From Salinisphaera sp. LB1 (GTDB lineage: Bacteria > Pseudomonadota > Gammaproteobacteria > Nevskiales > Salinisphaeraceae), in assembly GCF_003177035.1 (NCBI RefSeq), contig NZ_CP029488.1, positions 2,914,001 through 2,978,000 of the forward strand: a stretch of DNA of 64,000 nucleotides. Direction: 5' to 3'. The position numbers and the translations under genes were made by a program. Shown piece after piece: positions 1-64,000 of the stretch; position 1 is the first letter of the stretch; each line of letters opens with the position of its first letter. The notes under the pieces were generated by a model, which did no database searches, was not told the origin of the DNA, and saw nothing but the letters and a program-made list of their open reading frames with translations.

Positions 1-1007
1 CCGGCCAGATGCCCGGCCCGGGTCTCGGTCAGTTTGGCCTCGCCGTTGATGCCATACACCGGCTGCAGGGTGTTGTCCTCGGCGTTGGCGACCAGATTGA
101 TGATGTAGTGGAGATAATTCTCCATGATAGAAGTGGCGCCGAGGCGGTTGAGCGCCCGGATCACGAAATACGAATCGCGCAGCCAGCAGTGGCGATAATC
201 CCAGTTGCGCTCGCTGTGCGCGGCCTCGGGGATGGATGTGGTCATCGCCGCGACCACGGCGCCGGTTTCGGTATAGGTCGATAGTTTGAGCGTGATCGCC
301 GAGCGGATCACGGCCTGCTGCCAGTCGAAGGGGATCGACAGCGTGCGCACCCAGTTGCGCCAGTGATCGCGGGTCTGTTCGAAGAACCGCCGGCCGACAT
401 CCGCTGGTGATTCCAGCAGGGTTTCGTCCGAGGCGGCGACCAGAGTGTACGTGCCGCTGGGCACGAAGGCACGCTCCTCGAGTACATAGCTGATCGGCAC
501 GTCGGTCGTCAGTCGCAGCACGCGGGCATCCGAGACATAGCGCAGATGATTCGAGCCGCGGGTGATGCGGACCTCGTCCGCGCCGTAATTGCAGACCGGT
601 CGCATGCGCACCCGCACGCGTGGGGTGCCGGCCAGGTGCGTGATCTGCCGCACGATCATCAGTGGCCGGAATTCGCGGCCGTACTGCCAGAAATGCGGAG
701 CGAAGTCGGTCAGTTGGACCGCGCCGCCGTGCGCATCGCGCAGTGTGGTCTGCAGGATGGCCGTATTGCGCAGATATTCGCGTTCGATCGAAATGCAATC
801 GTCGATGCCGATCGCGTAGTAGCCGCGCTCCCGGTCGTCGAGCAACCGGCTGAACAACGGGTCGCCCTGGAAATCGGGGAAACAGCCCCAGACAATGCGA
901 GCCTGCGTATCCACCAGGGCCGCGATCTGGCCGTTGCCGATCAGGCCCAGATTCAGGTCGGCCGTGGGCTCGGGGTCTTCAGCGTGGTGGCGATCTGCTC
1001 CAGCCAT
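1..1007 (-). CDS. Glycoside hydrolase family 15 protein (glucoamylase/trehalase type), C-terminus outside window
   Basis: The reverse strand from an ATG at 1007 reads through the left edge and gives the first 335 residues. The N-terminal part (DLNLGLIGNGQIAALVD, about residues 17-33) and the block ERNWDYRHCWLRDS (about 264-277) are typical of bacterial GH15 proteins. These have a beta-sandwich followed by an (alpha/alpha)6 barrel; the catalytic glutamates lie in the missing part. Its start lies 55 bp inside the end of otsB, so the two are probably translated together. Known GH15 enzymes beside otsBA act on trehalose or short alpha-glucans in the cytoplasm; no signal peptide is visible. The substrate here, trehalose turnover, is inferred from the neighbours. 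A start other than 1007 is possible. Confidence 0.85.
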   Translation of the reverse strand, partial: MAGADRHHAEDPEPTADLNLGLIGNGQIAALVDTQARIVWGCFPDFQGDPLFSRLLDDRERGYYAIGIDDCISIEREYLRNTAILQTTLRDAHGGAVQLTDFAPHFWQYGREFRPLMIVRQITHLAGTPRVRVRMRPVCNYGADEVRITRGSNHLRYVSDARVLRLTTDVPISYVLEERAFVPSGTYTLVAASDETLLESPADVGRRFFEQTRDHWRNWVRTLSIPFDWQQAVIRSAITLKLSTYTETGAVVAAMTTSIPEAAHSERNWDYRHCWLRDSYFVIRALNRLGATSIMENYLHYIINLVANAEDNTLQPVYGINGEAKLTETRAGHLA

Positions 1008-1717
1008 TCCAGTACCTCGTCTACGGTGTCCAGCCGATACCGTGCCGCACTCGAGCTGGGTTCGCCCACCCGTACCGATACGCCTCCGAGCGAATTCACC
1101 GCCACAAAAGCCGCTTCGTCGGTGACATCGTCGCCGACATACACCGGGCAGCGTCCGGCGAAGGGCGGGTTGCTCATCAGGCGTTGCAGCGCGCGGCCCT
1201 TATCGCCGCGTGCCGGCTTGATCTCGTACACGGCCTTGCCCGCCAGCAGGGACAATGCGCCGTCGGCCTCGGCCACGATGTCATGCACGGCGCGCTCGGC
1301 CGCCTGGCGTGTCGCGTCGTCGGCGTTGCGGTAGTGCAGGGCGAGCGTAGCCTGTTTGTCCTCGAAATAGAGCGCGGGATGCTCGGCGGCGAGCCGCTGG
1401 AGCCGGTCGCGCGCGGCGCGCAGGTCTTCGACGTCGACCTCCGGGCCTTCATAGCCGGCGGCGGGGGTCCGCAGTTCGAGCCCGTGCAGGCCCGAAGCCG
1501 CCGGCGCCACGCATTCGGTGAGCCGGTCGATCTCGGCGATCGGTCGGCCGGAAATCAATGCCAGGGCGCCGTCCAGCGCGTCGGCGGTGCGGCCGAGTAT
1601 TTCCCCGAGACGGTGCGAGGGTTGAACGGAGTCCGGGTGGTCCGCTATATCAATTACGGTACCGTCGACATCCAGGAACAGGGCCCAGCTTTCGTCTGGG
1701 GCGGGCAGATTCGTCAT
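953..1717 (-). CDS. otsB: Trehalose-6-phosphate phosphatase
   Basis: This 254-residue HAD-superfamily protein removes phosphate from trehalose 6-phosphate in the second step of trehalose synthesis. The catalytic motif DVDGTV is near residue 16, where the first Asp is the nucleophile. ISGRP follows in the middle, and GDDVTDE (about residues 195-201) is the metal-binding motif. The start [11 protein letters not shown] at 1717 places the nucleophile motif at the normal distance from the N-terminus; a longer open frame to 1939 runs antisense through otsA and is unlikely. The gene is divergent from otsA and its ATG shares two bases with the otsA ATG. Its 3' end overlaps the GH15 gene. Confidence 0.93.
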   Translation of the reverse strand: MTNLPAPDESWALFLDVDGTVIDIADHPDSVQPSHRLGEILGRTADALDGALALISGRPIAEIDRLTECVAPAASGLHGLELRTPAAGYEGPEVDVEDLRAARDRLQRLAAEHPALYFEDKQATLALHYRNADDATRQAAERAVHDIVAEADGALSLLAGKAVYEIKPARGDKGRALQRLMSNPPFAGRCPVYVGDDVTDEAAFVAVNSLGGVSVRVGEPSSSAARYRLDTVDEVLEWLEQIATTLKTPSPRPT

Positions 1718-3206
1718 GGCGAGCCAAGATAGCGAGTCCAACGCAGTCAGCCAAGTGGGAGGGGATCGTCTGATTATGGTATCGAATCGGCTGCCGGTGT
1801 CGTTGGAACGAACCGAAGACAACGACTGGCGCGCCCATCCGGCCGCCGGCGGCCTGGTATCGGCGCTGGACCCGGTGATGCGCCGGCGCGGCGGGGTCTG
1901 GGTCGGCTGGCCCGGAATCGCCGACGAAACCACTGACACCCTGCGCCGCGTGCTGGATGAGCGGCGCCATGCCGAGGGCGACTATCGGCTGGAGCCGGTC
2001 GCCCTCAGTGCCGAGGATATCGCCGGGTTCTACGAAGGCTTTTCCAACGAAGTCATCTGGCCCCTGTTTCACAACCGCTTCACCGCGTGCCGCTTCGACC
2101 CCGGCTACTGGCAGGTGTACCAGCGTGTGAATCGGGAGTTCGCGCACCGCATCAGCGAGGTTGCGCACGCCGGGGATTTCATCTGGGTGCACGACTACCA
2201 TCTGGTGAACGTTGCCGCGGCGCTGCGCGAGCTTGGCGTCTACAACCGCAGCAGTTTCTTTCAGCACATCCCGTTTCCGACCGCCGATATCTTCTGCAAC
2301 CTGCCGTGGTGGCGCGAGATCGTGCGCGGCCTGCTCAGCTACGACTTCATCGGCGTGCAGACGGTGACCGACCGCAGCAATTTCCTGGATGTGCTGACGA
2401 CGATGTTCGATCGCGTCGAGACCGAGGCCAGCGCTTCCGGCATCGATATCGAGATCGGCGACGATGGTCTCGCGCGGCACCAGCGCCGGCTACGGATCGG
2501 CACGGTGCCGATCAGTATCGACTACGCGCATATCGAGAAGGTGGCGGCCAGCGAGGAATCGCTCGCCTGCGCGGCGCGGTTTCGCGAAAGCTGGGGTGAT
2601 CGAACGGTGGTCATCGGTGTCGACCGGCTGGATTACACCAAGGGCCTGCCGGAGAAGTTCGAGGCCTTTCGCGAGTTGCTGCGGCGCCATCCCGAGCTGC
2701 GCACGCATGTGACACTGCAGCAGCATGTCGTGCCGTCGCGCCAGCAGGTGCCGGAATACATCGAGCAGAAGCAGGAGATCGAGCGGCGGGTGGGCGAGGT
2801 CAACGGCGAGTTCACCGAGCCCGGCTGGGTGCCGATCCATTACATCTTCCATCGCATGGATCAGCCGGAGCTGATGGCGCATTACCAGGTCGCCGATATC
2901 GCGCTGGTCACCCCGCTCAAGGACGGCATGAACCTGGTGGCCAAGGAGTTCTGCGCGGCCAAGCGCGACGGCAACGGCGTGCTTATCCTCAGCGAGTTCG
3001 CCGGCGCGGCGGCCGAACTCGGCGAGCATGCGCTGCTGGTCAATCCGCACGACGTGGTTTCGACTGCCGAGTGTATTCACGCGGCCTGCCGAATGCCGGT
3101 CGCAGAACGGCGCCGGCGCATGCAGGCCATGCGCAAGATCATCCGCGCCCACAACGCCTTCGATTGGGTCGAGGAATTCCTGCGTGCGGCCGGTGCGGCC
3201 GCGTAG
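1716..3206 (+). CDS. otsA: Alpha,alpha-trehalose-phosphate synthase (GT20)
   Basis: This 496-residue protein makes trehalose 6-phosphate from UDP-glucose and glucose 6-phosphate, usually for osmotic or desiccation protection. The GT20 blocks are present in order: VSNRLPV near the N-terminus, [16 protein letters not shown] (about 157-163), DRLDYTKGL (about 302-310) and [14 protein letters not shown] (about 400-413). The ATG at 1716 gives a 20-residue leader before the conserved VSNRLPV strand. An internal ATG at 1776, preceded by GGGAGGGG, is the alternative start. That start would free about 60 bp between otsA and the divergent otsB, which otherwise have no intergenic space. The gene ends 9 bp before the convergent glycosylase gene. 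Confidence 0.93.
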
Positions 3207-3215
3207 AACGCGACC

Positions 3216-3899
3216 CTATTGCGGCTGCGGCGTGGCGCCTTCGGCTTCCAGGGCGCGCCACATGTACCAGCAGGCGACGGAGCGATAGGGCCGCCAGATT
3301 TCACCGGCCGCTTCCAGCGCCTTCGGTTTGGGCAGATCGTCGAGCCCGTAGGTCAGGGCGTAGCCCTTGCGCACGCCCAGATCGTGGATCGGCATCACAT
3401 CGGGCCGGCCGAGGTGGAACATCAACAGCATCTCGACCGTCCAGCGGCCGATGCCGCGGATCGCGGCGTAGCGCTGGATCAGTTCGGCATCGTCGTATTC
3501 GTCGATGTGCGTCTCGTCCGGCAGTTCGCCGGCAAGCTGGGCCGCGGCCAGGGCGCGCAGGCCGGCGAGCTTGTTGGCCGACAGCCCGGCGCCGCGCAGC
3601 GTGGCGTCGTCGGTCGCCTGGATCGCGGCCGCACCCGGCGAATCGCCATTGTTCAACGCCGCGAGCAGGCGGGCGTGGATGGTGCCGGCGGCCTTGCCGG
3701 AAAGCTGCTGGTACACGATCGCGCGCACCAGCGAATGAAACACGTCCGGCGCAGCATTCGTGCTCGGCCGATATGGCCCGGCGCGCTGCATGAGCGCGCC
3801 GAGCACCGGATCCGCGGCTGTCAGATGCGCCACGGCGGCGTCCGCATCGAAGGCCAGCCGCGTGTCGCGCGACGCCGTGGGATGGGTAGCGCTAGACAC
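3216..3899 (-). CDS. DNA-3-methyladenine glycosylase II-type (HhH-GPD)
   Basis: This 227-residue helix-hairpin-helix GPD glycosylase should remove alkylated purines such as 3-methyladenine from DNA. The hairpin-helix IRGIGRWTVEML lies at residues 147-158, and the presumed catalytic Asp of IHDLGVR is residue 173. The early VRAIVYQQLS block is also typical. It is shorter than E. coli AlkA (282 aa) and lacks the N-terminal TBP-like domain, as in many bacterial members. The start is GTG at 3899, which overlaps the stop of the upstream SDR-like gene by 8 bp, so translation is probably coupled. The exact base specificity is not known. Confidence 0.88.
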   Translation of the reverse strand: MSSATHPTASRDTRLAFDADAAVAHLTAADPVLGALMQRAGPYRPSTNAAPDVFHSLVRAIVYQQLSGKAAGTIHARLLAALNNGDSPGAAAIQATDDATLRGAGLSANKLAGLRALAAAQLAGELPDETHIDEYDDAELIQRYAAIRGIGRWTVEMLLMFHLGRPDVMPIHDLGVRKGYALTYGLDDLPKPKALEAAGEIWRPYRSVACWYMWRALEAEGATPQPQ

Positions 3900-4530
3900 C
3901 GAGCAGGGCCTTGTCGATGGGTGTATCGCCCGACAGCACTTCGAAGTGCTGGCCGATGGTGTTGGGCGAATCCAGCGTCATCAGCAATACGCGCGCCACA
4001 TCATCGCGCGGAATCTCGCCGTAGCGGCCGAGATCCTTGGCGATATCCACATGGCCGGTACCGTCGCCCTCGGTGAGCTTGCCCGGGCGCACGATGGTGT
4101 ATTCCAGATCGGTCGAGCGCAGATGATTGTCGGCCGCCCCCTTGGCCCGGAAATAGTGCTGCATCTTCTGCGACCCTTTCTCCGGCGTATCGGCGTTCAT
4201 CGACGACACCATCACGAATCGGTTCACGCCGGCCGATACGGCCTGGTCGATGATGGAGATGGCGCCGTTACGATCCACGTCCTCGGTCTTCTCCGGCGGC
4301 GTGTGGCCGCCGGAACCGGCGGTGAAGACCACGGCATCGCAGCCGGACAGCGCCGCGCTGCAATCGCCTTCGAGATCGGCCACCACGACATCGGCGGCGC
4401 CGACGGCCCTCATCTCCTCCATCTGGCCGCTGTCGCGAATCATGGCGCGGGCGGTGTGTCCGCTGCCGTCGACGGCATGGATGAAGCGACGGCCGATCTT
4501 GCCGTGGGCGCCTACGACCAATACATGCAT
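3892..4530 (-). CDS. NAD(P)-binding atypical SDR family protein (YwnB/NmrA-like)
   Basis: This 212-residue protein has a Rossmann nucleotide-binding loop at its N-terminus (VVGAHGKIGR, residues 6-15) and a VSSMNAD segment in the position of the active-site Ser of extended SDRs. The later TIVRPGKL and DVARVLL segments match the NAD(P)-binding 'SDR atypical' group related to NmrA and flavin reductase-like proteins. AAGGAG stands 7 bp before the ATG at 4530, supporting the start. It overlaps the glycosylase gene and probably forms a two-gene operon with it. Members are often stress-linked oxidoreductases or redox sensors; no substrate can be assigned. Confidence 0.8.
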   Translation of the reverse strand: MHVLVVGAHGKIGRRFIHAVDGSGHTARAMIRDSGQMEEMRAVGAADVVVADLEGDCSAALSGCDAVVFTAGSGGHTPPEKTEDVDRNGAISIIDQAVSAGVNRFVMVSSMNADTPEKGSQKMQHYFRAKGAADNHLRSTDLEYTIVRPGKLTEGDGTGHVDIAKDLGRYGEIPRDDVARVLLMTLDSPNTIGQHFEVLSGDTPIDKALLGV

Positions 4531-4552
4531 GGTTGCTCCTTCAATGAGTCGA

Positions 4553-4578
4553 CAAGCCGCCGATCGCGCGGCGGCTTG
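4553..4578. promoter_or_regulatory. Perfect 10-bp inverted repeat between divergent genes
   Basis: CAAGCCGCCG and its exact complement CGGCGGCTTG are separated by 6 bp. The element lies in the 130 bp between the divergent SDR-like gene (start 4530) and the glutathione S-transferase gene (start 4661). No gene ends here, so a terminator is unlikely. It could be an operator for either gene or a leader hairpin. No regulator can be named. Confidence 0.4.
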
Positions 4579-4660
4579 AATCCGTGACGATATTCACAAC
4601 CTTTGGCATGTGACGCTTTTTTACAAGGGGGATTGCTACGGTCCTCCAGGGAAGACATCC

Positions 4661-5353
4661 ATGATCGATCTGTACACCTGGACCACGCCCAATGGGCACA
4701 AGGTTCATATCATGCTCGAGGAGATCGGTGCGGCGTACACCGCGCATCCGATCAACATCGGCAAGGGCGACCAGTTCGCCGACGCGTTTCTAAAGATCAG
4801 CCCAAACAACAAGATCCCGGCGATCGTCGATCAGGACGGCCCGAACGGCAAGCCGTATGCGCTGTTCGAATCCGGTGCGATCCTGATGTATCTGGCCGAT
4901 AAGGCCGGCCGGCTGCTGCCGCAGGACCCGGTCAAGCGCTACGATGCCATCCAGTGGCTGATGTTCCAGATGGGCAGCGTCGGCCCGATGCTGGGCCAGG
5001 CGCATCACTTCAACAAGTACGCGCCGGAGAAGATCGAGTACGCGGTCAAGCGCTACGAGAACGAGGCCAATCGGCTGTACGGCGTGATGGATCGGCGACT
5101 CGCCGAAACCAGGTTCCTGGCCGGCAACGATTACTCGATTGCCGATATCGCCACCTGGCCGTGGCTGCGATCCGCCGAAACCCAGGGCGTGAACATCGAC
5201 GACTACCCGAACGTCCGGCGCTGGTTTGACATGATCGGCGACCGCGAGAACGTGCAGGCCGGCCTGCAGGTCCTGGCCGATCACAAGTCGGATCTGACCG
5301 ACGACGAAGCGTACGAGAACATGTTCGGCAACAAGCAGTACGAAAAGCGCTGA
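4661..5353 (+). CDS. Glutathione S-transferase, YfcG/nu-class-like
   Basis: This 230-residue protein closely resembles E. coli YfcG. The thioredoxin-fold domain (residues 1-85) has MIDLYTWTTPNGHK, SPNNKIPAIVD and FESGAILMYLAD. The all-helical domain (about 90-215) has GPMLGQAHHFNKYAP and the N-capping region DYSIADIATWPW. YfcG-type enzymes have glutathione-dependent disulfide reductase activity rather than classical conjugation, and the TPNGHK motif fits that group. The start is ATG 4661 with AGGGAAG upstream; the frame can be extended 17 codons upstream, but this breaks family alignment. The gene appears to stand alone. Confidence 0.9.
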   Translation: MIDLYTWTTPNGHKVHIMLEEIGAAYTAHPINIGKGDQFADAFLKISPNNKIPAIVDQDGPNGKPYALFESGAILMYLADKAGRLLPQDPVKRYDAIQWLMFQMGSVGPMLGQAHHFNKYAPEKIEYAVKRYENEANRLYGVMDRRLAETRFLAGNDYSIADIATWPWLRSAETQGVNIDDYPNVRRWFDMIGDRENVQAGLQVLADHKSDLTDDEAYENMFGNKQYEKR

Positions 5354-5375
5354 TCGGCGTATTCACCGGAATCCG

Positions 5376-5404
5376 TCCGCAAATGAACGCCGATTGACGC
5401 AAAT
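5376..5404 (-). repeat. 29-bp dispersed repeat, copy 1
   Basis: Read on the minus strand this is ATTTGCGTCAAT followed by CGGCGTTCATTTGCGGA. It matches copy 2 (5541-5569) at about 23 of 29 positions and is oriented opposite to it. The hallmark is two spaced A-T-Y-TGCG units ending in TGCGGA. Confidence 0.7.
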
Positions 5405-5540
5405 GAAATTAAATGGTTTTTGAGCGAGCGGGCGGCTGCGGGGCAGGGGTAAGATCAAACGCCGTCCTGTTGGCCGGCTGAGAATCGAAAGCCCGGCGAC
5501 ATGACGACGAAGGCCCCGCCGCTCGAATCCGTCGTTCCTG

Positions 5541-5569
5541 ATCTGCGTGAATCTGCGTCGATCTGCGGA
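5541..5569 (+). repeat. 29-bp dispersed repeat, copy 2
   Basis: The sequence starts ATCTGCGTGAATCTGCGT and ends ATCTGCGGA. It matches copy 4 (18473-18501) at 28 of 29 positions, although the two are 13 kb apart. It points opposite to copy 1. Confidence 0.75.
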
Positions 5570-5615
5570 CAATGCTTTTTGGCCCGGCCTTCGTGCCGTG
5601 AACGCGCACGTCAAA

Positions 5616-5645
5616 AAAAGACCGGCCTTTCAAGGCCGGTCTTTT
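5616..5645 (-). terminator. Intrinsic terminator after ilvB (possibly bidirectional)
   Basis: A perfect 12-bp stem (AAAAGACCGGCC with GGCCGGTCTTTT) encloses a 6-nt loop. On the minus strand it is followed by seven T residues (complement of the A run at 5613-5619). It begins about 20 bp beyond the ilvB stop codon. The A/T flanks make it potentially active for both convergent genes. Confidence 0.88.
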
Positions 5646-5666
5646 CACGTCAGCGCGGCGAACCGA

Positions 5667-7511
5667 TCAGAACATCTCGGATGGTCCGACTTCGGTATCG
5701 TCGGCGTCGTCGCTGTAGCGATCGTTGATGAAGTCGCCGGTGATCATCTGCTTGTAGGTCTTGCCGGGGCCGACCATCGGGTAGACGCCGGCATCCGGAT
5801 CGACCATGACTTCCAGGAACGCCGGGCCCTTGAAGTCGAGGAAGGCGGCGATGGTGGCCGGCAACTCGGCCGGGTCGGTCACGCGCCGGGCGAACTCGAA
5901 GCCGTCGGCCTCGGCCGCCTTGATGAAGTCCTTTTTGTGCAGCGACTTGTCCGAAGCCGACAGGCGGCCCTTGAAGAACAGCTTCTGCCACTGTTTCACC
6001 ATGCCGTCGCCGATGTTGTTGAGCACCACCACCTTGACCGGCAGGTCGTAGGTGGTCGCGGTCTCCAGCTCGCCGATGTTCATGCGGATCGAGCTGTCGC
6101 CGTCGATATCGATCACTAGCTTGTCGCGCCGCGCGCAGGCGGCACCGATGGCCGCCGGCAGGCCGAAGCCCATGGTGCCCATCGAGCCGGAGGTCAGCCA
6201 CAGGCGCGGCTCGCGGAAATCGAAGTACTGCGCCGCCCACATCTGGTGCTGGCCCACGCCGGTGGCGATCACGGCCCGACCGTCGGTGTGCCGGTTGATC
6301 TCCTCGATCACGGCATAAGGCTGGATCAGGGTGCTGTCGCGATCGTAGTTCATCGCATAGTCGCGCTTGAGCGCGGCGATATGCTGATGCCAGTCGGACA
6401 GATCGTTGGCAAAACCGTGCTCGCGACCATAGGCCAGCACGCGCGCCAGGCTGGGCGCGAACAGGCCCACGTGATGCCAGTCGACCCGCTTGACCTTGTT
6501 GATCTCCGAGGCATCGGCATCGAAATGCGCAATCGCCTCGGCTTCGGGCGCGAAATCGTCCGGCCGGCCCGCCACGCGATCGTCGAAGCGGGCGCCGACC
6601 GCGATCAGGAAATCGCAGTCCTCGACCGCGTAATTGGCGAACGCGGTGCCGTGCATGCCCAGCATGTGCAGCGACAGGGCGTCGGTGGTGTCGAAGGCGC
6701 CGATACCCATCAGCGTGGTGACCACGGGGATGCCATAGGCCTGGGCCAGGGCGCGCAGCTCGTTGGCGGAGTCGGAATTGATCACGCCGCCGCCGGCGTA
6801 GATCAGCGGGCGCTTGGACGCGCCCAGCAGGCGGAAGAACTCAGCGCATTTCTCGTCGGAGAGCTTGTTCGAGCGCAGATCGCGCATGCGCTGGCGATAG
6901 CCCGGCACCGGCAGCACGCCGGATCCGGCGAAGCGGCAATCGGCGTTCTGCACGTCCTTGGGCACATCGATCACGACCGGGCCCGGGCGGCCGGAGCGCG
7001 CGATCTCGAACGCCGTGCGCACCGTGGCTTCCAGCTTGTCCGGATCGGTGACCATGAACACATGCTTGGCCGCCGAACTCATGATGTTGGTCACCGGCGC
7101 CTCCTGGAAGGCATCGGTGCCGATGGCCGCGCGTGCGACCTGGCCGCAGATGAGCACCATGGGCACGGAATCGGCCATCGAGTCGCGCACCGGCGTGACC
7201 GCGTTGGTCGCGCCCGGCCCGGAGGTCACCAGCGCCACGCCAACCTTGCCCGAGGCGCGCGCATAACCCGCGGCCATGAAGCCCGCGCCCTGTTCGTTGG
7301 CCGGCACGATCAGCGGCATCAGGTCGTGATGTTCTTCATTGAAGCGGAAGATGGCATCGTAGGTCGGCAGAATGGCGCCGCCGGAGTAGCCGAATACCGT
7401 ATCCACCCCTTCGTCGGCCAGGACCTGCACGAGCACCTCGGCGCCGGTCATGACACGACCGGTCAGCGGATGATGCGGACGGGTTTCGGGAGCGGTGTGC
7501 AGTTCAGTCAT
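5667..7511 (-). CDS. ilvB: Acetolactate synthase large (catalytic) subunit
   Basis: This 614-residue ThDP enzyme condenses two pyruvates to 2-acetolactate, or pyruvate with 2-oxobutyrate, in valine, leucine and isoleucine synthesis. The N-terminal ThDP domain has VFGYSGGAILPTYDA, and the middle domain has GARFDDRVAGRPDDF. The C-terminal ThDP/Mg motif is DIDGDSSIRMN with VVLNN downstream; it has GDS where GDG or GDA is more common. The start MTELHTAPE at 7511 matches family length; the frame stays open to 7634. Unusually, the gene is divergent from its small-subunit partner ilvN (start 7658). A terminator follows it. Confidence 0.93.
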   Translation of the reverse strand: MTELHTAPETRPHHPLTGRVMTGAEVLVQVLADEGVDTVFGYSGGAILPTYDAIFRFNEEHHDLMPLIVPANEQGAGFMAAGYARASGKVGVALVTSGPGATNAVTPVRDSMADSVPMVLICGQVARAAIGTDAFQEAPVTNIMSSAAKHVFMVTDPDKLEATVRTAFEIARSGRPGPVVIDVPKDVQNADCRFAGSGVLPVPGYRQRMRDLRSNKLSDEKCAEFFRLLGASKRPLIYAGGGVINSDSANELRALAQAYGIPVVTTLMGIGAFDTTDALSLHMLGMHGTAFANYAVEDCDFLIAVGARFDDRVAGRPDDFAPEAEAIAHFDADASEINKVKRVDWHHVGLFAPSLARVLAYGREHGFANDLSDWHQHIAALKRDYAMNYDRDSTLIQPYAVIEEINRHTDGRAVIATGVGQHQMWAAQYFDFREPRLWLTSGSMGTMGFGLPAAIGAACARRDKLVIDIDGDSSIRMNIGELETATTYDLPVKVVVLNNIGDGMVKQWQKLFFKGRLSASDKSLHKKDFIKAAEADGFEFARRVTDPAELPATIAAFLDFKGPAFLEVMVDPDAGVYPMVGPGKTYKQMITGDFINDRYSDDADDTEVGPSEMF

Positions 7512-7544
7512 GGCAGTTTTTCCGAACGACGTGGAAAAAACACG

Positions 7545-7550
7545 ATTGTA
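7545..7550 (-). promoter_or_regulatory. Candidate -10 element of ilvB
   Basis: On the minus strand TACAAT lies 34-39 bp before the ilvB ATG, giving a predicted leader of about 27 nt. No good -35 hexamer sits at 16-18 bp, so this is a weak call. Confidence 0.3.
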
Positions 7551-7591
7551 ACCGAAAGCGTTGCTTTTCCCGCGCGATTGCGTCAATCGAT

Positions 7592-7620
7592 TTGCTTCAC
7601 CCTGGGGATCGGCGTATTTT
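7592..7620 (+). promoter_or_regulatory. Sigma-70-type promoter of ilvN-ilvC
   Basis: TTGCTT and TATTTT are separated by exactly 17 bp, and the -10 ends 37 bp before the ilvN ATG. The short leader leaves no room for a leader-peptide attenuator. This is sequence inference only. Confidence 0.5.
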
Positions 7621-7657
7621 GCGCGCTTTGCCAATCAGTGCGTGCGAGGTGATCACG

Positions 7658-8179
7658 ATGCGACATGTGATATCCGTCCTCATGGCCAACGAGGCTGGGG
7701 CACTCGTACGCGTGGCCGGGCTGTTCTCGCAGCGCGGCTTCAATATCGAGACGCTCAACGTCGGCCCCACCGAGGATCCGACCATGTCGCGCCTGACGCT
7801 GGTGACCTGGGGCACGGAAAACGTTGTCGAGCAGATCAACCGTCAGCTGCTCAAGCTGGTCGATGTAATCGATGTGCTGGACATGACCGGCGATGAGCAT
7901 TTGGAATACGAGTTGGCGTTGATCAAGATCCAGCGCGGCGCGTCCGCGGCGCCGGTCGAGACCATGGCTGCCGGGTTCGATGTGCGCGTGATCAGCGACG
8001 AGGAAGGCCGTACGCTGCTGCGATTTCTGGGCAGCGGCGACGAACTCAACCGGTTCGTGGCAGTACTGGAGGACGCCGGCATGCTGGTCGAGCTGGCGCG
8101 CAGTGGCGCGGTCACCATGACCCCGGGCACCGGCGGGCTGAGTTATCACGCCGAAGACGAACAAGCCGCGGCGTCCTGA
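7658..8179 (+). CDS. ilvN: Acetolactate synthase small (regulatory) subunit
   Basis: This 173-residue protein activates the IlvB catalytic subunit and gives it feedback inhibition by valine. The N-terminal ACT domain (about residues 1-78) begins MRHVISVLMANEAGALVRVAG and contains FNIETLNVGPTED. The second domain covers roughly residues 85-160. The ATG at 7658 is preceded by GAGGTGA; the frame extends 22 codons upstream but that region overlaps the predicted promoter. The gene is divergent from ilvB and lies 90 bp upstream of ilvC, so ilvN and ilvC are probably one operon. Confidence 0.93.
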   Translation: MRHVISVLMANEAGALVRVAGLFSQRGFNIETLNVGPTEDPTMSRLTLVTWGTENVVEQINRQLLKLVDVIDVLDMTGDEHLEYELALIKIQRGASAAPVETMAAGFDVRVISDEEGRTLLRFLGSGDELNRFVAVLEDAGMLVELARSGAVTMTPGTGGLSYHAEDEQAAAS

Positions 8180-9292
<1,113 letters not shown>

Positions 9293-9334
9293 TTACGTGT
9301 CCGCCCCGAACGCGAGTTCAAGCGAGCGATCGGT

Positions 9335-10012
9335 ATGCAGCGCAAGACGCTGTTTCAGATAGTCCCGGAAGGCTGGGCTGCGCTGTTCGTGCTGGCGGTC
9401 GTGTTTCTGATCGTCAATGCGACCATCGACGTGTGGGCGGCACTGCCCGTGTTGGTGCTCATGGCGGTGTGCGTGCTGTTCTTCCGCGATTCGCCGCGGC
9501 ATGCGCCGGCGGAACCGCTGTCGGTGGTTGCGCCGGTGGATGGCACCGTCATTCACCGGCGCGAATGCTACGACCCCTATCTTGATCGCGAGGCGGTCAA
9601 GGTGGCCATTCGGGTGAATCCGTTCGGCGCCTATCTGCTGCGTTCGCCGGTGGAGGGCACGGTGCTGGAGCTGGCGGGTGAAACCGTGGAGCGGCTCGGC
9701 GGCGTGGCCTCGATGATCCGCACCGACGAGGGCGATGAACTGGTCATGGCGATCCGGCGCGGCAGCCTGCTGGGCGAACGCCCGTGCCGGAACAGCTATG
9801 GTGAGCGCGTGGGCCAGGGGCGCTGCTGCGGCAAGCGTCGGCTGGCACAGCGGGTGGAATTGTTCCTGCCCGTGAATTGCCGCATGGAGGTTGAGCTCGG
9901 CGATCATGTGCGTGCCGGGGCCTGCGTACTGGCCAAGCTCGTGCACAAGAAGAACGGGAGCTGTCGGGCCCGGGACGATGCCGATCGGACCCGGCTGGAC
10001 GGCGCCGCCTGA
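9335..10012 (+). CDS. Phosphatidylserine decarboxylase-like protein lacking the self-cleavage site
   Basis: This 225-residue protein has two N-terminal membrane segments (about residues 13-50) and a C-terminal beta-rich domain like short proteobacterial/archaeal-type phosphatidylserine decarboxylases. APVDGTV, RSPVEGTV, GERVGQG, RVELFLP and GDHVRAG are recognisable. Family members cut themselves at a Gly-Ser within an FGSR motif to create the pyruvoyl cofactor. Here the matching position reads KRRLAQRVEL (residues 168-177), so Gly-Ser is Ala-Gln. The VHVNR block is also altered, to GAYLLRSP. As read, it should not form a pyruvoyl group. Position between ilvC and pssA is the usual place for psd. 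It may be inactive, repurposed or backed by another psd elsewhere. Confidence 0.8.
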   Translation: MQRKTLFQIVPEGWAALFVLAVVFLIVNATIDVWAALPVLVLMAVCVLFFRDSPRHAPAEPLSVVAPVDGTVIHRRECYDPYLDREAVKVAIRVNPFGAYLLRSPVEGTVLELAGETVERLGGVASMIRTDEGDELVMAIRRGSLLGERPCRNSYGERVGQGRCCGKRRLAQRVELFLPVNCRMEVELGDHVRAGACVLAKLVHKKNGSCRARDDADRTRLDGAA

Positions 10013-10069
10013 TCGATTTGCCCATTTCGGCCGAGCGAGACCAGCGGCCGATACGCTAGACTAGCGCCT

Positions 10070-10849
10070 ATGTCTGAATCCCCCAGCGAACCCCGCAGTC
10101 GCCGCAAGCGCGGCATCTATCTGCTGCCGAACCTGTTTACGACCGGCACGCTGTTTGCCGGATTCTACTCCATCATCGCGGCCACGCAGGATCGGTTTTC
10201 GGTGGCGGGCATTGCCATATTCGTGGCCATGCTCACCGATATGCTGGATGGACGCGTGGCCCGGCTGACCAACGCCGAGTCCGATTTCGGCATCCAGTAC
10301 GACAGTCTCGCCGATCTGGTGTCGTTCGGGCTCGCCTCCGGGCTGCTGGCCTACATGTACAGCCTCCACACGCTGGCCGCCTACAGCAATGTCGCCGGCA
10401 AGCTGGGCTGGCTGGCCGCATTTTTCTATGCCGCCGCGGCGGCCTTGCGTCTGGCGCGGTTCAATATCACCCGTGGCGGCGCGCTGGAGAAGAAAGTCTT
10501 TCTCGGCCTGCCGAGCCCGGCGGCGGCGGGGCTTTTGGTGGGGTTCGTCTGGGTCGGGGCCGACTTCGGCATCCCCGGCGGCGATCTGGTGATCCCGGTG
10601 TTCCTGTTCACCGTGGGCGCCGGGGTGCTGATGGTCTCCAACGTGCGCTACAACAGTTTCAAGGATTTCAATATCGGCGACCGCGTGCCGTTTCGCTACA
10701 TCCTGTTCGTGGTGATTGCGTTCGTACTGATCATGCTCGATCCGCCGCGCGTGCTGTTCCTGGGCTTTCTGGCGTACGCGTTGTCCGGACCGATCATGGC
10801 CCTGCGGCGTCGCCGTCGACTGCGTTCCGGTCGCAGCGGACCCTCCTAG
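10070..10849 (+). CDS. pssA: CDP-diacylglycerol-serine O-phosphatidyltransferase, type II
   Basis: This 259-residue membrane enzyme makes phosphatidylserine from CDP-diacylglycerol and serine. The CDP-alcohol phosphotransferase signature DG-x2-AR-x8-G-x3-D-x3-D is complete: DGRVARL, then G, D and D in DFGIQYDSLAD. Seven to eight hydrophobic segments follow, and the C-terminus is Arg-rich. It stands 57 bp after the psd-like gene, the normal partner order. The enzyme's product would need a working phosphatidylserine decarboxylase to give phosphatidylethanolamine, which makes the defect in the neighbour notable. Confidence 0.93.
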   Translation: MSESPSEPRSRRKRGIYLLPNLFTTGTLFAGFYSIIAATQDRFSVAGIAIFVAMLTDMLDGRVARLTNAESDFGIQYDSLADLVSFGLASGLLAYMYSLHTLAAYSNVAGKLGWLAAFFYAAAAALRLARFNITRGGALEKKVFLGLPSPAAAGLLVGFVWVGADFGIPGGDLVIPVFLFTVGAGVLMVSNVRYNSFKDFNIGDRVPFRYILFVVIAFVLIMLDPPRVLFLGFLAYALSGPIMALRRRRRLRSGRSGPS

Positions 10850-10989
10850 ATTCTCGCACGGCCGGGGGTGCAACTTCGCGCGGCATGCGCGATCCAACGC
10901 TGATAGCGATCGACCCGATGCGGGGGGCCCATGAGCCTGATCTGTCGATATATCGATGGCGCGCCCTCTGCCACGGACCGGCGTGCCGC

Positions 10990-12600
10990 ATGAATCCGGT
11001 AGCTGAACAGCCCGGGCGGCGGCAGGCGCTGGTCTGGGGCGGCGCGGTCGTCGCTCTGGCGGCGGCGTTGCTGGTGGCGCTGGTGTTGCCTCTCGGGGCG
11101 GCGGAGGCTCCGAGCCTCGGCTGGCTGAAGGATGCGGCGACGCCCGGCATGGGCTGGGGCGAACCGTTCCGTCATCTCATCGCGCGCGCGGCGGCCACGC
11201 CGGATCGGCCGCTGGTTTGCCTGCTCGCGGCCGCGGTGGTGCTGAAATCCGCCCCGGCGGTGGGCGCGCTGTTCGCGCTGCGCCTGCCCGATGTGCTCGC
11301 GGCGGCGCTGGTTGCAGCCATTGTCGTGCGGGTGGCGGAAACGCGATCGGCGGGCGTGTTTGCGGCGCTGTTGTTTGTTGCCTCGCCCGCGCTCTGGGCC
11401 GCCGTGGTGGGGTCGCCGGGTCTGCTCGTCGACGCCGCCGCGGTCGCCGTCCTGTATGCGGTGGCGCGTCGGCCGGCGGTGCGTCCCCGGGCGGGCGCGT
11501 TGCTGGGCTTGCTGCTTGCCCTGGTTGTGCTCATCTACAACGGCGCTGGCGTGTACGCGATCGCGGTCGGGCTCGGTGTGTGGCTGCACGCCGGACTCGC
11601 GCACGGCGAGTGGCGGCTGTTCGCCAGTGGGCGGCTGACCGTGCTGGCGGGCTTGATCATCGCCGGCCTGACGCTCGTGGGCGTGCTTGATCTGCCCGCG
11701 GGCGCGCACTGGCTGGTGCTGTATCGCAAGCTCGACCTCGCGATCGAGCGCAGCGCGCTGCCCGTGCCCGTCGGGATCATTGCCGCGGCCGTCATCGTGC
11801 CGAGTCTGATCGCCCTCGCCGAAACCCTGCGCCGGCCGGCGGGCATGGCGGGGCAGCTATTGTCGATTCTGGCGATCGGCGCCATCGTGCTGTCTTGCGC
11901 GCCGCGCACGCCGCCACTGGCGGTGACCGCGCTCGCACCACTGACGCTGCTCTGGTGGACGACCCCGCTGATGTCGACCGAGGCGCGCGGCCGCGCGTTG
12001 CTGGCGGCCGGATTTTATGTGCTGGCCGGCGTCGCCGCGGCTGGCGCGTTGCTGATACTCGGCCGGGCCGAGCCGTCGACCCAGGCGGCGCTGGCATGGG
12101 CGAGTCGGGGTGTGGCCATCCTGATGGCGTCGGCCGCACTCCTCGCGTTGGCGTTGGCCTGGCGCGGAACCCGGGTCGCGCCGGCCGGCGCGGCATCGCT
12201 GGCGCTTGCCGCGGTGATTGCGGCCGGCGCGCTGTGGCTGGCCGCACCCCAGCAGTTGTTCGCCCAGCGCGGCTACGACCGACAGTTGGCCGAGGCTATG
12301 GCGCCGCTGCAGGCGCGCCCGATTGCCGTGCTCGCGCCCGTCGGCGCACCGTTGTGGCGTGCGGAGCTGGGCCGCCCGGTGTTCGTGGCCCGCGATGTGT
12401 TCGCGCTGTGTCGTTGGGCCGCGGCGCGCGACGGGACGTCCGCGCCGCTGGCGCTGGTGCGCCCGCAGGCGACCGATGCCGTGCTTGGCCGCTTTGCCGG
12501 GGCGCGATTGTTGTTGCAGTCACCGGGCACGCCGCAGACGTCGGTCATGGTGATCGAGCTCGGCGATCGCGGGAGCCGGGGCTGCCGGGCCGGGCATTGA
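10990..12600 (+). CDS. Polytopic membrane protein of unknown function (GT-C-like layout)
   Basis: I do not recognise this 536-residue protein. It is very rich in Ala, Leu and Val, with about 11-12 predicted membrane segments over residues 15-420. A soluble C-terminal part of about 110 residues begins near RGYDRQLAEAMAP. The overall plan, with many helices and a terminal soluble domain, recalls ArnT-type or other GT-C lipid-linked sugar transferases, but I see no acidic loop motif near the N-terminus that would prove it. The chosen start is MNPVAEQPGRR at 10990; an in-frame start at 10885 would add 35 polar residues. It sits alone between pssA and the uracil-DNA glycosylase gene. Confidence 0.6.
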   Translation: MNPVAEQPGRRQALVWGGAVVALAAALLVALVLPLGAAEAPSLGWLKDAATPGMGWGEPFRHLIARAAATPDRPLVCLLAAAVVLKSAPAVGALFALRLPDVLAAALVAAIVVRVAETRSAGVFAALLFVASPALWAAVVGSPGLLVDAAAVAVLYAVARRPAVRPRAGALLGLLLALVVLIYNGAGVYAIAVGLGVWLHAGLAHGEWRLFASGRLTVLAGLIIAGLTLVGVLDLPAGAHWLVLYRKLDLAIERSALPVPVGIIAAAVIVPSLIALAETLRRPAGMAGQLLSILAIGAIVLSCAPRTPPLAVTALAPLTLLWWTTPLMSTEARGRALLAAGFYVLAGVAAAGALLILGRAEPSTQAALAWASRGVAILMASAALLALALAWRGTRVAPAGAASLALAAVIAAGALWLAAPQQLFAQRGYDRQLAEAMAPLQARPIAVLAPVGAPLWRAELGRPVFVARDVFALCRWAAARDGTSAPLALVRPQATDAVLGRFAGARLLLQSPGTPQTSVMVIELGDRGSRGCRAGH

Positions 12601-12657
12601 TCCGGGCGCATGCCGCCGAGGCTGGCAAAAACCGACAAACCGTTTAGGCTCTGACGC

Positions 12658-13500
12658 ATGACATCGGATGCACGTCGCGACGATTATCTCCGCGCCCTCG
12701 GTCTGGCCGACTGGCAGTATCGCGCCGACGGGCCGCTGGGCGGTGCCCGGGCGCGCCCCGGCAAGGCGCTCGAGCCCGGGATGACCGGCTCGAACGAGGC
12801 GGCGGCCGTGGTTGCCGCCGGTGATGAACAGACGGTCGCTGCGCCCGAGCGGGAAGTGGCCGCGCCGGCGCCGGCGAGCTTGGCGCGCGAACCGGAGGCC
12901 GACGCCGCCCCGGCGCCGACGCCGGATGCCGACACCGGCCCGGCCGGGCTCGACTGGGACGGGTTGGAGGCCTATCTGGCCCGCCAGGACCACCGCGGCG
13001 CGAGCCGCCCGGTATTCGGCATCGGTGCACGCGATGCGGAGGTTTTGATCGTGGGCGAGGCCCCGGGCGCGAGCGAGGACGCCCAGGGCGTGCCGTTCGT
13101 CGGCCGCGCCGGCAAGCTGCTCGACCGCATGCTGGCGGCGATCGATTGCTCGCGCGCCACCAACGTCTACATCACCAACATCTGCAAGTTCCGCCCGCCG
13201 GACAATCGCGACCCGACGCCGGATGAAGTCGCGGCCGACTGGCCGATCCTGGAACGCCAGATCGATCTGATGGCGCCGCGCCTGGTGGTGGCGGTCGGCC
13301 GGGTCGCCGCGCAGACGCTGCTCGCTTGCCAGACCCCGCTCGGCAAGCTGCGTGGCCGGTTGCACCGTTACCCGCGGCGCGATCTCGATGTGCTGGTGAC
13401 CTATCACCCCGCTTTTCTGTTGCGCAGTCCGCAGCAGAAGAGCAAGGCCTGGGCAGATCTGAAAATGATCGCCCGCCATATCCGGTCGTTCGAGCGATGA
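12658..13500 (+). CDS. Family-4-like uracil-DNA glycosylase without the Fe-S cysteines
   Basis: This 280-residue protein has the UDG superfamily core at residues 117-280: GEAPG (133-137), the [16 protein letters not shown] block, YITN, and TYHPAFLLR. Family-4 enzymes remove uracil from DNA and normally bind a 4Fe-4S cluster through four Cys. Here the N-terminal CxxC region reads [11 protein letters not shown], the KCRPP position reads CKFRPP, and the ACxPFL position reads AADWPIL. The only cysteines in the core are C164, C176 and C224, so a normal cluster is unlikely. Residues about 25-97 form an Ala/Pro/Glu-rich linker. The stop overlaps the rimI start (ATGA). Confidence 0.85.
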
Positions 13501-13967
13501 GCGCCGCGCCCGACGATCTCTGGCAGGTCCGGCGCATGCGGTCGCAGGACGTGGCCGCGGTGCTGGAAATCGAACGTTCCTCGTACAGCCATCCCTGGAG
13601 CGAGCGCATTTTTCACGATTGCCTGCGCGTGGGCTATCGCGCCTGGGTGGTGGATCGCGCCGGGCGAAGTGTGGCGGGATACGCGCTGGCCTCGATCGCA
13701 GTGGGCGAGGCGCACCTGCTCAATCTGTGCGTGGCCGAAAGCGCGCGCGGCCACGGCGCGGCCGGTCGCCTGCTGGATGTGGTGATTGCCCGGGCGGCGG
13801 CGGAAAATGCCAATGAGCTGTTTCTTGAGGTACGGCCCTCCAACCGGGCCGCGCGCCGGCTCTATGCCCGCTACGGCTTCGAAACGCGTGGCCGCCGGCC
13901 CAACTATTATCCGCACAGGCATGGCCGCGAGGATGCGTTGGTCTTGTCAAAGGTGATCACGATTTGA
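13497..13967 (+). CDS. rimI: Ribosomal protein S18 alanine N-acetyltransferase
   Basis: This 156-residue GNAT-fold protein transfers an acetyl group from acetyl-CoA to a protein N-terminus, by family assignment that of S18. VRRMRSQDVAAVLEIE begins the fold, SSYSHPWSERIF is a RimI hallmark, and the acetyl-CoA loop is ESARGHGAAGRLL. LFLEVRPSNRAARRLYARYGF follows. The ATG overlaps the TGA of the uracil-DNA glycosylase gene by 4 bp, and the next gene starts inside its stop, so all three are translationally coupled. Location next to a UDG gene is common in gammaproteobacteria. Confidence 0.9.
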   Translation: MSAAPDDLWQVRRMRSQDVAAVLEIERSSYSHPWSERIFHDCLRVGYRAWVVDRAGRSVAGYALASIAVGEAHLLNLCVAESARGHGAAGRLLDVVIARAAAENANELFLEVRPSNRAARRLYARYGFETRGRRPNYYPHRHGREDALVLSKVITI

Positions 13968-15238
13968 GCGATACGCGTTTCACCTGGCGCGGCCGGTTCG
14001 GCTGGGCTTTCTACGACTGGGCCAATTCTGCGTTCGCGACGACCGTCGTAGCCGGTTTTTTCCCGGTTTTCTTCAAGACATTCTGGAGCGCCGACTATCC
14101 GGCCGAAACCAGCACGCTACAGTTGGGCGTGGGCAGCGCACTGGCGAGTTTCCTGGTGTTGTTTCTGGCGCCTGTCGGTGGGGCGATCGCCGACCGCGGG
14201 CATCGCAAGAAAGCCGGGCTGGCGCTGTCGACAGGTCTTTCGGTGGCCGCCACCGCCGGGCTGTTCTGGGTCGGCCACGGCCAATGGCTGACCGCGATGG
14301 CGCTGTTCGTGCTGGCCTCGATCGGATTCTTCATGGCCATGGTGTTCTACGACAGCCTGATCGTGGATGTGGCCGCGCCGGGCGACTACGATCGCACCTC
14401 GGCGCTCGGCTATGGCCTGGGCTATCTCGGCGGTGGGCTGCTGCTGGCGCTCAATGTCGCCATGACGATCTGGCCGCATGCCTTCGGCCTGGCCGGCCGT
14501 GCGGATGCTGTGCGCTGGTCCTTTTTGAGCGTTGCCGTCTGGTGGGCACTGTTCTCACTGCCGTTGTTCCTGTTCTCCCGCGAACGTACGGATGGCGCCC
14601 GCGTGTCGGCCGTGCAGGCCGTGCGCGACGGCCTCCGCGAGTTGCGGGGTACGGCACGGGATATCCTAGCGCAGCACGAGATCTGGCTGTTCCTGCTGGC
14701 CTATTGGCTCTACATCGACGGCGTGAATACCATCGTGCGCATGGCGGTCGATTTCGGCTTGAGCCTGGGCTTCGGTCAGGAAAGTTTGATCATGGCGCTG
14801 CTGTTGGTGCAGTTCATCGGTTTTCCGGCGGCGATCGCCTTCGGCTGGCTGGCTTCGATCTGGGAGACCAAGAAGGCGATCTATCTTGGGCTCTGTGTCT
14901 ATGCCGGGATCTCGGCCTGGGCCTATTTCCTGCACGACGTCTGGCAGTTCTATGCCATGGCGGTTGCCATCGGGCTGGTGCAGGGCGGCGTGCAATCATT
15001 GTCGCGCTCCTACTACGCCCGGCTGATTCCCGAGGGCAAGGCCGGCGAGTACTTCGGCATCTACAACATGCTCGGCAAGTTCGCTGCCGTGATCGGGCCG
15101 CTGCTGGTCGGCGTGGTCGCCGCCCTGAGCGGCAGCGCGCGACTGTCGATCCTGTCGGTGGTGGTTCTGTTCATCGCCGGCGGCTGGCTTCTCACGCGGG
15201 TGGACGCGCGTCGCGCCCATCCCTCGGCCGGGGCGTAA
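13964..15238 (+). CDS. MFS transporter, UMF1/Atg22-like family
   Basis: This 424-residue protein has about 12 membrane segments and the N-terminal signature GWAFYDWANSAFATTVVAGFFPVFFK in split form (residues 12-36), which marks the UMF1/Atg22-like MFS branch. The cytoplasmic loop ADRGHRKKAG matches the MFS motif A. QSLSRSYYARLIPEGKAGEYFG, split over residues 344-365, is also typical. Start is TTG at 13964, overlapping the rimI stop (TTGA). The transported compound is unknown; some relatives export or import amino acids or small metabolites. A 9-bp-stem hairpin includes its stop codon. Confidence 0.88.
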   Translation: MSDTRFTWRGRFGWAFYDWANSAFATTVVAGFFPVFFKTFWSADYPAETSTLQLGVGSALASFLVLFLAPVGGAIADRGHRKKAGLALSTGLSVAATAGLFWVGHGQWLTAMALFVLASIGFFMAMVFYDSLIVDVAAPGDYDRTSALGYGLGYLGGGLLLALNVAMTIWPHAFGLAGRADAVRWSFLSVAVWWALFSLPLFLFSRERTDGARVSAVQAVRDGLRELRGTARDILAQHEIWLFLLAYWLYIDGVNTIVRMAVDFGLSLGFGQESLIMALLLVQFIGFPAAIAFGWLASIWETKKAIYLGLCVYAGISAWAYFLHDVWQFYAMAVAIGLVQGGVQSLSRSYYARLIPEGKAGEYFGIYNMLGKFAAVIGPLLVGVVAALSGSARLSILSVVVLFIAGGWLLTRVDARRAHPSAGA

Positions 15239-15258
15239 GCGGATATATTCGCTTACGC
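15233..15258. terminator. Hairpin at the end of the MFS gene
   Basis: GCGTAAGCG pairs perfectly with CGCTTACGC across an 8-nt A/T-rich loop. The MFS stop codon (15236-15238) is inside the left arm. No T run follows, so it may act with Rho or protect the 3' end rather than terminate by itself. It separates convergent transcripts. Confidence 0.4.
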
Positions 15259-15325
15259 TCTCGATCACCAACGCCAGCTTGAGCCGGTCGCGCCGCGACA
15301 AGCCGACGCGCTGTCGGCCGCGGCG

Positions 15326-16528
15326 TTAGAAAACCTCGAACAGCCCCGCGGCACCGATGCCGCCGCCGACGCACATGGTGACCACCACGTGCTTGACGCC
15401 GCGGCGCCGGCCTTCGATCAGCGCATGGCCGACCATGCGGGCGCCGGACATGCCGTAGGGATGGCCGATGGATATGGAACCGCCGTCGACGTTGTAGATG
15501 TCGGGGTCGATGCCGAGATGATCGCGGCAGTACAAGCACTGGCTGGCAAAGGCCTCGTTGAGCTCCCAAAGGCCGATGTCGTCGATGGCCAAGCCGAAGC
15601 GGTTCAGCAGTTTGGGTACGGCATAGATCGGGCCGATGCCCATTTCGTCGGGGGCGCAGCCGGCCACTGCCATGCCGACGTAGGCGCCCAGCGGTTCCAG
15701 CCCGCGTCGCTCGGCTTCGCCGGCTTCCATGAGCACGCTGGCCGAGGCACCGTCGGACAGTTGCGATGCATTGCCGGCGGTGATGAATCGTCCTTTGCCG
15801 ACCTGCTGGCCATTCTCGAAGACGGGTTTGAGCTGGGCCAGACCTTCGCGGGTGGTGTTGGGTCGATTGCCCTCGTCCTGACGCAACGTGACCGCTTCCG
15901 AGCCGGTCGCGCCGGTCGCCTTGTCGACGGTGGTCTTGACCGTGCTCAGGGGGACGATTTCGTCGTCGAAGCGGCCCGCCTGTTGTGCCGCGGCCGTGCG
16001 CATCTGCGACTGATACGCGTATTCGTCCTGCGCCTCGCGCGATACGCCGTAGCGGTCGGCCACGATCTCGGCGGTTTCGAGCATGCTCATGTAGATATCC
16101 GGCTGATTCGCCTCCAGCCAGGGATCGCGGGCCCGATATTGATTGTTGTGTTCGTTCTGTACTAGGGAGATCGATTCCAGCCCGCCGCCGACGACCACGT
16201 TCATCCGGTCGTGCACGATCTGCTTGGCCGCGGTTGCAATACCCATGAGCCCGGATGCGCATTGCCGGTCGATCGTCATGCCCGGTACGCCGGTGGGCAG
16301 ACCCGCCCTTAACGCGCACTGGCGGGCGACATTGCCGCCGGTTGAACCCTGTTGTTGTGCGACGCCAAGAATCACGTCATCCACGGCGTCGGCTTCGAGG
16401 GCGGCGCGTTTGATGGCATGTTCGATGGCGTGGCTGCCCAGGGCCTGACCCTGGGTGTTGTTGAAAGCGCCGCGATAGGCTTTGCCGATCGGCGTGCGTG
16501 CCGTGGAAACGATGACAGCTTGGCGCAT
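15326..16528 (-). CDS. Acetyl-CoA acyltransferase (thiolase), beta-oxidation type
   Basis: This 400-residue thiolase cleaves 3-oxoacyl-CoA with CoA to acetyl-CoA and a shortened acyl-CoA. The acylated Cys is C90 in DRQCASG. The general-base pair is H356 in GHPYGMSG and C386 in TMCVGGGIGAAG, and WELNEAFA precedes them. The family NVNGG reads NVDGG here. Start ATG 16528 gives the usual RQAVIVSTARTPIG N-terminus. It is divergent from the nitronate monooxygenase-like gene, with an IclR-type operator 74 bp upstream. It would be the thiolase (PimB-like) of the pathway encoded further right. Confidence 0.92.
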   Translation of the reverse strand: MRQAVIVSTARTPIGKAYRGAFNNTQGQALGSHAIEHAIKRAALEADAVDDVILGVAQQQGSTGGNVARQCALRAGLPTGVPGMTIDRQCASGLMGIATAAKQIVHDRMNVVVGGGLESISLVQNEHNNQYRARDPWLEANQPDIYMSMLETAEIVADRYGVSREAQDEYAYQSQMRTAAAQQAGRFDDEIVPLSTVKTTVDKATGATGSEAVTLRQDEGNRPNTTREGLAQLKPVFENGQQVGKGRFITAGNASQLSDGASASVLMEAGEAERRGLEPLGAYVGMAVAGCAPDEMGIGPIYAVPKLLNRFGLAIDDIGLWELNEAFASQCLYCRDHLGIDPDIYNVDGGSISIGHPYGMSGARMVGHALIEGRRRGVKHVVVTMCVGGGIGAAGLFEVF

Positions 16529-16601
16529 GAAAATCCTCGATGGCTGCGGGGCAATGGCGCGTGGGCGGCGCCATTGCCAAATGGTGACCGCTTAACTAAA
16601 T

Positions 16602-16616
16602 TGAAACGACGTTCCA
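16602..16616. promoter_or_regulatory. IclR-type operator candidate, site 1
   Basis: On the minus strand the site reads TGGAACGTCGTTTCA, with one mismatch between half-sites. It differs at one position from site 5 at 30857-30871. It lies in the shared upstream region of the divergent thiolase and nitronate monooxygenase-like genes, and resembles the known IclR consensus TGGAAAT-N-ATTTCCA. Confidence 0.6.
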
Positions 16617-16691
16617 AAATATGGTCAAGCAGTATGTTGAGGGTATGGGTCAGCGTCAAGATCTGCGTGAAGCGCTTAACGGGGCTTGCGC

Positions 16692-17648
16692 ATGTCACTG
16701 AGTGAACGACTTCGCGCCGATATGCGGCTGCCGGTCATCGGGTCGCCGATGTTCATCGTGTCGAACCCGGAGCTGGTCATCGCCCAGTGTACCGCGGGCA
16801 TCATCGGCGCCTTTCCGGCGCTCAATGCCCGGCCGGCCGAGCAGCTGCCGGTCTGGCTCGAGCGCATCACGAATGCCCTGGACGCCGAGCGTGCGGCGCG
16901 TCCGCTGGCCCGGATCGCGCCGTTCGCGGTCAACCAGATCGTGCATGCCTCCAACGACCGGCTGGAACGGGATCTTCGCGCCTGTGCGGATTTCCGCGTG
17001 CCGTTGTTGATCACGAGCCTGCGCGCCCCGCATGCCGCGGTCGAGGCCGCCCACGATTATGGCGGGCACGTTTTCCACGATGTGATCAACGTGCGCCATG
17101 CCGAGAAGGCAATCGAAGCGGGCGTGGATGGCCTGATCGTGGTCTGCGCCGGCGCGGGCGGGCATGCCGGTACGCTGAGTCCGTTCGCCCTGGTTTCGGA
17201 AATCCGTCGGTTCTGGGATGGCCCGCTGGTCCTGTCCGGTGCGATCACGCGCGGCGCGCATATCCTGGCCGCCGAGGCGCTGGGTGCGGACTTCGCGTAC
17301 ATGGGGACGCGTTTCATCGCCACCGATGAAGCCAACGCGGCGGCCGAGTACAAGACCATGGTCACCACATCGAGCGCAAAGGATATCGTCTACAGCAATC
17401 TGTTCACCGGGGTGCACGGCAACTATCTGCGTGGCTCGATCGAGAACGCCGGATTCGACCCGCATGATCTGCCGACATCGGACAAGCAGGCCATGAGCTT
17501 CGGCAGCGACCGCAAGAAGGCCTGGAAGGATATCTGGGGCGCGGGCCAGGGCGTCGGCAATATCGACGCCATCGAGCCGGCGGCCGACGTGGTCGAACAA
17601 CTGGTCGCGGAATACAACGCGGCCCGTCGGCGGCTCGGCGCGCGATGA
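16692..17648 (+). CDS. Nitronate monooxygenase-like FMN protein (NPD family)
   Basis: This 318-residue TIM-barrel protein belongs to the 2-nitropropane dioxygenase/nitronate monooxygenase family. VIGSPMFIVSNPELV near the N-terminus, CAGAGGHAGTLSPFALV in the middle, LSGAITRG and GADFAYMGTRF are the FMN and phosphate-binding segments. Many members in catabolic clusters detoxify nitroalkanes or act as enoyl-type reductases, and the true substrate is often unknown. ATG 16692 is chosen over an in-frame TTG at 16686. It is divergent from the thiolase and shares its operator, which suggests a role in the same acyl-CoA pathway. Confidence 0.85.
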   Translation: MSLSERLRADMRLPVIGSPMFIVSNPELVIAQCTAGIIGAFPALNARPAEQLPVWLERITNALDAERAARPLARIAPFAVNQIVHASNDRLERDLRACADFRVPLLITSLRAPHAAVEAAHDYGGHVFHDVINVRHAEKAIEAGVDGLIVVCAGAGGHAGTLSPFALVSEIRRFWDGPLVLSGAITRGAHILAAEALGADFAYMGTRFIATDEANAAAEYKTMVTTSSAKDIVYSNLFTGVHGNYLRGSIENAGFDPHDLPTSDKQAMSFGSDRKKAWKDIWGAGQGVGNIDAIEPAADVVEQLVAEYNAARRRLGAR

Positions 17649-17791
17649 GCCGCCGACGCCGCGGGCGCGGATGAACGTGCCCGCGGATACCGCTCGCTCG
17701 GGCAACAGGGCCAACTCGAGTCCGGCCGGTGGACATCAGACGACTTGGTTATGTATCACGCTCGACTGGCTGAATAAGCAAGCGCATTTTG

Positions 17792-17820
17792 TCCGCAAAT
17801 GCACGCGAATGAGCGCAAAT
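17792..17820 (-). repeat. 29-bp dispersed repeat, copy 3
   Basis: Read on the minus strand the copy starts ATTTGCGCTCATTCGCGTGC and ends ATTTGCGGA. It is inverted relative to copy 4 (18473-18501). The two flank the maoC gene. Confidence 0.7.
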
Positions 17821-17884
17821 AACAAGGAAGATCACGGCACTGCTGATTTCAGGTGCGCAAGCAATGGCGTCTTTGACTGAACTG

Positions 17885-17912
17885 TGTACATCGTCAAGTC
17901 AGACGATGTACA
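17885..17912 (-). terminator. Hairpin at the end of maoC
   Basis: TGTACATCGTC pairs perfectly with GACGATGTACA (11 bp) around a 6-nt loop. The maoC stop codon (complement of 17899-17901) lies in the loop and first stem base. No T tract follows on either strand, so it is a 3'-end stabiliser or weak terminator. Confidence 0.4.
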
Positions 17913-18357
17913 GGGTCAGGGTCTCGGCGATACAGGCCGGCCTGTCGTGGTTTTCGATCTCGACGGTCACATGACAGCCGACACGGAACGCACCGGGGCC
18001 GCGCGCGATCACGTCACTCAGCCGAACCCGTGCCCGTATCCGCGCGCCGGCCGGCACTGGGTTGATGAAACGCAGGGTGTTCAGCCCGTAATTCACACGC
18101 GTGCCGACACCGCGCACGGTGAAGACTTCGCCGACCAGGCGCGGCAGCAAGGCCAGCGTCAGAAAACCGTGGGCGACCGGCCCGCCGAAGGGTGACTCGC
18201 GCGTCGCGCGCTCGACGTCGACATGGATCCATTGATGATCGTCAGTGGCATCGGCGAAGCGATCGATACGCGACTGATCCACCGTCAACCAGTCGCTCGT
18301 GCCGAGTTCGGTTCCGACACGAGCCTGTAACGCCGCAATATCGTCAAAGACTTGCAT
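17899..18357 (-). CDS. MaoC family dehydratase (hotdog fold)
   Basis: This 152-residue single-hotdog protein should hydrate 2-enoyl-CoA, as R-specific enoyl-CoA hydratases do. The catalytic D-x4-H appears in DATDDHQWIH. The hydratase-2 segment continues with SPFGGPVAHGFLTLALLP. ATG 18357 is used; a TTG at 18369 would add four residues. It follows the etf genes on the same strand after 209 bp that contain repeats. Whether it joins that operon is uncertain. It fits beta-oxidation in the neighbouring catabolic clusters. Confidence 0.85.
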   Translation of the reverse strand: MQVFDDIAALQARVGTELGTSDWLTVDQSRIDRFADATDDHQWIHVDVERATRESPFGGPVAHGFLTLALLPRLVGEVFTVRGVGTRVNYGLNTLRFINPVPAGARIRARVRLSDVIARGPGAFRVGCHVTVEIENHDRPACIAETLTLYIV

Positions 18358-18380
18358 GAGCGATCCCAAGCAAACGCAAC

Positions 18381-18536
18381 GCTAGAGCGTTTTTCTCTTT
18401 TGATGAGTCACAATGGGCCAATACCTATCCACCGATGATGCGAATCGACACGGGAAACTAGACTCGTCTTGCATCTGCGTGAATCTGCGTTGATCTGCGG
18501 ATAAATGCCTTAAGAAAAGAGAAAAAATGCGCTAGC
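18381..18536. repeat. Segment bounded by about 21-bp imperfect inverted repeats
   Basis: The left end reads GCTAGAGCG then TTTTTCTCTTTT (18381-18401). The right end (18515-18536) is its complement with two mismatches and one extra base. The 156-bp segment encloses repeat copy 4 and has no reading frame. It looks like a small non-autonomous element or a long leader hairpin for maoC. No target-site duplication is evident. Confidence 0.45.
18473..18501 (+). repeat. 29-bp dispersed repeat, copy 4
   Basis: The copy starts ATCTGCGTGAATCTGCGT and ends ATCTGCGGA. It differs from copy 2 (5541-5569) at one base and has the same strand. The downstream extension ATAAATGC also resembles the ACAAAATGC beyond copy 3. 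Confidence 0.75.
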
Positions 18537-18566
18537 CCGTCGCGCGAGAAGCACGCTTGGTGGCTG

Positions 18567-19517
18567 TTATCCAACAGCTCTCTCGAGTTCCGGAATGATT
18601 TCGAACAGATCGCCGACCAGGCCGATGTCGGCGATCTCGAAGATCGGCGCCTCTTCGTCCTTGTTGATCGCCACGATCGTGCCGGCGTCCTTGATGCCGG
18701 CCAGATGCTGGATGGCACCCGAGATGCCGAAACACATGTAAAGGTCGGGCGAGATGATCTTGCCGGTCTGGCCGACCTGCATGTCGTTGGGCACGAAGCC
18801 CGCGTCCACCGCCGCGCGCGAGGCGCCGACGGCGGCGCCGATCTTGTCGGCGAAATCGTAGATGAGCCGGAAGTTGTCCTCGCTGCCGACGCCGCGCCCG
18901 CCGGATACCACTTTGGATGCCGTCTGCAGGTCGGGTCGGTCTGAGGCCTGCTGTTCCAGACTGATGAAACGCGTGTGGCCGGGCAGCTCGACCTCCAGCG
19001 TAATCGGCTCGACGGCGGCCTGGTTGTCCGTGCTCGCGGCGGGATAGGACGCACAGCGGACCGAGGCGACCAACACCTGATCGGCCGGCGCGGCGACCGT
19101 GGTCACTGCGTTGCCGGCATAGATCGGCCGGTCGAACTCGTGCGGCCCGTGCACGGCCATGATGTCGGTGACCATGGGCACGCCGAGCAGGGCGGCCACC
19201 CGCGGCATCAGGTCCTTGCCAAAGGTGGTGTTCGGGCCGAGCACATGGCTGTACTGGCCTTGTTCGGCCGCCGCCACGATCTGTGGCGCGAATACCGCGG
19301 CGGTGGGGTGCGCGTTGGCGGGGTGATCGGCATGGCGCACCGTTGAAACACCGTCGATCTGCGCGGCCTCGCCGGCGATGCCGGCGCCGTCGTCGGCCAG
19401 CACCAGCACATCGATCTCGCGGTCTGTGATCTGCCGTGCGCAGGCCACCGTGCGTGCGGTTGATTCGTTGAGGCGGCCGTCCAGATGGTCGGCGATGATC
19501 AGAATCCTGTGGCTCAT
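18567..19517 (-). CDS. etfA: Electron transfer flavoprotein alpha subunit
   Basis: This 316-residue subunit carries the FAD of ETF and takes electrons from acyl-CoA dehydrogenases. The N-terminal adenine nucleotide-like domain starts [10 protein letters not shown]. The C-terminal FAD domain has [37 protein letters not shown] split over residues 229-251, and then [19 protein letters not shown] with [19 protein letters not shown]. The start overlaps the etfB stop by 4 bp (ATGA). It is the last gene of an SDR-etfQO-etfB-etfA run, and would serve the four acyl-CoA dehydrogenases to the right. Confidence 0.95.
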
Positions 19518-20260
19518 AGCAGGTTCTTCTCCTTGAGTTTGGCGACCAGTTCGTCGACGGATTCGACGCGTACACCGGCCTCGCGCTGCGGCGGCGGCGC
19601 GGTCTTGCGGGTTTCCAGCATTGCGGCGGGCGCCACGCCGAGCTCGGCCAGGCTGCTGGCCTCGATCGGTTTCTTCTTGGCCTTCATAATGTTGGGCAGC
19701 TTGAGATAGCGCGGCTCGTTGAGGCGCAGATCGGCCGTGATCACCGCCGGCAGGTCCACTTCCAGGGTTTCGAGTCCGGCATCGATCTCGCGGGTGACTC
19801 GCGCGTGGTCGTCGGCCAACTCGATCACCGAGGCGAACGTGGCCTGGGGCCAGCCGAGCAGCGCGGACGTCATCTGGCCGGTTTGATTGGCATCGTCGTC
19901 GATCGCCTGCTTACCCATCAGAAAGACCTGTGGACGCTCGTTCTCGGCGATCGCCTTGAATACGCGGGCGGCGGTGAGTGGCTGGACCACCTCGTCCGTC
20001 TTGACGTGAATGACGCGATCGCAGCCGAAGGCCAGGGCCGTGCGCAGTTGTTCCGCCGCCGGATCCGGGCCGATGGTCACGGCCACGACTTCGTCTGCCG
20101 TGCCGGCTTCCTTCCAGCGGATGGCCTGCTCGAGGGCGATTTCATCGAACGGGTTCATGCTGTGCTTGACGCCGTCGGTGACCACGCCCGAGCCGTCGGA
20201 CTTGATCTGGATGCGGACGTTGTAGTCGATCGCGCGCTTGACGCTGACGAGTACTTTCAT
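19514..20260 (-). CDS. etfB: Electron transfer flavoprotein beta subunit
   Basis: This 248-residue subunit binds AMP and pairs with EtfA. It begins MKVLVSVKRAIDYNVRIQIK and has MNPFDEIALEQAIRWKE, VEVDLPAVITADLRLNEPRYLKLPNIMKAKKKP in order (the last stretch about residues 178-209). This is the ETF beta signature region with the lysine-rich end. ATG 20260 gives the family length; the frame runs further upstream to 20407 but that overlaps etfQO. Only 16 bp separate it from the etfQO stop, and it overlaps etfA. Confidence 0.95.
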   Translation of the reverse strand: MKVLVSVKRAIDYNVRIQIKSDGSGVVTDGVKHSMNPFDEIALEQAIRWKEAGTADEVVAVTIGPDPAAEQLRTALAFGCDRVIHVKTDEVVQPLTAARVFKAIAENERPQVFLMGKQAIDDDANQTGQMTSALLGWPQATFASVIELADDHARVTREIDAGLETLEVDLPAVITADLRLNEPRYLKLPNIMKAKKKPIEASSLAELGVAPAAMLETRKTAPPPQREAGVRVESVDELVAKLKEKNLL

Positions 20261-20276
20261 GGCTATCCTTTGCGGG

Positions 20277-21899
20277 TCAGAGGTTATAGTAATTCGGCCC
20301 CGAGCCGCCCTCGGGCACGACCCAGTTGATGATCTGGTAGGGATCCTTGATATCGCAGGTCTTGCAGTGCACGCAGTTGGCGGCGTTGATCTTGAGTTCC
20401 GGCTCACCGGCTTCGTTTTCCACCATCTCGTAGACGTTGGCCGGGCAGAAACGCGTGCAGGGGTTGCCGTATTCCTGGGTACAGCGGTCGGTACAGATGC
20501 TCGGGTCTAGCACCTGCAGGTGGACCGGTTGATCCTCGTCATGCTCGGTCTGGGCGTGGTAGACCGAGGCCAGGCGATCGCGCGGGGCCAGGTCGCGTGC
20601 GACGTAATTCTGTGCGTCTTCCGGCGGCGGGGTATCGAGTTGATCGAGTCGTTGCGTGGCTTGCCAGTCGGCATGGTTGGATAACGTCCAGGGCGAGGCG
20701 CCTCGGGTCGCCGTCTCCCAGACCGCATTGAGCAGCCCGGTCCATTGGCCCTTGTTGAAGCCGGGCCGGATGTTGCGGACCCGTTTCAGTTCGGTACCGA
20801 CCTCGGAGGCCCGCAGCGCAGCATCAAAGCCCTCGGCCGTGCCGTGCGCAGCAACATGATCAGCCGCGATCATGCCTGAGCGCATCGCGGTATGGATGCC
20901 CTTGATCTTGGGCACATTCAGCGTACCCGCCGCATCGCCGAGCAGCATCGCACCGGGCATCTCCATCTTCGGCAGTGACTGCCAGCCGCCCTCGACCAAC
21001 GCCCGGGCGCCGGCCGACACGATCTCGCCGCCCTCGAGCATGGGCTTGATCCTGGGATGATGCTTGAGTTGCTGGAAGGCCTCGAACGGGCGCAGCCGCG
21101 GGTCGGCATAGTCCAGGCCCACGACAAAACCGATGGCGATGCGGTTGTCGTCGAGATGATAGACAAAGCTGCCGCCGTAGGTGTCGTTGTCCAGCGGCCA
21201 GCCGATCGTATGCTGCACCAGGCCCGGCTTACACTGGCCTTCGGGCACTTGCCAGAGCTCCTTCAAGCCGATGCCGTAGGTCTGCGGATCGCTGTGCCGG
21301 TCGAGCTCGAAATGCCGGATGAGCTGTTTGCTGCAACTGCCGCGACACCCCTCGGCGAACAGCGTGACGGGGGCGTGGATCTCGATGCCCGGGGTGAAAC
21401 TGTCCTTGGGCTGGCCGGCGCGATTAAGGCCCATGTCCGGCGTGCGCACGCCCTTGACCGCGCCGTCGTCATCGAACAGCGCTTCGGCGGCGGGAAAACC
21501 GGGGTAGATCTCCACGCCCAGCGCTTCGGCCTCGGGCGCCAGCCAACTCATCAGGTTGGCGATGGAGACAATCACATTGCCGGTGTTGTTCTGCTGCGGT
21601 GGTGTGGGCAGCCGTTTCGCGCCGTCGCGGGTGAGCCGCCAGAACTCATCCTCAACCGCATCGACACAGATCGCGGGCGGATCGTCGCGCCAGTCCGGCA
21701 CCAGCTCGTCGAGCGGGCCGGTCTCGATCACCGCGCCGGCGAGATTGTGGGCGCCGACTTCCGAGGCTTTTTCGAGCACGCAGACGTCGGTTTCCGGTGA
21801 TTGCTGCTTGATGCGCATGGCCGCGGCCAGCCCGGCCGGGCCGGCGCCGACGACGAGCACGTCGTAGGCCATTACGTCGCGTTCGGTCTGTTCGGTCAT
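20277..21899 (-). CDS. Electron transfer flavoprotein-ubiquinone oxidoreductase
   Basis: This 540-residue membrane-associated FAD and 4Fe-4S enzyme passes electrons from ETF to ubiquinone. The FAD loop is VVGAGPAGLAAAMR (about residues 16-29). EGCRGSCSKQL lies in the middle, and GDAAGTLNVPKIKGIHTAMRSG (about 325-346) is typical. The C-terminal ferredoxin-like domain has CTRFCPANVYE and CVHCKTCDIKDP, which provide the cluster ligands. It is first of the three ETF genes and follows an SDR gene by 88 bp on the same strand. It couples the acyl-CoA dehydrogenases of this window to respiration. Confidence 0.95.
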   Translation of the reverse strand: MTEQTERDVMAYDVLVVGAGPAGLAAAMRIKQQSPETDVCVLEKASEVGAHNLAGAVIETGPLDELVPDWRDDPPAICVDAVEDEFWRLTRDGAKRLPTPPQQNNTGNVIVSIANLMSWLAPEAEALGVEIYPGFPAAEALFDDDGAVKGVRTPDMGLNRAGQPKDSFTPGIEIHAPVTLFAEGCRGSCSKQLIRHFELDRHSDPQTYGIGLKELWQVPEGQCKPGLVQHTIGWPLDNDTYGGSFVYHLDDNRIAIGFVVGLDYADPRLRPFEAFQQLKHHPRIKPMLEGGEIVSAGARALVEGGWQSLPKMEMPGAMLLGDAAGTLNVPKIKGIHTAMRSGMIAADHVAAHGTAEGFDAALRASEVGTELKRVRNIRPGFNKGQWTGLLNAVWETATRGASPWTLSNHADWQATQRLDQLDTPPPEDAQNYVARDLAPRDRLASVYHAQTEHDEDQPVHLQVLDPSICTDRCTQEYGNPCTRFCPANVYEMVENEAGEPELKINAANCVHCKTCDIKDPYQIINWVVPEGGSGPNYYNL

Positions 21900-21987
21900 A
21901 GGCGGTTCGTGGTCGGCTGTAGGAAACAGGACCGTGTGCTGGCAGCAAATACACGGGACGGGGTGATACAGCGGCTCGCGGCCGCCA

Positions 21988-22776
21988 TCAGAACTTCATG
22001 CCCGGCATGTTCAACGAAGCGGTGTTGCCGCCGTCGACCGCCAGTGCCTGGCCGGTGACGAAGCTGGCATCGTCGCTGGCCAGAAACGCGATCACCGCCG
22101 CTACTTCCTCGGGATGACCGTAGCGACGCAGTTCGCAGCGGGCACCCAGTTTGTGGGTCTTGCCGTGCGCCGCCGCGTATTCGAATACCGGTCGCGTTAT
22201 GCCCGTTTCGATCAGGCCGGGGCACACCGCGTTCACACGAATGCCGTATTCGCCGAGGTCGCAGGCGGCGGTCTGGGTCAGGCTGATCACGCCGGCCTTG
22301 GTGGCGCTGTACGCATTGCCGCCAGCACCCGAGCGCAGGCCGGCCACCGACGCGGTATTGACGATTGCCCCGCGTCCGGCGGCCCGCATCGCGCCGGCCA
22401 CCGTCTGCAGCACGTGCGCGCTGCCGAGAAGGTTCACGTCAACGATGTCGCGCCAGTTCTGGTGATCGTTGTCGTAGATCGGCGAATGATCGGTGCCCGC
22501 TATACCGGCGTTATTGCATAGCACATCAATCCGCCCGTAACGGGCCACAATGTCGTCGATACAAGCAGCCACGGCCCGATCATCGCGGATGTCGACGGCG
22601 CGCAGAACGTGTCCATCGTCGCCGGGCAGGTCGGCGCTCAAGTCGGCGAGAGCGGATTCGTTACGATCGAGCGCAATCACGCTTGCCCCTTCAGCTGCCA
22701 GCCGGCGCGCACATGCGCGACCGATACCGCTCGCGGCGCCGGTGATCATGGCGATACGCTGATCGAATCGGTTCAT
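21988..22776 (-). CDS. SDR family oxidoreductase
   Basis: This 262-residue classical short-chain dehydrogenase has the cofactor loop TGAASGIGRA near residue 12, NNAGIAG, a catalytic Ser in NTASVAG, and Y-x3-K in AYSATKAG. It should interconvert an alcohol and a ketone with NAD(P). A natural candidate is 3-hydroxyacyl-CoA, but this is inference. ATG 22776 begins MNRFDQRIAMITG; an in-frame ATG at 22809 adds 11 residues, and neither has a clear ribosome site. A perfect palindrome (22840-22874) matching the IclR-type pattern is 64 bp upstream. The gene is probably first in a run with etfQO-etfB-etfA. Confidence 0.87.
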   Translation of the reverse strand: MNRFDQRIAMITGAASGIGRACARRLAAEGASVIALDRNESALADLSADLPGDDGHVLRAVDIRDDRAVAACIDDIVARYGRIDVLCNNAGIAGTDHSPIYDNDHQNWRDIVDVNLLGSAHVLQTVAGAMRAAGRGAIVNTASVAGLRSGAGGNAYSATKAGVISLTQTAACDLGEYGIRVNAVCPGLIETGITRPVFEYAAAHGKTHKLGARCELRRYGHPEEVAAVIAFLASDDASFVTGQALAVDGGNTASLNMPGMKF

Positions 22777-22839
22777 GGTGTGACGGGTACTGGCACTTAC
22801 GGGATGCATGACACGATTCTACCGTCGATCGAACGCGGG

Positions 22840-22874
22840 TCAATAAAAATGGAATGGAATTCCATTTTTATTGA
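22840..22874. promoter_or_regulatory. Perfect 16-bp-arm palindrome containing IclR-type operator site 2
   Basis: TCAATAAAAATGGAAT and its exact complement flank the 3-bp centre GGA. The core 22850-22864 reads TGGAATGGAATTCCA. It lies 64 bp upstream of the SDR-etf run, and its distal arm covers the stop codon of the lipoprotein gene (22868-22870). It could be an operator, and on the same strand also the 3' hairpin of the lipoprotein transcript. Confidence 0.65.
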
Positions 22875-23533
22875 TTGGGCGAGTTGGATTGCCCGGCGCC
22901 TGACGCCGAAGCCGAGGCATTGAACAGGCCGGCCTGGATCAGTTGCCGAGCCACGACGTTCGCGAACTGTTTGGCGCCTGCCTTGAGGCCATGCGGATTG
23001 TAGGTGACGGAGGTGGCCGACCAGACAATGGCCCGTTGCTTGATATCCCAGAAATTGATTCGCGCCACGTAGGTCGTTTCGTTGAGCGAGAAATCGGGCC
23101 CTAGCGGCGCGGCGCGCATGCTGAGGCCGGCTTCGACCGGCGCGGGTGCGGACGGGGGTGAGGGCACGCGCACGTTCTGGATTTTCTTGTGCACCAGATG
23201 AATGCCGATGGCGCTGTCGAAACCATGTTCGCGCAGGCGCTGCGCAACATAGGCGCGGGATTTGCCCTTGATCCCCTTGTTGCCATAAATCGGCATGGCA
23301 GCACGGGCTTTCACGCCACGGGCGCGCAGCGCGTCGACCACGGCGTTCTCCAGTGTGCTCCGGCTTGGCGAATCCACCAGCACGCCGACCACGGGCGCGC
23401 GGTAAGGCGGTTTGGCGATTGCTTCCATGTTTGGCCGGACATCGACCACACGCGTATGCCGATAGGGCGAGTTTGCACAGGCCACCAGCAGGGCCATCCC
23501 GCCCAGCGCCAAAGCCATCTTGATCTTGTTCAT
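22868..23533 (-). CDS. Putative lipoprotein of unknown function
   Basis: I do not recognise the family. The 221-residue product has a lipoprotein signal (LALGGMALLVACANS) with the lipobox LVAC and the modified Cys near residue 19. The mature part is basic, with a region about residues 45-95 (VVGVLVDSPSRSTLENAVVDAL) resembling a small alpha/beta domain. A Pro/Ala-rich linker lies near residues 125-135. The C-terminus is Ser/Asn/Ala-rich. It stands 31 bp after the DUF1302 porin-like gene on the same strand, so it is probably an outer-membrane or periplasmic partner. The residue after Cys is Ala, consistent with outer-membrane sorting. Confidence 0.65.
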   Translation of the reverse strand: MNKIKMALALGGMALLVACANSPYRHTRVVDVRPNMEAIAKPPYRAPVVGVLVDSPSRSTLENAVVDALRARGVKARAAMPIYGNKGIKGKSRAYVAQRLREHGFDSAIGIHLVHKKIQNVRVPSPPSAPAPVEAGLSMRAAPLGPDFSLNETTYVARINFWDIKQRAIVWSATSVTYNPHGLKAGAKQFANVVARQLIQAGLFNASASASGAGQSNSPNQ

Positions 23534-23564
23534 TGAGCTGTCCTCGGGTAGGTCGCTTGCGGCG

Positions 23565-25340
23565 CTAGAAGGAATAATTGGCGCTGAAGGCGAAATAATC
23601 GCGGTCCTGGACCGTGCTGTATTTCGTGGTGTTGTAGTTGGTATACGACAGGTCGCCGCCGAGATGGTGGTATTGCAGGCCCAGCCCGACGGTGATCGTG
23701 CGTTGATGCTCTTGGAATGAATTATCGCTGGAAAAGCCGTCCACGCCCTGGCGCAGGGTCAAGCTGGGCTTGAGCGCAAGCGCGCCAATGACATTGTTGT
23801 AGGTGGACTCAAGCGAAATCTGATAGCCCCAGCTGAAATCGGTCACGTAGCCGCCGGCACCGGGTGCGCCGATTCCGAAATTCGTGTGCCGGCCGAAGCG
23901 TATGTCGTGGTGGCTGGGCAGGTTGGGAATCGTTTCGAACGCCGTCTCGGCCGAGGCCACCGTTTTATCGGCGCCGAGCAGATCGGGAATGATGGTGGTG
24001 AAGGTCAGCTCGGCACGCTCCACACCGTAGCGTTTGTAGCCCTGGACGTTCTGGCCGAGACCGATTGAATCCACATAAGCCTGGGTGCCGGCCGGAATGT
24101 TGGGGTTGGCCGGTGAGCCGGTGGCGGATGTGGCGGATGTGGCGGATGTGGCTGATTGGGTGGTCAGGTCCGGGGTGTTGATCTGCAGCGGCATGTTGTC
24201 GACATAGCTCAGATTGAGCGCCAGGTTGCCGATGTTCTGGAAGGTCTTGTCGGCTGTCAGGCCAAACACTCGAATGTCGTTCGGGTAATCATAGTGAAAG
24301 GTCACGGAATTGAAGACCGCCGGCGCGGAAGGGGTCGGTCGGGGGTCGGCGTTCTTGTGCAGCGAGTAATACGGCAGGCGGGCGTTGTAATTGAAAAAAT
24401 ACGCACCGATATGCGCGTTCTGCTGCGCGAACGAGTACTGGAGCTTGAAGCCGTACTGTCCGCCGTTGCTGGCCTTGTTATCCGGGCCACGGCGGAAATA
24501 CAGGCCGTGATCGAGCGCGTAGCGGTTCGGTACCACCACCTGATTGGAGAACGTGGCATAGCATCCGGGCGCGACATTGTCGTAGGTGGCGTAAAACGTG
24601 CCACAGCCGTCGGTGACCGAATGCTGCCAGCTGAACTGGTAGAACGCTTTCATGTCCAGATGCTGCGTCAAGCCCAGGTCGGCGCTGAGCATGCCGGCCG
24701 GGATCAGGTACTGCTGGTAGCCCGAACCCGGTCGATGAAAGGCCGGCAGGTCGATGGCATTCAGCGAACCGAACGAGCCGCGGGTAAACAGGCTGCGGCC
24801 CCACAGCAGCAACTGCTTGCCGAGCTTGAAGCTGACGTCGTGTCCCCGGACATCGAATTTACCGAAGGCGTAGGCTTGCTGGAAGGTGGCGCCATTGAAC
24901 TTGGCGCGTCTGTTGAAACCGTCGTCGCTCAGCGGTGTATTCGGCACATAGCCGTTGGGCACGTTGCCGTGCGCCACCGACTTGTTGTCCTCGAGGTAGT
25001 CTTCCCAGGCCTGGCCGCTGACGAATACCCCGTAGTTGCCATGGCTCAGTTTGACGCTGCCGTAGAGCTGGGCGCTACCCTTCACGAAATCGCCTTTCTT
25101 GTAATTGAGATCGCCATCGTCCGAGACGGCATCATCCGAGCGCCCGCCGGCCCTGTTGCCCGCGAACAGGATGTCGTTGCTGGGCGATTGGGTCCGGATG
25201 GCGCTGCCGGCAATCGCCTTGAGGTTCCAGTCAGCGGACACGCCATGCCCGAGATCGACATTGCCGCCGGCGAGGGCGGGGCCGGCGAATGACAACAACC
25301 CGGCTGCATACAGCCCCCTTTTGCGAAAACCACTGTTCAT
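23565..25340 (-). CDS. DUF1302 family outer-membrane protein
   Basis: This 591-residue protein has a signal peptide ending near GPALAG and a beta-barrel pattern that ends in Phe (FSANYSF), as outer-membrane barrels do. GKQLLLWGRSLFTRGSFG (about residues 171-188) and SADLGLTQHLDMKAFYQFSW (about 223-242) are typical of DUF1302. These proteins are known near genes for steroid, terpene and hydrophobic acid breakdown, where uptake is a likely role. ATG 25340 is supported by AGGAGAG. A four-copy Ser-Ala-Thr repeat lies in a probable surface loop. It is divergent from iclR and upstream of the lipoprotein gene. Confidence 0.82.
   Translation of the reverse strand: MNSGFRKRGLYAAGLLSFAGPALAGGNVDLGHGVSADWNLKAIAGSAIRTQSPSNDILFAGNRAGGRSDDAVSDDGDLNYKKGDFVKGSAQLYGSVKLSHGNYGVFVSGQAWEDYLEDNKSVAHGNVPNGYVPNTPLSDDGFNRRAKFNGATFQQAYAFGKFDVRGHDVSFKLGKQLLLWGRSLFTRGSFGSLNAIDLPAFHRPGSGYQQYLIPAGMLSADLGLTQHLDMKAFYQFSWQHSVTDGCGTFYATYDNVAPGCYATFSNQVVVPNRYALDHGLYFRRGPDNKASNGGQYGFKLQYSFAQQNAHIGAYFFNYNARLPYYSLHKNADPRPTPSAPAVFNSVTFHYDYPNDIRVFGLTADKTFQNIGNLALNLSYVDNMPLQINTPDLTTQSATSATSATSATGSPANPNIPAGTQAYVDSIGLGQNVQGYKRYGVERAELTFTTIIPDLLGADKTVASAETAFETIPNLPSHHDIRFGRHTNFGIGAPGAGGYVTDFSWGYQISLESTYNNVIGALALKPSLTLRQGVDGFSSDNSFQEHQRTITVGLGLQYHHLGGDLSYTNYNTTKYSTVQDRDYFAFSANYSF
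24121..24156 (-). repeat. In-frame 9-bp tandem repeat in the porin gene
   Basis: Four 9-bp units follow each other: three identical GTGGCGGAT and one with a single change. They encode Ser-Ala-Thr four times near residue 400. Copy-number slippage would change loop length without a frameshift. Confidence 0.85.
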
Positions 25341-25846
25341 GGTCGTGCTCTCCTCTTTTCGTTTTTGTCCCGGCATCCTCCGAATGGCATGCCGGTTCTT
25401 TTAAAATGCCGCGCCAGCGATTTCGGCGTCGGGCGAGCAAGGGCTGTTCAAGCAGTTGCTCGGTGCCAGGTATCGCTCGGGCATGGTGAAAATCACCTGC
25501 GCTGTTTTTTTGGAATTTCGTTTTGCAATTCGGATTGGGTCTAAACTGTGCCGCTGATGTCGTCAAGCGGCGCCGACCGCCTCGGTCGACCGACGCAGCG
25601 CGGCGCGAGCGATCTTCGGATGTGTTGTTGAACGCGCCGGGGCGGCCGGAACCCTTGTGGCGGATTGGCTTGCGTTGGCGGTGCGCGGGCGATGGACGTA
25701 TCGTCACGTCTGCCGCAACAGCCGCTCGCGGGCCGATCGTCTGCGACGGATGTCGAATCCCGGCCGGGGGCGTCCAAGGGGCCGGCGATTGAATCTGCGC
25801 TCGCGTTACACGGGCCGGAAAGGGGCGAACTCGAGGGTTCGAAAAC
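25341..25846. other. Divergent intergenic region of porin and iclR
   Basis: This 506-bp region has no credible gene. It contains one IclR-type operator candidate (25511-25525) within an A/T-rich patch that is unlike its GC-rich surroundings. Promoters of both divergent genes are expected near it. I see no clear sigma-70 pair. Confidence 0.6.
25511..25525. promoter_or_regulatory. IclR-type operator candidate, site 3
   Basis: The site reads TGGAATTTCGTTTTG, with a good left half and a degenerate right half. It lies 171 bp upstream of the porin gene and 322 bp upstream of iclR. It would allow autoregulation. Confidence 0.5.
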
Positions 25847-26686
25847 ATGACAACGACCAGGGCAGCACCGATGCGCCGAACAAGAACAGGGACGGATTCA
25901 GTGGATGGGAAAAAGGATCCCAATTTCGTGACCGCGCTCGCGCGCGGACTTGAATTGATGCGTTGTTACGGCGACGCGGCGGAGTATCTGGGCAACGCCG
26001 AGCTGGCTGCGCGTACCGGCATCCCGCGACCAACCGTCTCGCGCCTGACGGCGACGCTGACCCAGCTGGGTTATCTGATTTACGTGCCGCATCTGGAACG
26101 CTATCGACTCGGCCCGCGTGTGCTGGGGCTGGGGTATCGCTATCTGGCCAGCGAGGGCGTTAGCAACATCGCGCGGCCGTTCATGCAGGAGCTGGCGGAT
26201 GCCACCGACTGCTTCATTGCCCTGGGCGTGGCTGAGTGCACCCAGATGACCTACACCCAGACCTGTCAGGGTCCGGGCCCGTTGATCATGCGCATGGGCA
26301 CCGGTTCTCGCGTGCCCATGGCCTATACCGCGATCGGCCGGGCTTTTCTCGCGGCCCTGCCGGCGGATCAGCGCCGGACCTATTGCGAGCTCATCCAGCG
26401 CGACGATCCGAGCGCGTGGCCGCATATCGAGCGTGCCCTCGATCGTGCCGATCGCGAGTACGAACAATACGGATTCTGCGTTGCCGAAAGCGAATGGACC
26501 CGTGATGTCAGTGGGGTGGGCGTGCCCCTGTTGCTGGAAAACGGGCGCCGCGTGGTGGCATTCAACTGCAGCGGCTCGTCGCTGCGTTTGAGTTATCAGA
26601 TTCTGACCGAGAACCTCGGCCCCCGGCTGCGCGCCATGGTGGCGCAGGTGCGCGAGCTGATCGAAGGCGGCGACGATCGCGGTTGA
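25847..26686 (+). CDS. IclR family transcriptional regulator
   Basis: This 279-residue protein has an N-terminal winged helix-turn-helix (about residues 25-85: ALARGLELM, then LAARTGIPRPTVSRLTATL, then Y-RLGP). The IclR effector domain (about 100-270) has SRVPMAYTAIGRAFLAALP and a later GVGVPLL. Such regulators bind as dimers or tetramers to near-palindromes and respond to aromatic or small organic acids. The domain order and length are normal. It lies in the middle of the catabolic region and is divergent from the porin gene. It is the best candidate to bind the seven TGGAAY-type sites described here. Confidence 0.93.
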   Translation: MTTTRAAPMRRTRTGTDSVDGKKDPNFVTALARGLELMRCYGDAAEYLGNAELAARTGIPRPTVSRLTATLTQLGYLIYVPHLERYRLGPRVLGLGYRYLASEGVSNIARPFMQELADATDCFIALGVAECTQMTYTQTCQGPGPLIMRMGTGSRVPMAYTAIGRAFLAALPADQRRTYCELIQRDDPSAWPHIERALDRADREYEQYGFCVAESEWTRDVSGVGVPLLLENGRRVVAFNCSGSSLRLSYQILTENLGPRLRAMVAQVRELIEGGDDRG

Positions 26687-26720
26687 CGCCGCCCGCTTCG
26701 GGCGCGCATGTCGACACAAG

Positions 26721-26735
26721 TGGAATGCCGTTTTG
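26721..26735. promoter_or_regulatory. IclR-type operator candidate, site 4
   Basis: The site reads TGGAATGCCGTTTTG and lies 102 bp before the acyl-CoA dehydrogenase start. TTGACG at 26741-26746 follows directly and could be a -35 element, so bound protein would sit at the promoter. Confidence 0.55.
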
Positions 26736-26837
26736 CTTTGTTGACGGCCTCTCTGGCGCTGTGTCACTTTGCAGATAAGCACAACACGCCTGACGGCCGA
26801 ATCGGCCAGTCGGGAGGATTCGACGGAGGAGAAGTCG

Positions 26838-28052
26838 ATGGGAGCGCTTTCCGATCGCGCCGAGGCGCTGCGATCCCGGCTGCGAACGTTCATGGCCGAG
26901 CATGTGTATCCGAACGAAGCGGTCTATGCCGCCCAGCACGCACAGGCGGCGGATCGTTGGTCGGAGCCGCCGATTCATGGCCAGCTCAAGGCCCGGGCAC
27001 GCGAGCAGGGGTTGTGGAATCTGTTCCTGCCCGATAGTGAGCACGGCGCCGGCCTGTCCAACCACGACTACGCCCATCTGTGCGAGATCATGGGGCGCAG
27101 CCCGATCGCGCCGAGTGTGTTCAATTGCAACGCGCCGGACACCGGCAACATGGAAGTACTGGCGCGTTACGGCAGCCCCGAGCAGCAGCAGCGCTGGCTG
27201 ACGCCGTTGCTCGAAGGCGAGATCCGGTCCTGCTTTTCCATGACCGAGCCAGAGGTCGCCTCCTCCGATGCCACCAATATCGGCACGTCGATCGTGCGCG
27301 ACGGCGATGAATACGTGATCAACGGTCGCAAGTGGTGGTCGTCCGGGGCCATGTCGCGCGATTGCGCGATCGCCATCGTGATGGGCAAGACCGACCCCGA
27401 GGCCGAGCGCCACAAGCAGCAATCCATGATTCTCGTGCCGCTGGATACGCCGGGTGTGAAGATCGAGCGTGCACTGCATGTGTTCGGGTACGACGACGCG
27501 CCCGAAGGCCATGCCGATATCCATTACGACAACGTGCGGGTGCCGGCGGGGAACATCATTCTCGGCGAGGGGCGCGGGTTCGAGATCGCCCAGGGCCGGC
27601 TGGGTCCGGGGCGCATACACCACTGCATGCGCACCATCGGCATGGCCGAACGGGCGCTGGAAGCGATGTGCGCGCGGGTCGCCGAGCGCGAAGCTTTCGG
27701 CCGCAAGCTGGCGGATTTCGACTCGATCCGTAAACAGATCGCGCGTTCCCGGGTCGAGATCGACCAGGCGCGGTTGCTGACGCTGCAAGCCGCCGAACGC
27801 ATGGACGCGGTCGGCAACAAGGCCGCCCGCCAGGAGATCGCGATGATCAAGGTGGTGGCGCCCGAGATGGCACTGCGGGTGCTCGACCGGGCGATCCAGG
27901 CCCACGGCGCGCTCGGTGTGTCGCAGGACAGCTTCCTCGCGCGCGCCTGGGCACACATTCGCACGCTGCGGCTGGCCGATGGGCCGGATGAGGTGCATCT
28001 GGATGCCATCGCCAAACTCGAACTGCGGCGCCAGAGCGCCGATGCCGGCTGA
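26838..28052 (+). CDS. Acyl-CoA dehydrogenase, ACAD10/11-like clade (LvaC-like)
   Basis: This 404-residue flavoprotein has the full acyl-CoA dehydrogenase fold. Segments such as [65 protein letters not shown] (split at residue 260) and [12 protein letters not shown] mark the ACAD10/11 branch. That branch includes LvaC of Pseudomonas putida levulinate breakdown. ATG 26838 follows AGGAGAAG, fixing the start. It opens a tight run with an SDR and a kinase-like gene, the set known to process 4-hydroxyacyl-CoA. Electrons would go to the ETF encoded at 18567-20260. Confidence 0.9.
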
Positions 28053-28082
28053 GCCGGCGAACACGGCTTACAGGAGCGGGAT

Positions 28083-28850
28083 ATGGAGCAACTGTTTGAT
28101 TTGACCGGCCAGGTCGCGGTGATTACCGGTTCCAGCCGGGGCATCGGCAAGGCGATCGCCTGGCAGATGGCGGCGCACGGGGCGAAGGTCGTGATCTCCA
28201 GCCGCAAGGCCGAGGCCTGCGACGCCGTGGCCGAAGAACTGCGCAACGCCGGCTTCGACGCCATCGCCATTGCCTGTCATGTCGGCGACAAGAGCCAGCT
28301 GCAGCATCTGGTCGATACCACGATCACGACCTACGGCGGTATCGACGTGCTGGTATGCAACGCCGCCACCAACCCGGTGTACGGCCCGACCGGCGACATG
28401 ACCGACGAGGCCTGGGACAAGATCATGAACACCAACGTCCGCTCGACGTTCTGGTTGTGCAACATGGTGCTGCCGGGCATGGCCGAACGCGGGCGCGGGC
28501 GGGTGATCGTGCTGTCCTCGATCGCCGCCCTGCGCGGTAACAACGTGATCGGGACGTACGGGGTTTCGAAGGCGGCCGAGGCGGCGCTGGTACGCAACCT
28601 CGCGGTCGAATGGGGGCCGCAAAACATTCGTGTCAACGCGATCGCGCCGGGGCTGGTGCGTACCGATTTCGCGAAAGCGCTGATCGAGGATCCGGAGCGG
28701 CTGGCCCAGGCCGAACAGCGCACGCCGGTGCGCCGGATCGGTGAGCCCGATGATATCGCCGGGGTGGCGGTATTCCTGGCGAGCGCGGCCGGCGATTACG
28801 TCACCGGGCAGACGCTGGTCGCCGACGGCGGCGAGACGATCTCGGGTTAA
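28083..28850 (+). CDS. SDR family oxidoreductase (LvaD-like by context)
   Basis: This 255-residue classical SDR has TGSSRGIGKA near residue 15, NAATNP in place of the usual NNAG, a catalytic Ser in VLSSIAAL and Y-x3-K in TYGVSKAAEAA. The C-terminus FLASAAGDYVTGQTLVADGG is typical of the FabG-like group. AGGAG precedes the ATG. It lies 30 bp after the ACAD10/11-like gene and 17 bp before the kinase-like gene. In levulinate degradation LvaD acts with LvaC on phosphorylated acyl-CoA. That role here is inferred from context. Confidence 0.88.
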   Translation: MEQLFDLTGQVAVITGSSRGIGKAIAWQMAAHGAKVVISSRKAEACDAVAEELRNAGFDAIAIACHVGDKSQLQHLVDTTITTYGGIDVLVCNAATNPVYGPTGDMTDEAWDKIMNTNVRSTFWLCNMVLPGMAERGRGRVIVLSSIAALRGNNVIGTYGVSKAAEAALVRNLAVEWGPQNIRVNAIAPGLVRTDFAKALIEDPERLAQAEQRTPVRRIGEPDDIAGVAVFLASAAGDYVTGQTLVADGGETISG

Positions 28851-28867
28851 ACAGACGGGAACACGCT

Positions 28868-29950
28868 ATGAGCGAACAGGCGGCAGGCGAACCGGCGCTG
28901 GTTGATATCCGAAGCGCCCATCGATTCGATACCGACGCACTCGAACGCTATCTCGAGCGCGAAGGGCTGCTCACCGGGGCGCTGTCGGTGAAGCAGTTCC
29001 AGGGTGGCCAGTCGAATCCGACGTTCCTGTTGCAGATCGGGGCAGGCGAACACGGCGCGCGCTATGTGCTGCGCAAGCAGCCGCCGGGCAGGATTCTGCC
29101 CTCGGCGCATCGCGTGGACCGGGAATACCGGGTGATGGATGCCCTGGCGAACGTACCCGACGTGCCGGTGCCGGCCATGCGCAGCTACTGCGATGACGCC
29201 TCGGTGATCGGCACACCGTTCTACGTGATGGATTATGTCGAGGGCCGGGTGTTCAACAACCAGCCCACCCTGACCGATATCGCGCGCGATCAGCGGGCCG
29301 GGGTGTATCACCGCATGATTGATACCCTGGCGGCCCTGCATTCCGTCGATGTGGCGGCAGTCGGGTTGTCCGATTTCGGCAAGCCCGAGGGCTATGTCGA
29401 GCGCCAGGTTGCCCTTTGGCGCAAGCAGTACGAAAAGTCCACCGATGAACCCGATCCGGCCATGATCGCGCTCGGCGACTGGCTCGCCGAACACCTGCCG
29501 CCGGATAGCCCGCCGACCATCGCCCATGGCGATTTCCGCATCGGCAACCTGCTGCTGGCGCCCGATTTGTCGCGGGTGCGTGCGGTGCTCGACTGGGAGC
29601 TCGCCACGCTCGGGCATCCCCTGGCCGATCTGGCCTATGCCTGTCTGCCGTACTACCTGCCGCCGGGCCAGGCCGGTCTGCCCGGTCTGGTGGGCCTCGA
29701 CCTGGCCGAACACGGCATCCCGGATGAGGCCGAGCTGCTCGCGCGCTACCGCGCGCGTCGCAATCTCGCGCGGATCGATGACTGGCCCGTGTTCATCGCT
29801 TTTTCGCTGTTCCGGATCGCCGCCATCCTGCAGGGGGTCTATGCGCGCGCGGTTCAGGGCAATGCCAGCAACGCCAATGCACTGGAAGTCGGGCGCCAGG
29901 CCGGCCGGCTGGCCGAGCGCGGCTGGGAAATCGCGCGAAGCCACGATTGA
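28868..29950 (+). CDS. APH-like phosphotransferase (LvaA/ACAD11 kinase-domain-like)
   Basis: This 360-residue protein has the aminoglycoside-phosphotransferase fold: a Gly-rich QGGQSNPTF loop, YVLRK with Lys70, the Brenner motif HGDFRIGN (220-227) and the metal-binding DWE (242-244). Proteins of this group in bacteria, and the N-terminal domain of mammalian ACAD10/11, phosphorylate 4-hydroxyacyl-CoA. P. putida LvaA does this with the small partner LvaB. No LvaB-like gene is visible nearby. All catalytic residues are present. It follows the SDR gene by 17 bp and precedes a SurE-like gene. Confidence 0.88.
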   Translation: MSEQAAGEPALVDIRSAHRFDTDALERYLEREGLLTGALSVKQFQGGQSNPTFLLQIGAGEHGARYVLRKQPPGRILPSAHRVDREYRVMDALANVPDVPVPAMRSYCDDASVIGTPFYVMDYVEGRVFNNQPTLTDIARDQRAGVYHRMIDTLAALHSVDVAAVGLSDFGKPEGYVERQVALWRKQYEKSTDEPDPAMIALGDWLAEHLPPDSPPTIAHGDFRIGNLLLAPDLSRVRAVLDWELATLGHPLADLAYACLPYYLPPGQAGLPGLVGLDLAEHGIPDEAELLARYRARRNLARIDDWPVFIAFSLFRIAAILQGVYARAVQGNASNANALEVGRQAGRLAERGWEIARSHD

Positions 29951-29990
29951 CCGGCATTTCGCTCGGCCCGTTTTTGAATCGAGAGTCGGC

Positions 29991-30779
29991 ATGACGCGCT
30001 TTCAGCGCATCCTGGTCACCAATGACGATGGCATCGATGCGCCGGGCTTGGCGGTGGCCGAACAGCTGGCCACCATGCTGGCCGACGAGGTATGGGTGGT
30101 CGCGCCGCAGACCGACCAGTCCGGTGTAGGCCAGGGCATTTCCATGCACCAGCCACTGCGAGCGCTACGTCGCGAGGCGCGTCGCTATGCGGTTTCCGGT
30201 ACCCCGGCCGACTGCGTGATGTATGCGCTGGCTGCGCTGTGTGCAGATCGGGCCCCCGATCTGGTGCTGTCGGGGGTGAACTGGGGCGCCAATCTGTCCG
30301 ATTCGGTGATGTATTCCGGCACCGTGGGCGCGGTGCTGGCTGCCAACCATCTCGGCATCGACGCCATCGCGCTCAGCCAGGCCTATCATGCCGGCGCCGC
30401 GCCGGATTTCAGCGTGGCCCGGGCTTATGCCCGACGGGTCATCGACCCGTTGCTGGCCCGGCGGGCCCGCGACGGCAGCTGCTGCTGGAGTGTCAACTTC
30501 CCCATGCAGCCGCTGGATTCCATACGCGGCCTGCGTTTCACTCGTCAGAGCCGGGGTGCGATTCGTGCCCCGAAGCTGACGCCAGTCACCGCCAACGATC
30601 CGCACGCTGGCCAGTGGCTGGGTTTCCACAGCAACGCAGCTGCGGTCGACGACCCGCGCGGCGATGTCGCGGCCTTGCGCGAGCACCATGTCTCGGCCAC
30701 GCCGCTGCACGGCACGCGCTGCAACGAAGCGTTGCTCGCGCGGACGGCGGACGATCCGGATATCGATATTCGCCGCTGA
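29991..30779 (+). CDS. SurE-like 5'/3'-nucleotidase or phosphatase
   Basis: This 262-residue protein has the SurE metal motif VTNDDGIDAPG (residues 9-19), the Ser of DQSGVGQG near 44, SGVNWGANL (94-102) and MYSGTVGA. SurE enzymes hydrolyse nucleoside monophosphates and some phosphate esters in stationary phase, and normally lie beside pcm or nlpD. Here the gene is 40 bp after the kinase-like gene in a catabolic cluster. It may be a paralogue that acts on a phosphorylated pathway compound, which is speculation. The ATG at 29991 gives the usual N-terminus; the frame extends upstream within the kinase gene. Confidence 0.88.
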   Translation: MTRFQRILVTNDDGIDAPGLAVAEQLATMLADEVWVVAPQTDQSGVGQGISMHQPLRALRREARRYAVSGTPADCVMYALAALCADRAPDLVLSGVNWGANLSDSVMYSGTVGAVLAANHLGIDAIALSQAYHAGAAPDFSVARAYARRVIDPLLARRARDGSCCWSVNFPMQPLDSIRGLRFTRQSRGAIRAPKLTPVTANDPHAGQWLGFHSNAAAVDDPRGDVAALREHHVSATPLHGTRCNEALLARTADDPDIDIRR

Positions 30780-30856
30780 GCGATGAGCGGCTGATCGTCA
30801 TGGCGCGCCGGGCCACGGACTGCATTGCGCCGGCGTACGACATTGGAATTAAAAAA

Positions 30857-30871
30857 TGGAATGTCGTTTCA
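30857..30871. promoter_or_regulatory. IclR-type operator candidate, site 5
   Basis: The site reads TGGAATGTCGTTTCA. TTGACG at 30879-30884 may be a -35 element. An extra half-site-like TTGGAATT lies just upstream (30843-30850). It is 110 bp before the acyl-CoA ligase start and marks a new transcription unit after surE. Confidence 0.6.
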
Positions 30872-30980
30872 AAATACATTGACGCCACCGGCGGCCGGTG
30901 ACAGAGTCGGATCCATCCGGATAAAACATGCGCTTCAGAACGCGTGGCCGGGTCTGTTGGACGACGAGGAGATGCACGCA

Positions 30981-32636
30981 ATGTTCGATCGGCACCATGC
31001 CGTATGGCCCGCCTACCTGCCGCACCGTCTGGCCCTGCCCCAGACCAGCGTGTTCGCCAATCTCGCGATTTCCGCGCAGCGCTATCCGGAGCGTGACGCG
31101 ATCCTTTATTACGGCGCCGCGATGACGTATGCCGCGCTCGAGCGCGAGGCGCTTGCGCTGGCCGGCTATCTGACAGCGCAGGGCGTGGCCCGCGGCGACC
31201 GGGTACTGCTCTATATGCAGAACGCGCCGCAGTACGTCGTCGCCTTCTATGCGATTCTGCGCGCCAATGCGGTGGTGGTACCGGTCAATCCGATGAATCG
31301 CACCGGCGAAATCGAACACTACGCCCGCGATACCGAAGCCCGCCTGTGCCTCTGCGGCCAGGAGCGTCTGGCCGAGGTCACGCCGCTGGTCGAATCCGGG
31401 CTGCTGGACGAGATCGTGGTGACGGCCTACAGCGAGTACGCGCCGGCGGCTTGCGATTTCGAACTGCCGGCGGAGGTCTCGGCACCGTTCGAAACACCGC
31501 GGGCAGCGGGGGTGACCGCCTGGCGCGATGCCATGGCCGCCGGCCACGCGCCGCCGGCGCTTGAAGTCGGCCCCGACGATCTCGCGGTATTGCCCTACAG
31601 TTCCGGCACCACGGGCCAGCCCAAGGGCTGCATGCATACCCACACCTCGGTGATGGCCACGGCGGTGCACAGCGTGGTGTGGAGTTACGGCACTTCCGAG
31701 GGCGTCAATCTCGCCACGCTGCCGTTCTTTCATGTCACCGGCATGCAGAACAGCATGAATGCGCCCATCTATGCCGGCGCGACCCTGGTCATCATGACGC
31801 GCTGGGACCGACGCACGGCGGCCCGACTTATCGAACGCCACCGGGTCGATCGCTGGACCAACATCGTGACCATGGCGGTGGACCTGCTGGCCGATCCCGA
31901 GATCGAGTCCTTCGATTTGTCGAGCCTGACATACATCGGCGGCGGCGGAGCGGCCATGCCGGCCGCGGTGGCCGGCAAACTGCGCGACCTGACCGGGCTG
32001 GATTACATCGAAGGCTACGGTCTCAGCGAGACCATGGCGGCGACTCACATCAATCCGCTCGGGGCGCCGAAAGCCCAGTGTCTGGGCATTCCGGTGTTCA
32101 GTGTCGATGCGCGGATCATCGACCTGGAAACGCAGGCCGAGGTGTCGATCGGCGAGAGCGGGGAAATCGTGTTGCATGGGCCGCAGGTGTGCGTCGGCTA
32201 CTGGAATCGGCCGGAGGCCACGGCTGCGGCCTTCATCGAGATCGACGGCAAGCGATTCCTCCGGACCGGCGATATCGGCCGCTATGACGAGGACGGCTAT
32301 TTCTTCATGGTCGACCGCGTCAAACGGATGATCAACGCCTCGGGCTACAAGGTCTGGCCGGCCGAGGTCGAGGCGTTGATGTACGGCCACCCGGAGATCC
32401 GCGAAGCCTGCGTGATCGCCACACCCGACGCCCGTCGTGGTGAATCGGTCAAGGCCTGCGTCGTGCTGGTCGACGGCGCGACCGCGACCGAGGCCGACAT
32501 TCTGGCCTGGTGTCGCGACAACATGGCGGCTTACAAAGTGCCGCGGGCGGTCGAGATCTGTCTCGAACTGCCTCGCTCCCAGACCGGCAAGGTCATGTGG
32601 CGTCGCCTGCAGGAGGCCGAATGGGAAGACGCATAA
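30981..32636 (+). CDS. Acyl-CoA ligase (AMP-binding), LvaE/PimA-like
   Basis: This 551-residue ANL-superfamily enzyme activates a carboxylic acid to its CoA thioester with ATP. The P-loop YSSGTTGQPKG is at residues 206-216. LPFFHVTGM, GYGLSETMA, TGDIGRYDEDGYFFMVDR and the catalytic Lys of SQTGKVMW (about 537) follow. ATG 30981 has AGGAG 9 bp upstream; starts further upstream would overlap the operator. It is first in a run with the FadB-like gene and two acyl-CoA dehydrogenase genes. The acid could be a dicarboxylate or a hydroxy acid; the sequence does not say which. Confidence 0.9.
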   Translation: MFDRHHAVWPAYLPHRLALPQTSVFANLAISAQRYPERDAILYYGAAMTYAALEREALALAGYLTAQGVARGDRVLLYMQNAPQYVVAFYAILRANAVVVPVNPMNRTGEIEHYARDTEARLCLCGQERLAEVTPLVESGLLDEIVVTAYSEYAPAACDFELPAEVSAPFETPRAAGVTAWRDAMAAGHAPPALEVGPDDLAVLPYSSGTTGQPKGCMHTHTSVMATAVHSVVWSYGTSEGVNLATLPFFHVTGMQNSMNAPIYAGATLVIMTRWDRRTAARLIERHRVDRWTNIVTMAVDLLADPEIESFDLSSLTYIGGGGAAMPAAVAGKLRDLTGLDYIEGYGLSETMAATHINPLGAPKAQCLGIPVFSVDARIIDLETQAEVSIGESGEIVLHGPQVCVGYWNRPEATAAAFIEIDGKRFLRTGDIGRYDEDGYFFMVDRVKRMINASGYKVWPAEVEALMYGHPEIREACVIATPDARRGESVKACVVLVDGATATEADILAWCRDNMAAYKVPRAVEICLELPRSQTGKVMWRRLQEAEWEDA

Positions 32637-32685
32637 CCGGATATTTGCTTCGCCCGGCGAGGGTTTTGCAGCGCAAGGAGTATTC

Positions 32686-34773
32686 ATGAGCGATGTCGTT
32701 TCCTATCGATGCGAGGCGGGCGTCGGCCTGATCGTGGTCGACAACCCGCCGGTCAACGCCCTGGGCCACGCGGTTCGCCAGGGCCTGCTCGAGGCCTTGA
32801 ACGAGGGCCTGGCCGACGAATCCGCCAAGGCGCTGGTGATCATGGGCGATGGCCGCACCTTTCCGGCGGGCGCCGATATCCGCGAGTTCGGCCAGACACC
32901 GAAGCCGCCGGCGCTGCCCGAGGTCATCGATGCAATCGAGGCCAGCGATAAACGAGTGATTGCTGCCGTTCATGGCACGGCCCTCGGCGGCGGCATGGAG
33001 ATCACGCTCGGTTGCGATTATCGACTGGCGTTGGATTCGGCGAAAATGGGGCTGCCGGAGGTTAACCTCGGCCTGCTGCCCGGCGCCGGCGGCACGCAGC
33101 GCCTGCCGCGCCTGATCGGCGCGAAGGCGGCACTGGAAGCAATCGTCGAGGGCAAGCCGATCAAGGCCGCGCGGCTGGCGGAGATGGGGGTCGTCGACGT
33201 GGTAGTGAGCGGCGATCTCAAGACCGAAGCCATCGCCTACGCCCAGAGACTGATCGCTGAGGACGCGCCGCGCCGCCCGGTCAGCGAGCTTTCCGTTGCG
33301 ACAGAAGAAGCCGCTGTCTTCGCCGAGTTCGAGGCCACCATCGCGCGCAAAAAACGCGGCCACCTGGCGCCGTTTCACTGCATCAAGGCGGTCAAGGCGG
33401 CCACCGAGATGGATTTCGCCGCCGGCATGGCGCGCGAACGCGAGCTGTTTGCCGAATTACTCGATTCGCCGCAGTCGGCGGCCCTGCGCCATGTCTTCTT
33501 CGCTGAACGCGAGGTGGCCCGGGTGCCGGGGCTGGCAAAGGATACGCCGCAACGCGAGATCAAGCGCGTCGCGGTGCTTGGGGCGGGCACGATGGGCGGC
33601 GGCATCGCCATGAATTTCCTGTCCGCCGGGATCCCGGTGACGCTGCTGGAAAACAAGCAGGACGCGCTGGATCGCGGCGTGGCGACCATGCGCCGGAACT
33701 ATGAGGCCAGCGCCCGAAAAGGCCGGCTGGATGCCGAACAGGTCGAAGCCAACATGGGCCGGTTGTCGACCACGCTGGACTATGGGGATCTGGCCGAGGC
33801 CGATCTGATCATCGAAGCCGTGTTCGAGAACATGGACGTCAAGAAGACCGTGTTCGGCGAGCTCGATCGGGTGGCGAAGCCCGGGGCGATTCTGGCAACG
33901 AACACCTCGACGCTGGACGTGGACGAAATTGCCGGGGCGACGTCCCGGCCGTCCGACGTGCTCGGCATGCATTTCTTCTCGCCGGCCAATGTCATGAAGC
34001 TGCTGGAGGTGGTGCGCGGCAAGCAGACCGCGGACGACGCGCTGGCGACGGTGATGGCGCTGGCGCGACGTATCGGCAAGGTCGGGGTCGCGGTCGGCGT
34101 GTGTTACGGGTTTGTCGGCAATCGCATGCTGCACAAGCGCCAGGCCCAGGCGGTGGCGCTGGTCAATGAGGGGGCCACGCCGTCCCAGGTCGACCGCGTG
34201 CTTTACGATTTCGGCTTGCCCATGGGGCCGTTTGCGATGGCCGATCTGGCCGGGCTGGACGTGGGCTGGCGCATTCGCGAAGGCCTGCGGGAAACCGATC
34301 CCGCCAACGCCCCGGCGCGCAACTGGATGGATGCGCTGGCCGAGGCCGGCCGCTTCGGCCAGAAGACCGGAGGCGGTGTCTTCGACTACTCCGATGGCGG
34401 CCGTACGCCGGAGCCGTCGGAAGCCACGGCAGCCGAGATCGAAAAATATCGTGCCGAACAGGGCATTACGCCGCGCGAAGTCAGCGACGAGGAAATTCGC
34501 GAGCGCTGTCTTTACGTGATGATCAACGAAGGCGCGAAGATCCTCGAAGAAGGTATCGCCGCGCGGCCGCTGGATATCGACATCGTCTGGATCTACGGCT
34601 ACGGCTTTCCTTCCTACCGCGGCGGGCCGATGTTCTGGGCCGATCGGCTCGGGCTCGAACACGTCCGTGAACGCATCAAGGCATTCCACGAGGACAGCGG
34701 CGATCCGGACTGGCAGATCGCGCCCCTACTCGAAAAACTCGCTGGCGAAGGCAAGGGCTTCGCCGACCTCTAA
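32686..34773 (+). CDS. Bifunctional enoyl-CoA hydratase/3-hydroxyacyl-CoA dehydrogenase (PimF/FadB-like)
   Basis: This 695-residue protein has an N-terminal crotonase domain (residues 1-190: AGADIREFG, the oxyanion-hole GTALGGGMEI, and GLLPGAGGTQRLPRLIG). A Rossmann dehydrogenase domain follows (VAVLGAGTMGGGIAMNF near 298, FFSPANVMKLLEVV near 430) with two C-terminal 3HCDH helices. It does the hydration and NAD-linked oxidation steps of beta-oxidation. AAGGAG lies 5 bp before ATG 32686. The gene order ligase, bifunctional enzyme, two dehydrogenases resembles the Rhodopseudomonas pim operon for pimelate and other dicarboxylates. Confidence 0.92.
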   Translation: MSDVVSYRCEAGVGLIVVDNPPVNALGHAVRQGLLEALNEGLADESAKALVIMGDGRTFPAGADIREFGQTPKPPALPEVIDAIEASDKRVIAAVHGTALGGGMEITLGCDYRLALDSAKMGLPEVNLGLLPGAGGTQRLPRLIGAKAALEAIVEGKPIKAARLAEMGVVDVVVSGDLKTEAIAYAQRLIAEDAPRRPVSELSVATEEAAVFAEFEATIARKKRGHLAPFHCIKAVKAATEMDFAAGMARERELFAELLDSPQSAALRHVFFAEREVARVPGLAKDTPQREIKRVAVLGAGTMGGGIAMNFLSAGIPVTLLENKQDALDRGVATMRRNYEASARKGRLDAEQVEANMGRLSTTLDYGDLAEADLIIEAVFENMDVKKTVFGELDRVAKPGAILATNTSTLDVDEIAGATSRPSDVLGMHFFSPANVMKLLEVVRGKQTADDALATVMALARRIGKVGVAVGVCYGFVGNRMLHKRQAQAVALVNEGATPSQVDRVLYDFGLPMGPFAMADLAGLDVGWRIREGLRETDPANAPARNWMDALAEAGRFGQKTGGGVFDYSDGGRTPEPSEATAAEIEKYRAEQGITPREVSDEEIRERCLYVMINEGAKILEEGIAARPLDIDIVWIYGYGFPSYRGGPMFWADRLGLEHVRERIKAFHEDSGDPDWQIAPLLEKLAGEGKGFADL

Positions 34774-34795
34774 GCTCTTTCGGTAACGACACCCC

Positions 34796-35977
34796 ATGGA
34801 TATTGAATACAACGACGCCGAGCGCGCCTTTCGCGACGAGGTGCGCGGCTTTCTGGCGGAAAATCTTCCGGCCACGATCGCCGAAAAGGTCAACAACTAT
34901 CGACGCTTGAGCCGCGATGAAACCGTGCACTGGCATCGCGTGCTGGGCGAGAAAGGCTGGCTGGCGATGCACTGGCCGACCGAATACGGCGGTCCGGGCT
35001 GGTCGCCGATCCAGAAGCATATCTTCGAGGAAGAGAGCGCCGCGGCCGGGGCGCCGCGCCTGCTGCCGTTCGGCATCAATATGGTGGCCCCCGTCATCAT
35101 CAAGTTCGGCAGCCAGGCGCAGAAGGATTACTACCTGCCGCGCATGCTCACCATGGACGACTGGTGGGCCCAGGGCTATTCCGAGCCCGGGGCCGGCTCG
35201 GATCTGGCCAGTTTGAAGATGCGGGCCGAGCGTCAGGGCGATCACTACATCGTCAACGGCCAGAAGACCTGGACCACGCTCGGCCAGCATGCGAACATGA
35301 TCTTTTGCCTCGTGCGCACGGATCCCCAGGCGGCGAAGAAGCAGGAGGGCATTTCCTTCCTGCTGATCGACATGAACAGCCCGGGCGTGACCGTGCGCCC
35401 GCTGATCACGCTGGACGGCGAGCACGAGGTCAACGAAGTCTTTTTCGACAACGTCGAAGTGCCAGTGGAAAACCGGGTCGGCGAAGAAAACAAGGGCTGG
35501 ACCTACGCCAAGTACCTGCTGACCTTCGAGCGCACCGGCATCGCCGGCGTCGGCATATCCAAGGCCGCGCTGGCGCATTTGAAGACCATCGCCCATGAGT
35601 ACCGGATTCGCGGGCAGCGCCTGATTGAACAGCCTGCGTTCGCCGACCGACTGGCCGAGATCGAGATCGAATTGATGGCGGTCGAGATGACCAACCTGCG
35701 CGTGGTCGCCGCGGCCGAGGCCGGTGGCGTGCCAGGCGCCGAAAGCTCGTTTCTCAAGATCATGGGCACGGAAGTGCGCCAGAAGATTTCGGATCTCTAT
35801 CGTGAAGCGGTCGGCCCCTATGCGCTGCCGTTCATCGATGAAGACGACGCCCCCGTAGGCCCCGATTTCGCCGGTGTGGCGGCACCGACCTATTTCAACC
35901 TGCGCAAGCTTTCGATCTTCGGCGGCTCCAACGAGATCCAGAAGAACATCATTTCCAAGGCCATTCTCGGTCTCTAG
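34796..35977 (+). CDS. Acyl-CoA dehydrogenase, PimC-like (large subunit type)
   Basis: This 393-residue flavoprotein has the fold signatures WPTEYGGPGWSPIQKHIFEEE (split at residue 72), GYSEPGAGSDLASLKMRAE, GQKTWTTLGQHANMIFCLVRT and the C-terminal LSIFGGSNEIQKNIISKAILG. FGGSNEIQ is typical of this two-subunit group. It pairs with the next gene, as PimC pairs with PimD to oxidise pimeloyl-CoA. It lies 22 bp after the FadB-like gene. The chain length and the identity of the acyl group are not determined by sequence reading. Confidence 0.9.
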   Translation: MDIEYNDAERAFRDEVRGFLAENLPATIAEKVNNYRRLSRDETVHWHRVLGEKGWLAMHWPTEYGGPGWSPIQKHIFEEESAAAGAPRLLPFGINMVAPVIIKFGSQAQKDYYLPRMLTMDDWWAQGYSEPGAGSDLASLKMRAERQGDHYIVNGQKTWTTLGQHANMIFCLVRTDPQAAKKQEGISFLLIDMNSPGVTVRPLITLDGEHEVNEVFFDNVEVPVENRVGEENKGWTYAKYLLTFERTGIAGVGISKAALAHLKTIAHEYRIRGQRLIEQPAFADRLAEIEIELMAVEMTNLRVVAAAEAGGVPGAESSFLKIMGTEVRQKISDLYREAVGPYALPFIDEDDAPVGPDFAGVAAPTYFNLRKLSIFGGSNEIQKNIISKAILGL

Positions 35978-35997
35978 ACACACGAGGCAGATCCGTC

Positions 35998-37161
35998 ATG
36001 GATTTTTCATACAGCGATGAGCAGCGCATGCTCAAGGACATGGTCGACCGCCTGGTCGCCGAGCAGTACGATTTCGACACGCGCGAAGCCGCGCGTGCCT
36101 CGAGCGCCGGCTATTCGACGCAGATGTGGCAGCAGTTCGCTGAACTCGGCCTGCTGGGCGTGCCCCTGTCGGAGGACGCCGGGGGTTTCGACGGCGGCGG
36201 CGCCGAGTTGATGGTGGTCGCCGAGGGCTTCGGCCGGGCGTTGGTGGTTGAGCCGTATCTCGCGTCCGTGGTGCTCTGTGGCCACCTGATCGATGCGCTC
36301 GCCGACGGCGTACACAAGGCCGAACTCGCCGAGTCGATCATCAGCGGTGAAATGCGCTACGCGCTGGCCTGTCATGAGCCCGATGGCGGCTACGATCCGC
36401 ACTGGATCGCCACCACGGCGCGCGCCGATGGCGACGGCTATGTGCTGGATGGCAGCAAGGCCGTGGTGGCCCATGGCGATAGCGCCGATCGCCTGATCGT
36501 GATCGCCCGCAGTAGCGGTGAACCGGGCGATCGCGACGGGCTGAGCGCTTTTCTGGTCGATGCCAGCGCGCAAGGGGTGGCCCGTCGTGGTTATCCCACG
36601 ATCGATGGCCACCGGGCCGCGGATATCACGCTGGCAAACGTCCGCGTGGGGGGCGATGCGCTGCTGGGCGAAGCCCGGCAGGCGGGGGCCGCTCTGGACG
36701 CGGCGCTCGAACGCGGGGTGATTTATCTCTGCGCCGAGGCCACGGGCGCCATGGACCGGGCCTGTGAACTGACGCTGGAATATCTCAAGCAGCGCAAGCA
36801 GTTCGGTGTGCCGATCGGCAGCTTCCAGGCACTCCAGCATCGCATGGTCGACATGCGGATTGCGCTGGAAAAAGTCCGCGCCCTGACGTTCTGGGCGGCC
36901 TGTTCGCTGGAGTCCGCGCCGGACGAACGCCGGCAACGCATCGCGGCCGCCAAGGTGATGGTCGGACGGGCCGGCCGCCAGGTCGCCGAAGAGGCCATAC
37001 AGCTGTTCGGCGGCATGGGCATGATGGAGGAATCGGCCATTGCCCACTATGCCAAGCGCATCGTCATGATCGACCATTGGCTGGGCGATCATCGTTGGCA
37101 CATGGCCGCGTTCCGCCGCGCGCTTGTCGATGGCGACAATGCGCTGGCGAACGCGGCGTAA
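35998..37161 (+). CDS. Acyl-CoA dehydrogenase, PimD-like (small subunit type)
   Basis: This 387-residue protein starts MDFSYSDEQRMLKDMVDRLV and has GVPLSEDAGGFDGGGAELM, YLKQRKQFGVPIGSFQALQH and AIQLFGGMGMMEE. The central flavin-binding part is weaker than in the previous gene (ACHEPDGGYDP in place of a clear TEP-GSD loop). This is common in the smaller partner of PimC/PimD-type pairs, which are thought to work as heteromers. It starts 20 bp after the PimC-like gene and ends the run. A stem with a short T run follows. Confidence 0.9.
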   Translation: MDFSYSDEQRMLKDMVDRLVAEQYDFDTREAARASSAGYSTQMWQQFAELGLLGVPLSEDAGGFDGGGAELMVVAEGFGRALVVEPYLASVVLCGHLIDALADGVHKAELAESIISGEMRYALACHEPDGGYDPHWIATTARADGDGYVLDGSKAVVAHGDSADRLIVIARSSGEPGDRDGLSAFLVDASAQGVARRGYPTIDGHRAADITLANVRVGGDALLGEARQAGAALDAALERGVIYLCAEATGAMDRACELTLEYLKQRKQFGVPIGSFQALQHRMVDMRIALEKVRALTFWAACSLESAPDERRQRIAAAKVMVGRAGRQVAEEAIQLFGGMGMMEESAIAHYAKRIVMIDHWLGDHRWHMAAFRRALVDGDNALANAA

Positions 37162-37179
37162 TTGGCGATTTGATCATGG

Positions 37180-37235
37180 GCCTGCCGGCGGCGACTGTAA
37201 GCCGGCAGGCTACTGGCGGGGTTCAGCCCGTTTTT
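37180..37235 (+). terminator. Candidate terminator after the pim-like run
   Basis: GCCTGCCGGC (37180-37189) pairs perfectly with GCCGGCAGGC (37201-37210). A second small stem, CGGG-N6-CCCG, is followed by five T residues (37231-37235). The tandem arrangement may end the ligase-to-dehydrogenase transcript. The match to an intrinsic terminator is moderate. Confidence 0.45.
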
Positions 37236-37347
37236 GTGCCGCCGAGGGCACGGCGCGCCCTCCGTTTCGGGGATATGTGCGGCGGCGCCGAGGCGCTGTT
37301 TTCATGCCGAACGGCACCGCCGGGATGACATCGCTGCGGCGAGTCGA

Positions 37348-37938
37348 TCACAAGCCGCCGGTCGGTGGCGACTGCGCCGCGCCAACCGGCAACACGATGC
37401 GGTCGTTGGCGCCGTTCACGATGGCGGCAAAGGCCAGATAGATGGACACTACGGCGAGCATCAACGTCGCGTAACCGCCCAGCACGATACAGATTTCGGA
37501 GTCGAACCAGTGCCCGAACGCGGCCAGCACGAAGCTGACCGTGATATTCAGAAAGAAGAACTGTAGCGCACGCGATTCCTTGAGCGCCCCGAGCCATAAA
37601 GCGAGGGAAACGGTGCCGAACAACAGGAAATACCAGCCGGCGAATGCCGGTGCGACGCCTTTATGAAAGAACAACAAATAAAGCGCCAGTGACCACCAGA
37701 AGGCACCGAAGGCGGTGAATCCGGTAAAGCCCAGCGTATTGCCGCCAACGAACTCCAGGCAACCGGCAATGACCTGGGCGCCACCCCCGAAGGCAAATAC
37801 CACCGCGATCAGTAATCCGATGTTATCCGGCGGGTACCAGCCGGCGTTGATCATGCCCAGCAACCAGGCGGGCAGGGCCGTGGCGAACAGGCCAAGCGGC
37901 GCTGGATCGGCGGTTTGTCGAGTCGGGGCAGTGCTCAT
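37348..37938 (-). CDS. Acetate/succinate permease, GPR1/FUN34/YaaH family
   Basis: This 196-residue protein has six membrane segments and the family motif near the N-terminus (DPAPLGLFATALPAWLLG; consensus NPAPLGL). FTGFTAFGAFWWSLALY and the later YLLLF-like helices also match. Characterised members carry acetate or succinate with protons. The first residue of the family motif is Asp instead of Asn. The gene is convergent with the pim-like run, and an IclR-type operator is 76-102 bp upstream. A link to the pathway, uptake or release of short acids, is likely. Confidence 0.9.
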   Translation of the reverse strand: MSTAPTRQTADPAPLGLFATALPAWLLGMINAGWYPPDNIGLLIAVVFAFGGGAQVIAGCLEFVGGNTLGFTGFTAFGAFWWSLALYLLFFHKGVAPAFAGWYFLLFGTVSLALWLGALKESRALQFFFLNITVSFVLAAFGHWFDSEICIVLGGYATLMLAVVSIYLAFAAIVNGANDRIVLPVGAAQSPPTGGL

Positions 37939-38013
37939 TAGACAGCCTTCATTATTGTGTATCGTGCCGTTCGATACTCACGCCCCGGATTCGATGTTCG
38001 CTATCATCATTTT

Positions 38014-38040
38014 GTATTATGGAACAGCGTTCCGTAATAC
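38014..38040. promoter_or_regulatory. IclR-type operator candidate, site 6
   Basis: A 27-bp near-perfect palindrome has 12-bp arms (GTATTATGGAAC and its complement with one mismatch) around AGC. The core 38020-38034 reads TGGAACAGCGTTCCG. It lies upstream of the permease gene on the minus strand. Confidence 0.6.
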
Positions 38041-38165
38041 GCGTGGTGACGAATGGGTTTGAAACCCGGGATAAGGCAGCACTCAATATCTAAAGGCGCG
38101 CCTCCGACTTAACCCCGCTCCTGATCTGGTTTGGCGATTCTCCCTGAAGACGCATGCCGGCTGGT

Positions 38166-38190
38166 AAAACGGGCCGAGATACGGCCCGTT
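38166..38190 (-). terminator. Intrinsic terminator of the small secreted-protein gene
   Basis: AACGGGCC and GGCCCGTT form a perfect 8-bp stem with a 7-nt loop. On the minus strand the stem ends in TTTT. It starts 40 bp after the stop of the gene ending at 38230. Confidence 0.6.
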
Positions 38191-38229
38191 ACCCGATGAG
38201 CATAGGGGCGGTCGTTCGGCTCTAGCCGT

Positions 38230-38571
38230 TCAGTAGGGGGCGGACATATAGGGCGATTGATACTTGAGCACAGCCGGGCTGTTTGAGCGCTCTCTCTTGA
38301 AACGCTGGATTGTGTGCTCTGACGCCCCGTTGTTGTCAGGCGTGTCGCTGAAATTGTCGGAAAGCGCACCGATCCCAGCCGGCTGCTGGAACGCGAAGGC
38401 GTTTTTGATCTCGAAGGTTCCAGCCTTTTGCTGCGTCGTGCGTTGCGGGTTCGACTGGCTGTCGGTCGCCGTTGAGGGGTTGGCGGCCTGAGCCGAAATA
38501 GTGCCGAGAACCAGGCCGAAGCCGAGGAGGATGGCTGCGCCGGTACGGGTTTTCTGGGCCAGTGTGTTCAT
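38230..38571 (-). CDS. Small secreted protein of unknown function
   Basis: The 113-residue product starts MNTLAQKTRTGAAILLGFGL and has a signal peptide with probable cleavage after AQA (about residue 29). The mature part of about 85 residues is polar, rich in Ser, Asn, Gln and Pro, and has no Cys. No family is recognised. The start at 38571 is chosen because it gives a normal signal peptide; the frame extends to 38637. It is divergent from a LysR gene and has its own terminator, which supports a real expressed gene. Its codon use is less GC-rich than the enzymes nearby. Confidence 0.55.
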   Translation of the reverse strand: MNTLAQKTRTGAAILLGFGLVLGTISAQAANPSTATDSQSNPQRTTQQKAGTFEIKNAFAFQQPAGIGALSDNFSDTPDNNGASEHTIQRFKRERSNSPAVLKYQSPYMSAPY

Positions 38572-38660
38572 GCTCGATACTCTCGTCAATAAATGGCGAT
38601 GCGTGTTTGCTATCGCCGAAGCTAGCTGTTGATGCATACTCTATTGACTTACGTCGAGTG

Positions 38661-38690
38661 AATAAACCGCTAGATATTCATTTGTTTATT
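38661..38690. promoter_or_regulatory. Inverted repeat, candidate LysR-type site
   Basis: AATAAAC and its complement GTTTATT are spaced by 16 bp in an A/T-rich patch. The site lies 15 bp before the LysR gene and 90 bp before the divergent secreted-protein gene. Autoregulation with control of the divergent gene is the usual LysR arrangement. Confidence 0.4.
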
Positions 38691-38705
38691 TAGTTTTATT
38701 GTTGA

Positions 38706-39608
38706 ATGAATCTGCTCAACGCCATGACGACGTTCGTCCGTATTGTCGACGAGGGCAGCCTTGTGGCAGCGGCGAACAGCAGCGGGCTATCGCCGGCCAT
38801 GGTGGGTAATCACCTCCGTGCGCTGGAAGAACGGACGGGGATGACATTGCTCAACCGGACCACGCGCCGTCAGAGTCTGACCGAGTTCGGTCGCCTCTAT
38901 TACCGGCGCTGTGTCGATATCCTCGAGTTGGTCGAAGACACCGACATGCTGGCGCAGCAATCCCAGGCCACGCCGCGCGGCAAGTTGCGGATTACTGCGC
39001 CTCATGCTTTCGGTGCGGATTGGCTCATGCCCGCGTTGACGGATTACACCGCGCAATACCCGCAAGTCACGATCGATCTGGTGGTCGACGATCGGCTTTT
39101 CGACCTCGTCTACGACCAGTTCGAAGCCGCCATCCGGATCGGCGAACTGGCCAACGAGGATCTCGTGGCCCGGCCGCTGTCCCCGTTCCAATCGCTACTC
39201 TGCGCCGCGCCGGGCTATATTGCAGCCCACGGGCAGCCGGCCGAACCGTCCGAACTGGTCGATTACGACTGCCTGCTCTATACCTACGCGCGCCAGATTC
39301 ACGCGGATCTTTCCTCTTATGTGCTGAATCTGGCCGGCCCGGCGGGCGCGGTGGATGTCACCGTCACCGGGCGGGTCTACGTCAACAGCGCCGCGGCGCT
39401 GCGCCGGGCGGCCTTGTCCGGTATGGGCATCACATTCCTGCCGGAACGTGCCGTTGCCGATGACATTGAACGCGGCGATCTGGTGAACGTGCTGCCCGAA
39501 TACCGTTCGCCCGAACGGCCGCTGCATCTGCTGTATCGGCGTGACCGGCGCCTTTCGCCCAAACTGCGCAGCTTCATCGATTTCGTGCTCGCGCGCTTCG
39601 GGCGTTAG
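38706..39608 (+). CDS. LysR family transcriptional regulator
   Basis: This 300-residue protein has the LysR winged helix-turn-helix at residues 1-60 (FVRIVDEGSLVAAANSSGLSPAM split at residue 21, then HLRALEERTGMTLLNRTTR). The periplasmic-binding-like effector domain covers about 90-295 (GKLRITAPHAFGADWLMPAL). SLTEFGRLYYRRC links the two. Its target could be the divergent small secreted-protein gene or the downstream gcdH gene. The effector is unknown. It is followed after 210 bp by gcdH, which has its own operator, so it is probably a separate transcript. Confidence 0.92.
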   Translation: MNLLNAMTTFVRIVDEGSLVAAANSSGLSPAMVGNHLRALEERTGMTLLNRTTRRQSLTEFGRLYYRRCVDILELVEDTDMLAQQSQATPRGKLRITAPHAFGADWLMPALTDYTAQYPQVTIDLVVDDRLFDLVYDQFEAAIRIGELANEDLVARPLSPFQSLLCAAPGYIAAHGQPAEPSELVDYDCLLYTYARQIHADLSSYVLNLAGPAGAVDVTVTGRVYVNSAAALRRAALSGMGITFLPERAVADDIERGDLVNVLPEYRSPERPLHLLYRRDRRLSPKLRSFIDFVLARFGR

Positions 39609-39680
39609 CCCTCGGTGGGTGCGATCGGACGCGGCCGCAAGCGGTCCTCGAGACGAACTCATACATAAGCCGCATTAATG

Positions 39681-39695
39681 CGAAATGCAATTTCG
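39681..39695. promoter_or_regulatory. IclR-type operator candidate, site 7
   Basis: CGAAATGCAATTTCG is a perfect palindrome with 6-bp arms around GCA. Its GAAAT-N3-ATTTC core is nearest of the seven to the E. coli IclR consensus. It is 124 bp before the gcdH start. Confidence 0.5.
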
Positions 39696-39818
39696 TTTTA
39701 GTATTGGCGACTGAATGTTTTCGGGCGTCCGGAGTTTCGCGCGGCGGTGGTGCATGCGTGCCACCGGCCACGGCGTGAGTGGCCCGGATGCCCATGCGAT
39801 CGACAAAGGAAGACGACG

Positions 39819-40985
39819 ATGCAGGACTTTGCCTGGTCCGACCCCCTGCTGCTGGAAGGGCAGCTGAGCGAGGACGAGCGCATGATCCGCGATGCGGTTC
39901 ATGATTATTGCCAGAACAGCCTGATGCCGCGCGTGCTGGAGGCGAATCGGCATGAGATCTTCCACCGCGAGATCATGACTGAAATGGGGTCGCTCGGCAT
40001 GCTCGGCTCAACCATTCCCGAGGCGTACGGGGGCGCGGGGTTGAGCCATGTCTGCTACGGCCTGCTCGCGCGGGAGGTCGAACGGGTCGACTCGGGTTAT
40101 CGGTCGGCGATGAGCGTGCAATCGTCGCTGGTCATGCATCCCATCCATGCATTCGGCAGCGAGACGCTCCGCAACCGGTATCTGCCCAGGCTGGCCAGTG
40201 GTGAATGGGTCGGCTGTTTCGGGCTGACCGAGCCCGACCACGGCTCCGATCCCGGCTCGATGAGCACGCGCGCGTCGCGGGTCGAGGGCGGCTATGTTCT
40301 GAATGGCGCCAAGACCTGGATCACCAATTCGCCGATCGCCGATGTCGCGATCATCTGGGCCAGTCTCGACGGGCAAATCAACGGCTTCGTCGTCGAGCGC
40401 GACTTCGGCGGCATGACGACACCGCACATCGACGGCAAATTCTCGCTGCGTGCGTCGGCCACCGGCCAGATCATGCTCGATGACTGTTTCGTGCCCGAGG
40501 CGAACCGCCTGGACGTGACCGGACTGAAGGGCCCGTTCTCCTGTTTGAACAAGGCCCGCTACGGCATTGCCTGGGGCACCATGGGCGCGGCCGAATTCTG
40601 CTGGCACGCGGCCCGTGATTACACGCTCGAACGCCGGCAGTTCGGCCGGCCGTTGGCGGCCACACAACTGATCCAGAAAAAACTGGCGGACATGAGCACG
40701 GAGATCACCCTGGGTCTGCATGCTGTACTGCGGCTCGGCCGATTGATGGATGCGGGCCAATGGGCGCCGGAAATGGTCTCCATGCTCAAACGCAACAACT
40801 GCGGCAAGGCACTCGAGATCGCCCGCCAGGCCCGCGACATGCACGGTGGCAACGGGATTGCCGATGAATACCACGTCATCCGGCATGTCATGAATCTCGA
40901 AGCGGTCAACACCTACGAAGGCACCCACGATATTCATGCCTTGATCCTGGGCAAGGCCCAGACCGGGTTGCAGGCTTTCAAATGA
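39819..40985 (+). CDS. gcdH: Glutaryl-CoA dehydrogenase
   Basis: This 388-residue flavoprotein oxidises and decarboxylates glutaryl-CoA to crotonyl-CoA and CO2, passing electrons to ETF. The family blocks [38 protein letters not shown] (split at residue 170), [21 protein letters not shown] (split) and the catalytic Glu of [13 protein letters not shown] (E367) are present. The start [20 protein letters not shown] follows AAAGGAAG. Glutaryl-CoA is the end product when odd-chain dicarboxylates such as pimelate are beta-oxidised, so it completes the pim-like route. It is followed by a quinone oxidoreductase gene. Confidence 0.95.
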
Positions 40986-41058
40986 GCCGGGCGCCGATCA
41001 CACCGGCATGCCGTCGCGGGCCCGCGTCGCTGCCCCTCATCAATCAAGGGATATCGCC

Positions 41059-42042
41059 ATGAAGGCATTGCGCTGCAAACAGTTCGGGCCGCCCGAGACG
41101 CTGGTGCTCGAAGAGGTCGACACGCCGCCCGTTGGGCCGGACCAGGTTCTCATCGACATGCGCGCCGCCGCGGTCAATTTCCCGGACAGTCTGATCATCC
41201 AGGACAAGTATCAACTCAAGCCCGAGCTGCCGTTTTCGCCGGGCGGTGAGCTGGCCGGCACCGTCGCGGCCGTCGGCGAGAACGTGACCCGGGTGCGGCC
41301 CGGCGACGATGTGATTGCATTCACGGGATACGGCGCATTTGCGGAACAGGTGGTGGCCGGGGCCGATCAGGTCATGCCCAAGCCGGCGGGGCTGGATTAC
41401 GTGACCGCCTCGGCCTGCGTGATGACCTATGGCACGAGTTACCATGCCCTGGCCGACCGGGCCGGGCTCGTCGCGGGCGAAAGCCTGTTGGTGCTGGGCG
41501 CCTCGGGCGGAGTCGGGCTGGCCGCGATCGAGATCGGCAAGGCGCTGGGCGCGAATGTGATCGCGGCCGCGTCGAGCGAGGCCAGGCTCGCCATATGCCG
41601 CGAACATGGCGCGGACGAGACGATCAATTACGCAAGCACCGACCTGAAACAGGCACTCAAGGATCTGACCGGCGGGGCCGGCGTGGACGTGGTCTATGAT
41701 CCGGTGGGCGGCGCCGCGACGGAAGCCGCGCTGCGCGGCACGGCCTGGCGTGGGCGGTTGCTCGTGATCGGCTTCGCCAGCGGCGATATTCCCAAGCCGC
41801 CCTTGAATCTGGCCCTGCTCAAGGGCGCTTCGATCATCGGCGTGTTCTGGGGAAGCTTCGTGCAGCGTGAGCCGGAGGCCAACGCCAAACAGCTCGAGAC
41901 GGTTTTCGAGTGGATCCGCGAAGGCCGCCTGCGCCCCCATATCGGCGGCGTGTATCCGCTGGCTCGCGGCGGCGAGGCGATCGCCGCGCTCGCCAACCGC
42001 CAGGTTTCCGGCAAGCTGGTCATTACCACCGTCACCGACTGA
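41059..42042 (+). CDS. NADPH:quinone oxidoreductase family (MDR) protein
   Basis: This 327-residue medium-chain reductase has the N-terminal GroES-like fold (MKALRCKQFGPPETLVLEEV) and the nucleotide loop VLGASGGVGLAAIEIGKALG (about residues 145-164). YDPVGGAATEAALR and GVFWGSF follow. There are no zinc ligands, as in quinone oxidoreductases and some acryloyl-CoA or crotonyl-type reductases. ATG 41059 is chosen over 41008 for family length. It follows gcdH by 73 bp and may be in the same transcript. The physiological substrate is unknown. Confidence 0.88.
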   Translation: MKALRCKQFGPPETLVLEEVDTPPVGPDQVLIDMRAAAVNFPDSLIIQDKYQLKPELPFSPGGELAGTVAAVGENVTRVRPGDDVIAFTGYGAFAEQVVAGADQVMPKPAGLDYVTASACVMTYGTSYHALADRAGLVAGESLLVLGASGGVGLAAIEIGKALGANVIAAASSEARLAICREHGADETINYASTDLKQALKDLTGGAGVDVVYDPVGGAATEAALRGTAWRGRLLVIGFASGDIPKPPLNLALLKGASIIGVFWGSFVQREPEANAKQLETVFEWIREGRLRPHIGGVYPLARGGEAIAALANRQVSGKLVITTVTD

Positions 42043-42099
42043 GCTTCACCCGCCAAGCGGTCCCGCTGAGTGGGGCCGCGGCCGGGTTCACTGGGATGC

Positions 42100-42120
42100 A
42101 ACCCGCAAGACGCGCGGGTT
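42100..42120. terminator. Hairpin between convergent genes
   Basis: AACCCGC and GCGGGTT pair across a 7-nt loop, midway between the quinone oxidoreductase gene and the convergent Nudix gene. No T run follows. The call is weak. Confidence 0.3.
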
Positions 42121-42167
42121 CGGGTCGGGCGCGCCGGGTTGGGCCGGAGAGCCTTGGGGGGCCTAGA

Positions 42168-42722
42168 TCAATCCATATCCGGCGGTGCCTTCAGCCAGGC
42201 TTCGACCTGGGGCGGCAATTCGCGCGGTTGTGGGTCGTAGCCCTGGGCACGCAGCCAGTCGCGCACGGCCAGGCCGGTGCCGCCGGGCCAGTATTCGGCT
42301 TCGTGCTTGGGCACGTGGAACCACTCCGCCAGTTCCTCGTTGAGCGCGATCTCGCCGCGGCCGACCAGATGATAGGCCAACAACAACTGGTTCTTGCGGG
42401 CGAAGCCATAGGCGCCGATGAATTCGGTGATCTCGGCCTCGATGCCCAGTTCCTCGGCGACTTCGCGCACCACGCCTTCGGCCGGGTCTTCACGCGGTTC
42501 CAGAAAGCCGGTGACCAGGCCGTACATGCCCTGCGGCCATTTTGCGTTGCGCGCGAACACCAGGTGGCCTTCGTGTTCGACCACGCCCGCAACCACCGGG
42601 ATCGGGTTGTCCCAGAAGATATAACCGCAGTCGTCGGCCGGGCAGGCCAGACGATCCATGTCGGCGATCTCGCGCACGACCAGCGGCGTGGCGCAGACGG
42701 GGCAATAGCGGCGTGGATCCAT
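42168..42722 (-). CDS. Nudix hydrolase with N-terminal zinc ribbon
   Basis: This 184-residue protein has a zinc ribbon at residues 7-33 (CPVC and CPADDC) and a complete Nudix box at about 72-94 (G-x5-E-x7-REVAEELGI; seen as GFLEPREDP and EGVVREVAEELGI). Nudix enzymes hydrolyse nucleoside diphosphate derivatives; this zinc-ribbon type is related to NADH pyrophosphatase-like proteins. Its substrate is not known. It lies 20 bp downstream of the transglutaminase-like gene on the same strand and may be co-transcribed. Confidence 0.9.
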   Translation of the reverse strand: MDPRRYCPVCATPLVVREIADMDRLACPADDCGYIFWDNPIPVVAGVVEHEGHLVFARNAKWPQGMYGLVTGFLEPREDPAEGVVREVAEELGIEAEITEFIGAYGFARKNQLLLAYHLVGRGEIALNEELAEWFHVPKHEAEYWPGGTGLAVRDWLRAQGYDPQPRELPPQVEAWLKAPPDMD

Positions 42723-42742
42723 GGTTTCTCCTAGGGCCTAAT

Positions 42743-44737
42743 TCAGCCGCGCCGCGGAGGATGAAACCGGCGGGCGCGGCGAATGAAATCGCGACGCTCG
42801 GCAGGGCCGGGCGTCGAAGCATAGCGTAACCGCGAATAGCGCGCGGCGAGATCCGTGATCGCACGGGCGAGCGCCGGATGTCGGGCCGCGACGCGCTCGG
42901 CGTAATGGGCGGGTGTCTCGCCGGTGCGGCGGGCGATGCCGCGGCGGGCGAGCCGGCGGCATACTCCCTGCCAGGCGCGCACCGCCGGATCAGGCTCGCG
43001 GGCGACCCGCATGCGCCAGGCGAGCCAAAGCGACACCAGCATCAGCAGCCCGACCACGAGCCCGGTCAGGATGGCGATCGCGGTGCCGAAGCCTGCGATG
43101 CCGAGGGCCGCGAATAGGCGTTGCTGGAGATCCGGACCGTAGGCGAGAAACCAGCGGTTCCAGCCCGCGTCGACCGCGTCCCAGAGCATGCGCGCGCGAT
43201 ACCAGGCATCGCGGCCGTGGCCGCCGGCCATGTACGGCAGATCGCCGGTGTCGGCGATCGCCGCGTTGATGCCGTCCACGATACGCTTCGGTGCCGCCGC
43301 CGCGGTCGGGTCCACACGTACCCAGCCGGCGCCGGCGAGCCAGACTTCGCTCCAGGCATGGGCGTCCGAATCGCGCACGATCCAGTAATCGCCGAGGCTG
43401 GCGTGTTCGGCGCCCTGGTAGCCGGTGACCACGCGGGCCGGCACGCCGGCGGCGCGCATCAGGAACGTGAAAGCGCCCGCAAAGTGCTCGCAGAAGCCGG
43501 CGCGGGTGGTGAACAGGAAATCGTCGACGCTGTTGTCGCGCGAGGTCCGCGGCGGATTGAGGGTATAGCTGAAACCGCCGCGCCGTAGGAAATCGAGCGC
43601 GCTATGCACCACCGCGCGGGCGCCCGGGTCCTGCTGCGCCCAGCGGTGGGCCAGCGCGCGGGCGCGCGGATTGCCCGTGGCCGGCAGTGCGAGCGCGCGT
43701 TGTCGGGCGGCCGGCGTCAGCTTGGCGTCCAGGGTGTATTGCGTGGCCGAGCGCGCTATGTAGCGGACGCGCTGGTCGATGGGCCGGGGCGCGACCCAGT
43801 TGCCGCCGGCCGTGCGTCGATGCGCGGTGTCGACAGCCAGCGGCATGTCGAGCGCGATCAGCCAGCGCTTGTGACTGGGCGCAAGGGTGATGTCGGTGCG
43901 GATGGTCGGTCCGTCGGCGTGCACACTGGCCGGCGCGATATCGCGGGCGACGCCCGGGCCCGTATGCCAGGTGCCGTGGTCGTAATCCCAGAGCACCGGC
44001 CCGCGCCAGTAGCGGAGTGCCGGTGGCGGCGCGGGGCCGTCGAAGCGCACACGAAACGCGACCGCGCCCGAGCGGGCCAGATCGGCGATAGCGCCCGGCG
44101 ACATCGTGTCCGACAGACCTGTTCGCGCGGTGTTGCCGTTATCGGCGGGCAGGCCCCAGAGGGGGCCGGGCAGCCGGGGAAACAGCACGAACAATGCCGC
44201 TGCCACCGGAATCGCCAACGCCAGCAGGCGGGCCGATTCCGCGGCCGATGCCGAGGGCGGGGCGTCGTCTCCGGCGTGGAGGTGTACGAAAGCGGCCACG
44301 ATCAGCCAACTGCCGCCGATCAGGTACAGCGCCATGCCGAGCGACTGAGAGAACAGGAACTGGGTCACCAGTACGAAGCAGCACAGCGCCAGCACGATCA
44401 CCACATCGCGATAGCGCTGGGTTTCGCTGAGCTTGAGCGCCAGCATGAGCACGAGCAGCGCCACGCCCGCGGTCTGTCCGTTGATGTGGCCGAAGCCAAG
44501 AAAGACCGCGCTCACCCCGGCAATGGTGAGCAGCGCGCGGAGCAGACCGTGTGGCGTGGCCTGCCCGAGCAGGGTCCGGAGCACGTTCCAGGCCAGCAGC
44601 GCGGCGGCGGCGAAGCTCACCCAGAACGGCAGATGCAGAATGTGCGGGCCGCAAATGACAGCCACCAGCGCGGTCAGCGCGAGTCGCTCGCCGCGGCTGA
44701 CGAGCCGGGCCGTGTGGGTGGTTCCGGTAGCCGCCAT
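42743..44737 (-). CDS. Transglutaminase-like membrane protein, TgpA family (DUF3488 + DUF4129)
   Basis: This 664-residue protein has about six N-terminal membrane segments (residues 20-190) and a periplasmic transglutaminase-like domain. The triad lies in GFCEHFAGAFTFLMRAAGVP (Cys about 416), SDAHAWSEVWL (His) and WVRVDPTAA (Asp). One more membrane segment follows near residue 560 and a cytoplasmic C-terminal helix region. In Pseudomonas aeruginosa TgpA is essential and has transglutaminase activity. The start ATG 44737 shares its A with the stop of the DUF58 gene (TGATG), so the two are translationally coupled in a moxR-DUF58-tgpA operon. Confidence 0.92.
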   Translation of the reverse strand: MAATGTTHTARLVSRGERLALTALVAVICGPHILHLPFWVSFAAAALLAWNVLRTLLGQATPHGLLRALLTIAGVSAVFLGFGHINGQTAGVALLVLMLALKLSETQRYRDVVIVLALCCFVLVTQFLFSQSLGMALYLIGGSWLIVAAFVHLHAGDDAPPSASAAESARLLALAIPVAAALFVLFPRLPGPLWGLPADNGNTARTGLSDTMSPGAIADLARSGAVAFRVRFDGPAPPPALRYWRGPVLWDYDHGTWHTGPGVARDIAPASVHADGPTIRTDITLAPSHKRWLIALDMPLAVDTAHRRTAGGNWVAPRPIDQRVRYIARSATQYTLDAKLTPAARQRALALPATGNPRARALAHRWAQQDPGARAVVHSALDFLRRGGFSYTLNPPRTSRDNSVDDFLFTTRAGFCEHFAGAFTFLMRAAGVPARVVTGYQGAEHASLGDYWIVRDSDAHAWSEVWLAGAGWVRVDPTAAAAPKRIVDGINAAIADTGDLPYMAGGHGRDAWYRARMLWDAVDAGWNRWFLAYGPDLQQRLFAALGIAGFGTAIAILTGLVVGLLMLVSLWLAWRMRVAREPDPAVRAWQGVCRRLARRGIARRTGETPAHYAERVAARHPALARAITDLAARYSRLRYASTPGPAERRDFIRRARRFHPPRRG

Positions 44738-45693
44738 CAGAACAGGGCCAGTGCTTCGAGACAGTCTCGCCGGTGGGCCGGTCCCGTGGCCGGGCCGAGC
44801 GTTTGCCGTGGCAGGCGCAAGCCATAGACGGCGCCGTGTCGATCGGCCTCGACCACCCAGTAGGCGAGCTGCGACAGGCGGGCCTCGGGGGCCAGCGCAT
44901 CGAGCGTGGCATAGTCGAACCAATGGCTGGGCGCGCGGCTGTCGTGGTGCTCGGTGATGATCAGATCGTCGGTACGCGCGCTGGCTTTCCAGTCGATACG
45001 ACGCCGGGAATCGCCGGTCTGGAAACGACGGTGGCCGGCGAACAGGGCCTCGCCGGCTCGGACCGGCTCGGCGTGCCCGTCATCGCCGGCCTGTGCCATG
45101 GAGGCCGACCCGAGCCGGTCGATGGGCGCGGGGTAGACCAGCACCCGCGCGCTGGGCGCGGCATGGCTCCAGCAACGAAACAGGCCCATCGGGTAGCGGC
45201 TGCTGAGGGTCAGGCGCGGGCAGCTTAGCCGGCCGCGGCCGTGTGTCGGTACTTCGATGGACGCGTGCCCCGCCCGTTCGCGATCGACCGCGAGCGCGCG
45301 GCCGATGCCGGTGGCGCCGCCGGCGACGTACAGACCCCGGCGCACCGGCCGGGCATGGCTTGCCAGTTCGATGTCGAAGCACGCGGTTTCGCCGGCGAAT
45401 ACCGGCGCCGCCCGGACGTCGGTCAACTCCACCCCGGCGAGATTGCGATGCGCACGATGCATGGAAACCAGCGCGGCGGCGGCCAGCCAGAAGGTCAGGG
45501 TAAAGGCGAGATTGTTGCCGTAGTTGGTCGCTCCGACGAGCATGACGACCAGCAGCACGCCGAACAGGGCACCGGTCGCGCTGGGCAGGATGTAGACGCG
45601 ACGCGCGGGAATGCGCAGCGGCGGCGGTCCGCTCGGCGCACGCCGGCGGATGGCGGCGTCGATACGGTGGGTAAGCGGTATGCCGAGCGCCAA
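44737..45693 (-). CDS. DUF58 domain-containing membrane protein
   Basis: This protein of about 318 residues has two membrane segments (ILPSATGALFGVLLVVMLVG and FTLTFWLAAAALVSM). The DUF58 core RRRIDWKASARTDDLIITEHHD (about residues 225-246) is a von Willebrand factor A-like neighbourhood motif. No ATG suits the start; TTG 45693, 4 bp after the moxR stop, is the best position, and the exact N-terminus is uncertain. DUF58, MoxR ATPase and TgpA genes form a widespread operon whose role in envelope maintenance or metal insertion is not well defined. Confidence 0.85.
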   Translation of the reverse strand: MALGIPLTHRIDAAIRRRAPSGPPPLRIPARRVYILPSATGALFGVLLVVMLVGATNYGNNLAFTLTFWLAAAALVSMHRAHRNLAGVELTDVRAAPVFAGETACFDIELASHARPVRRGLYVAGGATGIGRALAVDRERAGHASIEVPTHGRGRLSCPRLTLSSRYPMGLFRCWSHAAPSARVLVYPAPIDRLGSASMAQAGDDGHAEPVRAGEALFAGHRRFQTGDSRRRIDWKASARTDDLIITEHHDSRAPSHWFDYATLDALAPEARLSQLAYWVVEADRHGAVYGLRLPRQTLGPATGPAHRRDCLEALALF

Positions 45694-45697
45694 GGCG

Positions 45698-46654
45698 TTA
45701 TACGTCGACGCGGGCCAGCAGATACGCGGAGGGTTTGCCGGCGTCGCGCTCGCGCAAGGTGAGGCGATGATCGACCACCGCCGGCAGCACGGCTTGGACG
45801 TCTTCGGGCAGCACATGGTCGCGGCCATCGATCAACGCCCAGGCCTGGGCCGCGCGCCGCAGCGCGAGCCCGCCGCGCGGCGACAGCCCGCGCTCGCATG
45901 CACTCGCGCTACGGCTGTGCTCGATCAGGGCCTGCAGGTAATCGAGCAGCGGATCGCGCACGATGGTGGCCGCGGCCGCGCGCTGCCAGGCGATCAGGTC
46001 GCCCGGTCCAGCGACCGGCGCCAGCCGGTCATGCGAGGCGTCGGCCCGGGACACGCCGCCCGCGAGCAGCCGGCGCTCGGCCATCCGCGAGGGGTAGCCG
46101 AGATCGATCCGCATGAGAAAACGATCGAGCTGCGAATCCGGCAGGTTGAATGTGCCACTGTGATCCGCCGGGTTCTGGGTGGCCAGCACGTTGAAGGGCG
46201 CCTCGAGCCGGTGGGTCATGCCTTCGATGGTGACCTGGCGTTCGGCCATGGCTTCCAGCAATGCGCTCTGGGTGCGCGGGCTGGCGCGGTTGATCTCATC
46301 GGCCAGCACCAGTTCCGCGAAGATCGGGCCGGGCCGGAACACGAATTCGGCCTCGTTCCGGTCGAACACCGATACGCCGAGAATATCGCTCGGCAGCAGA
46401 TCGGAGACGAACTGGATGCGCGAGAATGCCAGGCCCAGCGCATCCGCCAGTCCGTGTGCCAGCGTGGTCTTGCCCACGCCCGGAATATCCTCGATCAGCA
46501 GGTGGCCATCGGCCAGCAGACAGGCGAGTGCCAGTCGAATCGCATGATCCTTGTCGTACAGCCGCTGGCCGATGGCGCGGCGCGCACGATCGAGGGCGCC
46601 GGCGATGGCCGCGCGCTCCGTTGCATCCGGCTGTAGGGGCGGTCGGGACGACAT
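45698..46654 (-). CDS. MoxR family AAA+ ATPase
   Basis: This 318-residue ATPase has Walker A EDIPGVGKTTLAHGLA (about residues 55-70), Walker B LVLADEINRASPRTQSALLEAM (split near residue 125), the sensor-1 NPADHSGTFNLPDSQLDRF and a C-terminal lid domain. MoxR proteins act as chaperones for assembly or maturation of protein complexes, usually with a vWA-domain or DUF58 partner. It is first of the operon; the DUF58 gene starts 4 bp after its stop. ATG 46654 gives the usual length. Confidence 0.93.
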   Translation of the reverse strand: MSSRPPLQPDATERAAIAGALDRARRAIGQRLYDKDHAIRLALACLLADGHLLIEDIPGVGKTTLAHGLADALGLAFSRIQFVSDLLPSDILGVSVFDRNEAEFVFRPGPIFAELVLADEINRASPRTQSALLEAMAERQVTIEGMTHRLEAPFNVLATQNPADHSGTFNLPDSQLDRFLMRIDLGYPSRMAERRLLAGGVSRADASHDRLAPVAGPGDLIAWQRAAAATIVRDPLLDYLQALIEHSRSASACERGLSPRGGLALRRAAQAWALIDGRDHVLPEDVQAVLPAVVDHRLTLRERDAGKPSAYLLARVDV

Positions 46655-46730
46655 GCTTGCATCGGAGATGGTGACTGGCTCACCAGACTATCGAAGCCGC
46701 GCCCGAAAGACATCCAGGTGCGCTGGCGGA

Positions 46731-47225
46731 TCAGTCGTCGCGGTCGAGCCGGTTGTCGTGGCGCGCGCCGTCCGCGCGACCGGACTTGCGCTGGTATTCG
46801 CCTTCGATCGTGCCGTCGTCGGCACCGCCGCCGAACGGGCCGCGGCCAAATCCGCCGCCGCCCGGGGTGAGAATCACGAAGCGTGATAGCAGGTTTTTCG
46901 CCAATCGCATGCGCAGTTGCGGAATGAGCAGCAGAAAACCGAGCGCGTCCGATATGAAGCCGGGCGTGAGCAGGAAGAAACCGGCCAGAAGCAGGGCCGC
47001 GCCGTCGAGCATCGGCAGGGCCGGGGCCTCGCCGCGCGCCTGGGCCGCGCGGATACGGTTCATCACGCCCAGTCCCTGCCGCCGTACCAGCTGGCTGCCG
47101 ATGAGGGCGGTCAGCAGCACCAGGGCAATGGTTGGAATCACGCCGATGATGCCGCCGATCTTGACCAGCAGATACAACTCGACGATCGGCGCGATGATGA
47201 ACAGCAGTAACAGTCGTGCGGCCAT
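46731..47225 (-). CDS. fxsA: FxsA family membrane protein
   Basis: This 164-residue protein has three or four membrane segments in residues 1-110 (LLLLFIIAPIVELYLLVKIG, IPTIALVLLTALIGSQLV and LLLAGFFLLTPGFISDALGF). GSQLVRRQG and TPGFISDALG are family hallmarks. In E. coli FxsA overproduction suppresses phage T7 exclusion by the F plasmid; its normal role is unknown. The C-terminal 45 residues are Gly-, Arg- and Asp-rich and charged. ATG 47225 is preferred over TTG 47231. Confidence 0.9.
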   Translation of the reverse strand: MAARLLLLFIIAPIVELYLLVKIGGIIGVIPTIALVLLTALIGSQLVRRQGLGVMNRIRAAQARGEAPALPMLDGAALLLAGFFLLTPGFISDALGFLLLIPQLRMRLAKNLLSRFVILTPGGGGFGRGPFGGGADDGTIEGEYQRKSGRADGARHDNRLDRDD

Positions 47226-47337
47226 GGTCAACCTCGTTCGGCACGCCGGCCGACGTCGGGGCCGGCGCTCTCCTCATTGATTGTGATGTGGTGCCGGATG
47301 TCGCGCAGGCAAGCCGTCGGCGCGCCCGGGCGCGCGC

Positions 47338-50289
47338 CTACAGTGCGGCGATGCGCCCGCGCTGCTCGGTGAGTTCGACGTGTTCGCGCTCGAGTTCCTC
47401 AGCCTGGGCGCGCGTCTTGTCCACCACCTCGGCCGGCGCCTTGGCAACGAACGAGTCGCTGGCCAGGCGGCCACGAACGCCGTTCAGGTCCTTTTCCAGC
47501 TTGGCCAGGCGCTTGTCGAGCCGGGCCAGTTCGGCCTCGGTGTCGATCAGCCCGGCCAGCGGCACGCGCAGCTGCATGTCGCCGACCAGTGCCACGGCGG
47601 ATTCGGGAATCTCCGCGGCGGGCCGTTCGTCGATCGATGCCACGCCAGCCAGGAAATCGATGGCAGCACGGTGCGCGGCGAGGCGCTCGCGATCGGTCGC
47701 ACTGGCGTTGGCGACCATTAGCGGAATCTTCTGGCGCGGCGCGATATCCATTTCGCCGCGGATCGTGCGCAGGCCGTTGATGACTTTCTTCAGCCATTCG
47801 ATGTCGGCCTCGGCGTTGGCGTCGATGCGCGAGTCATCGGCGGCCGGGTAGGGCTGCACGGAAATGCTTTCCCCCGCGGCGGCGAGCGCGCGGCCGCGCG
47901 CGAGCGGCGCCACGCGTTGCCAGATCTCCTCGGTGATGAACGGCATCAACGGGTGCAGCAGGCGCAGCGTGGTTTCCAGCGTACGCACCAGCGTACGGCG
48001 GGTGCCGGCCTTGGCGGCATCCGACGCATCGCCCGACAGCACCGGCTTGATCAGCTCCAGATACCAGTCGCAGAAGTGGTGCCAGATGAAATCGTGGATG
48101 GCATTGGCCGCCAGATCGAAGCGATAGCTGTCGAAATGTGTGGCCATGTCGGCTTCGAGCCGCTGCAGGCGCGACACGATCCAGCGGTCGGCCATCGACA
48201 ACTCGATGTTTTCGTCGTCGGCCGGGACGAAGTCGTCGGGCACCTGCATGAGCGCGAAGCGCGCGGCGTTCCAGAGCTTGTTGCAGAAGTTGCGATAACC
48301 CTCGACGCGGCCGAGATCGAAGCGGATGTCGCGGCCGTAGGAGGCCAGTGCCGCGAAGGTGAAGCGCAGGGCATCGGTGCCGTAGGCGGCGATGCCGTTC
48401 GGATATTCGGCGCGCGTGGCTTGGGCTACTTTCGCGGCCTTGGCCGGCTGCATCATGCCCGAGGTGCGCTTGGCGACCAGCGATTCCAGGTCGATGCCGT
48501 CGATCAGGTCGATCGGATCGAGCACGTTGCCCTTGGACTTGGACATCTTCGCACCCTCCGAATCGCGCACCAGGCCGTGGATGTAGACCTCGCGGAAGGG
48601 GACGTCGTCCATGAACTCCAGGCCCATCATGATCATCCGGGCGACCCAGAAGAAGATGATGTCGAAGCCGGTGACCAGGACGTTGGTCGGGTAGAAGGTG
48701 GCAAGTGCGTCGGTCTGCTCCGGCCAGCCGAGCGTGGAGAACGGCCACAGGGCGGACGAGAACCAGGTGTCGAGCACGTCCTCGTCCTGGCTGAGCGCCA
48801 CGTCCTCGGCGAGGCCGTGCTTGTTGCGCACATCGGCTTCACTCGCGCCGACGTAGACATTGCCGGCCTCGTCGTACCAGGCCGGAATGCGATGGCCCCA
48901 CCAGAGCTGGCGCGAGATGCACCAGTCCTGGATGTTGCGCATCCACTCGAAGTAGGTCTTGGACCAGTTGTCGGGGATGAAGCGGATGCGCCCGTCCTCG
49001 ACGGCCTCGATCGCCGGCCTGGCTAGCGTTTTGGCGTCGACGAACCACTGGTTGGTGAGCATCGGCTCGATCACGTCGCCCGAACGATCGCCGTAGGGCT
49101 GCATGATCTTCTTGTCCTCGGCGGCGATCATCAAGTCTTCGGCATCGATGGCTTCGACGATCCGGCGGCGCGCTTCGAAACGATTCAGGCCGCGATATTC
49201 GTCGGGCACCAGATTGATGGCGTCGATCGTCATCGCGTCCGGCGCCTCGCCCGAAGCCACGATCCCGGCGGCCTGGGCGGCGGCGTCGGCGTAGGGCGCG
49301 CCGTCCGCCCGCAGGGCGGCCGATTCGTCCATCAGCCGATACATCGGGATCTGGTTGCGCTTGGCGACTTCATAGTCGTTGAAGTCGTGGGCGCCGGTGA
49401 TCTTGACCGCGCCGGAGCCGAAGTCCGGGTCCGGATAGTCGTCGGTGATGATCGGGATCAGGCGGCGCTGGGCCTTCGGCCCGACTGGAATCTCGCAGCG
49501 CAGGCCCACGATCGGCGCGTAGCGCTTGTCGTCCGGATGCACGGCGATCGCGCCGTCGCCGAGCATGGTTTCCGGGCGGGTGGTGGCAATCGAGATGTAG
49601 TCGCGCGTTTCGCGGAAGGTCTCGTGGCCCTCGGCGTCGGTCTCGACATATTCGTAGGTGGCGCCGCCTTCCAGCGGATACTTGAAATGCCACATGTGGC
49701 CGTCGACCTCGACGTTCTCGACCTCGAGGTCGGAGATCGCCGTGTGCAGCACCGGGTCCCAGTTGACCAGCCGCTGGCCGCGATAGATCAGGCCCTTGTC
49801 GTACAGATCGATGAAGACCTTGCGCACTGCTTCGGACAGGCCCTCGTCCATGGTGAAGCGCTCGCGCGACCAGTCGACCGAGGCGCCCAGGCGCCGCATC
49901 TGGGTCGTGATGTGGCCGCCGGATTCGGCCTTCCACTGCCAGATACGGTCGACGAAGGCCTCGCGACCCATGGCATGGCGCGAGCTGCCCTCGGCCTCGA
50001 CCTGGCGCTCGACCAGCATCTGGGTGGCGATGCCTGCGTGGTCGGTGCCTGGCTGCCACAGTGTGGGTACGCCCCGCATGCGGTGATAGCGGGTCAAGGC
50101 ATCCTGGAGGGTATCGTCCAGGGCATGGCCCATGTGCAGTCGCCCGGTGACGTTGGGCGGCGGCAGCATGACGCAGAATGGTTCGCCGGATGCGTTCATG
50201 TCGGGCGCGAAATAACCGCGCTCCTCCCACACGGGATACCAGCGGGCTTCGATCGCGTGGGGGTCGAAGGTCTTGTCCATCTCGGCCAT
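47338..50289 (-). CDS. valS: Valyl-tRNA synthetase
   Basis: This 983-residue class I synthetase charges tRNA-Val. The HIGH-type motif is [15 protein letters not shown] (about residues 41-55), and KMSKS occurs intact in [14 protein letters not shown]. The editing domain, anticodon-binding domain and the C-terminal coiled coil ([18 protein letters not shown] and [18 protein letters not shown]) are all present. ATG 50289 begins [19 protein letters not shown]; the frame extends further upstream into holC. The order pepA-holC-valS is standard in gammaproteobacteria. Confidence 0.96.
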
Positions 50290-50387
50290 GGAAGATCTCT
50301 TTATCGATTCGTGCGGCGGCTTGACCGCCCAGTTTGCGGGCGCGGGCGACGTGTTCCAAGACCGCGCGCGGGCAACGCGTGGCGCGC

Positions 50388-50822
50388 TCAACGGGCCGCG
50401 ATCTTGTGCGTGGTCAACGGGTAGCCACGATCCTTGAAAAAACGGTATTGCCGGCGTGCAGCGGCCATCGCCTCGGGGCCAACGACTTCGTTGTGGCGGG
50501 CGAAACGCGAAAAGAAGCCGCCGACCTCGCCGCCGACGTTGATCAGCATATCGTCGAAGCCGACGGGAGGTTCGCCGGTGCCGATGACCACCGGCGTGAG
50601 ATCATCGTCCGCTTCCAGCGCTTCGGCCGTGACATGCGGGACGAAACTGCCCTGGCGGAATCGCCAGAGCAGCTCATCGAGCGCGTTCGCCTGTTCGGCG
50701 TCCGCGACGTGGATGAACACCCGATGGCCTTCGCTGTGTGCCTTCTCGGTGAGCCGGCAGGCGAATTGCGCCGCGGCATCCGCGGCGCCGTCTTCCAGAA
50801 TGTAGAAGAAGACTTCGGTCAT
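50388..50822 (-). CDS. holC: DNA polymerase III chi subunit
   Basis: This 144-residue clamp-loader accessory protein links the polymerase III holoenzyme to [40 protein letters not shown] and [19 protein letters not shown] are typical. The C-terminal [16 protein letters not shown] is the helix contacting other subunits. It lies between pepA and valS on the same strand, 19 bp after the pepA stop and about 100 bp before valS, and these are probably one operon. Confidence 0.93.
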
Positions 50823-50841
50823 CAGGTGTGTCCGCGTTCCG

Positions 50842-52347
50842 TCAGCCCTGTTGTGCGCGGTCGATCAGGTACTGCGTGAGCAGGCCCACCGGGCGGCCGG
50901 TCGCGCCTTTTTCCTTGCCCGATTTCCAGGCCGTGCCGGCGATGTCCAGATGCGCCCAGCGCAGCTTGCGTGCAAAGCGATGCAGGAAGCTCGCTGCGGT
51001 GATCGAGCCGCCGGCGCGGCCGCCGACGTTGGCCATGTCGGCGAAGTTGGAATCCAGATCCGACTGGTAATCCTCCCACAGCGGCATGGGCCAGGCGCGA
51101 TCGCCGACCGTTTCGCCGGCATCACGCAGGGCGCGGCGTAGCGGGCTGTTGTTGCCGTACAGCGCCGAGGCGTGATGGCCCAGCGCGATCACCGCTGCGC
51201 CGGTCAGCGTGGCCATGTCCACCACGGCGTCGGCGTCGTAATTGCGCTCGACATAGGTCAGCGCGTCGGCCAGCGCCAGACGGCCCTCGGCGTCGGTGTT
51301 GAGGATCTCGATGGTCTGCCCGGACATGCTGGTCAGGATGTCGCCCGGCTTGTAGGCGTTGCCGTCCGGCAGGTTCTCGGTGGCGGCGATCACGCCCACC
51401 AGATTGATCGGCAGCTCCAGCTCGACGGCGGCCTCCATCGCCCCGAACACGCTCGCCGCGCCGCCCATGTCGTACTTCATCTCGTCCATGGCCGCGCCCG
51501 GCTTGAGGCTGATGCCGCCGGCATCGAAGGTCACGCCCTTGCCGACCAGCACCGTCGGCTTGTCGCTCTTGGCGCCGTTCATGTACTCCATGACGATGAA
51601 CTTGGCCGGCTGGCTCGAGCCACGCGACACACCCAGCAGCGCGCCCATGCCGAGCGCTTCCATGTCGGCTTCCTCGAGCACCTGCGTTTTAACGCCGTGG
51701 CTGCGCTCGGACAGCGCAGTGGCCTGTTCGGCGAGATAGGTCGGCGTGCAGATGTTGCCCGGCATATTGGCCAGATCCTTGGCCATTTTCACGCCGTTGG
51801 CCGTGGCCACGCCTTCGTTCACGCCGCGCTCGGCCGCCGGCAGATCGGAGCGGCGCGGTACCTGGAACACCAGGCGCGAAAGCTTGCGGGTGTGCTTCTC
51901 GAAGCTGGGGCCCTTGCAGGCCTCGAAGCGATAGAACGCGTCCTCGACGGTGAGCAGGGCCTGCTTGACGCTCCAGCCGAAGTCGTCGCGACCGCGCACG
52001 TTGAGTTCGGTGAGGTAAAAGGCCGCATCGACACCGCCCATGGTGTCGAGTTCGGCGGCGGCGGCTGCGCAGGCCTTCTGGTAGGCGCGCGCATTGAAAT
52101 CGCGTTCCTTGCCGCATCCCACCAGCAGGATACGATCGCAGAACAGATCCTCCATACCGTGCAGCAGCGTGGTCTGCCCAAGCTTGCCGTCCATGTCGCC
52201 GCGCCGCATGACGGAGGCGATGAGCCCGCCGCTTGCCACGTCCAGAGCCTCGGCTTGCGTGGAAGGCTTGCGGCGGTCGAAGATACCGACGATTACACAG
52301 CCGACCCGCTGTTTTTCGGGGCTGCCGCTTTTTACGAGATATTCCAT
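50842..52347 (-). CDS. pepA: Leucyl aminopeptidase (M17)
   Basis: This 501-residue cytoplasmic metallo-aminopeptidase cuts N-terminal residues and, in E. coli, also acts as a DNA-binding accessory protein. The two-metal site is formed by VGKGVTFDAGGISLKPG and NTDAEGRLALADAL, the family signature. DMATLTGAAVIALG and NVGGRAGGSITAASFLHRF lie downstream. ATG 52347 has AGGAG 6 bp upstream, which fixes the start over 52416. It is divergent from lptF, with about 200 bp between them, and leads the pepA-holC-valS operon. Confidence 0.95.
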   Translation of the reverse strand: MEYLVKSGSPEKQRVGCVIVGIFDRRKPSTQAEALDVASGGLIASVMRRGDMDGKLGQTTLLHGMEDLFCDRILLVGCGKERDFNARAYQKACAAAAAELDTMGGVDAAFYLTELNVRGRDDFGWSVKQALLTVEDAFYRFEACKGPSFEKHTRKLSRLVFQVPRRSDLPAAERGVNEGVATANGVKMAKDLANMPGNICTPTYLAEQATALSERSHGVKTQVLEEADMEALGMGALLGVSRGSSQPAKFIVMEYMNGAKSDKPTVLVGKGVTFDAGGISLKPGAAMDEMKYDMGGAASVFGAMEAAVELELPINLVGVIAATENLPDGNAYKPGDILTSMSGQTIEILNTDAEGRLALADALTYVERNYDADAVVDMATLTGAAVIALGHHASALYGNNSPLRRALRDAGETVGDRAWPMPLWEDYQSDLDSNFADMANVGGRAGGSITAASFLHRFARKLRWAHLDIAGTAWKSGKEKGATGRPVGLLTQYLIDRAQQG

Positions 52348-52546
52348 GCGTTGCTCCTGCAAAGCCGATAATCCTGAGTTGTGGTGGTGCGCCTCAACCG
52401 TTCCGTGAACCTGCAAATGAAGCGCTTAGGGCCCGACCAAATGATTCGAAAGCGGGAAGTCTACATAAATTTTCGAAAAAATCATCCCCGACGTGCTCAT
52501 CGCTGCCAAATGAAACATTCCCTCTGTCGTCCGAGTTTGGCCATTC

Positions 52547-53638
52547 ATGCCTAGTGTGATTTTCAGGTACCTGTTCGGGGAGACCGCCAGAACCTGGCTC
52601 GTCATTAGCGCGGTGCTCGTATTCCTGACCCTCGGGATCGGGTTGTCGCGCTACATCGGCGATGCCGCGGCCGGCCAGGTGCCGGTGGACACGGTCGCCA
52701 CGCTGGCCGCGCTCAGCGTGGTGAGCAACCTCGATATCGTGATGCCTATTTCGGTCCTGCTGGCCATCATGCTCGTAGTCGGCCGGTTGTGCCGAGATAA
52801 CGAGATGGCCGCGCTCATGGCTGGCGGCGTGGGCCTTGCGGTGATCTACCGTCCGTTTATAACGGTCGCCACACTGATTGCCCTGTTTGCGGGCACGATG
52901 TCGATTATCGTCGCGCCGCATGCGCAGCGCGAGATCAATCGACTGGGCGCGCAGACCGCGGCCAACGCGGTGCAGTCGGTTACGCCGGGGCGTTTTGCCA
53001 GCTTCGACGGCGGCCGGGTGTCGTTCTACGCCGAGAGCCGCGACGCCCAGGGCCGGCTGCACCACGTGTTCGTGCGCGTACTGTCGAAACACGAGGGGCG
53101 CGATCGCCAGACGATCGTAACGGCCAGCACGGCGCGGCAGAGCGTCAATGACCAGCACGCGGTCACCCTGGTGCTCTCCGACGGGTGGCGCTACGAAGGG
53201 GTGCCGGGCGATGCGGACTATCGCATCATTCATTTCGACAAGCACGGCATCCGCCTGTCGCCGGCGCGCGCGCTCAAGGACAACGACTATGACGCCAAGT
53301 CCACACTCGCCCTGATGCAGAGCGACCGGGGCAAGGCGATTTCCAAGTGGCAGACGCGGATTTCCGTGCCATTGTCGATTTTCATCCTGGCGCTGATCGC
53401 GTTGCCCATCGGCCGGGTGCCGCCGCGGGCAGGGCGTTACGGGCGCGTGATCGTGGGCATTCTGTTCTTCGTGATTTATCTCAATCTCGTACGGTTGTCC
53501 GGTCAGGCGATCGAGAGCGGCCTGCTGCCGCCCGTCATCGGCGAATGGTGGGTGCATGGTGTGGTGTTCGCCATCGCCATGACCCTGATTGCGCGTGAAA
53601 GCGGCTGGCCACGGCGGCGCGTCGGGGGCGCGGCATGA
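52547..53638 (+). CDS. lptF: LPS export permease LptF
   Basis: This 363-residue inner-membrane protein is one of two permease subunits of the LptB2FG transporter that lifts LPS towards the outer membrane. Three membrane segments are at residues 15-115, a periplasmic beta-jellyroll-like domain covers about 125-255, and three more segments follow. VIFRYLFGETARTWLVIS and SVVSNLDIVMPISVLLAIM are typical. The gene overlaps lptG by 4 bp (ATGA). No -10/-35 pair is obvious in the divergent region shared with pepA. Confidence 0.93.
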   Translation: MPSVIFRYLFGETARTWLVISAVLVFLTLGIGLSRYIGDAAAGQVPVDTVATLAALSVVSNLDIVMPISVLLAIMLVVGRLCRDNEMAALMAGGVGLAVIYRPFITVATLIALFAGTMSIIVAPHAQREINRLGAQTAANAVQSVTPGRFASFDGGRVSFYAESRDAQGRLHHVFVRVLSKHEGRDRQTIVTASTARQSVNDQHAVTLVLSDGWRYEGVPGDADYRIIHFDKHGIRLSPARALKDNDYDAKSTLALMQSDRGKAISKWQTRISVPLSIFILALIALPIGRVPPRAGRYGRVIVGILFFVIYLNLVRLSGQAIESGLLPPVIGEWWVHGVVFAIAMTLIARESGWPRRRVGGAA

Positions 53639-54702
53639 TCCGGATCATCGATCGCTACATCGCGCGCACCATCCTGGCTGCAACCGGCATGGTGGTGGCG
53701 GTGATCGCCGCGCTGCTGTCGCTGATGCTGTTCATCGGCGAAGTGGACAACATCGGGCAGGGCAGCTGGGGATTGGCCAAGATCCTGGTCTGGTGCGTGC
53801 TGATGTTGCCCGAGCGGCTTGCCTTCGTAATGCCGGTGGTCTCGCTGCTCGGCGCGCTGCTGGCGCTGGGGGCGTTGGCGGCCGGCAGCGAGCTGGTGGT
53901 GATTCGTAGCGCCGGTGTGTCGATGAAGCGGCTGGCGGTATCGGTGGGGATCGCCGGTTTCATCCTGGCCGTGATCACGGTCGTGCTCGGCGAGCTGGCG
54001 GCGCCGATCGGAGTGCAGAATGCGACCATGCTGCGCGACAAGGCCCGCCACGGCGAAGCGGGGCGCTCGGTCGACAACGGCTTGTGGCTGCGCAGCAGCG
54101 GCTATGTCCTGCGCATCGACTCGGTGTTGCCGGGCGGACGCATCCAGGGGCTCGATGTCTATCGTTTGAACGGCGACGGCCAGCTGCAACTGGCGGTCGC
54201 GGCCGATCGGGCCCATGTCGACGGACAGAACCTGATCATCGATCAGCCGCGGATCACGCATCTGGCGTTGCGGCACAGCCGGACCGAATCCCCGCCGCAG
54301 ATGTCGCTGCCGATCGCGATCAAGCCGGAGACGCTCGAGCTTGCGGTCACCCAGCCGGACGAATTGTCGTCCTACGGCTTGTGGCAGTACATCAACTACC
54401 TCGACGCCAATGATATCAACGCGGACGACTACAAACTCGCGCTCTGGCGCAACATCGTCACGCCGTTCACCGTCTGGGTGCTGGTGATTTTCGCCTTGCC
54501 GTTCGCCTTTGGCTCGCTGCGCAGCGCCAGTGCCGGGCAGCGGCTGTTCATGGGCGGCCTGACCGGCCTGTTGTTCTTTCTGGTCAACGAGATCGTGGCT
54601 TCGACCGGGCCGGTCTATGGGATTCCGCCCTGGATCGCGGCCAGTCTGCCGACTGTCCTGCTGGCCGGGGGCACCGGGTACTGGATGCACCGGCTGAACT
54701 GA
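53635..54702 (+). CDS. lptG: LPS export permease LptG
   Basis: This 355-residue partner of LptF begins MIRIIDRYIARTILAATGMV and has the same three-plus-three membrane layout around a periplasmic domain (about residues 125-255). LPERLAFVMPVVSLLGALLALG and FAFGSLRSASAGQRLFMGGLTG (each split by a helix break) match the family. It starts within the lptF stop. The pair sits opposite pepA as in many gammaproteobacteria. The convergent amidase gene ends 9 bp beyond its stop. Confidence 0.93.
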   Translation: MIRIIDRYIARTILAATGMVVAVIAALLSLMLFIGEVDNIGQGSWGLAKILVWCVLMLPERLAFVMPVVSLLGALLALGALAAGSELVVIRSAGVSMKRLAVSVGIAGFILAVITVVLGELAAPIGVQNATMLRDKARHGEAGRSVDNGLWLRSSGYVLRIDSVLPGGRIQGLDVYRLNGDGQLQLAVAADRAHVDGQNLIIDQPRITHLALRHSRTESPPQMSLPIAIKPETLELAVTQPDELSSYGLWQYINYLDANDINADDYKLALWRNIVTPFTVWVLVIFALPFAFGSLRSASAGQRLFMGGLTGLLFFLVNEIVASTGPVYGIPPWIAASLPTVLLAGGTGYWMHRLN

Positions 54703-54711
54703 TGTCGCCGA

Positions 54712-56211
54712 TCAGGGGTCGATGCCGGCGATCCGGGGCAGCCGGTCGAACCAGGGCGCGGCCCGCTCGATCTGGGCGGCGAGCTGGAACAGCAGCATCT
54801 CGCCGCCGGGCGGGCCGACGAACTGGCTGCCGATCGGCAGGCCGGCGTCGCTGACATGCAGCGGCACGGACATGGCGGGCGTGCCGGTCAGGTTGGCGAG
54901 CTGGGTAAACGGTACATGGCGCAGGTTCTCGTGCGCCATCCGGTCGACGATACCCGAGGCCAGCAACGCCCGGGCGCTGGGCATGTGCAGCAGGGGTCTG
55001 AGGGCGGCGTGTTGCCAGCCCGGCGTGGCCAGTTCGCCGATCGCCACCGGCGGGCTGGCCAGGGTGGGCGTGAGCAGCAGGTCGTAATCGGCATGAAAGG
55101 CGGCCAGCGCCTGGCGGTAGCCCAGCCAGCGACCGTGCAGCCGGCTGTACTCGACCGCTGACAGGCTGCGGCCGAGATGGGCCATCGCGCGTGTGTCGAG
55201 TTCGAATTCACTGGCGCGGGCCCCGGTCAACGCGCGCACCTCGTCCACCACGCGCGCCATCTGCACGAACCACATGGATAGAAAATCCTGGCACAGCCGG
55301 GCGCCGTCAAGCTCGGGGGCGGCCGGCTCGACGTCGTGGCCCAGATCGGTCAGGCATTGGATGGTCCGGGTCAGGGCCGTGTCGACTTCGGGATGCAGCG
55401 GGTGGCCCAGTGGCGAGCTGTCCATCACGCCGATCCGCAATCGCCCGGGGTCGCGCTCGATGGCCTGCCGATAGGGCATCGGCGGGCCTTCGATCCGCAC
55501 GATCGCCCCCGGTTCGTAGCCGGCGATGGCGTCGAGCATGGCCGCGCTGTCGCGCACGGAGCGGCTGATCACATGATCCACGGCGGCGCCGTGCATCATG
55601 TCGGTATGGTCGGGGCCGCCCGGCACGCGGGCCCGGCCAGGCTTGAGGCCGAACAAACCACAGCAGGCGGCCGGTATTCGAATCGAGCCGCCGCCGTCGT
55701 TGGCGCCGGCCATCGGCACCACGCCGGCTGCGACCGCGGCGGCCGACCCACCCGAGGAACCGCCGGGCGTATGGTCGGGATTCCAGGGATTGCGCGTCGG
55801 CCCGTTAGCTTCGGGTTCGGTGATGCCCTTGGCGCCGAACTCCGGGGTGTTGGTCTTGCCGAGGATATTGACCCCCGCGGCGATGAATCGTCGCACGACC
55901 TCGGCATGCACCGGCGGCTTGTAGCCGACGCGCTTGAGTGCCGCGTTGCCATAGGTGGTGGGTATGCCGGCATAGTTCTGGAACAGGTCCTTGATCAGGA
56001 AAGGTACCTGCGCAAACGGGCCGGATACCGTGGCCAGCGCGCGCTGGTCGGCGATCTCGTCCATACGGCGAACCACACAGTTGAGTGTGGGGTCGACGGC
56101 CTCCAGGCGGTGGCGCGCGGCCGAAACGACCTCGGTGGCAGACACCTCGCCGCGCGCGATCAAGTCGGCGAGAGCGGTTGCGTCGTGGCGGACATAGTCG
56201 CGATGATCCAT
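54712..56211 (-). CDS. Amidase signature family hydrolase (NylA-like subgroup)
   Basis: This 499-residue enzyme has the Ser-cisSer-Lys triad of the amidase signature family: Lys in VPFLIKDL (near residue 80), the cis-Ser region GGSSGGSAAAVAAG and the nucleophile Ser in GGGSIRIPA. The region LGKTNTPEF then TEPEANGPTRNPWNP recalls 6-aminohexanoate cyclic dimer hydrolase (NylA) more than Glu-tRNA amidotransferase GatA. ATG 56211 follows AGGGACT. There is no signal peptide, so it acts in the cytoplasm on an unknown amide. The neighbours give no hint of its substrate. Confidence 0.88.
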   Translation of the reverse strand: MDHRDYVRHDATALADLIARGEVSATEVVSAARHRLEAVDPTLNCVVRRMDEIADQRALATVSGPFAQVPFLIKDLFQNYAGIPTTYGNAALKRVGYKPPVHAEVVRRFIAAGVNILGKTNTPEFGAKGITEPEANGPTRNPWNPDHTPGGSSGGSAAAVAAGVVPMAGANDGGGSIRIPAACCGLFGLKPGRARVPGGPDHTDMMHGAAVDHVISRSVRDSAAMLDAIAGYEPGAIVRIEGPPMPYRQAIERDPGRLRIGVMDSSPLGHPLHPEVDTALTRTIQCLTDLGHDVEPAAPELDGARLCQDFLSMWFVQMARVVDEVRALTGARASEFELDTRAMAHLGRSLSAVEYSRLHGRWLGYRQALAAFHADYDLLLTPTLASPPVAIGELATPGWQHAALRPLLHMPSARALLASGIVDRMAHENLRHVPFTQLANLTGTPAMSVPLHVSDAGLPIGSQFVGPPGGEMLLFQLAAQIERAAPWFDRLPRIAGIDP

Positions 56212-56495
56212 GGGCAGTCCCTGCAGGAGTCGAATGGCGCCCGCAAAAGCGCCGCGCCGTGTGCTGCGGCATACGTTACCGCCCCGGCCGATACTTGGCA
56301 CGGGGGCGTCGCGCGCGGCTGTCGCGCGCAGCCGAGGCGGGCGCACAATTCAGCGTTGCAGCTCGCTCATGTAAACTCATTGCGTTAGGCTCGCCACGTC
56401 TGGTCCGGCGGGCATGCGGTCGTTGGCGCGGTCTACCATGACACGCCGGATCCTGAACGCATCGAATGAACCATTGAGCGCACTGGGGCAGATTC

Positions 56496-57791
56496 ATTAA
56501 CGAAGTAAGAAAGGTCGAGCCGGACGAGCACGGCATCACGCGTGGCGACATCAGCGAGGCGGCGTTGTCCGTGCTCGACGGACTGCACGCGGCGGGCTAC
56601 CGCGCCTGCCTTGTGGGCGGCGCGGTACGCGACCTCCTGCTGGGTGTGGCACCCAAGGATTTCGACGTCTCCACGGATGCGGAGCCGGAGGCGGTGGTCG
56701 AGGTGTTCGGCCGCAAGGCGCGACTGATCGGGCGCCGTTTCCAGATCTGTCATGTGCGCTTCGGGCGCGAGATCGTCGAGGTTTCCACCTTCCGTGCCGA
56801 TCCGGCCAATGCCGACACCGAGGATGCGCGCGAACTCGACGACGCCGGGCGGGTGCTGCGCGACAATGTGTTCGGCTCGATCGCCGAGGATGCGCGCCGG
56901 CGCGATTTCGCCGTCAACGGCCTGTATCTGGATATCGCCGACTATTGCATCTACGACTACGTGGATGGCCTGGCCGACATCGAGGCACGCCGCCTGCGGC
57001 TGATCGGCGAGGCGCGTGTGCGCTACCGTGAAGATCCGGTACGCATGATTCGCGCGGTACGCATCGCGGCCAAGCTGGATCTGGCGCTCGACCCGGCGGC
57101 CGAGCCGCCGGCCGACATGATCGAGTTGCTGTCCGACGTGCCGTCGGCGCGCATGTTCGACGAAGTGCTCAAGCTGCTCATGCATCCGTCGGGCCCCAAG
57201 GTCTATCGCATGCTGCGTCACTATGATCTGCTGCGCCCGCTGTTCGCCGACACCATGGCGGTGATCGAATCGCCGGCGGGCGCGGCCAGCGAGGCGTTGA
57301 TCGAAAAAGCGATTGCCAACACGGCGGCGCGCATCGAAGCGGGCAAGCCGGTCACGCCGGCGTTTATCTTCGCCGCGCTGCTCTGGCCGGCCGTGCGTGA
57401 AGCCGCGGCCAATCTCGAGCGAGAGGGCATGCCGCCGGCGCCGGCGCTGGCGAGCGCCCAGTCGCAGGTGGTCTCGCGACAGATCCAGCGCGTGGCGATT
57501 CCCAAGCGGTTTTCCATCCCCATGCGCGAGATCTGGCAGCTGCAGCCGCGCTTTCACAAGATTCGCGGGCGCCATCCCGAGCGCCTGATCCCGCATCCGC
57601 GGTTTCGTGCGGCCTACGATTTTCTGCTGCTACGGGCCGAGGTCGGCGAAGTCGAGCCGGAACTGGCCGAATGGTGGACCGTGATGCAGGACGATCCATC
57701 CACGCCCAAGCCGGCGTCGGGCGCCGGGGCGCGCCGACGCAAGCGTCGCGGCGGTCGCCCGCGCAAGTCCGCGGCGGCCGATTCGTCGTGA
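56496..57791 (+). CDS. pcnB: Poly(A) polymerase I, probable ATT start
   Basis: This protein of about 431 residues adds 3' poly(A) tails that promote RNA decay. LVGGAVRDLLLG (about residues 40-51) and KDFDVST hold the nucleotidyltransferase motif, and EDARRRDFAVNGLY and YREDPVRMIRAVRIAAKL follow. The C-terminus is Arg/Lys-rich. Conserved residues GITRGDISEAAL lie before the first TTG (56565). Between an in-frame TGA (56475-56477) and that TTG there is no ATG, GTG or TTG. ATT at 56496 with GGGG upstream is the best start. E. coli pcnB also starts at AUU. It overlaps folK by 4 bp. Confidence 0.9.
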   Translation: MNEVRKVEPDEHGITRGDISEAALSVLDGLHAAGYRACLVGGAVRDLLLGVAPKDFDVSTDAEPEAVVEVFGRKARLIGRRFQICHVRFGREIVEVSTFRADPANADTEDARELDDAGRVLRDNVFGSIAEDARRRDFAVNGLYLDIADYCIYDYVDGLADIEARRLRLIGEARVRYREDPVRMIRAVRIAAKLDLALDPAAEPPADMIELLSDVPSARMFDEVLKLLMHPSGPKVYRMLRHYDLLRPLFADTMAVIESPAGAASEALIEKAIANTAARIEAGKPVTPAFIFAALLWPAVREAAANLEREGMPPAPALASAQSQVVSRQIQRVAIPKRFSIPMREIWQLQPRFHKIRGRHPERLIPHPRFRAAYDFLLLRAEVGEVEPELAEWWTVMQDDPSTPKPASGAGARRRKRRGGRPRKSAAADSS

Positions 57792-58297
57792 CTCGGCCGG
57801 CCGGCCGGCATGTCGCCTGGATCGGCCTCGGCAGTAATCTGGATGATCCGGCGGGCCAGCTTGAGCGCGCGCTCGACGCGCTGGGCGCGACCCCGGGCGT
57901 GGCGGTGCTTGCGGTGTCGTCGTTCTATCGCACCGCACCGGTGGGCGGCCCGGCCGGTCAACCCATGTTCTGCAATGCCGCCGCCGCGCTGGCCACGGCT
58001 CTGGCGCCGCGCGCCTTGTTGCAGGCGCTGCAGGCGATCGAGGCCGCACACGATCGAGTGCGCGATGTGCGCTGGGGCCCGCGCACGCTCGACCTGGATA
58101 TCCTCGCCTACGACGAGCGCCGGCTCGACGCCGCGGATCTGATCCTGCCGCATCCGCGCGCCCACCAGCGCGCCTTTGTACTGGTGCCGCTGGCCGAGAT
58201 CGCGCCGGCGCTCGTGCTCGGTGCGCATGGCCGCGTCATAGATTGCCTGCGGGACGTGCCCTGCGACGATGTGCAACCGTGGCCAACAACGCGATGA
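57788..58297 (+). CDS. folK: 2-amino-4-hydroxy-6-hydroxymethyldihydropteridine pyrophosphokinase
   Basis: This 169-residue enzyme transfers pyrophosphate from ATP to the pterin alcohol in folate synthesis. AWIGLGSNLDDPAGQLERAL, SSFYRTAPVGG, RTLDLDILAYD and LPHPRAHQRAFVLVPLAEI are the family segments. The GTG start overlaps the pcnB stop (GTGA) and its own stop overlaps the next ATG, so the three are coupled. Gammaproteobacterial folK is usually next to pcnB. Confidence 0.94.
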   Translation: MTRPAGRHVAWIGLGSNLDDPAGQLERALDALGATPGVAVLAVSSFYRTAPVGGPAGQPMFCNAAAALATALAPRALLQALQAIEAAHDRVRDVRWGPRTLDLDILAYDERRLDAADLILPHPRAHQRAFVLVPLAEIAPALVLGAHGRVIDCLRDVPCDDVQPWPTTR

Positions 58298-58923
58298 AAG
58301 CCGGGCGCTATATCGCCATCGAAGGCCCCATCGGTGTCGGCAAGTCGACGCTGGCCGGCCGGCTGGCGGCGGATCTGGACGCCGGACTGCTCGACGAGGC
58401 CCCGGACGACAACCCGTTTCTCGGCGATTTCTATGACAATCCGGCGGCACATGCCTTGCCGGCCCAGTTGTTCTTTTTGCTGCAGCGCGCCCGCCAGGTC
58501 GATTCGCTGCGCCAGTCGGACTTGTTCGGCGGCGGCTGCGTCGCCGACTTCATGTTCGACAAGGATCCGTTGTTCGCCCGGTTGACGTTGTCCGGCCCGG
58601 AACTGGCGTTGTACGAGGATATTTACGCCCGGCTGGCCTGGCAGGCGCCGCGGCCGGACTGTGTGATCTATCTGGATGCGCCGCTCGACACGCTCATGGC
58701 GCGCATCGCCAGGCGGGGGCGGCCGGCGGAAGCGAATCTGGAACGGGATTACCTTGCCCGTGTGGTATCGGCGTATCGCGCGCATTTCGCGACCTACGAC
58801 GCCACGCCCCTGGTTCGCGTGGATGCCGAGGCCATGGATCTGGTCGGCAACGACGCCGATTACCGGGCCGTGCTCGCCGCGCTGGAACGCCCCATGACGG
58901 TGCAATCCCTGCCGCAGGCATAG
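58294..58923 (+). CDS. Deoxynucleoside kinase family protein
   Basis: This 209-residue kinase has the P-loop EGPIGVGKSTLAGRLA (about residues 9-24), the LLDEAPDDNPFLGDFY substrate segment, and CVADFMFDKDPLFA, which resembles the DxD/F region of deoxyadenosine/deoxycytidine kinases. It would phosphorylate deoxynucleosides in salvage; the preferred base is unknown. ATG 58294 overlaps the folK stop. The order folK-kinase-panB-panC occurs in several gammaproteobacterial lineages. Confidence 0.87.
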   Translation: MKAGRYIAIEGPIGVGKSTLAGRLAADLDAGLLDEAPDDNPFLGDFYDNPAAHALPAQLFFLLQRARQVDSLRQSDLFGGGCVADFMFDKDPLFARLTLSGPELALYEDIYARLAWQAPRPDCVIYLDAPLDTLMARIARRGRPAEANLERDYLARVVSAYRAHFATYDATPLVRVDAEAMDLVGNDADYRAVLAALERPMTVQSLPQA

Positions 58924-58946
58924 GTGCCGATGCTATAGTCCGCGCC

Positions 58947-59783
58947 ATGAATACCAGTCCTTATCCGCATCTGCAGCAGCAGATCCGCAAACCGTTGACG
59001 CTCGGCGATCTGGCAACGATGAAGGCCGAGGGCGAGAAAATCGCCTGCCTGACGGCCTATGACGCCAGTTTCGCCGCACTCGAGGATCGCTCGGGCGTCG
59101 ACGTGGTGTTGGTCGGCGACAGCCTCGGCATGGTGATCCAGGGCGCGACGACTACGGTCGGCGTGTCGATGGACGACATGGTCTATCACAGCCGCATCAC
59201 CGCGGCCGGCCTGGAACGGGCCTTCCTGATGACCGATCTGCCGTTTCTGTCCTATGCCACCAAGCACGCCGCGCTGGCCGGCGCCCACCGGCTGATGGCC
59301 GAGGGCGACGCCAAGATGGTCAAGATCGAGGGCGGCGCCGAGATCGCCGACACCATCGAGCATCTGGCCACCTACGGCGTGCCGGTGTGTGCGCATCTCG
59401 GCCTGCGCCCGCAGTTGGTGCACAAGCTGGGCGGGTTCAAGGTCCAGGGGCGCGACGAGGCTGCGGCCGCGGCCATGTGCCGCGATGCCAAACGCCTGGA
59501 ACAGGCCGGTGCCGATCTGTTGCTGCTGGAGTGCGTGCCGTCGTCGCTGGCCGCGCGGATCACGGCCGAGGCGGGGGTGCCGGTCATCGGTATCGGCGCC
59601 GGGCCGGATACCGACGGCCAGATCCTGGTGATCTACGACATCCTCGGGCTGTCGCCGGGCAAGAAGCCGCGTTTCGTGAAGAACTTCATGCAGGATGCGG
59701 ATGGCCTGGATACCGCCACCGCCGACTATGTCGCCGCGGTCAAGGACTGCCGCTACCCGGCGCCGGAACACGGTTTCAAATAG
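58947..59783 (+). CDS. panB: 3-methyl-2-oxobutanoate hydroxymethyltransferase
   Basis: This 278-residue TIM-barrel enzyme makes ketopantoate from 2-oxoisovalerate and methylenetetrahydrofolate, the first step of pantothenate synthesis. Metal ligands lie in VGDSLGMV and TDLPFLSY; KIEGGAE, HLGLRPQ and GIGAGPDTDGQILV complete the pattern. The substrate comes from the ilv genes in the same window. It is followed 9 bp later by panC, and both are probably in one transcript with folK. Confidence 0.95.
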   Translation: MNTSPYPHLQQQIRKPLTLGDLATMKAEGEKIACLTAYDASFAALEDRSGVDVVLVGDSLGMVIQGATTTVGVSMDDMVYHSRITAAGLERAFLMTDLPFLSYATKHAALAGAHRLMAEGDAKMVKIEGGAEIADTIEHLATYGVPVCAHLGLRPQLVHKLGGFKVQGRDEAAAAAMCRDAKRLEQAGADLLLLECVPSSLAARITAEAGVPVIGIGAGPDTDGQILVIYDILGLSPGKKPRFVKNFMQDADGLDTATADYVAAVKDCRYPAPEHGFK

Positions 59784-59792
59784 GTTCCCGGG

Positions 59793-60635
59793 ATGGGATC
59801 GTCCATGCAAGTCCTCAATACCATCGATGCGGTGCGCCAGTGGCGTGCCGGCTCCGAGACGGTCGGCCTGGTACCGACCATGGGCAACCTCCACGCCGGC
59901 CATCTGGCCCTGGTGGCCGCGGCGCGCGCGCGCTGCGACCGGGTGATCGCGAGCATCTTCGTCAATCCGCTGCAATTCGGGCCGAACGAGGATCTGGCGA
60001 GCTATCCGCGCACCTTCGATGCCGATCGCGCGGCGCTCGTCCATGCCGGCGCCGACGCCGTGTTCGTGCCCGGCGTCGACGAAATGTATCCGGACGGCGA
60101 CAGTGCCACGACGGTGGAGGTCTCGGGCATCACCGAGATCCTGTGCGGGCGCAGCCGGCCTGGGCACTTCCGCGGCGTGGCCACGGTGGTGAACAAGCTG
60201 TTCAATATCGTGCATCCCGATGCGGCCTTCTTCGGCGAAAAGGACTACCAGCAGCTTGCCGTGATCAAGCGCATGGTCGCCGATCTGTGCATGGACGTGG
60301 CGGTCGAGGGCGTGCCGACCGTGCGTGACGATGACGGGCTGGCGTACTCCTCGCGCAACCATTATCTGGACAACACCCAGCGTCGCCAGGCCCTGACCCT
60401 GTCGGCGGCGATCACGGACGTCGCCGAGCGACTGGCCGCCGGGCAGCGCGATTTCCGCGCGCTGGAAGCCCGTGGCTGGGCCCAGCTCGTCGATGGCGGC
60501 TTCGAGCCCGATTACTTCGAGATCCGTGCCGCCGATCTCGGTCCGCCCGAGCCCGATACGACGGATTTTCGCGTACTCGCCGCCGGGCATCTCGGGCGGA
60601 CACGCCTGATCGACAACATGGGCGTATCGGTCTGA
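59793..60635 (+). CDS. panC: Pantothenate synthetase
   Basis: This 280-residue ligase joins pantoate and beta-alanine with ATP. The HIGH-like motif is PTMGNLHAGHLALV; SIFVNPLQFGPNEDLASYPR, CGRSRPGHFRGVATVV, FFGEKDYQQL and YSSRNHYL follow in order. The start may be ATG 59793 (used) or ATG 59805 four codons on. panD is not present nearby. panB-panC is the standard pair. Confidence 0.95.
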   Translation: MGSSMQVLNTIDAVRQWRAGSETVGLVPTMGNLHAGHLALVAAARARCDRVIASIFVNPLQFGPNEDLASYPRTFDADRAALVHAGADAVFVPGVDEMYPDGDSATTVEVSGITEILCGRSRPGHFRGVATVVNKLFNIVHPDAAFFGEKDYQQLAVIKRMVADLCMDVAVEGVPTVRDDDGLAYSSRNHYLDNTQRRQALTLSAAITDVAERLAAGQRDFRALEARGWAQLVDGGFEPDYFEIRAADLGPPEPDTTDFRVLAAGHLGRTRLIDNMGVSV

Positions 60636-60758
60636 TCCGGCAGCCGGCCCGCCCTGGCTGAGGCGGACGTTTTTAGCTAGTCTCGATGATTGGCACGCAT
60701 GTCGTTGCCCCTTTTCGTATCGTCTGACGCGCGCCGAACGGCGCAAAGGCTGGAATCG

Positions 60759-62375
60759 ATGTCCGACCCCCTCGACCAACCCGGTTGGAAGAACCTCGTC
60801 GCCCTGGCGGCGAAGAATGCGAGCCAGCAGATGCTGGATCTGTTCGCGGCCGACGCGGCGCGCGCTTCGCGCTATAGCGTGGCCGCGGCCGGTGTGACGC
60901 TGGATTACTCCAAACAGCGCATGGACGACGACGTGCGCGCGGCCCTGCTCGAACTCGCCGAGGCGCAGGGCGTGCCGCAGGCGCGCGAGGACATGTTCGC
61001 CGGGCGGGCCATCAACACCAGCGAGAACAGGGCCGCCTGGCACGTCGCGTTGCGCGCGCCCGACGATGCGCCGATGGATGACGCGGTTCACGATGTCCGT
61101 CGCGCCATGGCCGGGTTCGCGGATGAGGTCCGCAGCGGCCGCTGGACCGGCTTCTCCGGCCAGCCGATCACCGATGTGCTCAACATCGGCATCGGCGGCT
61201 CCGATCTGGGCCCGCGCCTGATCTGTGAAGCGCTGTATGAAGGCGATGGGCCACGGCCGCATTTCGTGGCCAACGTCGACCCGGCCGATCTCGACGACAC
61301 GCTGGCCGGCCTCAACCCGGCCACCACGCTGGTGATCGTGACATCCAAATCCTTCGGCACCGCCGAAACACTGGCCAATGCGCGTGTGGCGCGTCAGTGG
61401 CTGGTCGATGCCGGCGCGGGCGAGGGCGATATCGCCAAGCATTTCGTGGCCGTGTCCACCAACGCCGAGGCCGTGTCCGAGTTCGGCATCGAGCGCATGT
61501 TCGGTTTCTGGGACTGGGTCGGCGGTCGCTACTCGCTATGGTCCGCGGTCGGCCTGTCGATCCTGCTTGCGGCCGGCCCTGAGCAGTTCGAAGCACTGCT
61601 GGCCGGCGCCCATGCCATGGACGAGCACTTCCGTACTGCACCGCTGGCGGACAATCTGCCCGCGATGCTGGCGCTGGCCGGTATCTGGAACAACAATTTC
61701 CTGGGCTTGAAGAGCCACTGCGTGGTGCCCTATGCCCAGCGTCTGGCCTCGCTGCCGGCGTTTCTCCAGCAGCTGGAGATGGAATCCAACGGCAAGTCGG
61801 TGACGCGCGAAGGCAAGCCGGCCACGGTTTCCACCGTGCCGACCATCTGGGGCAGCGTGGGCACCAATGCGCAACACGCTTATTTCCAGATGCTGCATCA
61901 AGGCGATCCGGCGGTGGACCTGGACTTCGTGCTGCCGCTGTCGTCGCCTGAGGCGGCTGGCGATGCGCGGGAGCGCGAACGGGTGGCCAACTGTATCGCC
62001 CAGGCCGAAGCCCTGATGTGCGGTCGCGACAGCGATGCACTGCGGGCCGAGCTCGAAGCCCAGGGGCTGACGGGCGACGCGCTCGAACACCGGCTGGCGG
62101 CGCGCCGGTTCGACGGCAACCGGCCCAGCAACATGCTGGTGCTCGATGCGCTCGACGCGCATCACCTCGGGGCCCTGATCGCCGCCTACGAACACAAGGT
62201 GTTCGTGCAGGGCATCATCTGGAACGTCAACAGCTTCGATCAGTGGGGCGTGGAGCTCGGCAAGACCATGGCCGGGCAGATCGTCGACGAACTGGGGGAA
62301 CAGCCGCGCGCCGCCGCGCACGATGGCTCGACCGCAGCACTCGTGGCCCGCGTGCGCCGCGCCTGGAACCGCTGA
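60759..62375 (+). CDS. pgi: Glucose-6-phosphate isomerase
   Basis: This 538-residue enzyme interconverts glucose 6-phosphate and fructose 6-phosphate. Signatures are present: NIGIGGSDLGPRL, SKSFGTAETLANA, GGRYSLWSAVGLSI and the second site block FDQWGVELGKTMA. ATG 60759 is chosen because it gives MSDPLDQPGWKNLVALA with the expected length; an in-frame ATG at 60699 and TTG at 60690 would add 20-23 residues. It stands between panC and nnr. Its product feeds the trehalose genes at the left end. Confidence 0.94.
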   Translation: MSDPLDQPGWKNLVALAAKNASQQMLDLFAADAARASRYSVAAAGVTLDYSKQRMDDDVRAALLELAEAQGVPQAREDMFAGRAINTSENRAAWHVALRAPDDAPMDDAVHDVRRAMAGFADEVRSGRWTGFSGQPITDVLNIGIGGSDLGPRLICEALYEGDGPRPHFVANVDPADLDDTLAGLNPATTLVIVTSKSFGTAETLANARVARQWLVDAGAGEGDIAKHFVAVSTNAEAVSEFGIERMFGFWDWVGGRYSLWSAVGLSILLAAGPEQFEALLAGAHAMDEHFRTAPLADNLPAMLALAGIWNNNFLGLKSHCVVPYAQRLASLPAFLQQLEMESNGKSVTREGKPATVSTVPTIWGSVGTNAQHAYFQMLHQGDPAVDLDFVLPLSSPEAAGDARERERVANCIAQAEALMCGRDSDALRAELEAQGLTGDALEHRLAARRFDGNRPSNMLVLDALDAHHLGALIAAYEHKVFVQGIIWNVNSFDQWGVELGKTMAGQIVDELGEQPRAAAHDGSTAALVARVRRAWNR

Positions 62376-62394
62376 TCCCCGACCCGGATTCCGT

Positions 62395-63921
62395 ATGACC
62401 GAAACCAGCGATTATCTGCCGAACCTGGTCTATGACGCCGACCAGCTCAGAGCCCTGGATACGCGCTTCATCAACGAATTCGGGGTGGACGGGTTTGCCC
62501 TGATGGAGCGCGCCGCGCGCGCGGCCTACAACGAACTGGCCCAGAACTGGCCCATGCCGGGGCGGCTGGTCGTGTTCTGTGGGCCGGGCAACAACGGCGG
62601 TGACGGCGCGTTGGTTGCGTGCCAGGCGATGGCGGCCGGGTGGCGGGTGACGCTGGTCGCACCGCTGGATCTGGCGAAGGCCCGTGGCGATGCGGCCCGC
62701 GCGTTCGAGACCTATCGCGAGGCCGGCGGCGAGATCCGCGATTTCGTCGATGAGCCGATTCAGGCCGACCTGATGGTCGATGCCCTGTTCGGCACCGGCT
62801 TGAACCGCGAGGTCACCGGGCCCATGGCCCAGGCCATTGATCGCATCAACGAAGCGTCGGGCCGGGGCGTCGGGGTGCTGGCCATCGATATCGCCTCGGG
62901 CGTGGATGCCGGCACCGGGCGCACCTGGGGGCGGGCGGTGGTGGCCGACACCACGGTCACATTCATCGGCCTCAAGCTGGGCCTGCTGACCGGTGACGGC
63001 GCGGCGCACTGCGGTGAGCTGGCCTTCGACGATCTTGGCGCGCCGGATGCGCTCTACGAGGGCCAGCCGCATGTGGCCCGGCGCATCACGCATCGCGATC
63101 TGCGGCATGTGTTGCCGGCGCGGCCGCGCGGCGCGCACAAGGGCGACAATGGCCATGTGCTGTGCGTCGGCGGCGGGCGTGGCATGGGCGGGGCGATCCG
63201 CATGTCGGCCGAGTCGGCGCTGCGGGCCGGGGCCGGGCTGGTCAGCGTGGCCTGTCATCACGATCACGCGGGCGCGATGAGCCAGGCGCGCCCGGAGTTG
63301 ATGTGCCAGGGCCTGCCCGACGATCCGGGTACGGCCGACGCAGTTTCGCGTCTGGATGCGCTGATCGCGGCGGCGTCGCTGATCGCGATCGGGCCGGGCC
63401 TGGGGCGCGGTGACTGGGGCGATGCGCTGTGGCGGCGCGCGCTCGACTCGGATCGGCCGCTGGTGGTCGATGCCGATGCGCTCAATCGCCTGGCAGCCGC
63501 CCCTGTCGAACGCGAACACTGGATTCTTACGCCGCACCCGGGCGAAGCGGCCCGCCTGCTGGGCTGGTCGACGGCCGATGTGGTCGCCGACCGGGTCCAG
63601 GCGGCGCGGCGTCTGGCCGAGCGTTACCGCGCGGTGGTGGCGCTCAAGGGCGCGGGTACGCTCATCGCCACCCCCGATGAGCTCTGGCTGTGTACCCAGG
63701 GTAATCCCGGCATGGCCGTAGGCGGCATGGGCGATTTGCTCACCGGCGTGATCGCCGGTTTCGCGGCCCAGGGCATGACGCTGGCCGAGGCCGCTGTGTT
63801 CGGTGTTTATGTCCACGCGCTGGCGGGCGACGAGGCCGCCGTTGGCGACGGCGAGCGCGGTCTGTTGCCGACCGATCTATTGCCCTGCATACGACGCCAG
63901 GCCAATCCGCAGCGCCCGTGA
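62395..63921 (+). CDS. nnr: Bifunctional NAD(P)H-hydrate epimerase and ADP-dependent dehydratase
   Basis: This 508-residue protein repairs damaged NAD(P)H. The N-terminal epimerase (residues 1-220) has FCGPGNNGGDGALVACQAM and DALFGTGLNREV. The C-terminal dehydratase (about 240-508) has KGDNGHVLCVGGGRGMGGA, HPGEAARLLG and NPGMAVGGMGDLLTG. The last motif has GGMGD where GGTGD is usual. Its stop overlaps the tsaE GTG start (GTGA), and nnr-tsaE is the normal order. Confidence 0.94.
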   Translation: MTETSDYLPNLVYDADQLRALDTRFINEFGVDGFALMERAARAAYNELAQNWPMPGRLVVFCGPGNNGGDGALVACQAMAAGWRVTLVAPLDLAKARGDAARAFETYREAGGEIRDFVDEPIQADLMVDALFGTGLNREVTGPMAQAIDRINEASGRGVGVLAIDIASGVDAGTGRTWGRAVVADTTVTFIGLKLGLLTGDGAAHCGELAFDDLGAPDALYEGQPHVARRITHRDLRHVLPARPRGAHKGDNGHVLCVGGGRGMGGAIRMSAESALRAGAGLVSVACHHDHAGAMSQARPELMCQGLPDDPGTADAVSRLDALIAAASLIAIGPGLGRGDWGDALWRRALDSDRPLVVDADALNRLAAAPVEREHWILTPHPGEAARLLGWSTADVVADRVQAARRLAERYRAVVALKGAGTLIATPDELWLCTQGNPGMAVGGMGDLLTGVIAGFAAQGMTLAEAAVFGVYVHALAGDEAAVGDGERGLLPTDLLPCIRRQANPQRP

Positions 63922-64000
63922 ACGTCGCCCTGCCCACGCCGGCCGACACCGATCGCCTGGGCCGGCAGCTGGCGCAGGCGCTCGCGGTACACGCCCAGGG
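63918..64000 (+). CDS. tsaE: tRNA threonylcarbamoyladenosine biosynthesis ATPase TsaE, partial
   Basis: Only the first 27 codons lie in the window. The reading from GTG 63918 (MNVALPTPADTDRLGRQLAQ) looks like the start of TsaE, which helps make the t6A modification of tRNAs. The call rests largely on the position directly after nnr with a 4-bp overlap. Confidence 0.7.
   Translation, partial: MNVALPTPADTDRLGRQLAQALAVHAQ

What the first reader, a model, noticed from the sequence alone, without database searches (positions are those of the whole stretch)
16602..39695. Seven IclR-type operator candidates define a putative catabolic regulon
Near-palindromes with core TGGAAY-N3-RTTYCA occur at 16602, 22850, 25511, 26721, 30857, 38020 and 39681. 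All are in gene starts: thiolase and nitronate monooxygenase, SDR-etf run, porin and iclR, ACAD10/11-like run, ligase-fadB-pimCD-like run, permease, and gcdH. Sites 1 and 5 differ at one base. The only IclR family gene in the window (25847) lies in their midst. E. coli IclR binds a very similar pattern. If correct, one regulator controls uptake, activation, beta-oxidation and electron transfer for a single acid over 23 kb.
Basis: partly seen in the sequence, partly recalled or inferred. Interest (0 to 1): 0.8.

Follow-up and report, generated by a model that had tools for sequence, protein, structure and literature searches.

The report
IclR-type regulon for acid breakdown
Seven short mirror-image DNA sequences in a Salinisphaera bacterium are very probably the binding sites of one control protein that governs a whole set of genes for taking up and burning an unusual fatty or hydroxy acid; it is a solid new example of a known type of control system.

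Summary
The strict core fits three places in the 4.14 Mb Salinisphaera genome, all in this window. A matrix-free search of relatives' upstream regions finds GAAAC-N3-GTTTC as the commonest palindrome (11 of 26 regions; random draws at most 5). In 12 congeners sites recur before orthologous operon heads (acad1 12 of 12; ligase 11 of 11 where mapped, plus one Alcanivorax) but before 0 of 54 operon-internal orthologs. The consensus, TGRAAYNNNRTTYCA, fits the published IclR-family group 2 motif. The IclR ortholog is in all 12 and is the only IclR_C protein found in three of them; PsrA is absent from all 12. At the best-conserved promoters the operator lies 3-8 bp upstream of a TTGAC -35-like element, which suggests activation (inferred). 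The run includes an ACAD10/11-type kinase and dehydrogenase with the diagnostic residues, so a 4-hydroxyacyl substrate is likely. Binding, direction of control and substrate are untested. New member of a known kind.

The parts
16602..16616 (.). Operator 1, between thiolase (-) and nitronate monooxygenase (+): TGAAACGACGTTCCA
   Evidence: the same intergenic region has a site in G006 and G002, but the thiolase has none in 4 other relatives
22850..22864 (.). Operator 2, upstream of the SDR-etfQO-etfB-etfA-maoC run: TGGAATGGAATTCCA
   Evidence: site within 300 bp of the sdr1 ortholog in 9 of 10 relatives where mapped; 6 bp from TTGACC-N16-TAGAAT
25511..25525 (.). Operator 3, between the DUF1302 gene (-) and iclR (+): TGGAATTTCGTTTTG
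   Evidence: site before the porin ortholog in 2 of 2 relatives where mapped, G006 and G002
26721..26735 (.). Operator 4, upstream of the ACAD10/11-type dehydrogenase run: TGGAATGCCGTTTTG
   Evidence: site before acad1 in 12 of 12 relatives; 5 bp from TTGACG
30857..30871 (.). Operator 5, upstream of the acyl-CoA ligase run: TGGAATGTCGTTTCA
   Evidence: site before lig in 12 of 12 relatives where the gene was on the fetched stretch; 7 bp from TTGACG
38020..38034 (.). Operator 6, upstream of the SatP-type permease: TGGAACAGCGTTCCG
   Evidence: the one relative where satP was mapped, G006, has CGGAATTGTGTTTCG
39681..39695 (.). Operator 7, upstream of the acyl-CoA dehydrogenase/zinc-ADH pair: CGAAATGCAATTTCG
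   Evidence: 18.7 bits with the matrix from relatives; the one relative where this gene was mapped, G006, has CGAAACGATGTTTCG
25847..26686 (+). iclR: IclR-family regulator, proposed binder of all seven sites
   Evidence: PF09339 HTH_IclR and PF01614 IclR_C; orthologs of 62-95% in 12 of 13 congeners
15326..16528 (-). thiolase (acetyl-CoA acyltransferase)
   Evidence: PF00108/PF02803; TIGR01930 over its cut-off; NF005494 602.7 bits, just under its cut-off of 615
16686..17648 (+). nitronate monooxygenase-like flavoprotein
   Evidence: PF03060
17899..18369 (-). MaoC-type hydratase
   Evidence: PF01575
18567..19517 (-). etfA, electron transfer flavoprotein alpha
   Evidence: PF00766/PF01012
19514..20260 (-). 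etfB, electron transfer flavoprotein beta (start set by homology)
   Evidence: PF01012; start from the translation and alignments
20277..21899 (-). ETF-ubiquinone oxidoreductase
   Evidence: PF05187/PF21162
21988..22809 (-). SDR oxidoreductase 1, head of the etf run
   Evidence: PF13561
22868..23533 (-). small protein of unknown family, downstream of the DUF1302 gene
   Evidence: no Pfam family at E<=1e-5; best E 0.048
23565..25376 (-).
   Evidence: PF06980
26838..28052 (+). acad1: ACAD10/11 (LvaC)-type dehydrogenase; start set by homology (ORF opens at 26769)
   Evidence: E 1.2e-146 to ACAD11 chain 8v3u with the R..HCMR and catalytic Asp positions kept
28083..28850 (+). SDR oxidoreductase 2
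   Evidence: PF13561
28868..29950 (+). aph: phosphotransferase of the LvaA/ACAD11 kinase-domain type
   Evidence: PF01636; E 1.1e-77 to ACAD11 chain 8v3v, HGDF and N kept
29991..30779 (+). SurE-type phosphatase
   Evidence: PF01975
30972..32636 (+). acyl-CoA ligase (start set by homology)
   Evidence: PF00501; NF006181 855 bits, cut-off 705
32437..34773 (+). FadB-type hydratase/3-hydroxyacyl-CoA dehydrogenase (longest ORF; true start not settled, probably after 32636)
   Evidence: PF02737/PF00378/PF00725
34796..35977 (+). acad2, PimC-like acyl-CoA dehydrogenase subunit
   Evidence: TIGR03204 513 bits, cut-off 624
35998..37161 (+). acad3, PimD-like acyl-CoA dehydrogenase subunit
   Evidence: TIGR03203 378 bits, cut-off 653
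37348..37938 (-). SatP-type acetate/short-acid permease
   Evidence: PF01184; NF038013 114 bits, cut-off 50
   Evidence: PF02771/PF00441; none of the 17 NCBIfam models listed is over its cut-off
41008..42042 (+). zinc-type alcohol dehydrogenase, next in the run
   Evidence: PF00107/PF08240

Best explanation
The seven palindromes are operators of the IclR-family protein encoded at 25847-26686, and together they make one regulon of about 20 genes. Shown by sequence: the sites are conserved before operon heads and lacking before most operon-internal genes, they occur in every genome examined that has the iclR ortholog, and at the best-conserved promoters they sit at a nearly fixed short distance upstream of a -35-like element. 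Inferred: a dimer (or a pair of dimers) of IclR binds the 15-bp palindrome centred about 50 bp upstream of the transcription start, directly upstream of TTGACG, and changes transcription when a pathway acid or its CoA ester binds the C-terminal domain. The site leaves the -35 free and several of these promoters have poor -10 hexamers, so activation is my first choice (about 0.6) over repression (about 0.4). The controlled pathway takes up an acid, makes its CoA ester, phosphorylates a 4-hydroxyacyl-CoA (APH kinase), eliminates the phosphate (ACAD10/11-type dehydrogenase), completes beta-oxidation (PimCD-like dehydrogenase, FadB, MaoC, thiolase) and passes electrons through ETF and ETF-QO. Sub-confidences: real shared operators 0.97; IclR is the binder 0.88; activator 0.6; 4-hydroxyacyl-type substrate 0.55.
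For: Exact core at 3 places in the genome, all here. Without any matrix, GAAAC-N3-GTTTC is the commonest 5-base-arm palindrome in 26 upstream regions of acad1, lig and sdr1 from 10 congeners (11 regions; 50 random draws of 28 pieces reach at most 5). Matrix from 44 distinct sites of 11 relatives: 7 of 7 window sites at >=14 in 24 kb against 3 hits in 400 kb. Sites before acad1 in 12 of 12 congeners, lig in 12 of 12 with the gene on the stretch (11 Salinisphaera, 1 Alcanivorax), sdr1 in 9 of 10; 0 of 54 for aph, surE, acad2, acad3, etfA, etfB and maoC at >=12. In Alcanivorax DG881 the genes beside iclR differ, yet a site lies between iclR and its divergent neighbour (20.8; no such hit in 400 kb). 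G001, without the ortholog, has no aph match and 3 scattered exact matches, 2 inside genes. In G009, G010 and G013 the ortholog is the only IclR_C protein found. Consensus agrees with published IclR group 2 TGRAACAN1-2TGTTYCA and KdgR RWWGAAACGNCGTTTCAKKA (PMC8222616). PRPTVSR in the HTH is identical in 15 of 15 ortholog rows and in 0 of 8 distant homologs. Operator 3-8 bp upstream of TTGAC: acad1 12/12, sdr1 9/9, liv-type run 8/8. ACAD11 diagnostic residues kept.
Against: No binding or expression data. The 44 training sites were themselves picked in relatives with the window's matrix, so that test is not fully independent (one search is). Thiolase has a site in only 2 of 6 relatives where mapped; porin, satP and the gcdH-like gene were mapped only in the nearest one or two relatives. 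Among internal genes sdr2 (1 of 11) and ETF-QO (1 of 5) do have a site in one relative each. 22 of 58 site-gene pairs lack the TTGRC element within 18 bp, including thiolase, porin and satP here and 7 of 12 lig promoters; the promoter scan by itself finds no more promoter-like sites than shuffles (3 against 2.7). Eight IclR homologs of 39-46% identity show no site above 11 bits in the 3-4 kb around them. The 4-hydroxy substrate rests on homology and residues, not on assay.
Confidence: 0.82

Rival explanations
1. The sites are operators, but of another regulator: a PsrA-type TetR fatty-acid repressor, the LysR protein at 38706, or another IclR paralog.
For: PsrA controls fatty acid degradation in Shewanellaceae and other gammaproteobacteria (PMC5343134, passages; its GAAAC-type half-sites are recalled). 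This genome holds one TetR_C_30 (PF17939) protein. A LysR gene lies between sites 6 and 7. Most congeners have further IclR_C proteins.
Against: PF17939 was found in 1 of 14 genus genomes, only this one, while all 12 congeners with the sites lack it. lysR was mapped only in G006 among the fetched stretches. In G009, G010 and G013 the ortholog is the only IclR_C protein found, and the sites are present (G009 and G010 are 87% and 81% complete, G013 99%). A TetR of another type or another regulator is not excluded.
Confidence: 0.1
2. The IclR protein binds these sites but as a classical repressor, lifted by a pathway intermediate, rather than as an activator.
For: The closest motif classes are those of KdgR and E. 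coli IclR (PMC8222616 Table 1), which act as repressors (IclR so named in that paper; KdgR recalled). The sdr1 promoter has good -35 and -10 boxes (TTGACC-N16-TAGAAT, 10 of 12) that would not need an activator.
Against: In 36 of 58 pairs the operator lies upstream of, not over, a TTGRC element, with nearly constant spacing per gene. The best NCBIfam match is the PcaR/PcaU/PobR subfamily (133 bits, under its cut-off of 285), which includes activators (recalled).
Confidence: 0.38
3. The palindromes are chance matches picked out by a reader looking for a pattern.
For: Within the window alone 7 of 100 shuffles give as many 2-mismatch matches. Strong matches occur inside genes elsewhere in the genome, two of them scoring above four of the seven sites.
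Against: Genome-wide clustering of exact matches, the matrix-free search and conservation before orthologous operon heads.
Confidence: 0.02
4. The regulon serves ordinary fatty acids or a branched/cyclic (PimCD-like) acid, and the ACAD10/11-type module only handles a side product.
For: The ligase is a long-chain-type enzyme (NF006181 855 bits) and the dehydrogenase pair is PimC/PimD-like. Relatives have liv-type ABC and DctP-type transporter genes beside sites, which suits other acids too.
Against: acad1 has the most constant operator (12 of 12), and in one other genus of the order (G035, G043) an IclR homolog of 43% identity lies beside homologs of acad1 and aph.
Confidence: 0.4

Closest known systems
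IclR-family group 2 motifs and regulogs (Suvorova and Gelfand 2021, PMC8222616)
   Same: Motif TGRAACAN1-2TGTTYCA has the same arms and an N3 spacer; the paper lists Liv and Dct transporter subunits among co-regulated genes, types seen here beside sites in relatives
   Different: Salinisphaera and Alcanivorax do not occur in the main text (its supplements, with the genome list, were not seen); the paper finds mainly aromatic and sugar metabolism and says members generally regulate themselves and one or two adjacent operons
KdgR regulon of gammaproteobacteria
   Same: Nearly the same half-sites (RWWGAAACGNCGTTTCAKKA)
   Different: The KdgR model scores 53.5 bits against a cut-off of 275, and the genes are beta-oxidation genes, not pectin genes
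E. coli IclR
   Same: TGGAAATNATTTCCA, similar arms; same protein family
   Different: 61.8 bits against a cut-off of 380; no glyoxylate-bypass gene among those mapped in the run
lva operon of Pseudomonas putida and mammalian ACAD10/11 (PMC12440821)
   Same: Kinase plus HCMR-type dehydrogenase plus acyl-CoA synthetase for 4-hydroxyacyl-CoA
   Different: Here joined with SDR, SurE, FadB, PimCD-like, ETF genes and an IclR regulator; the type of LvaR is recalled to be different
PsrA/FadP fatty acid degradation regulons (PMC5343134)
   Same: One regulator over many fatty acid degradation genes
   Different: TetR family; PF17939 absent from 13 of 14 genus genomes

Membership tests
IclR-family transcription factor | N-terminal HTH_IclR plus C-terminal IclR_C domain, about 250-280 aa | tested here: met
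   PF09339 53.7 bits (cut-off 22), PF01614 63.6 bits (cut-off 24), 279 aa
IclR-family group 2 regulon | Conserved TGRAACAN1-2TGTTYCA-type palindromes upstream of own and neighbouring operons | tested here: met
   the inner A..T positions of the published consensus are weak here
IclR-family group 2 regulon | Direct binding of the IclR protein to the palindromes | not testable with these tools
   needs EMSA or footprinting
IclR-family regulon | Tandem sites 18-22 nt apart (predicted for 94 of 181 published groups; common, not defining) | tested here: not met
   no such pair among the operators listed; the closest separate operators before sdr1 in G009, G010 and G013 are about 109-114 nt apart
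KdgR, IclR, PcaR/PcaU/PobR models | NCBIfam score over the curated cut-off | tested here: not met
   53.5/275, 61.8/380, 133.4/284.75 bits
ACAD10/11-LvaA/LvaC 4-hydroxyacyl-CoA module | Dehydrogenase with Arg (R626), HCMR motif and catalytic Asp (D753, mouse ACAD11 numbering) | tested here: met
   [14 protein letters not shown] and LADGPDEV aligned to 8v3u; residues named in PMC12440821
ACAD10/11-LvaA/LvaC 4-hydroxyacyl-CoA module | Kinase with catalytic Asp (D220) and Asn (N225) | tested here: met
   HGDFRIGN aligned to HGDFKLDN
ACAD10/11-LvaA/LvaC 4-hydroxyacyl-CoA module | Activity on 4-hydroxyacyl-CoA | not testable with these tools
   needs enzyme assay
PsrA regulon | PsrA-type protein (PF17939) present with the sites | tested here: not met
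   1 of 14 genus genomes
PimCD pimeloyl-CoA dehydrogenase | NCBIfam equivalog score over cut-off | tested here: not met
   513/624 and 378/653 bits: PimCD-like only

The most novel reading that the evidence does not exclude
This IclR protein is a dedicated activator and sensor for the phosphorylation-elimination route of 4-hydroxy acids (or gamma-lactones), a kind of regulator that my paper searches did not show for ACAD10/11-like pathways, and it commands the whole chain from outer-membrane uptake to ubiquinone reduction, with a SurE phosphatase as an unrecognised extra step.
Probability: 0.35. Interest if true: 0.55.

Novelty: new member of a known kind. Interest (0 to 1): 0.42.

Why it matters
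It gives a well-supported regulon with a testable regulator, operator and promoter geometry in a genus for which my searches 'IclR + Salinisphaera' (0 papers) and 'Salinisphaera + regulon' (1 paper, unrelated by title) found no description in the held library. It links a regulator to a bacterial ACAD10/11-type 4-hydroxyacyl-CoA module, which could lead to the natural substrate of such enzymes. It also shows that a reading without tools found real operators.

Tried and rejected
Window-only chance test was too weak to decide; replaced by genome-wide exact counts and tests in relatives. The mismatch listings are cut off and were not used for counts; the count of TGRAAYNNNRTTYCR comes.

PsrA rival: PF17939 searched in 14 genomes. 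LysR rival: lysR mapped only in G006 among the stretches. IclR paralogs: PF01614 finds only the ortholog in three genomes that have the sites; other congeners do have paralogs, and G004, G011 and G012 have one of 43-45% identity that I did not scan.

Distant IclR homologs (39-46%): L020, L021 and L136-L141 (plus aph-centred L079-L081) scanned; no site above 11 bits.

Alternative reading of site 7 at 39686 (TGCAATTTCGTTTTA): the G006 site supports 39681.

Limits of my own counts. The lig and fadB rows used the longest ORFs (30825, 32437) and so looked at the wrong upstream stretch; for lig I use, for fadB I make no count (one search shows a site before fadB in G004). The 0 of 54 leaves out sdr2 (1 of 11), ETF-QO (1 of 5), hyp (0 of 2), adh (0 of 1) and fadB. 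The training sites were picked with the window matrix at >=13; score thresholds were chosen after seeing the window. The binomial value rested on a cut-off list and is replaced. In one search the 58 rows were chosen by hand (G011 left out as nearly identical to G012; one row per gene direction), the element counted was TTGAC or TTGGC, and the label 'liv-type run' rests on Pfam for G003 and on gene order and size for the others. In one search G006, G011 and Alcanivorax were left out.

Paper searches that led nowhere. Of the papers: PMC8222616 outline, passages, the whole Results section and section 4; PMC12440821, PMC5343134 and PMC3223726 passages (the last not used); PMC11342911 search listing only.

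Full report
Where it is. The window is bases 2,914,001-2,978,000 of a 4.14 Mb one-contig genome. The nearest named relative of its IclR protein is Salinisphaera hydrothermalis C41B8, 95% identical over 279 residues; two Alcanivorax records follow at 64%. The genome is therefore a Salinisphaera, by inference.

The observation. All seven near-palindromes are present at the stated places. Inside the window this alone is not impressive (22 matches with up to two mismatches against 12.7 expected; 7 of 100 shuffles reach that). Across the genome it is: the exact core is found at three places only, all in this window and within 14.3 kb (backward control 1).

Gene map. Pfam and gene order place the sites before apparent operon heads: thiolase/nitronate monooxygenase (site 1), SDR-ETF-QO-etfB-etfA-maoC (site 2), DUF1302 gene and iclR (site 3), ACAD-SDR-APH-SurE (site 4), ligase-fadB-ACAD-ACAD (site 5), SatP-type permease (site 6), ACAD-ADH (site 7). 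Of the genes mapped between 15326 and 42042 the only run without a site is the lone lysR at 38706.

Tests in relatives. I fetched the iclR neighbourhood of 12 congeners (G002-G013) and had two Alcanivorax loci. (a) With the window's seven sites as a matrix, many of the best hits lie within about 160 bp of the nominal starts of the same operon heads; others lie farther from iclR or the porin gene, before unmapped genes, or, more weakly, inside genes. By gene, sites of score >=12.8 lie before acad1 in 12 of 12, before lig in 12 of 12 cases where the gene was on the fetched stretch (11 Salinisphaera and Alcanivorax DG881), and within 300 bp of sdr1 in 9 of 10 (the exception, G004, has one at 356 bp). 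In 400 kb of the own genome 4 positions reach 12.8, and 0.5% of 1200 pieces of 330 bp hold a score of 12. Against this, thiolase has a site in only 2 of 6. The operon-internal orthologs aph, surE, acad2, acad3, etfA, etfB and maoC have none, 0 of 54 at >=12; sdr2 has one in 1 of 11 (G002, where it is parted from acad1) and ETF-QO in 1 of 5 (G004). (b) A second matrix from 44 distinct sites of 11 relatives (own genome, G006 and G011 left out; sites picked with the first matrix, so not fully independent) gives all seven window sites 14.7-20.1 bits: 7 hits at >=14 in 24 kb against 1 in the other 40 kb and 3 in 400 kb of the genome. (c) With no matrix at all, among 26 upstream regions of acad1, lig and sdr1 in 10 congeners the commonest palindrome with 5-base arms is GAAAC-N3-GTTTC (11 regions, all three genes); 50 random draws of 28 pieces reach at most 5 for any palindrome.

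Which regulator. The iclR ortholog (62-95% identity) is in 12 of 13 congeners; the one without it, G001, has no aph match, and its three exact motif matches lie on three contigs, two inside genes. In Alcanivorax DG881 the genes on the other side of the iclR intergenic region are different (aldehyde dehydrogenase, metal-dependent hydrolase), but a strong site (20.8; no such hit in 400 kb) still lies in that region, and another before the ligase. The published comparative study of the IclR family gives a group 2 motif TGRAACAN1-2TGTTYCA, and KdgR RWWGAAACGNCGTTTCAKKA (PMC8222616); the sites here have these arms and the N3 spacer. The stretch PRPTVSR of the HTH is identical in 15 of 15 ortholog rows and in none of 8 distant homologs, which also lack the motif nearby. 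PsrA-type proteins (PF17939) are in 1 of 14 genus genomes, only this one. In G009, G010 and G013 the ortholog is the only IclR_C protein found, so paralogs cannot be the general binder; two of these genomes are incomplete. A regulator of another family is not strictly excluded.

Promoter geometry. At acad1 (12 of 12), sdr1 (9 of 9), the liv-type transporter run of relatives (8 of 8) and 5 of 12 ligase promoters, a TTGAC element starts 3-8 bp after the operator on the gene side; over all 58 hand-chosen site-gene pairs TTGAC or TTGGC starts within 18 bp on the gene side in 36 and on the other side in 6. In the 9 sdr1 promoters it is followed after 16 bp by TAGAAT or TAAAAT; in the others mostly by a poor -10 with a TG before it (read by eye). 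Taking TTGAC as the -35, the operator centre is near -50. That is a usual place for an activator and leaves the core promoter free; I infer activation with modest confidence. Thiolase, porin and satP promoters do not show this pattern, and a plain consensus scan finds no more promoters than shuffles.

What is controlled. acad1 matches ACAD11 at E 1.2e-146 and keeps the arginine, the HCMR motif and the catalytic aspartate that PMC12440821 describes for ACAD10/11 and LvaC; aph matches the ACAD11 kinase domain and keeps its catalytic Asp and Asn. A SurE gene stands after aph here; surE was mapped in 11 congeners and confirmed by Pfam between aph and the ligase in G003. The ligase is of a long-chain type; the other dehydrogenase pair is PimCD-like but under the PimC/PimD cut-offs. 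I conclude that a 4-hydroxyacyl-CoA is on the path; whether it is the starting acid or an intermediate is open. Some relatives have a liv-type ABC transporter run beside iclR, with a site (Pfam in G003; by gene order in others).

Distant sites. Of 22 stretches of relatives around exact matches away from the iclR stretch, a site of >=15 bits is intergenic in 15, inside a called gene in 4, and below 15 in 3. Two of the 15 hold sdr1 itself on another contig. In G003, G005, G007 and G008 the site stands between a divergent pair: a solute-binding protein (DctP by Pfam in G005 and G008, by gene size in the others) and a 664-680-residue protein without Pfam match in the two tested. So the regulon may be larger in some species. 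In the own genome, of seven distant matches inspected, five lie inside well-supported ORFs and two in doubtful ones; four further exact matches or weaker ones were not inspected in full.

Verdict. It is a new, well-supported member of a known kind: an IclR-family group 2 regulon, large for the family and tied to an ACAD10/11-type module. Binding, direction of control and substrate remain to be tested.

Noticed in passing
G003, G004, G005, G007, G008 (e.g. L052, joined stretches): A second palindrome, GAACG-N2-CGTTC (mostly GAACGATCGTTC), stands 22-24 bp or about 70-103 bp (start to start) from the IclR-type operators at acad1, lig, sdr1 or fadB in five congeners; none in the window or in 400 kb of its genome. 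It may mark a co-regulator in that group of species.
   Followed up: partly
window 29991-30779: A SurE-type phosphatase gene follows the APH kinase gene here, and surE was mapped in 11 congeners; a phosphatase beside a 4-hydroxyacyl-CoA kinase may have a role in the pathway.
   Followed up: partly
L107, L110, L114, L122: Four relatives have an operator between a DctP-type gene and a divergent 664-680-residue protein with no Pfam match (two of four tested) and no NCBIfam match (one tested).
   Followed up: partly
L020, L021, L136-L141: Eight IclR homologs of only 39-46% identity: six lie beside a gene 54-72% identical to acad1, lig, acad2 or the gcdH-like gene, the other two beside general dehydrogenase-type matches of about 31%; none has this motif nearby. 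A wider IclR clade seems tied to this pathway with another operator.
   Followed up: partly
L142 (genome 67283-67624): This genome alone among 14 of its genus has a TetR_C_30 (PsrA-type) protein; no operator-like site of 8 bits or more lies in the 3.3-kb locus.
   Followed up: partly
window 29209-29223, inside aph: A weak operator-like sequence (CGGCACACCGTTCTA) has counterparts inside aph in 6 relatives; probably a conserved protein motif, not an operator.
   Followed up: no
window 10885-12600: A 571-residue ORF with good coding statistics has no Pfam match at E<=1e-5.
   Followed up: no
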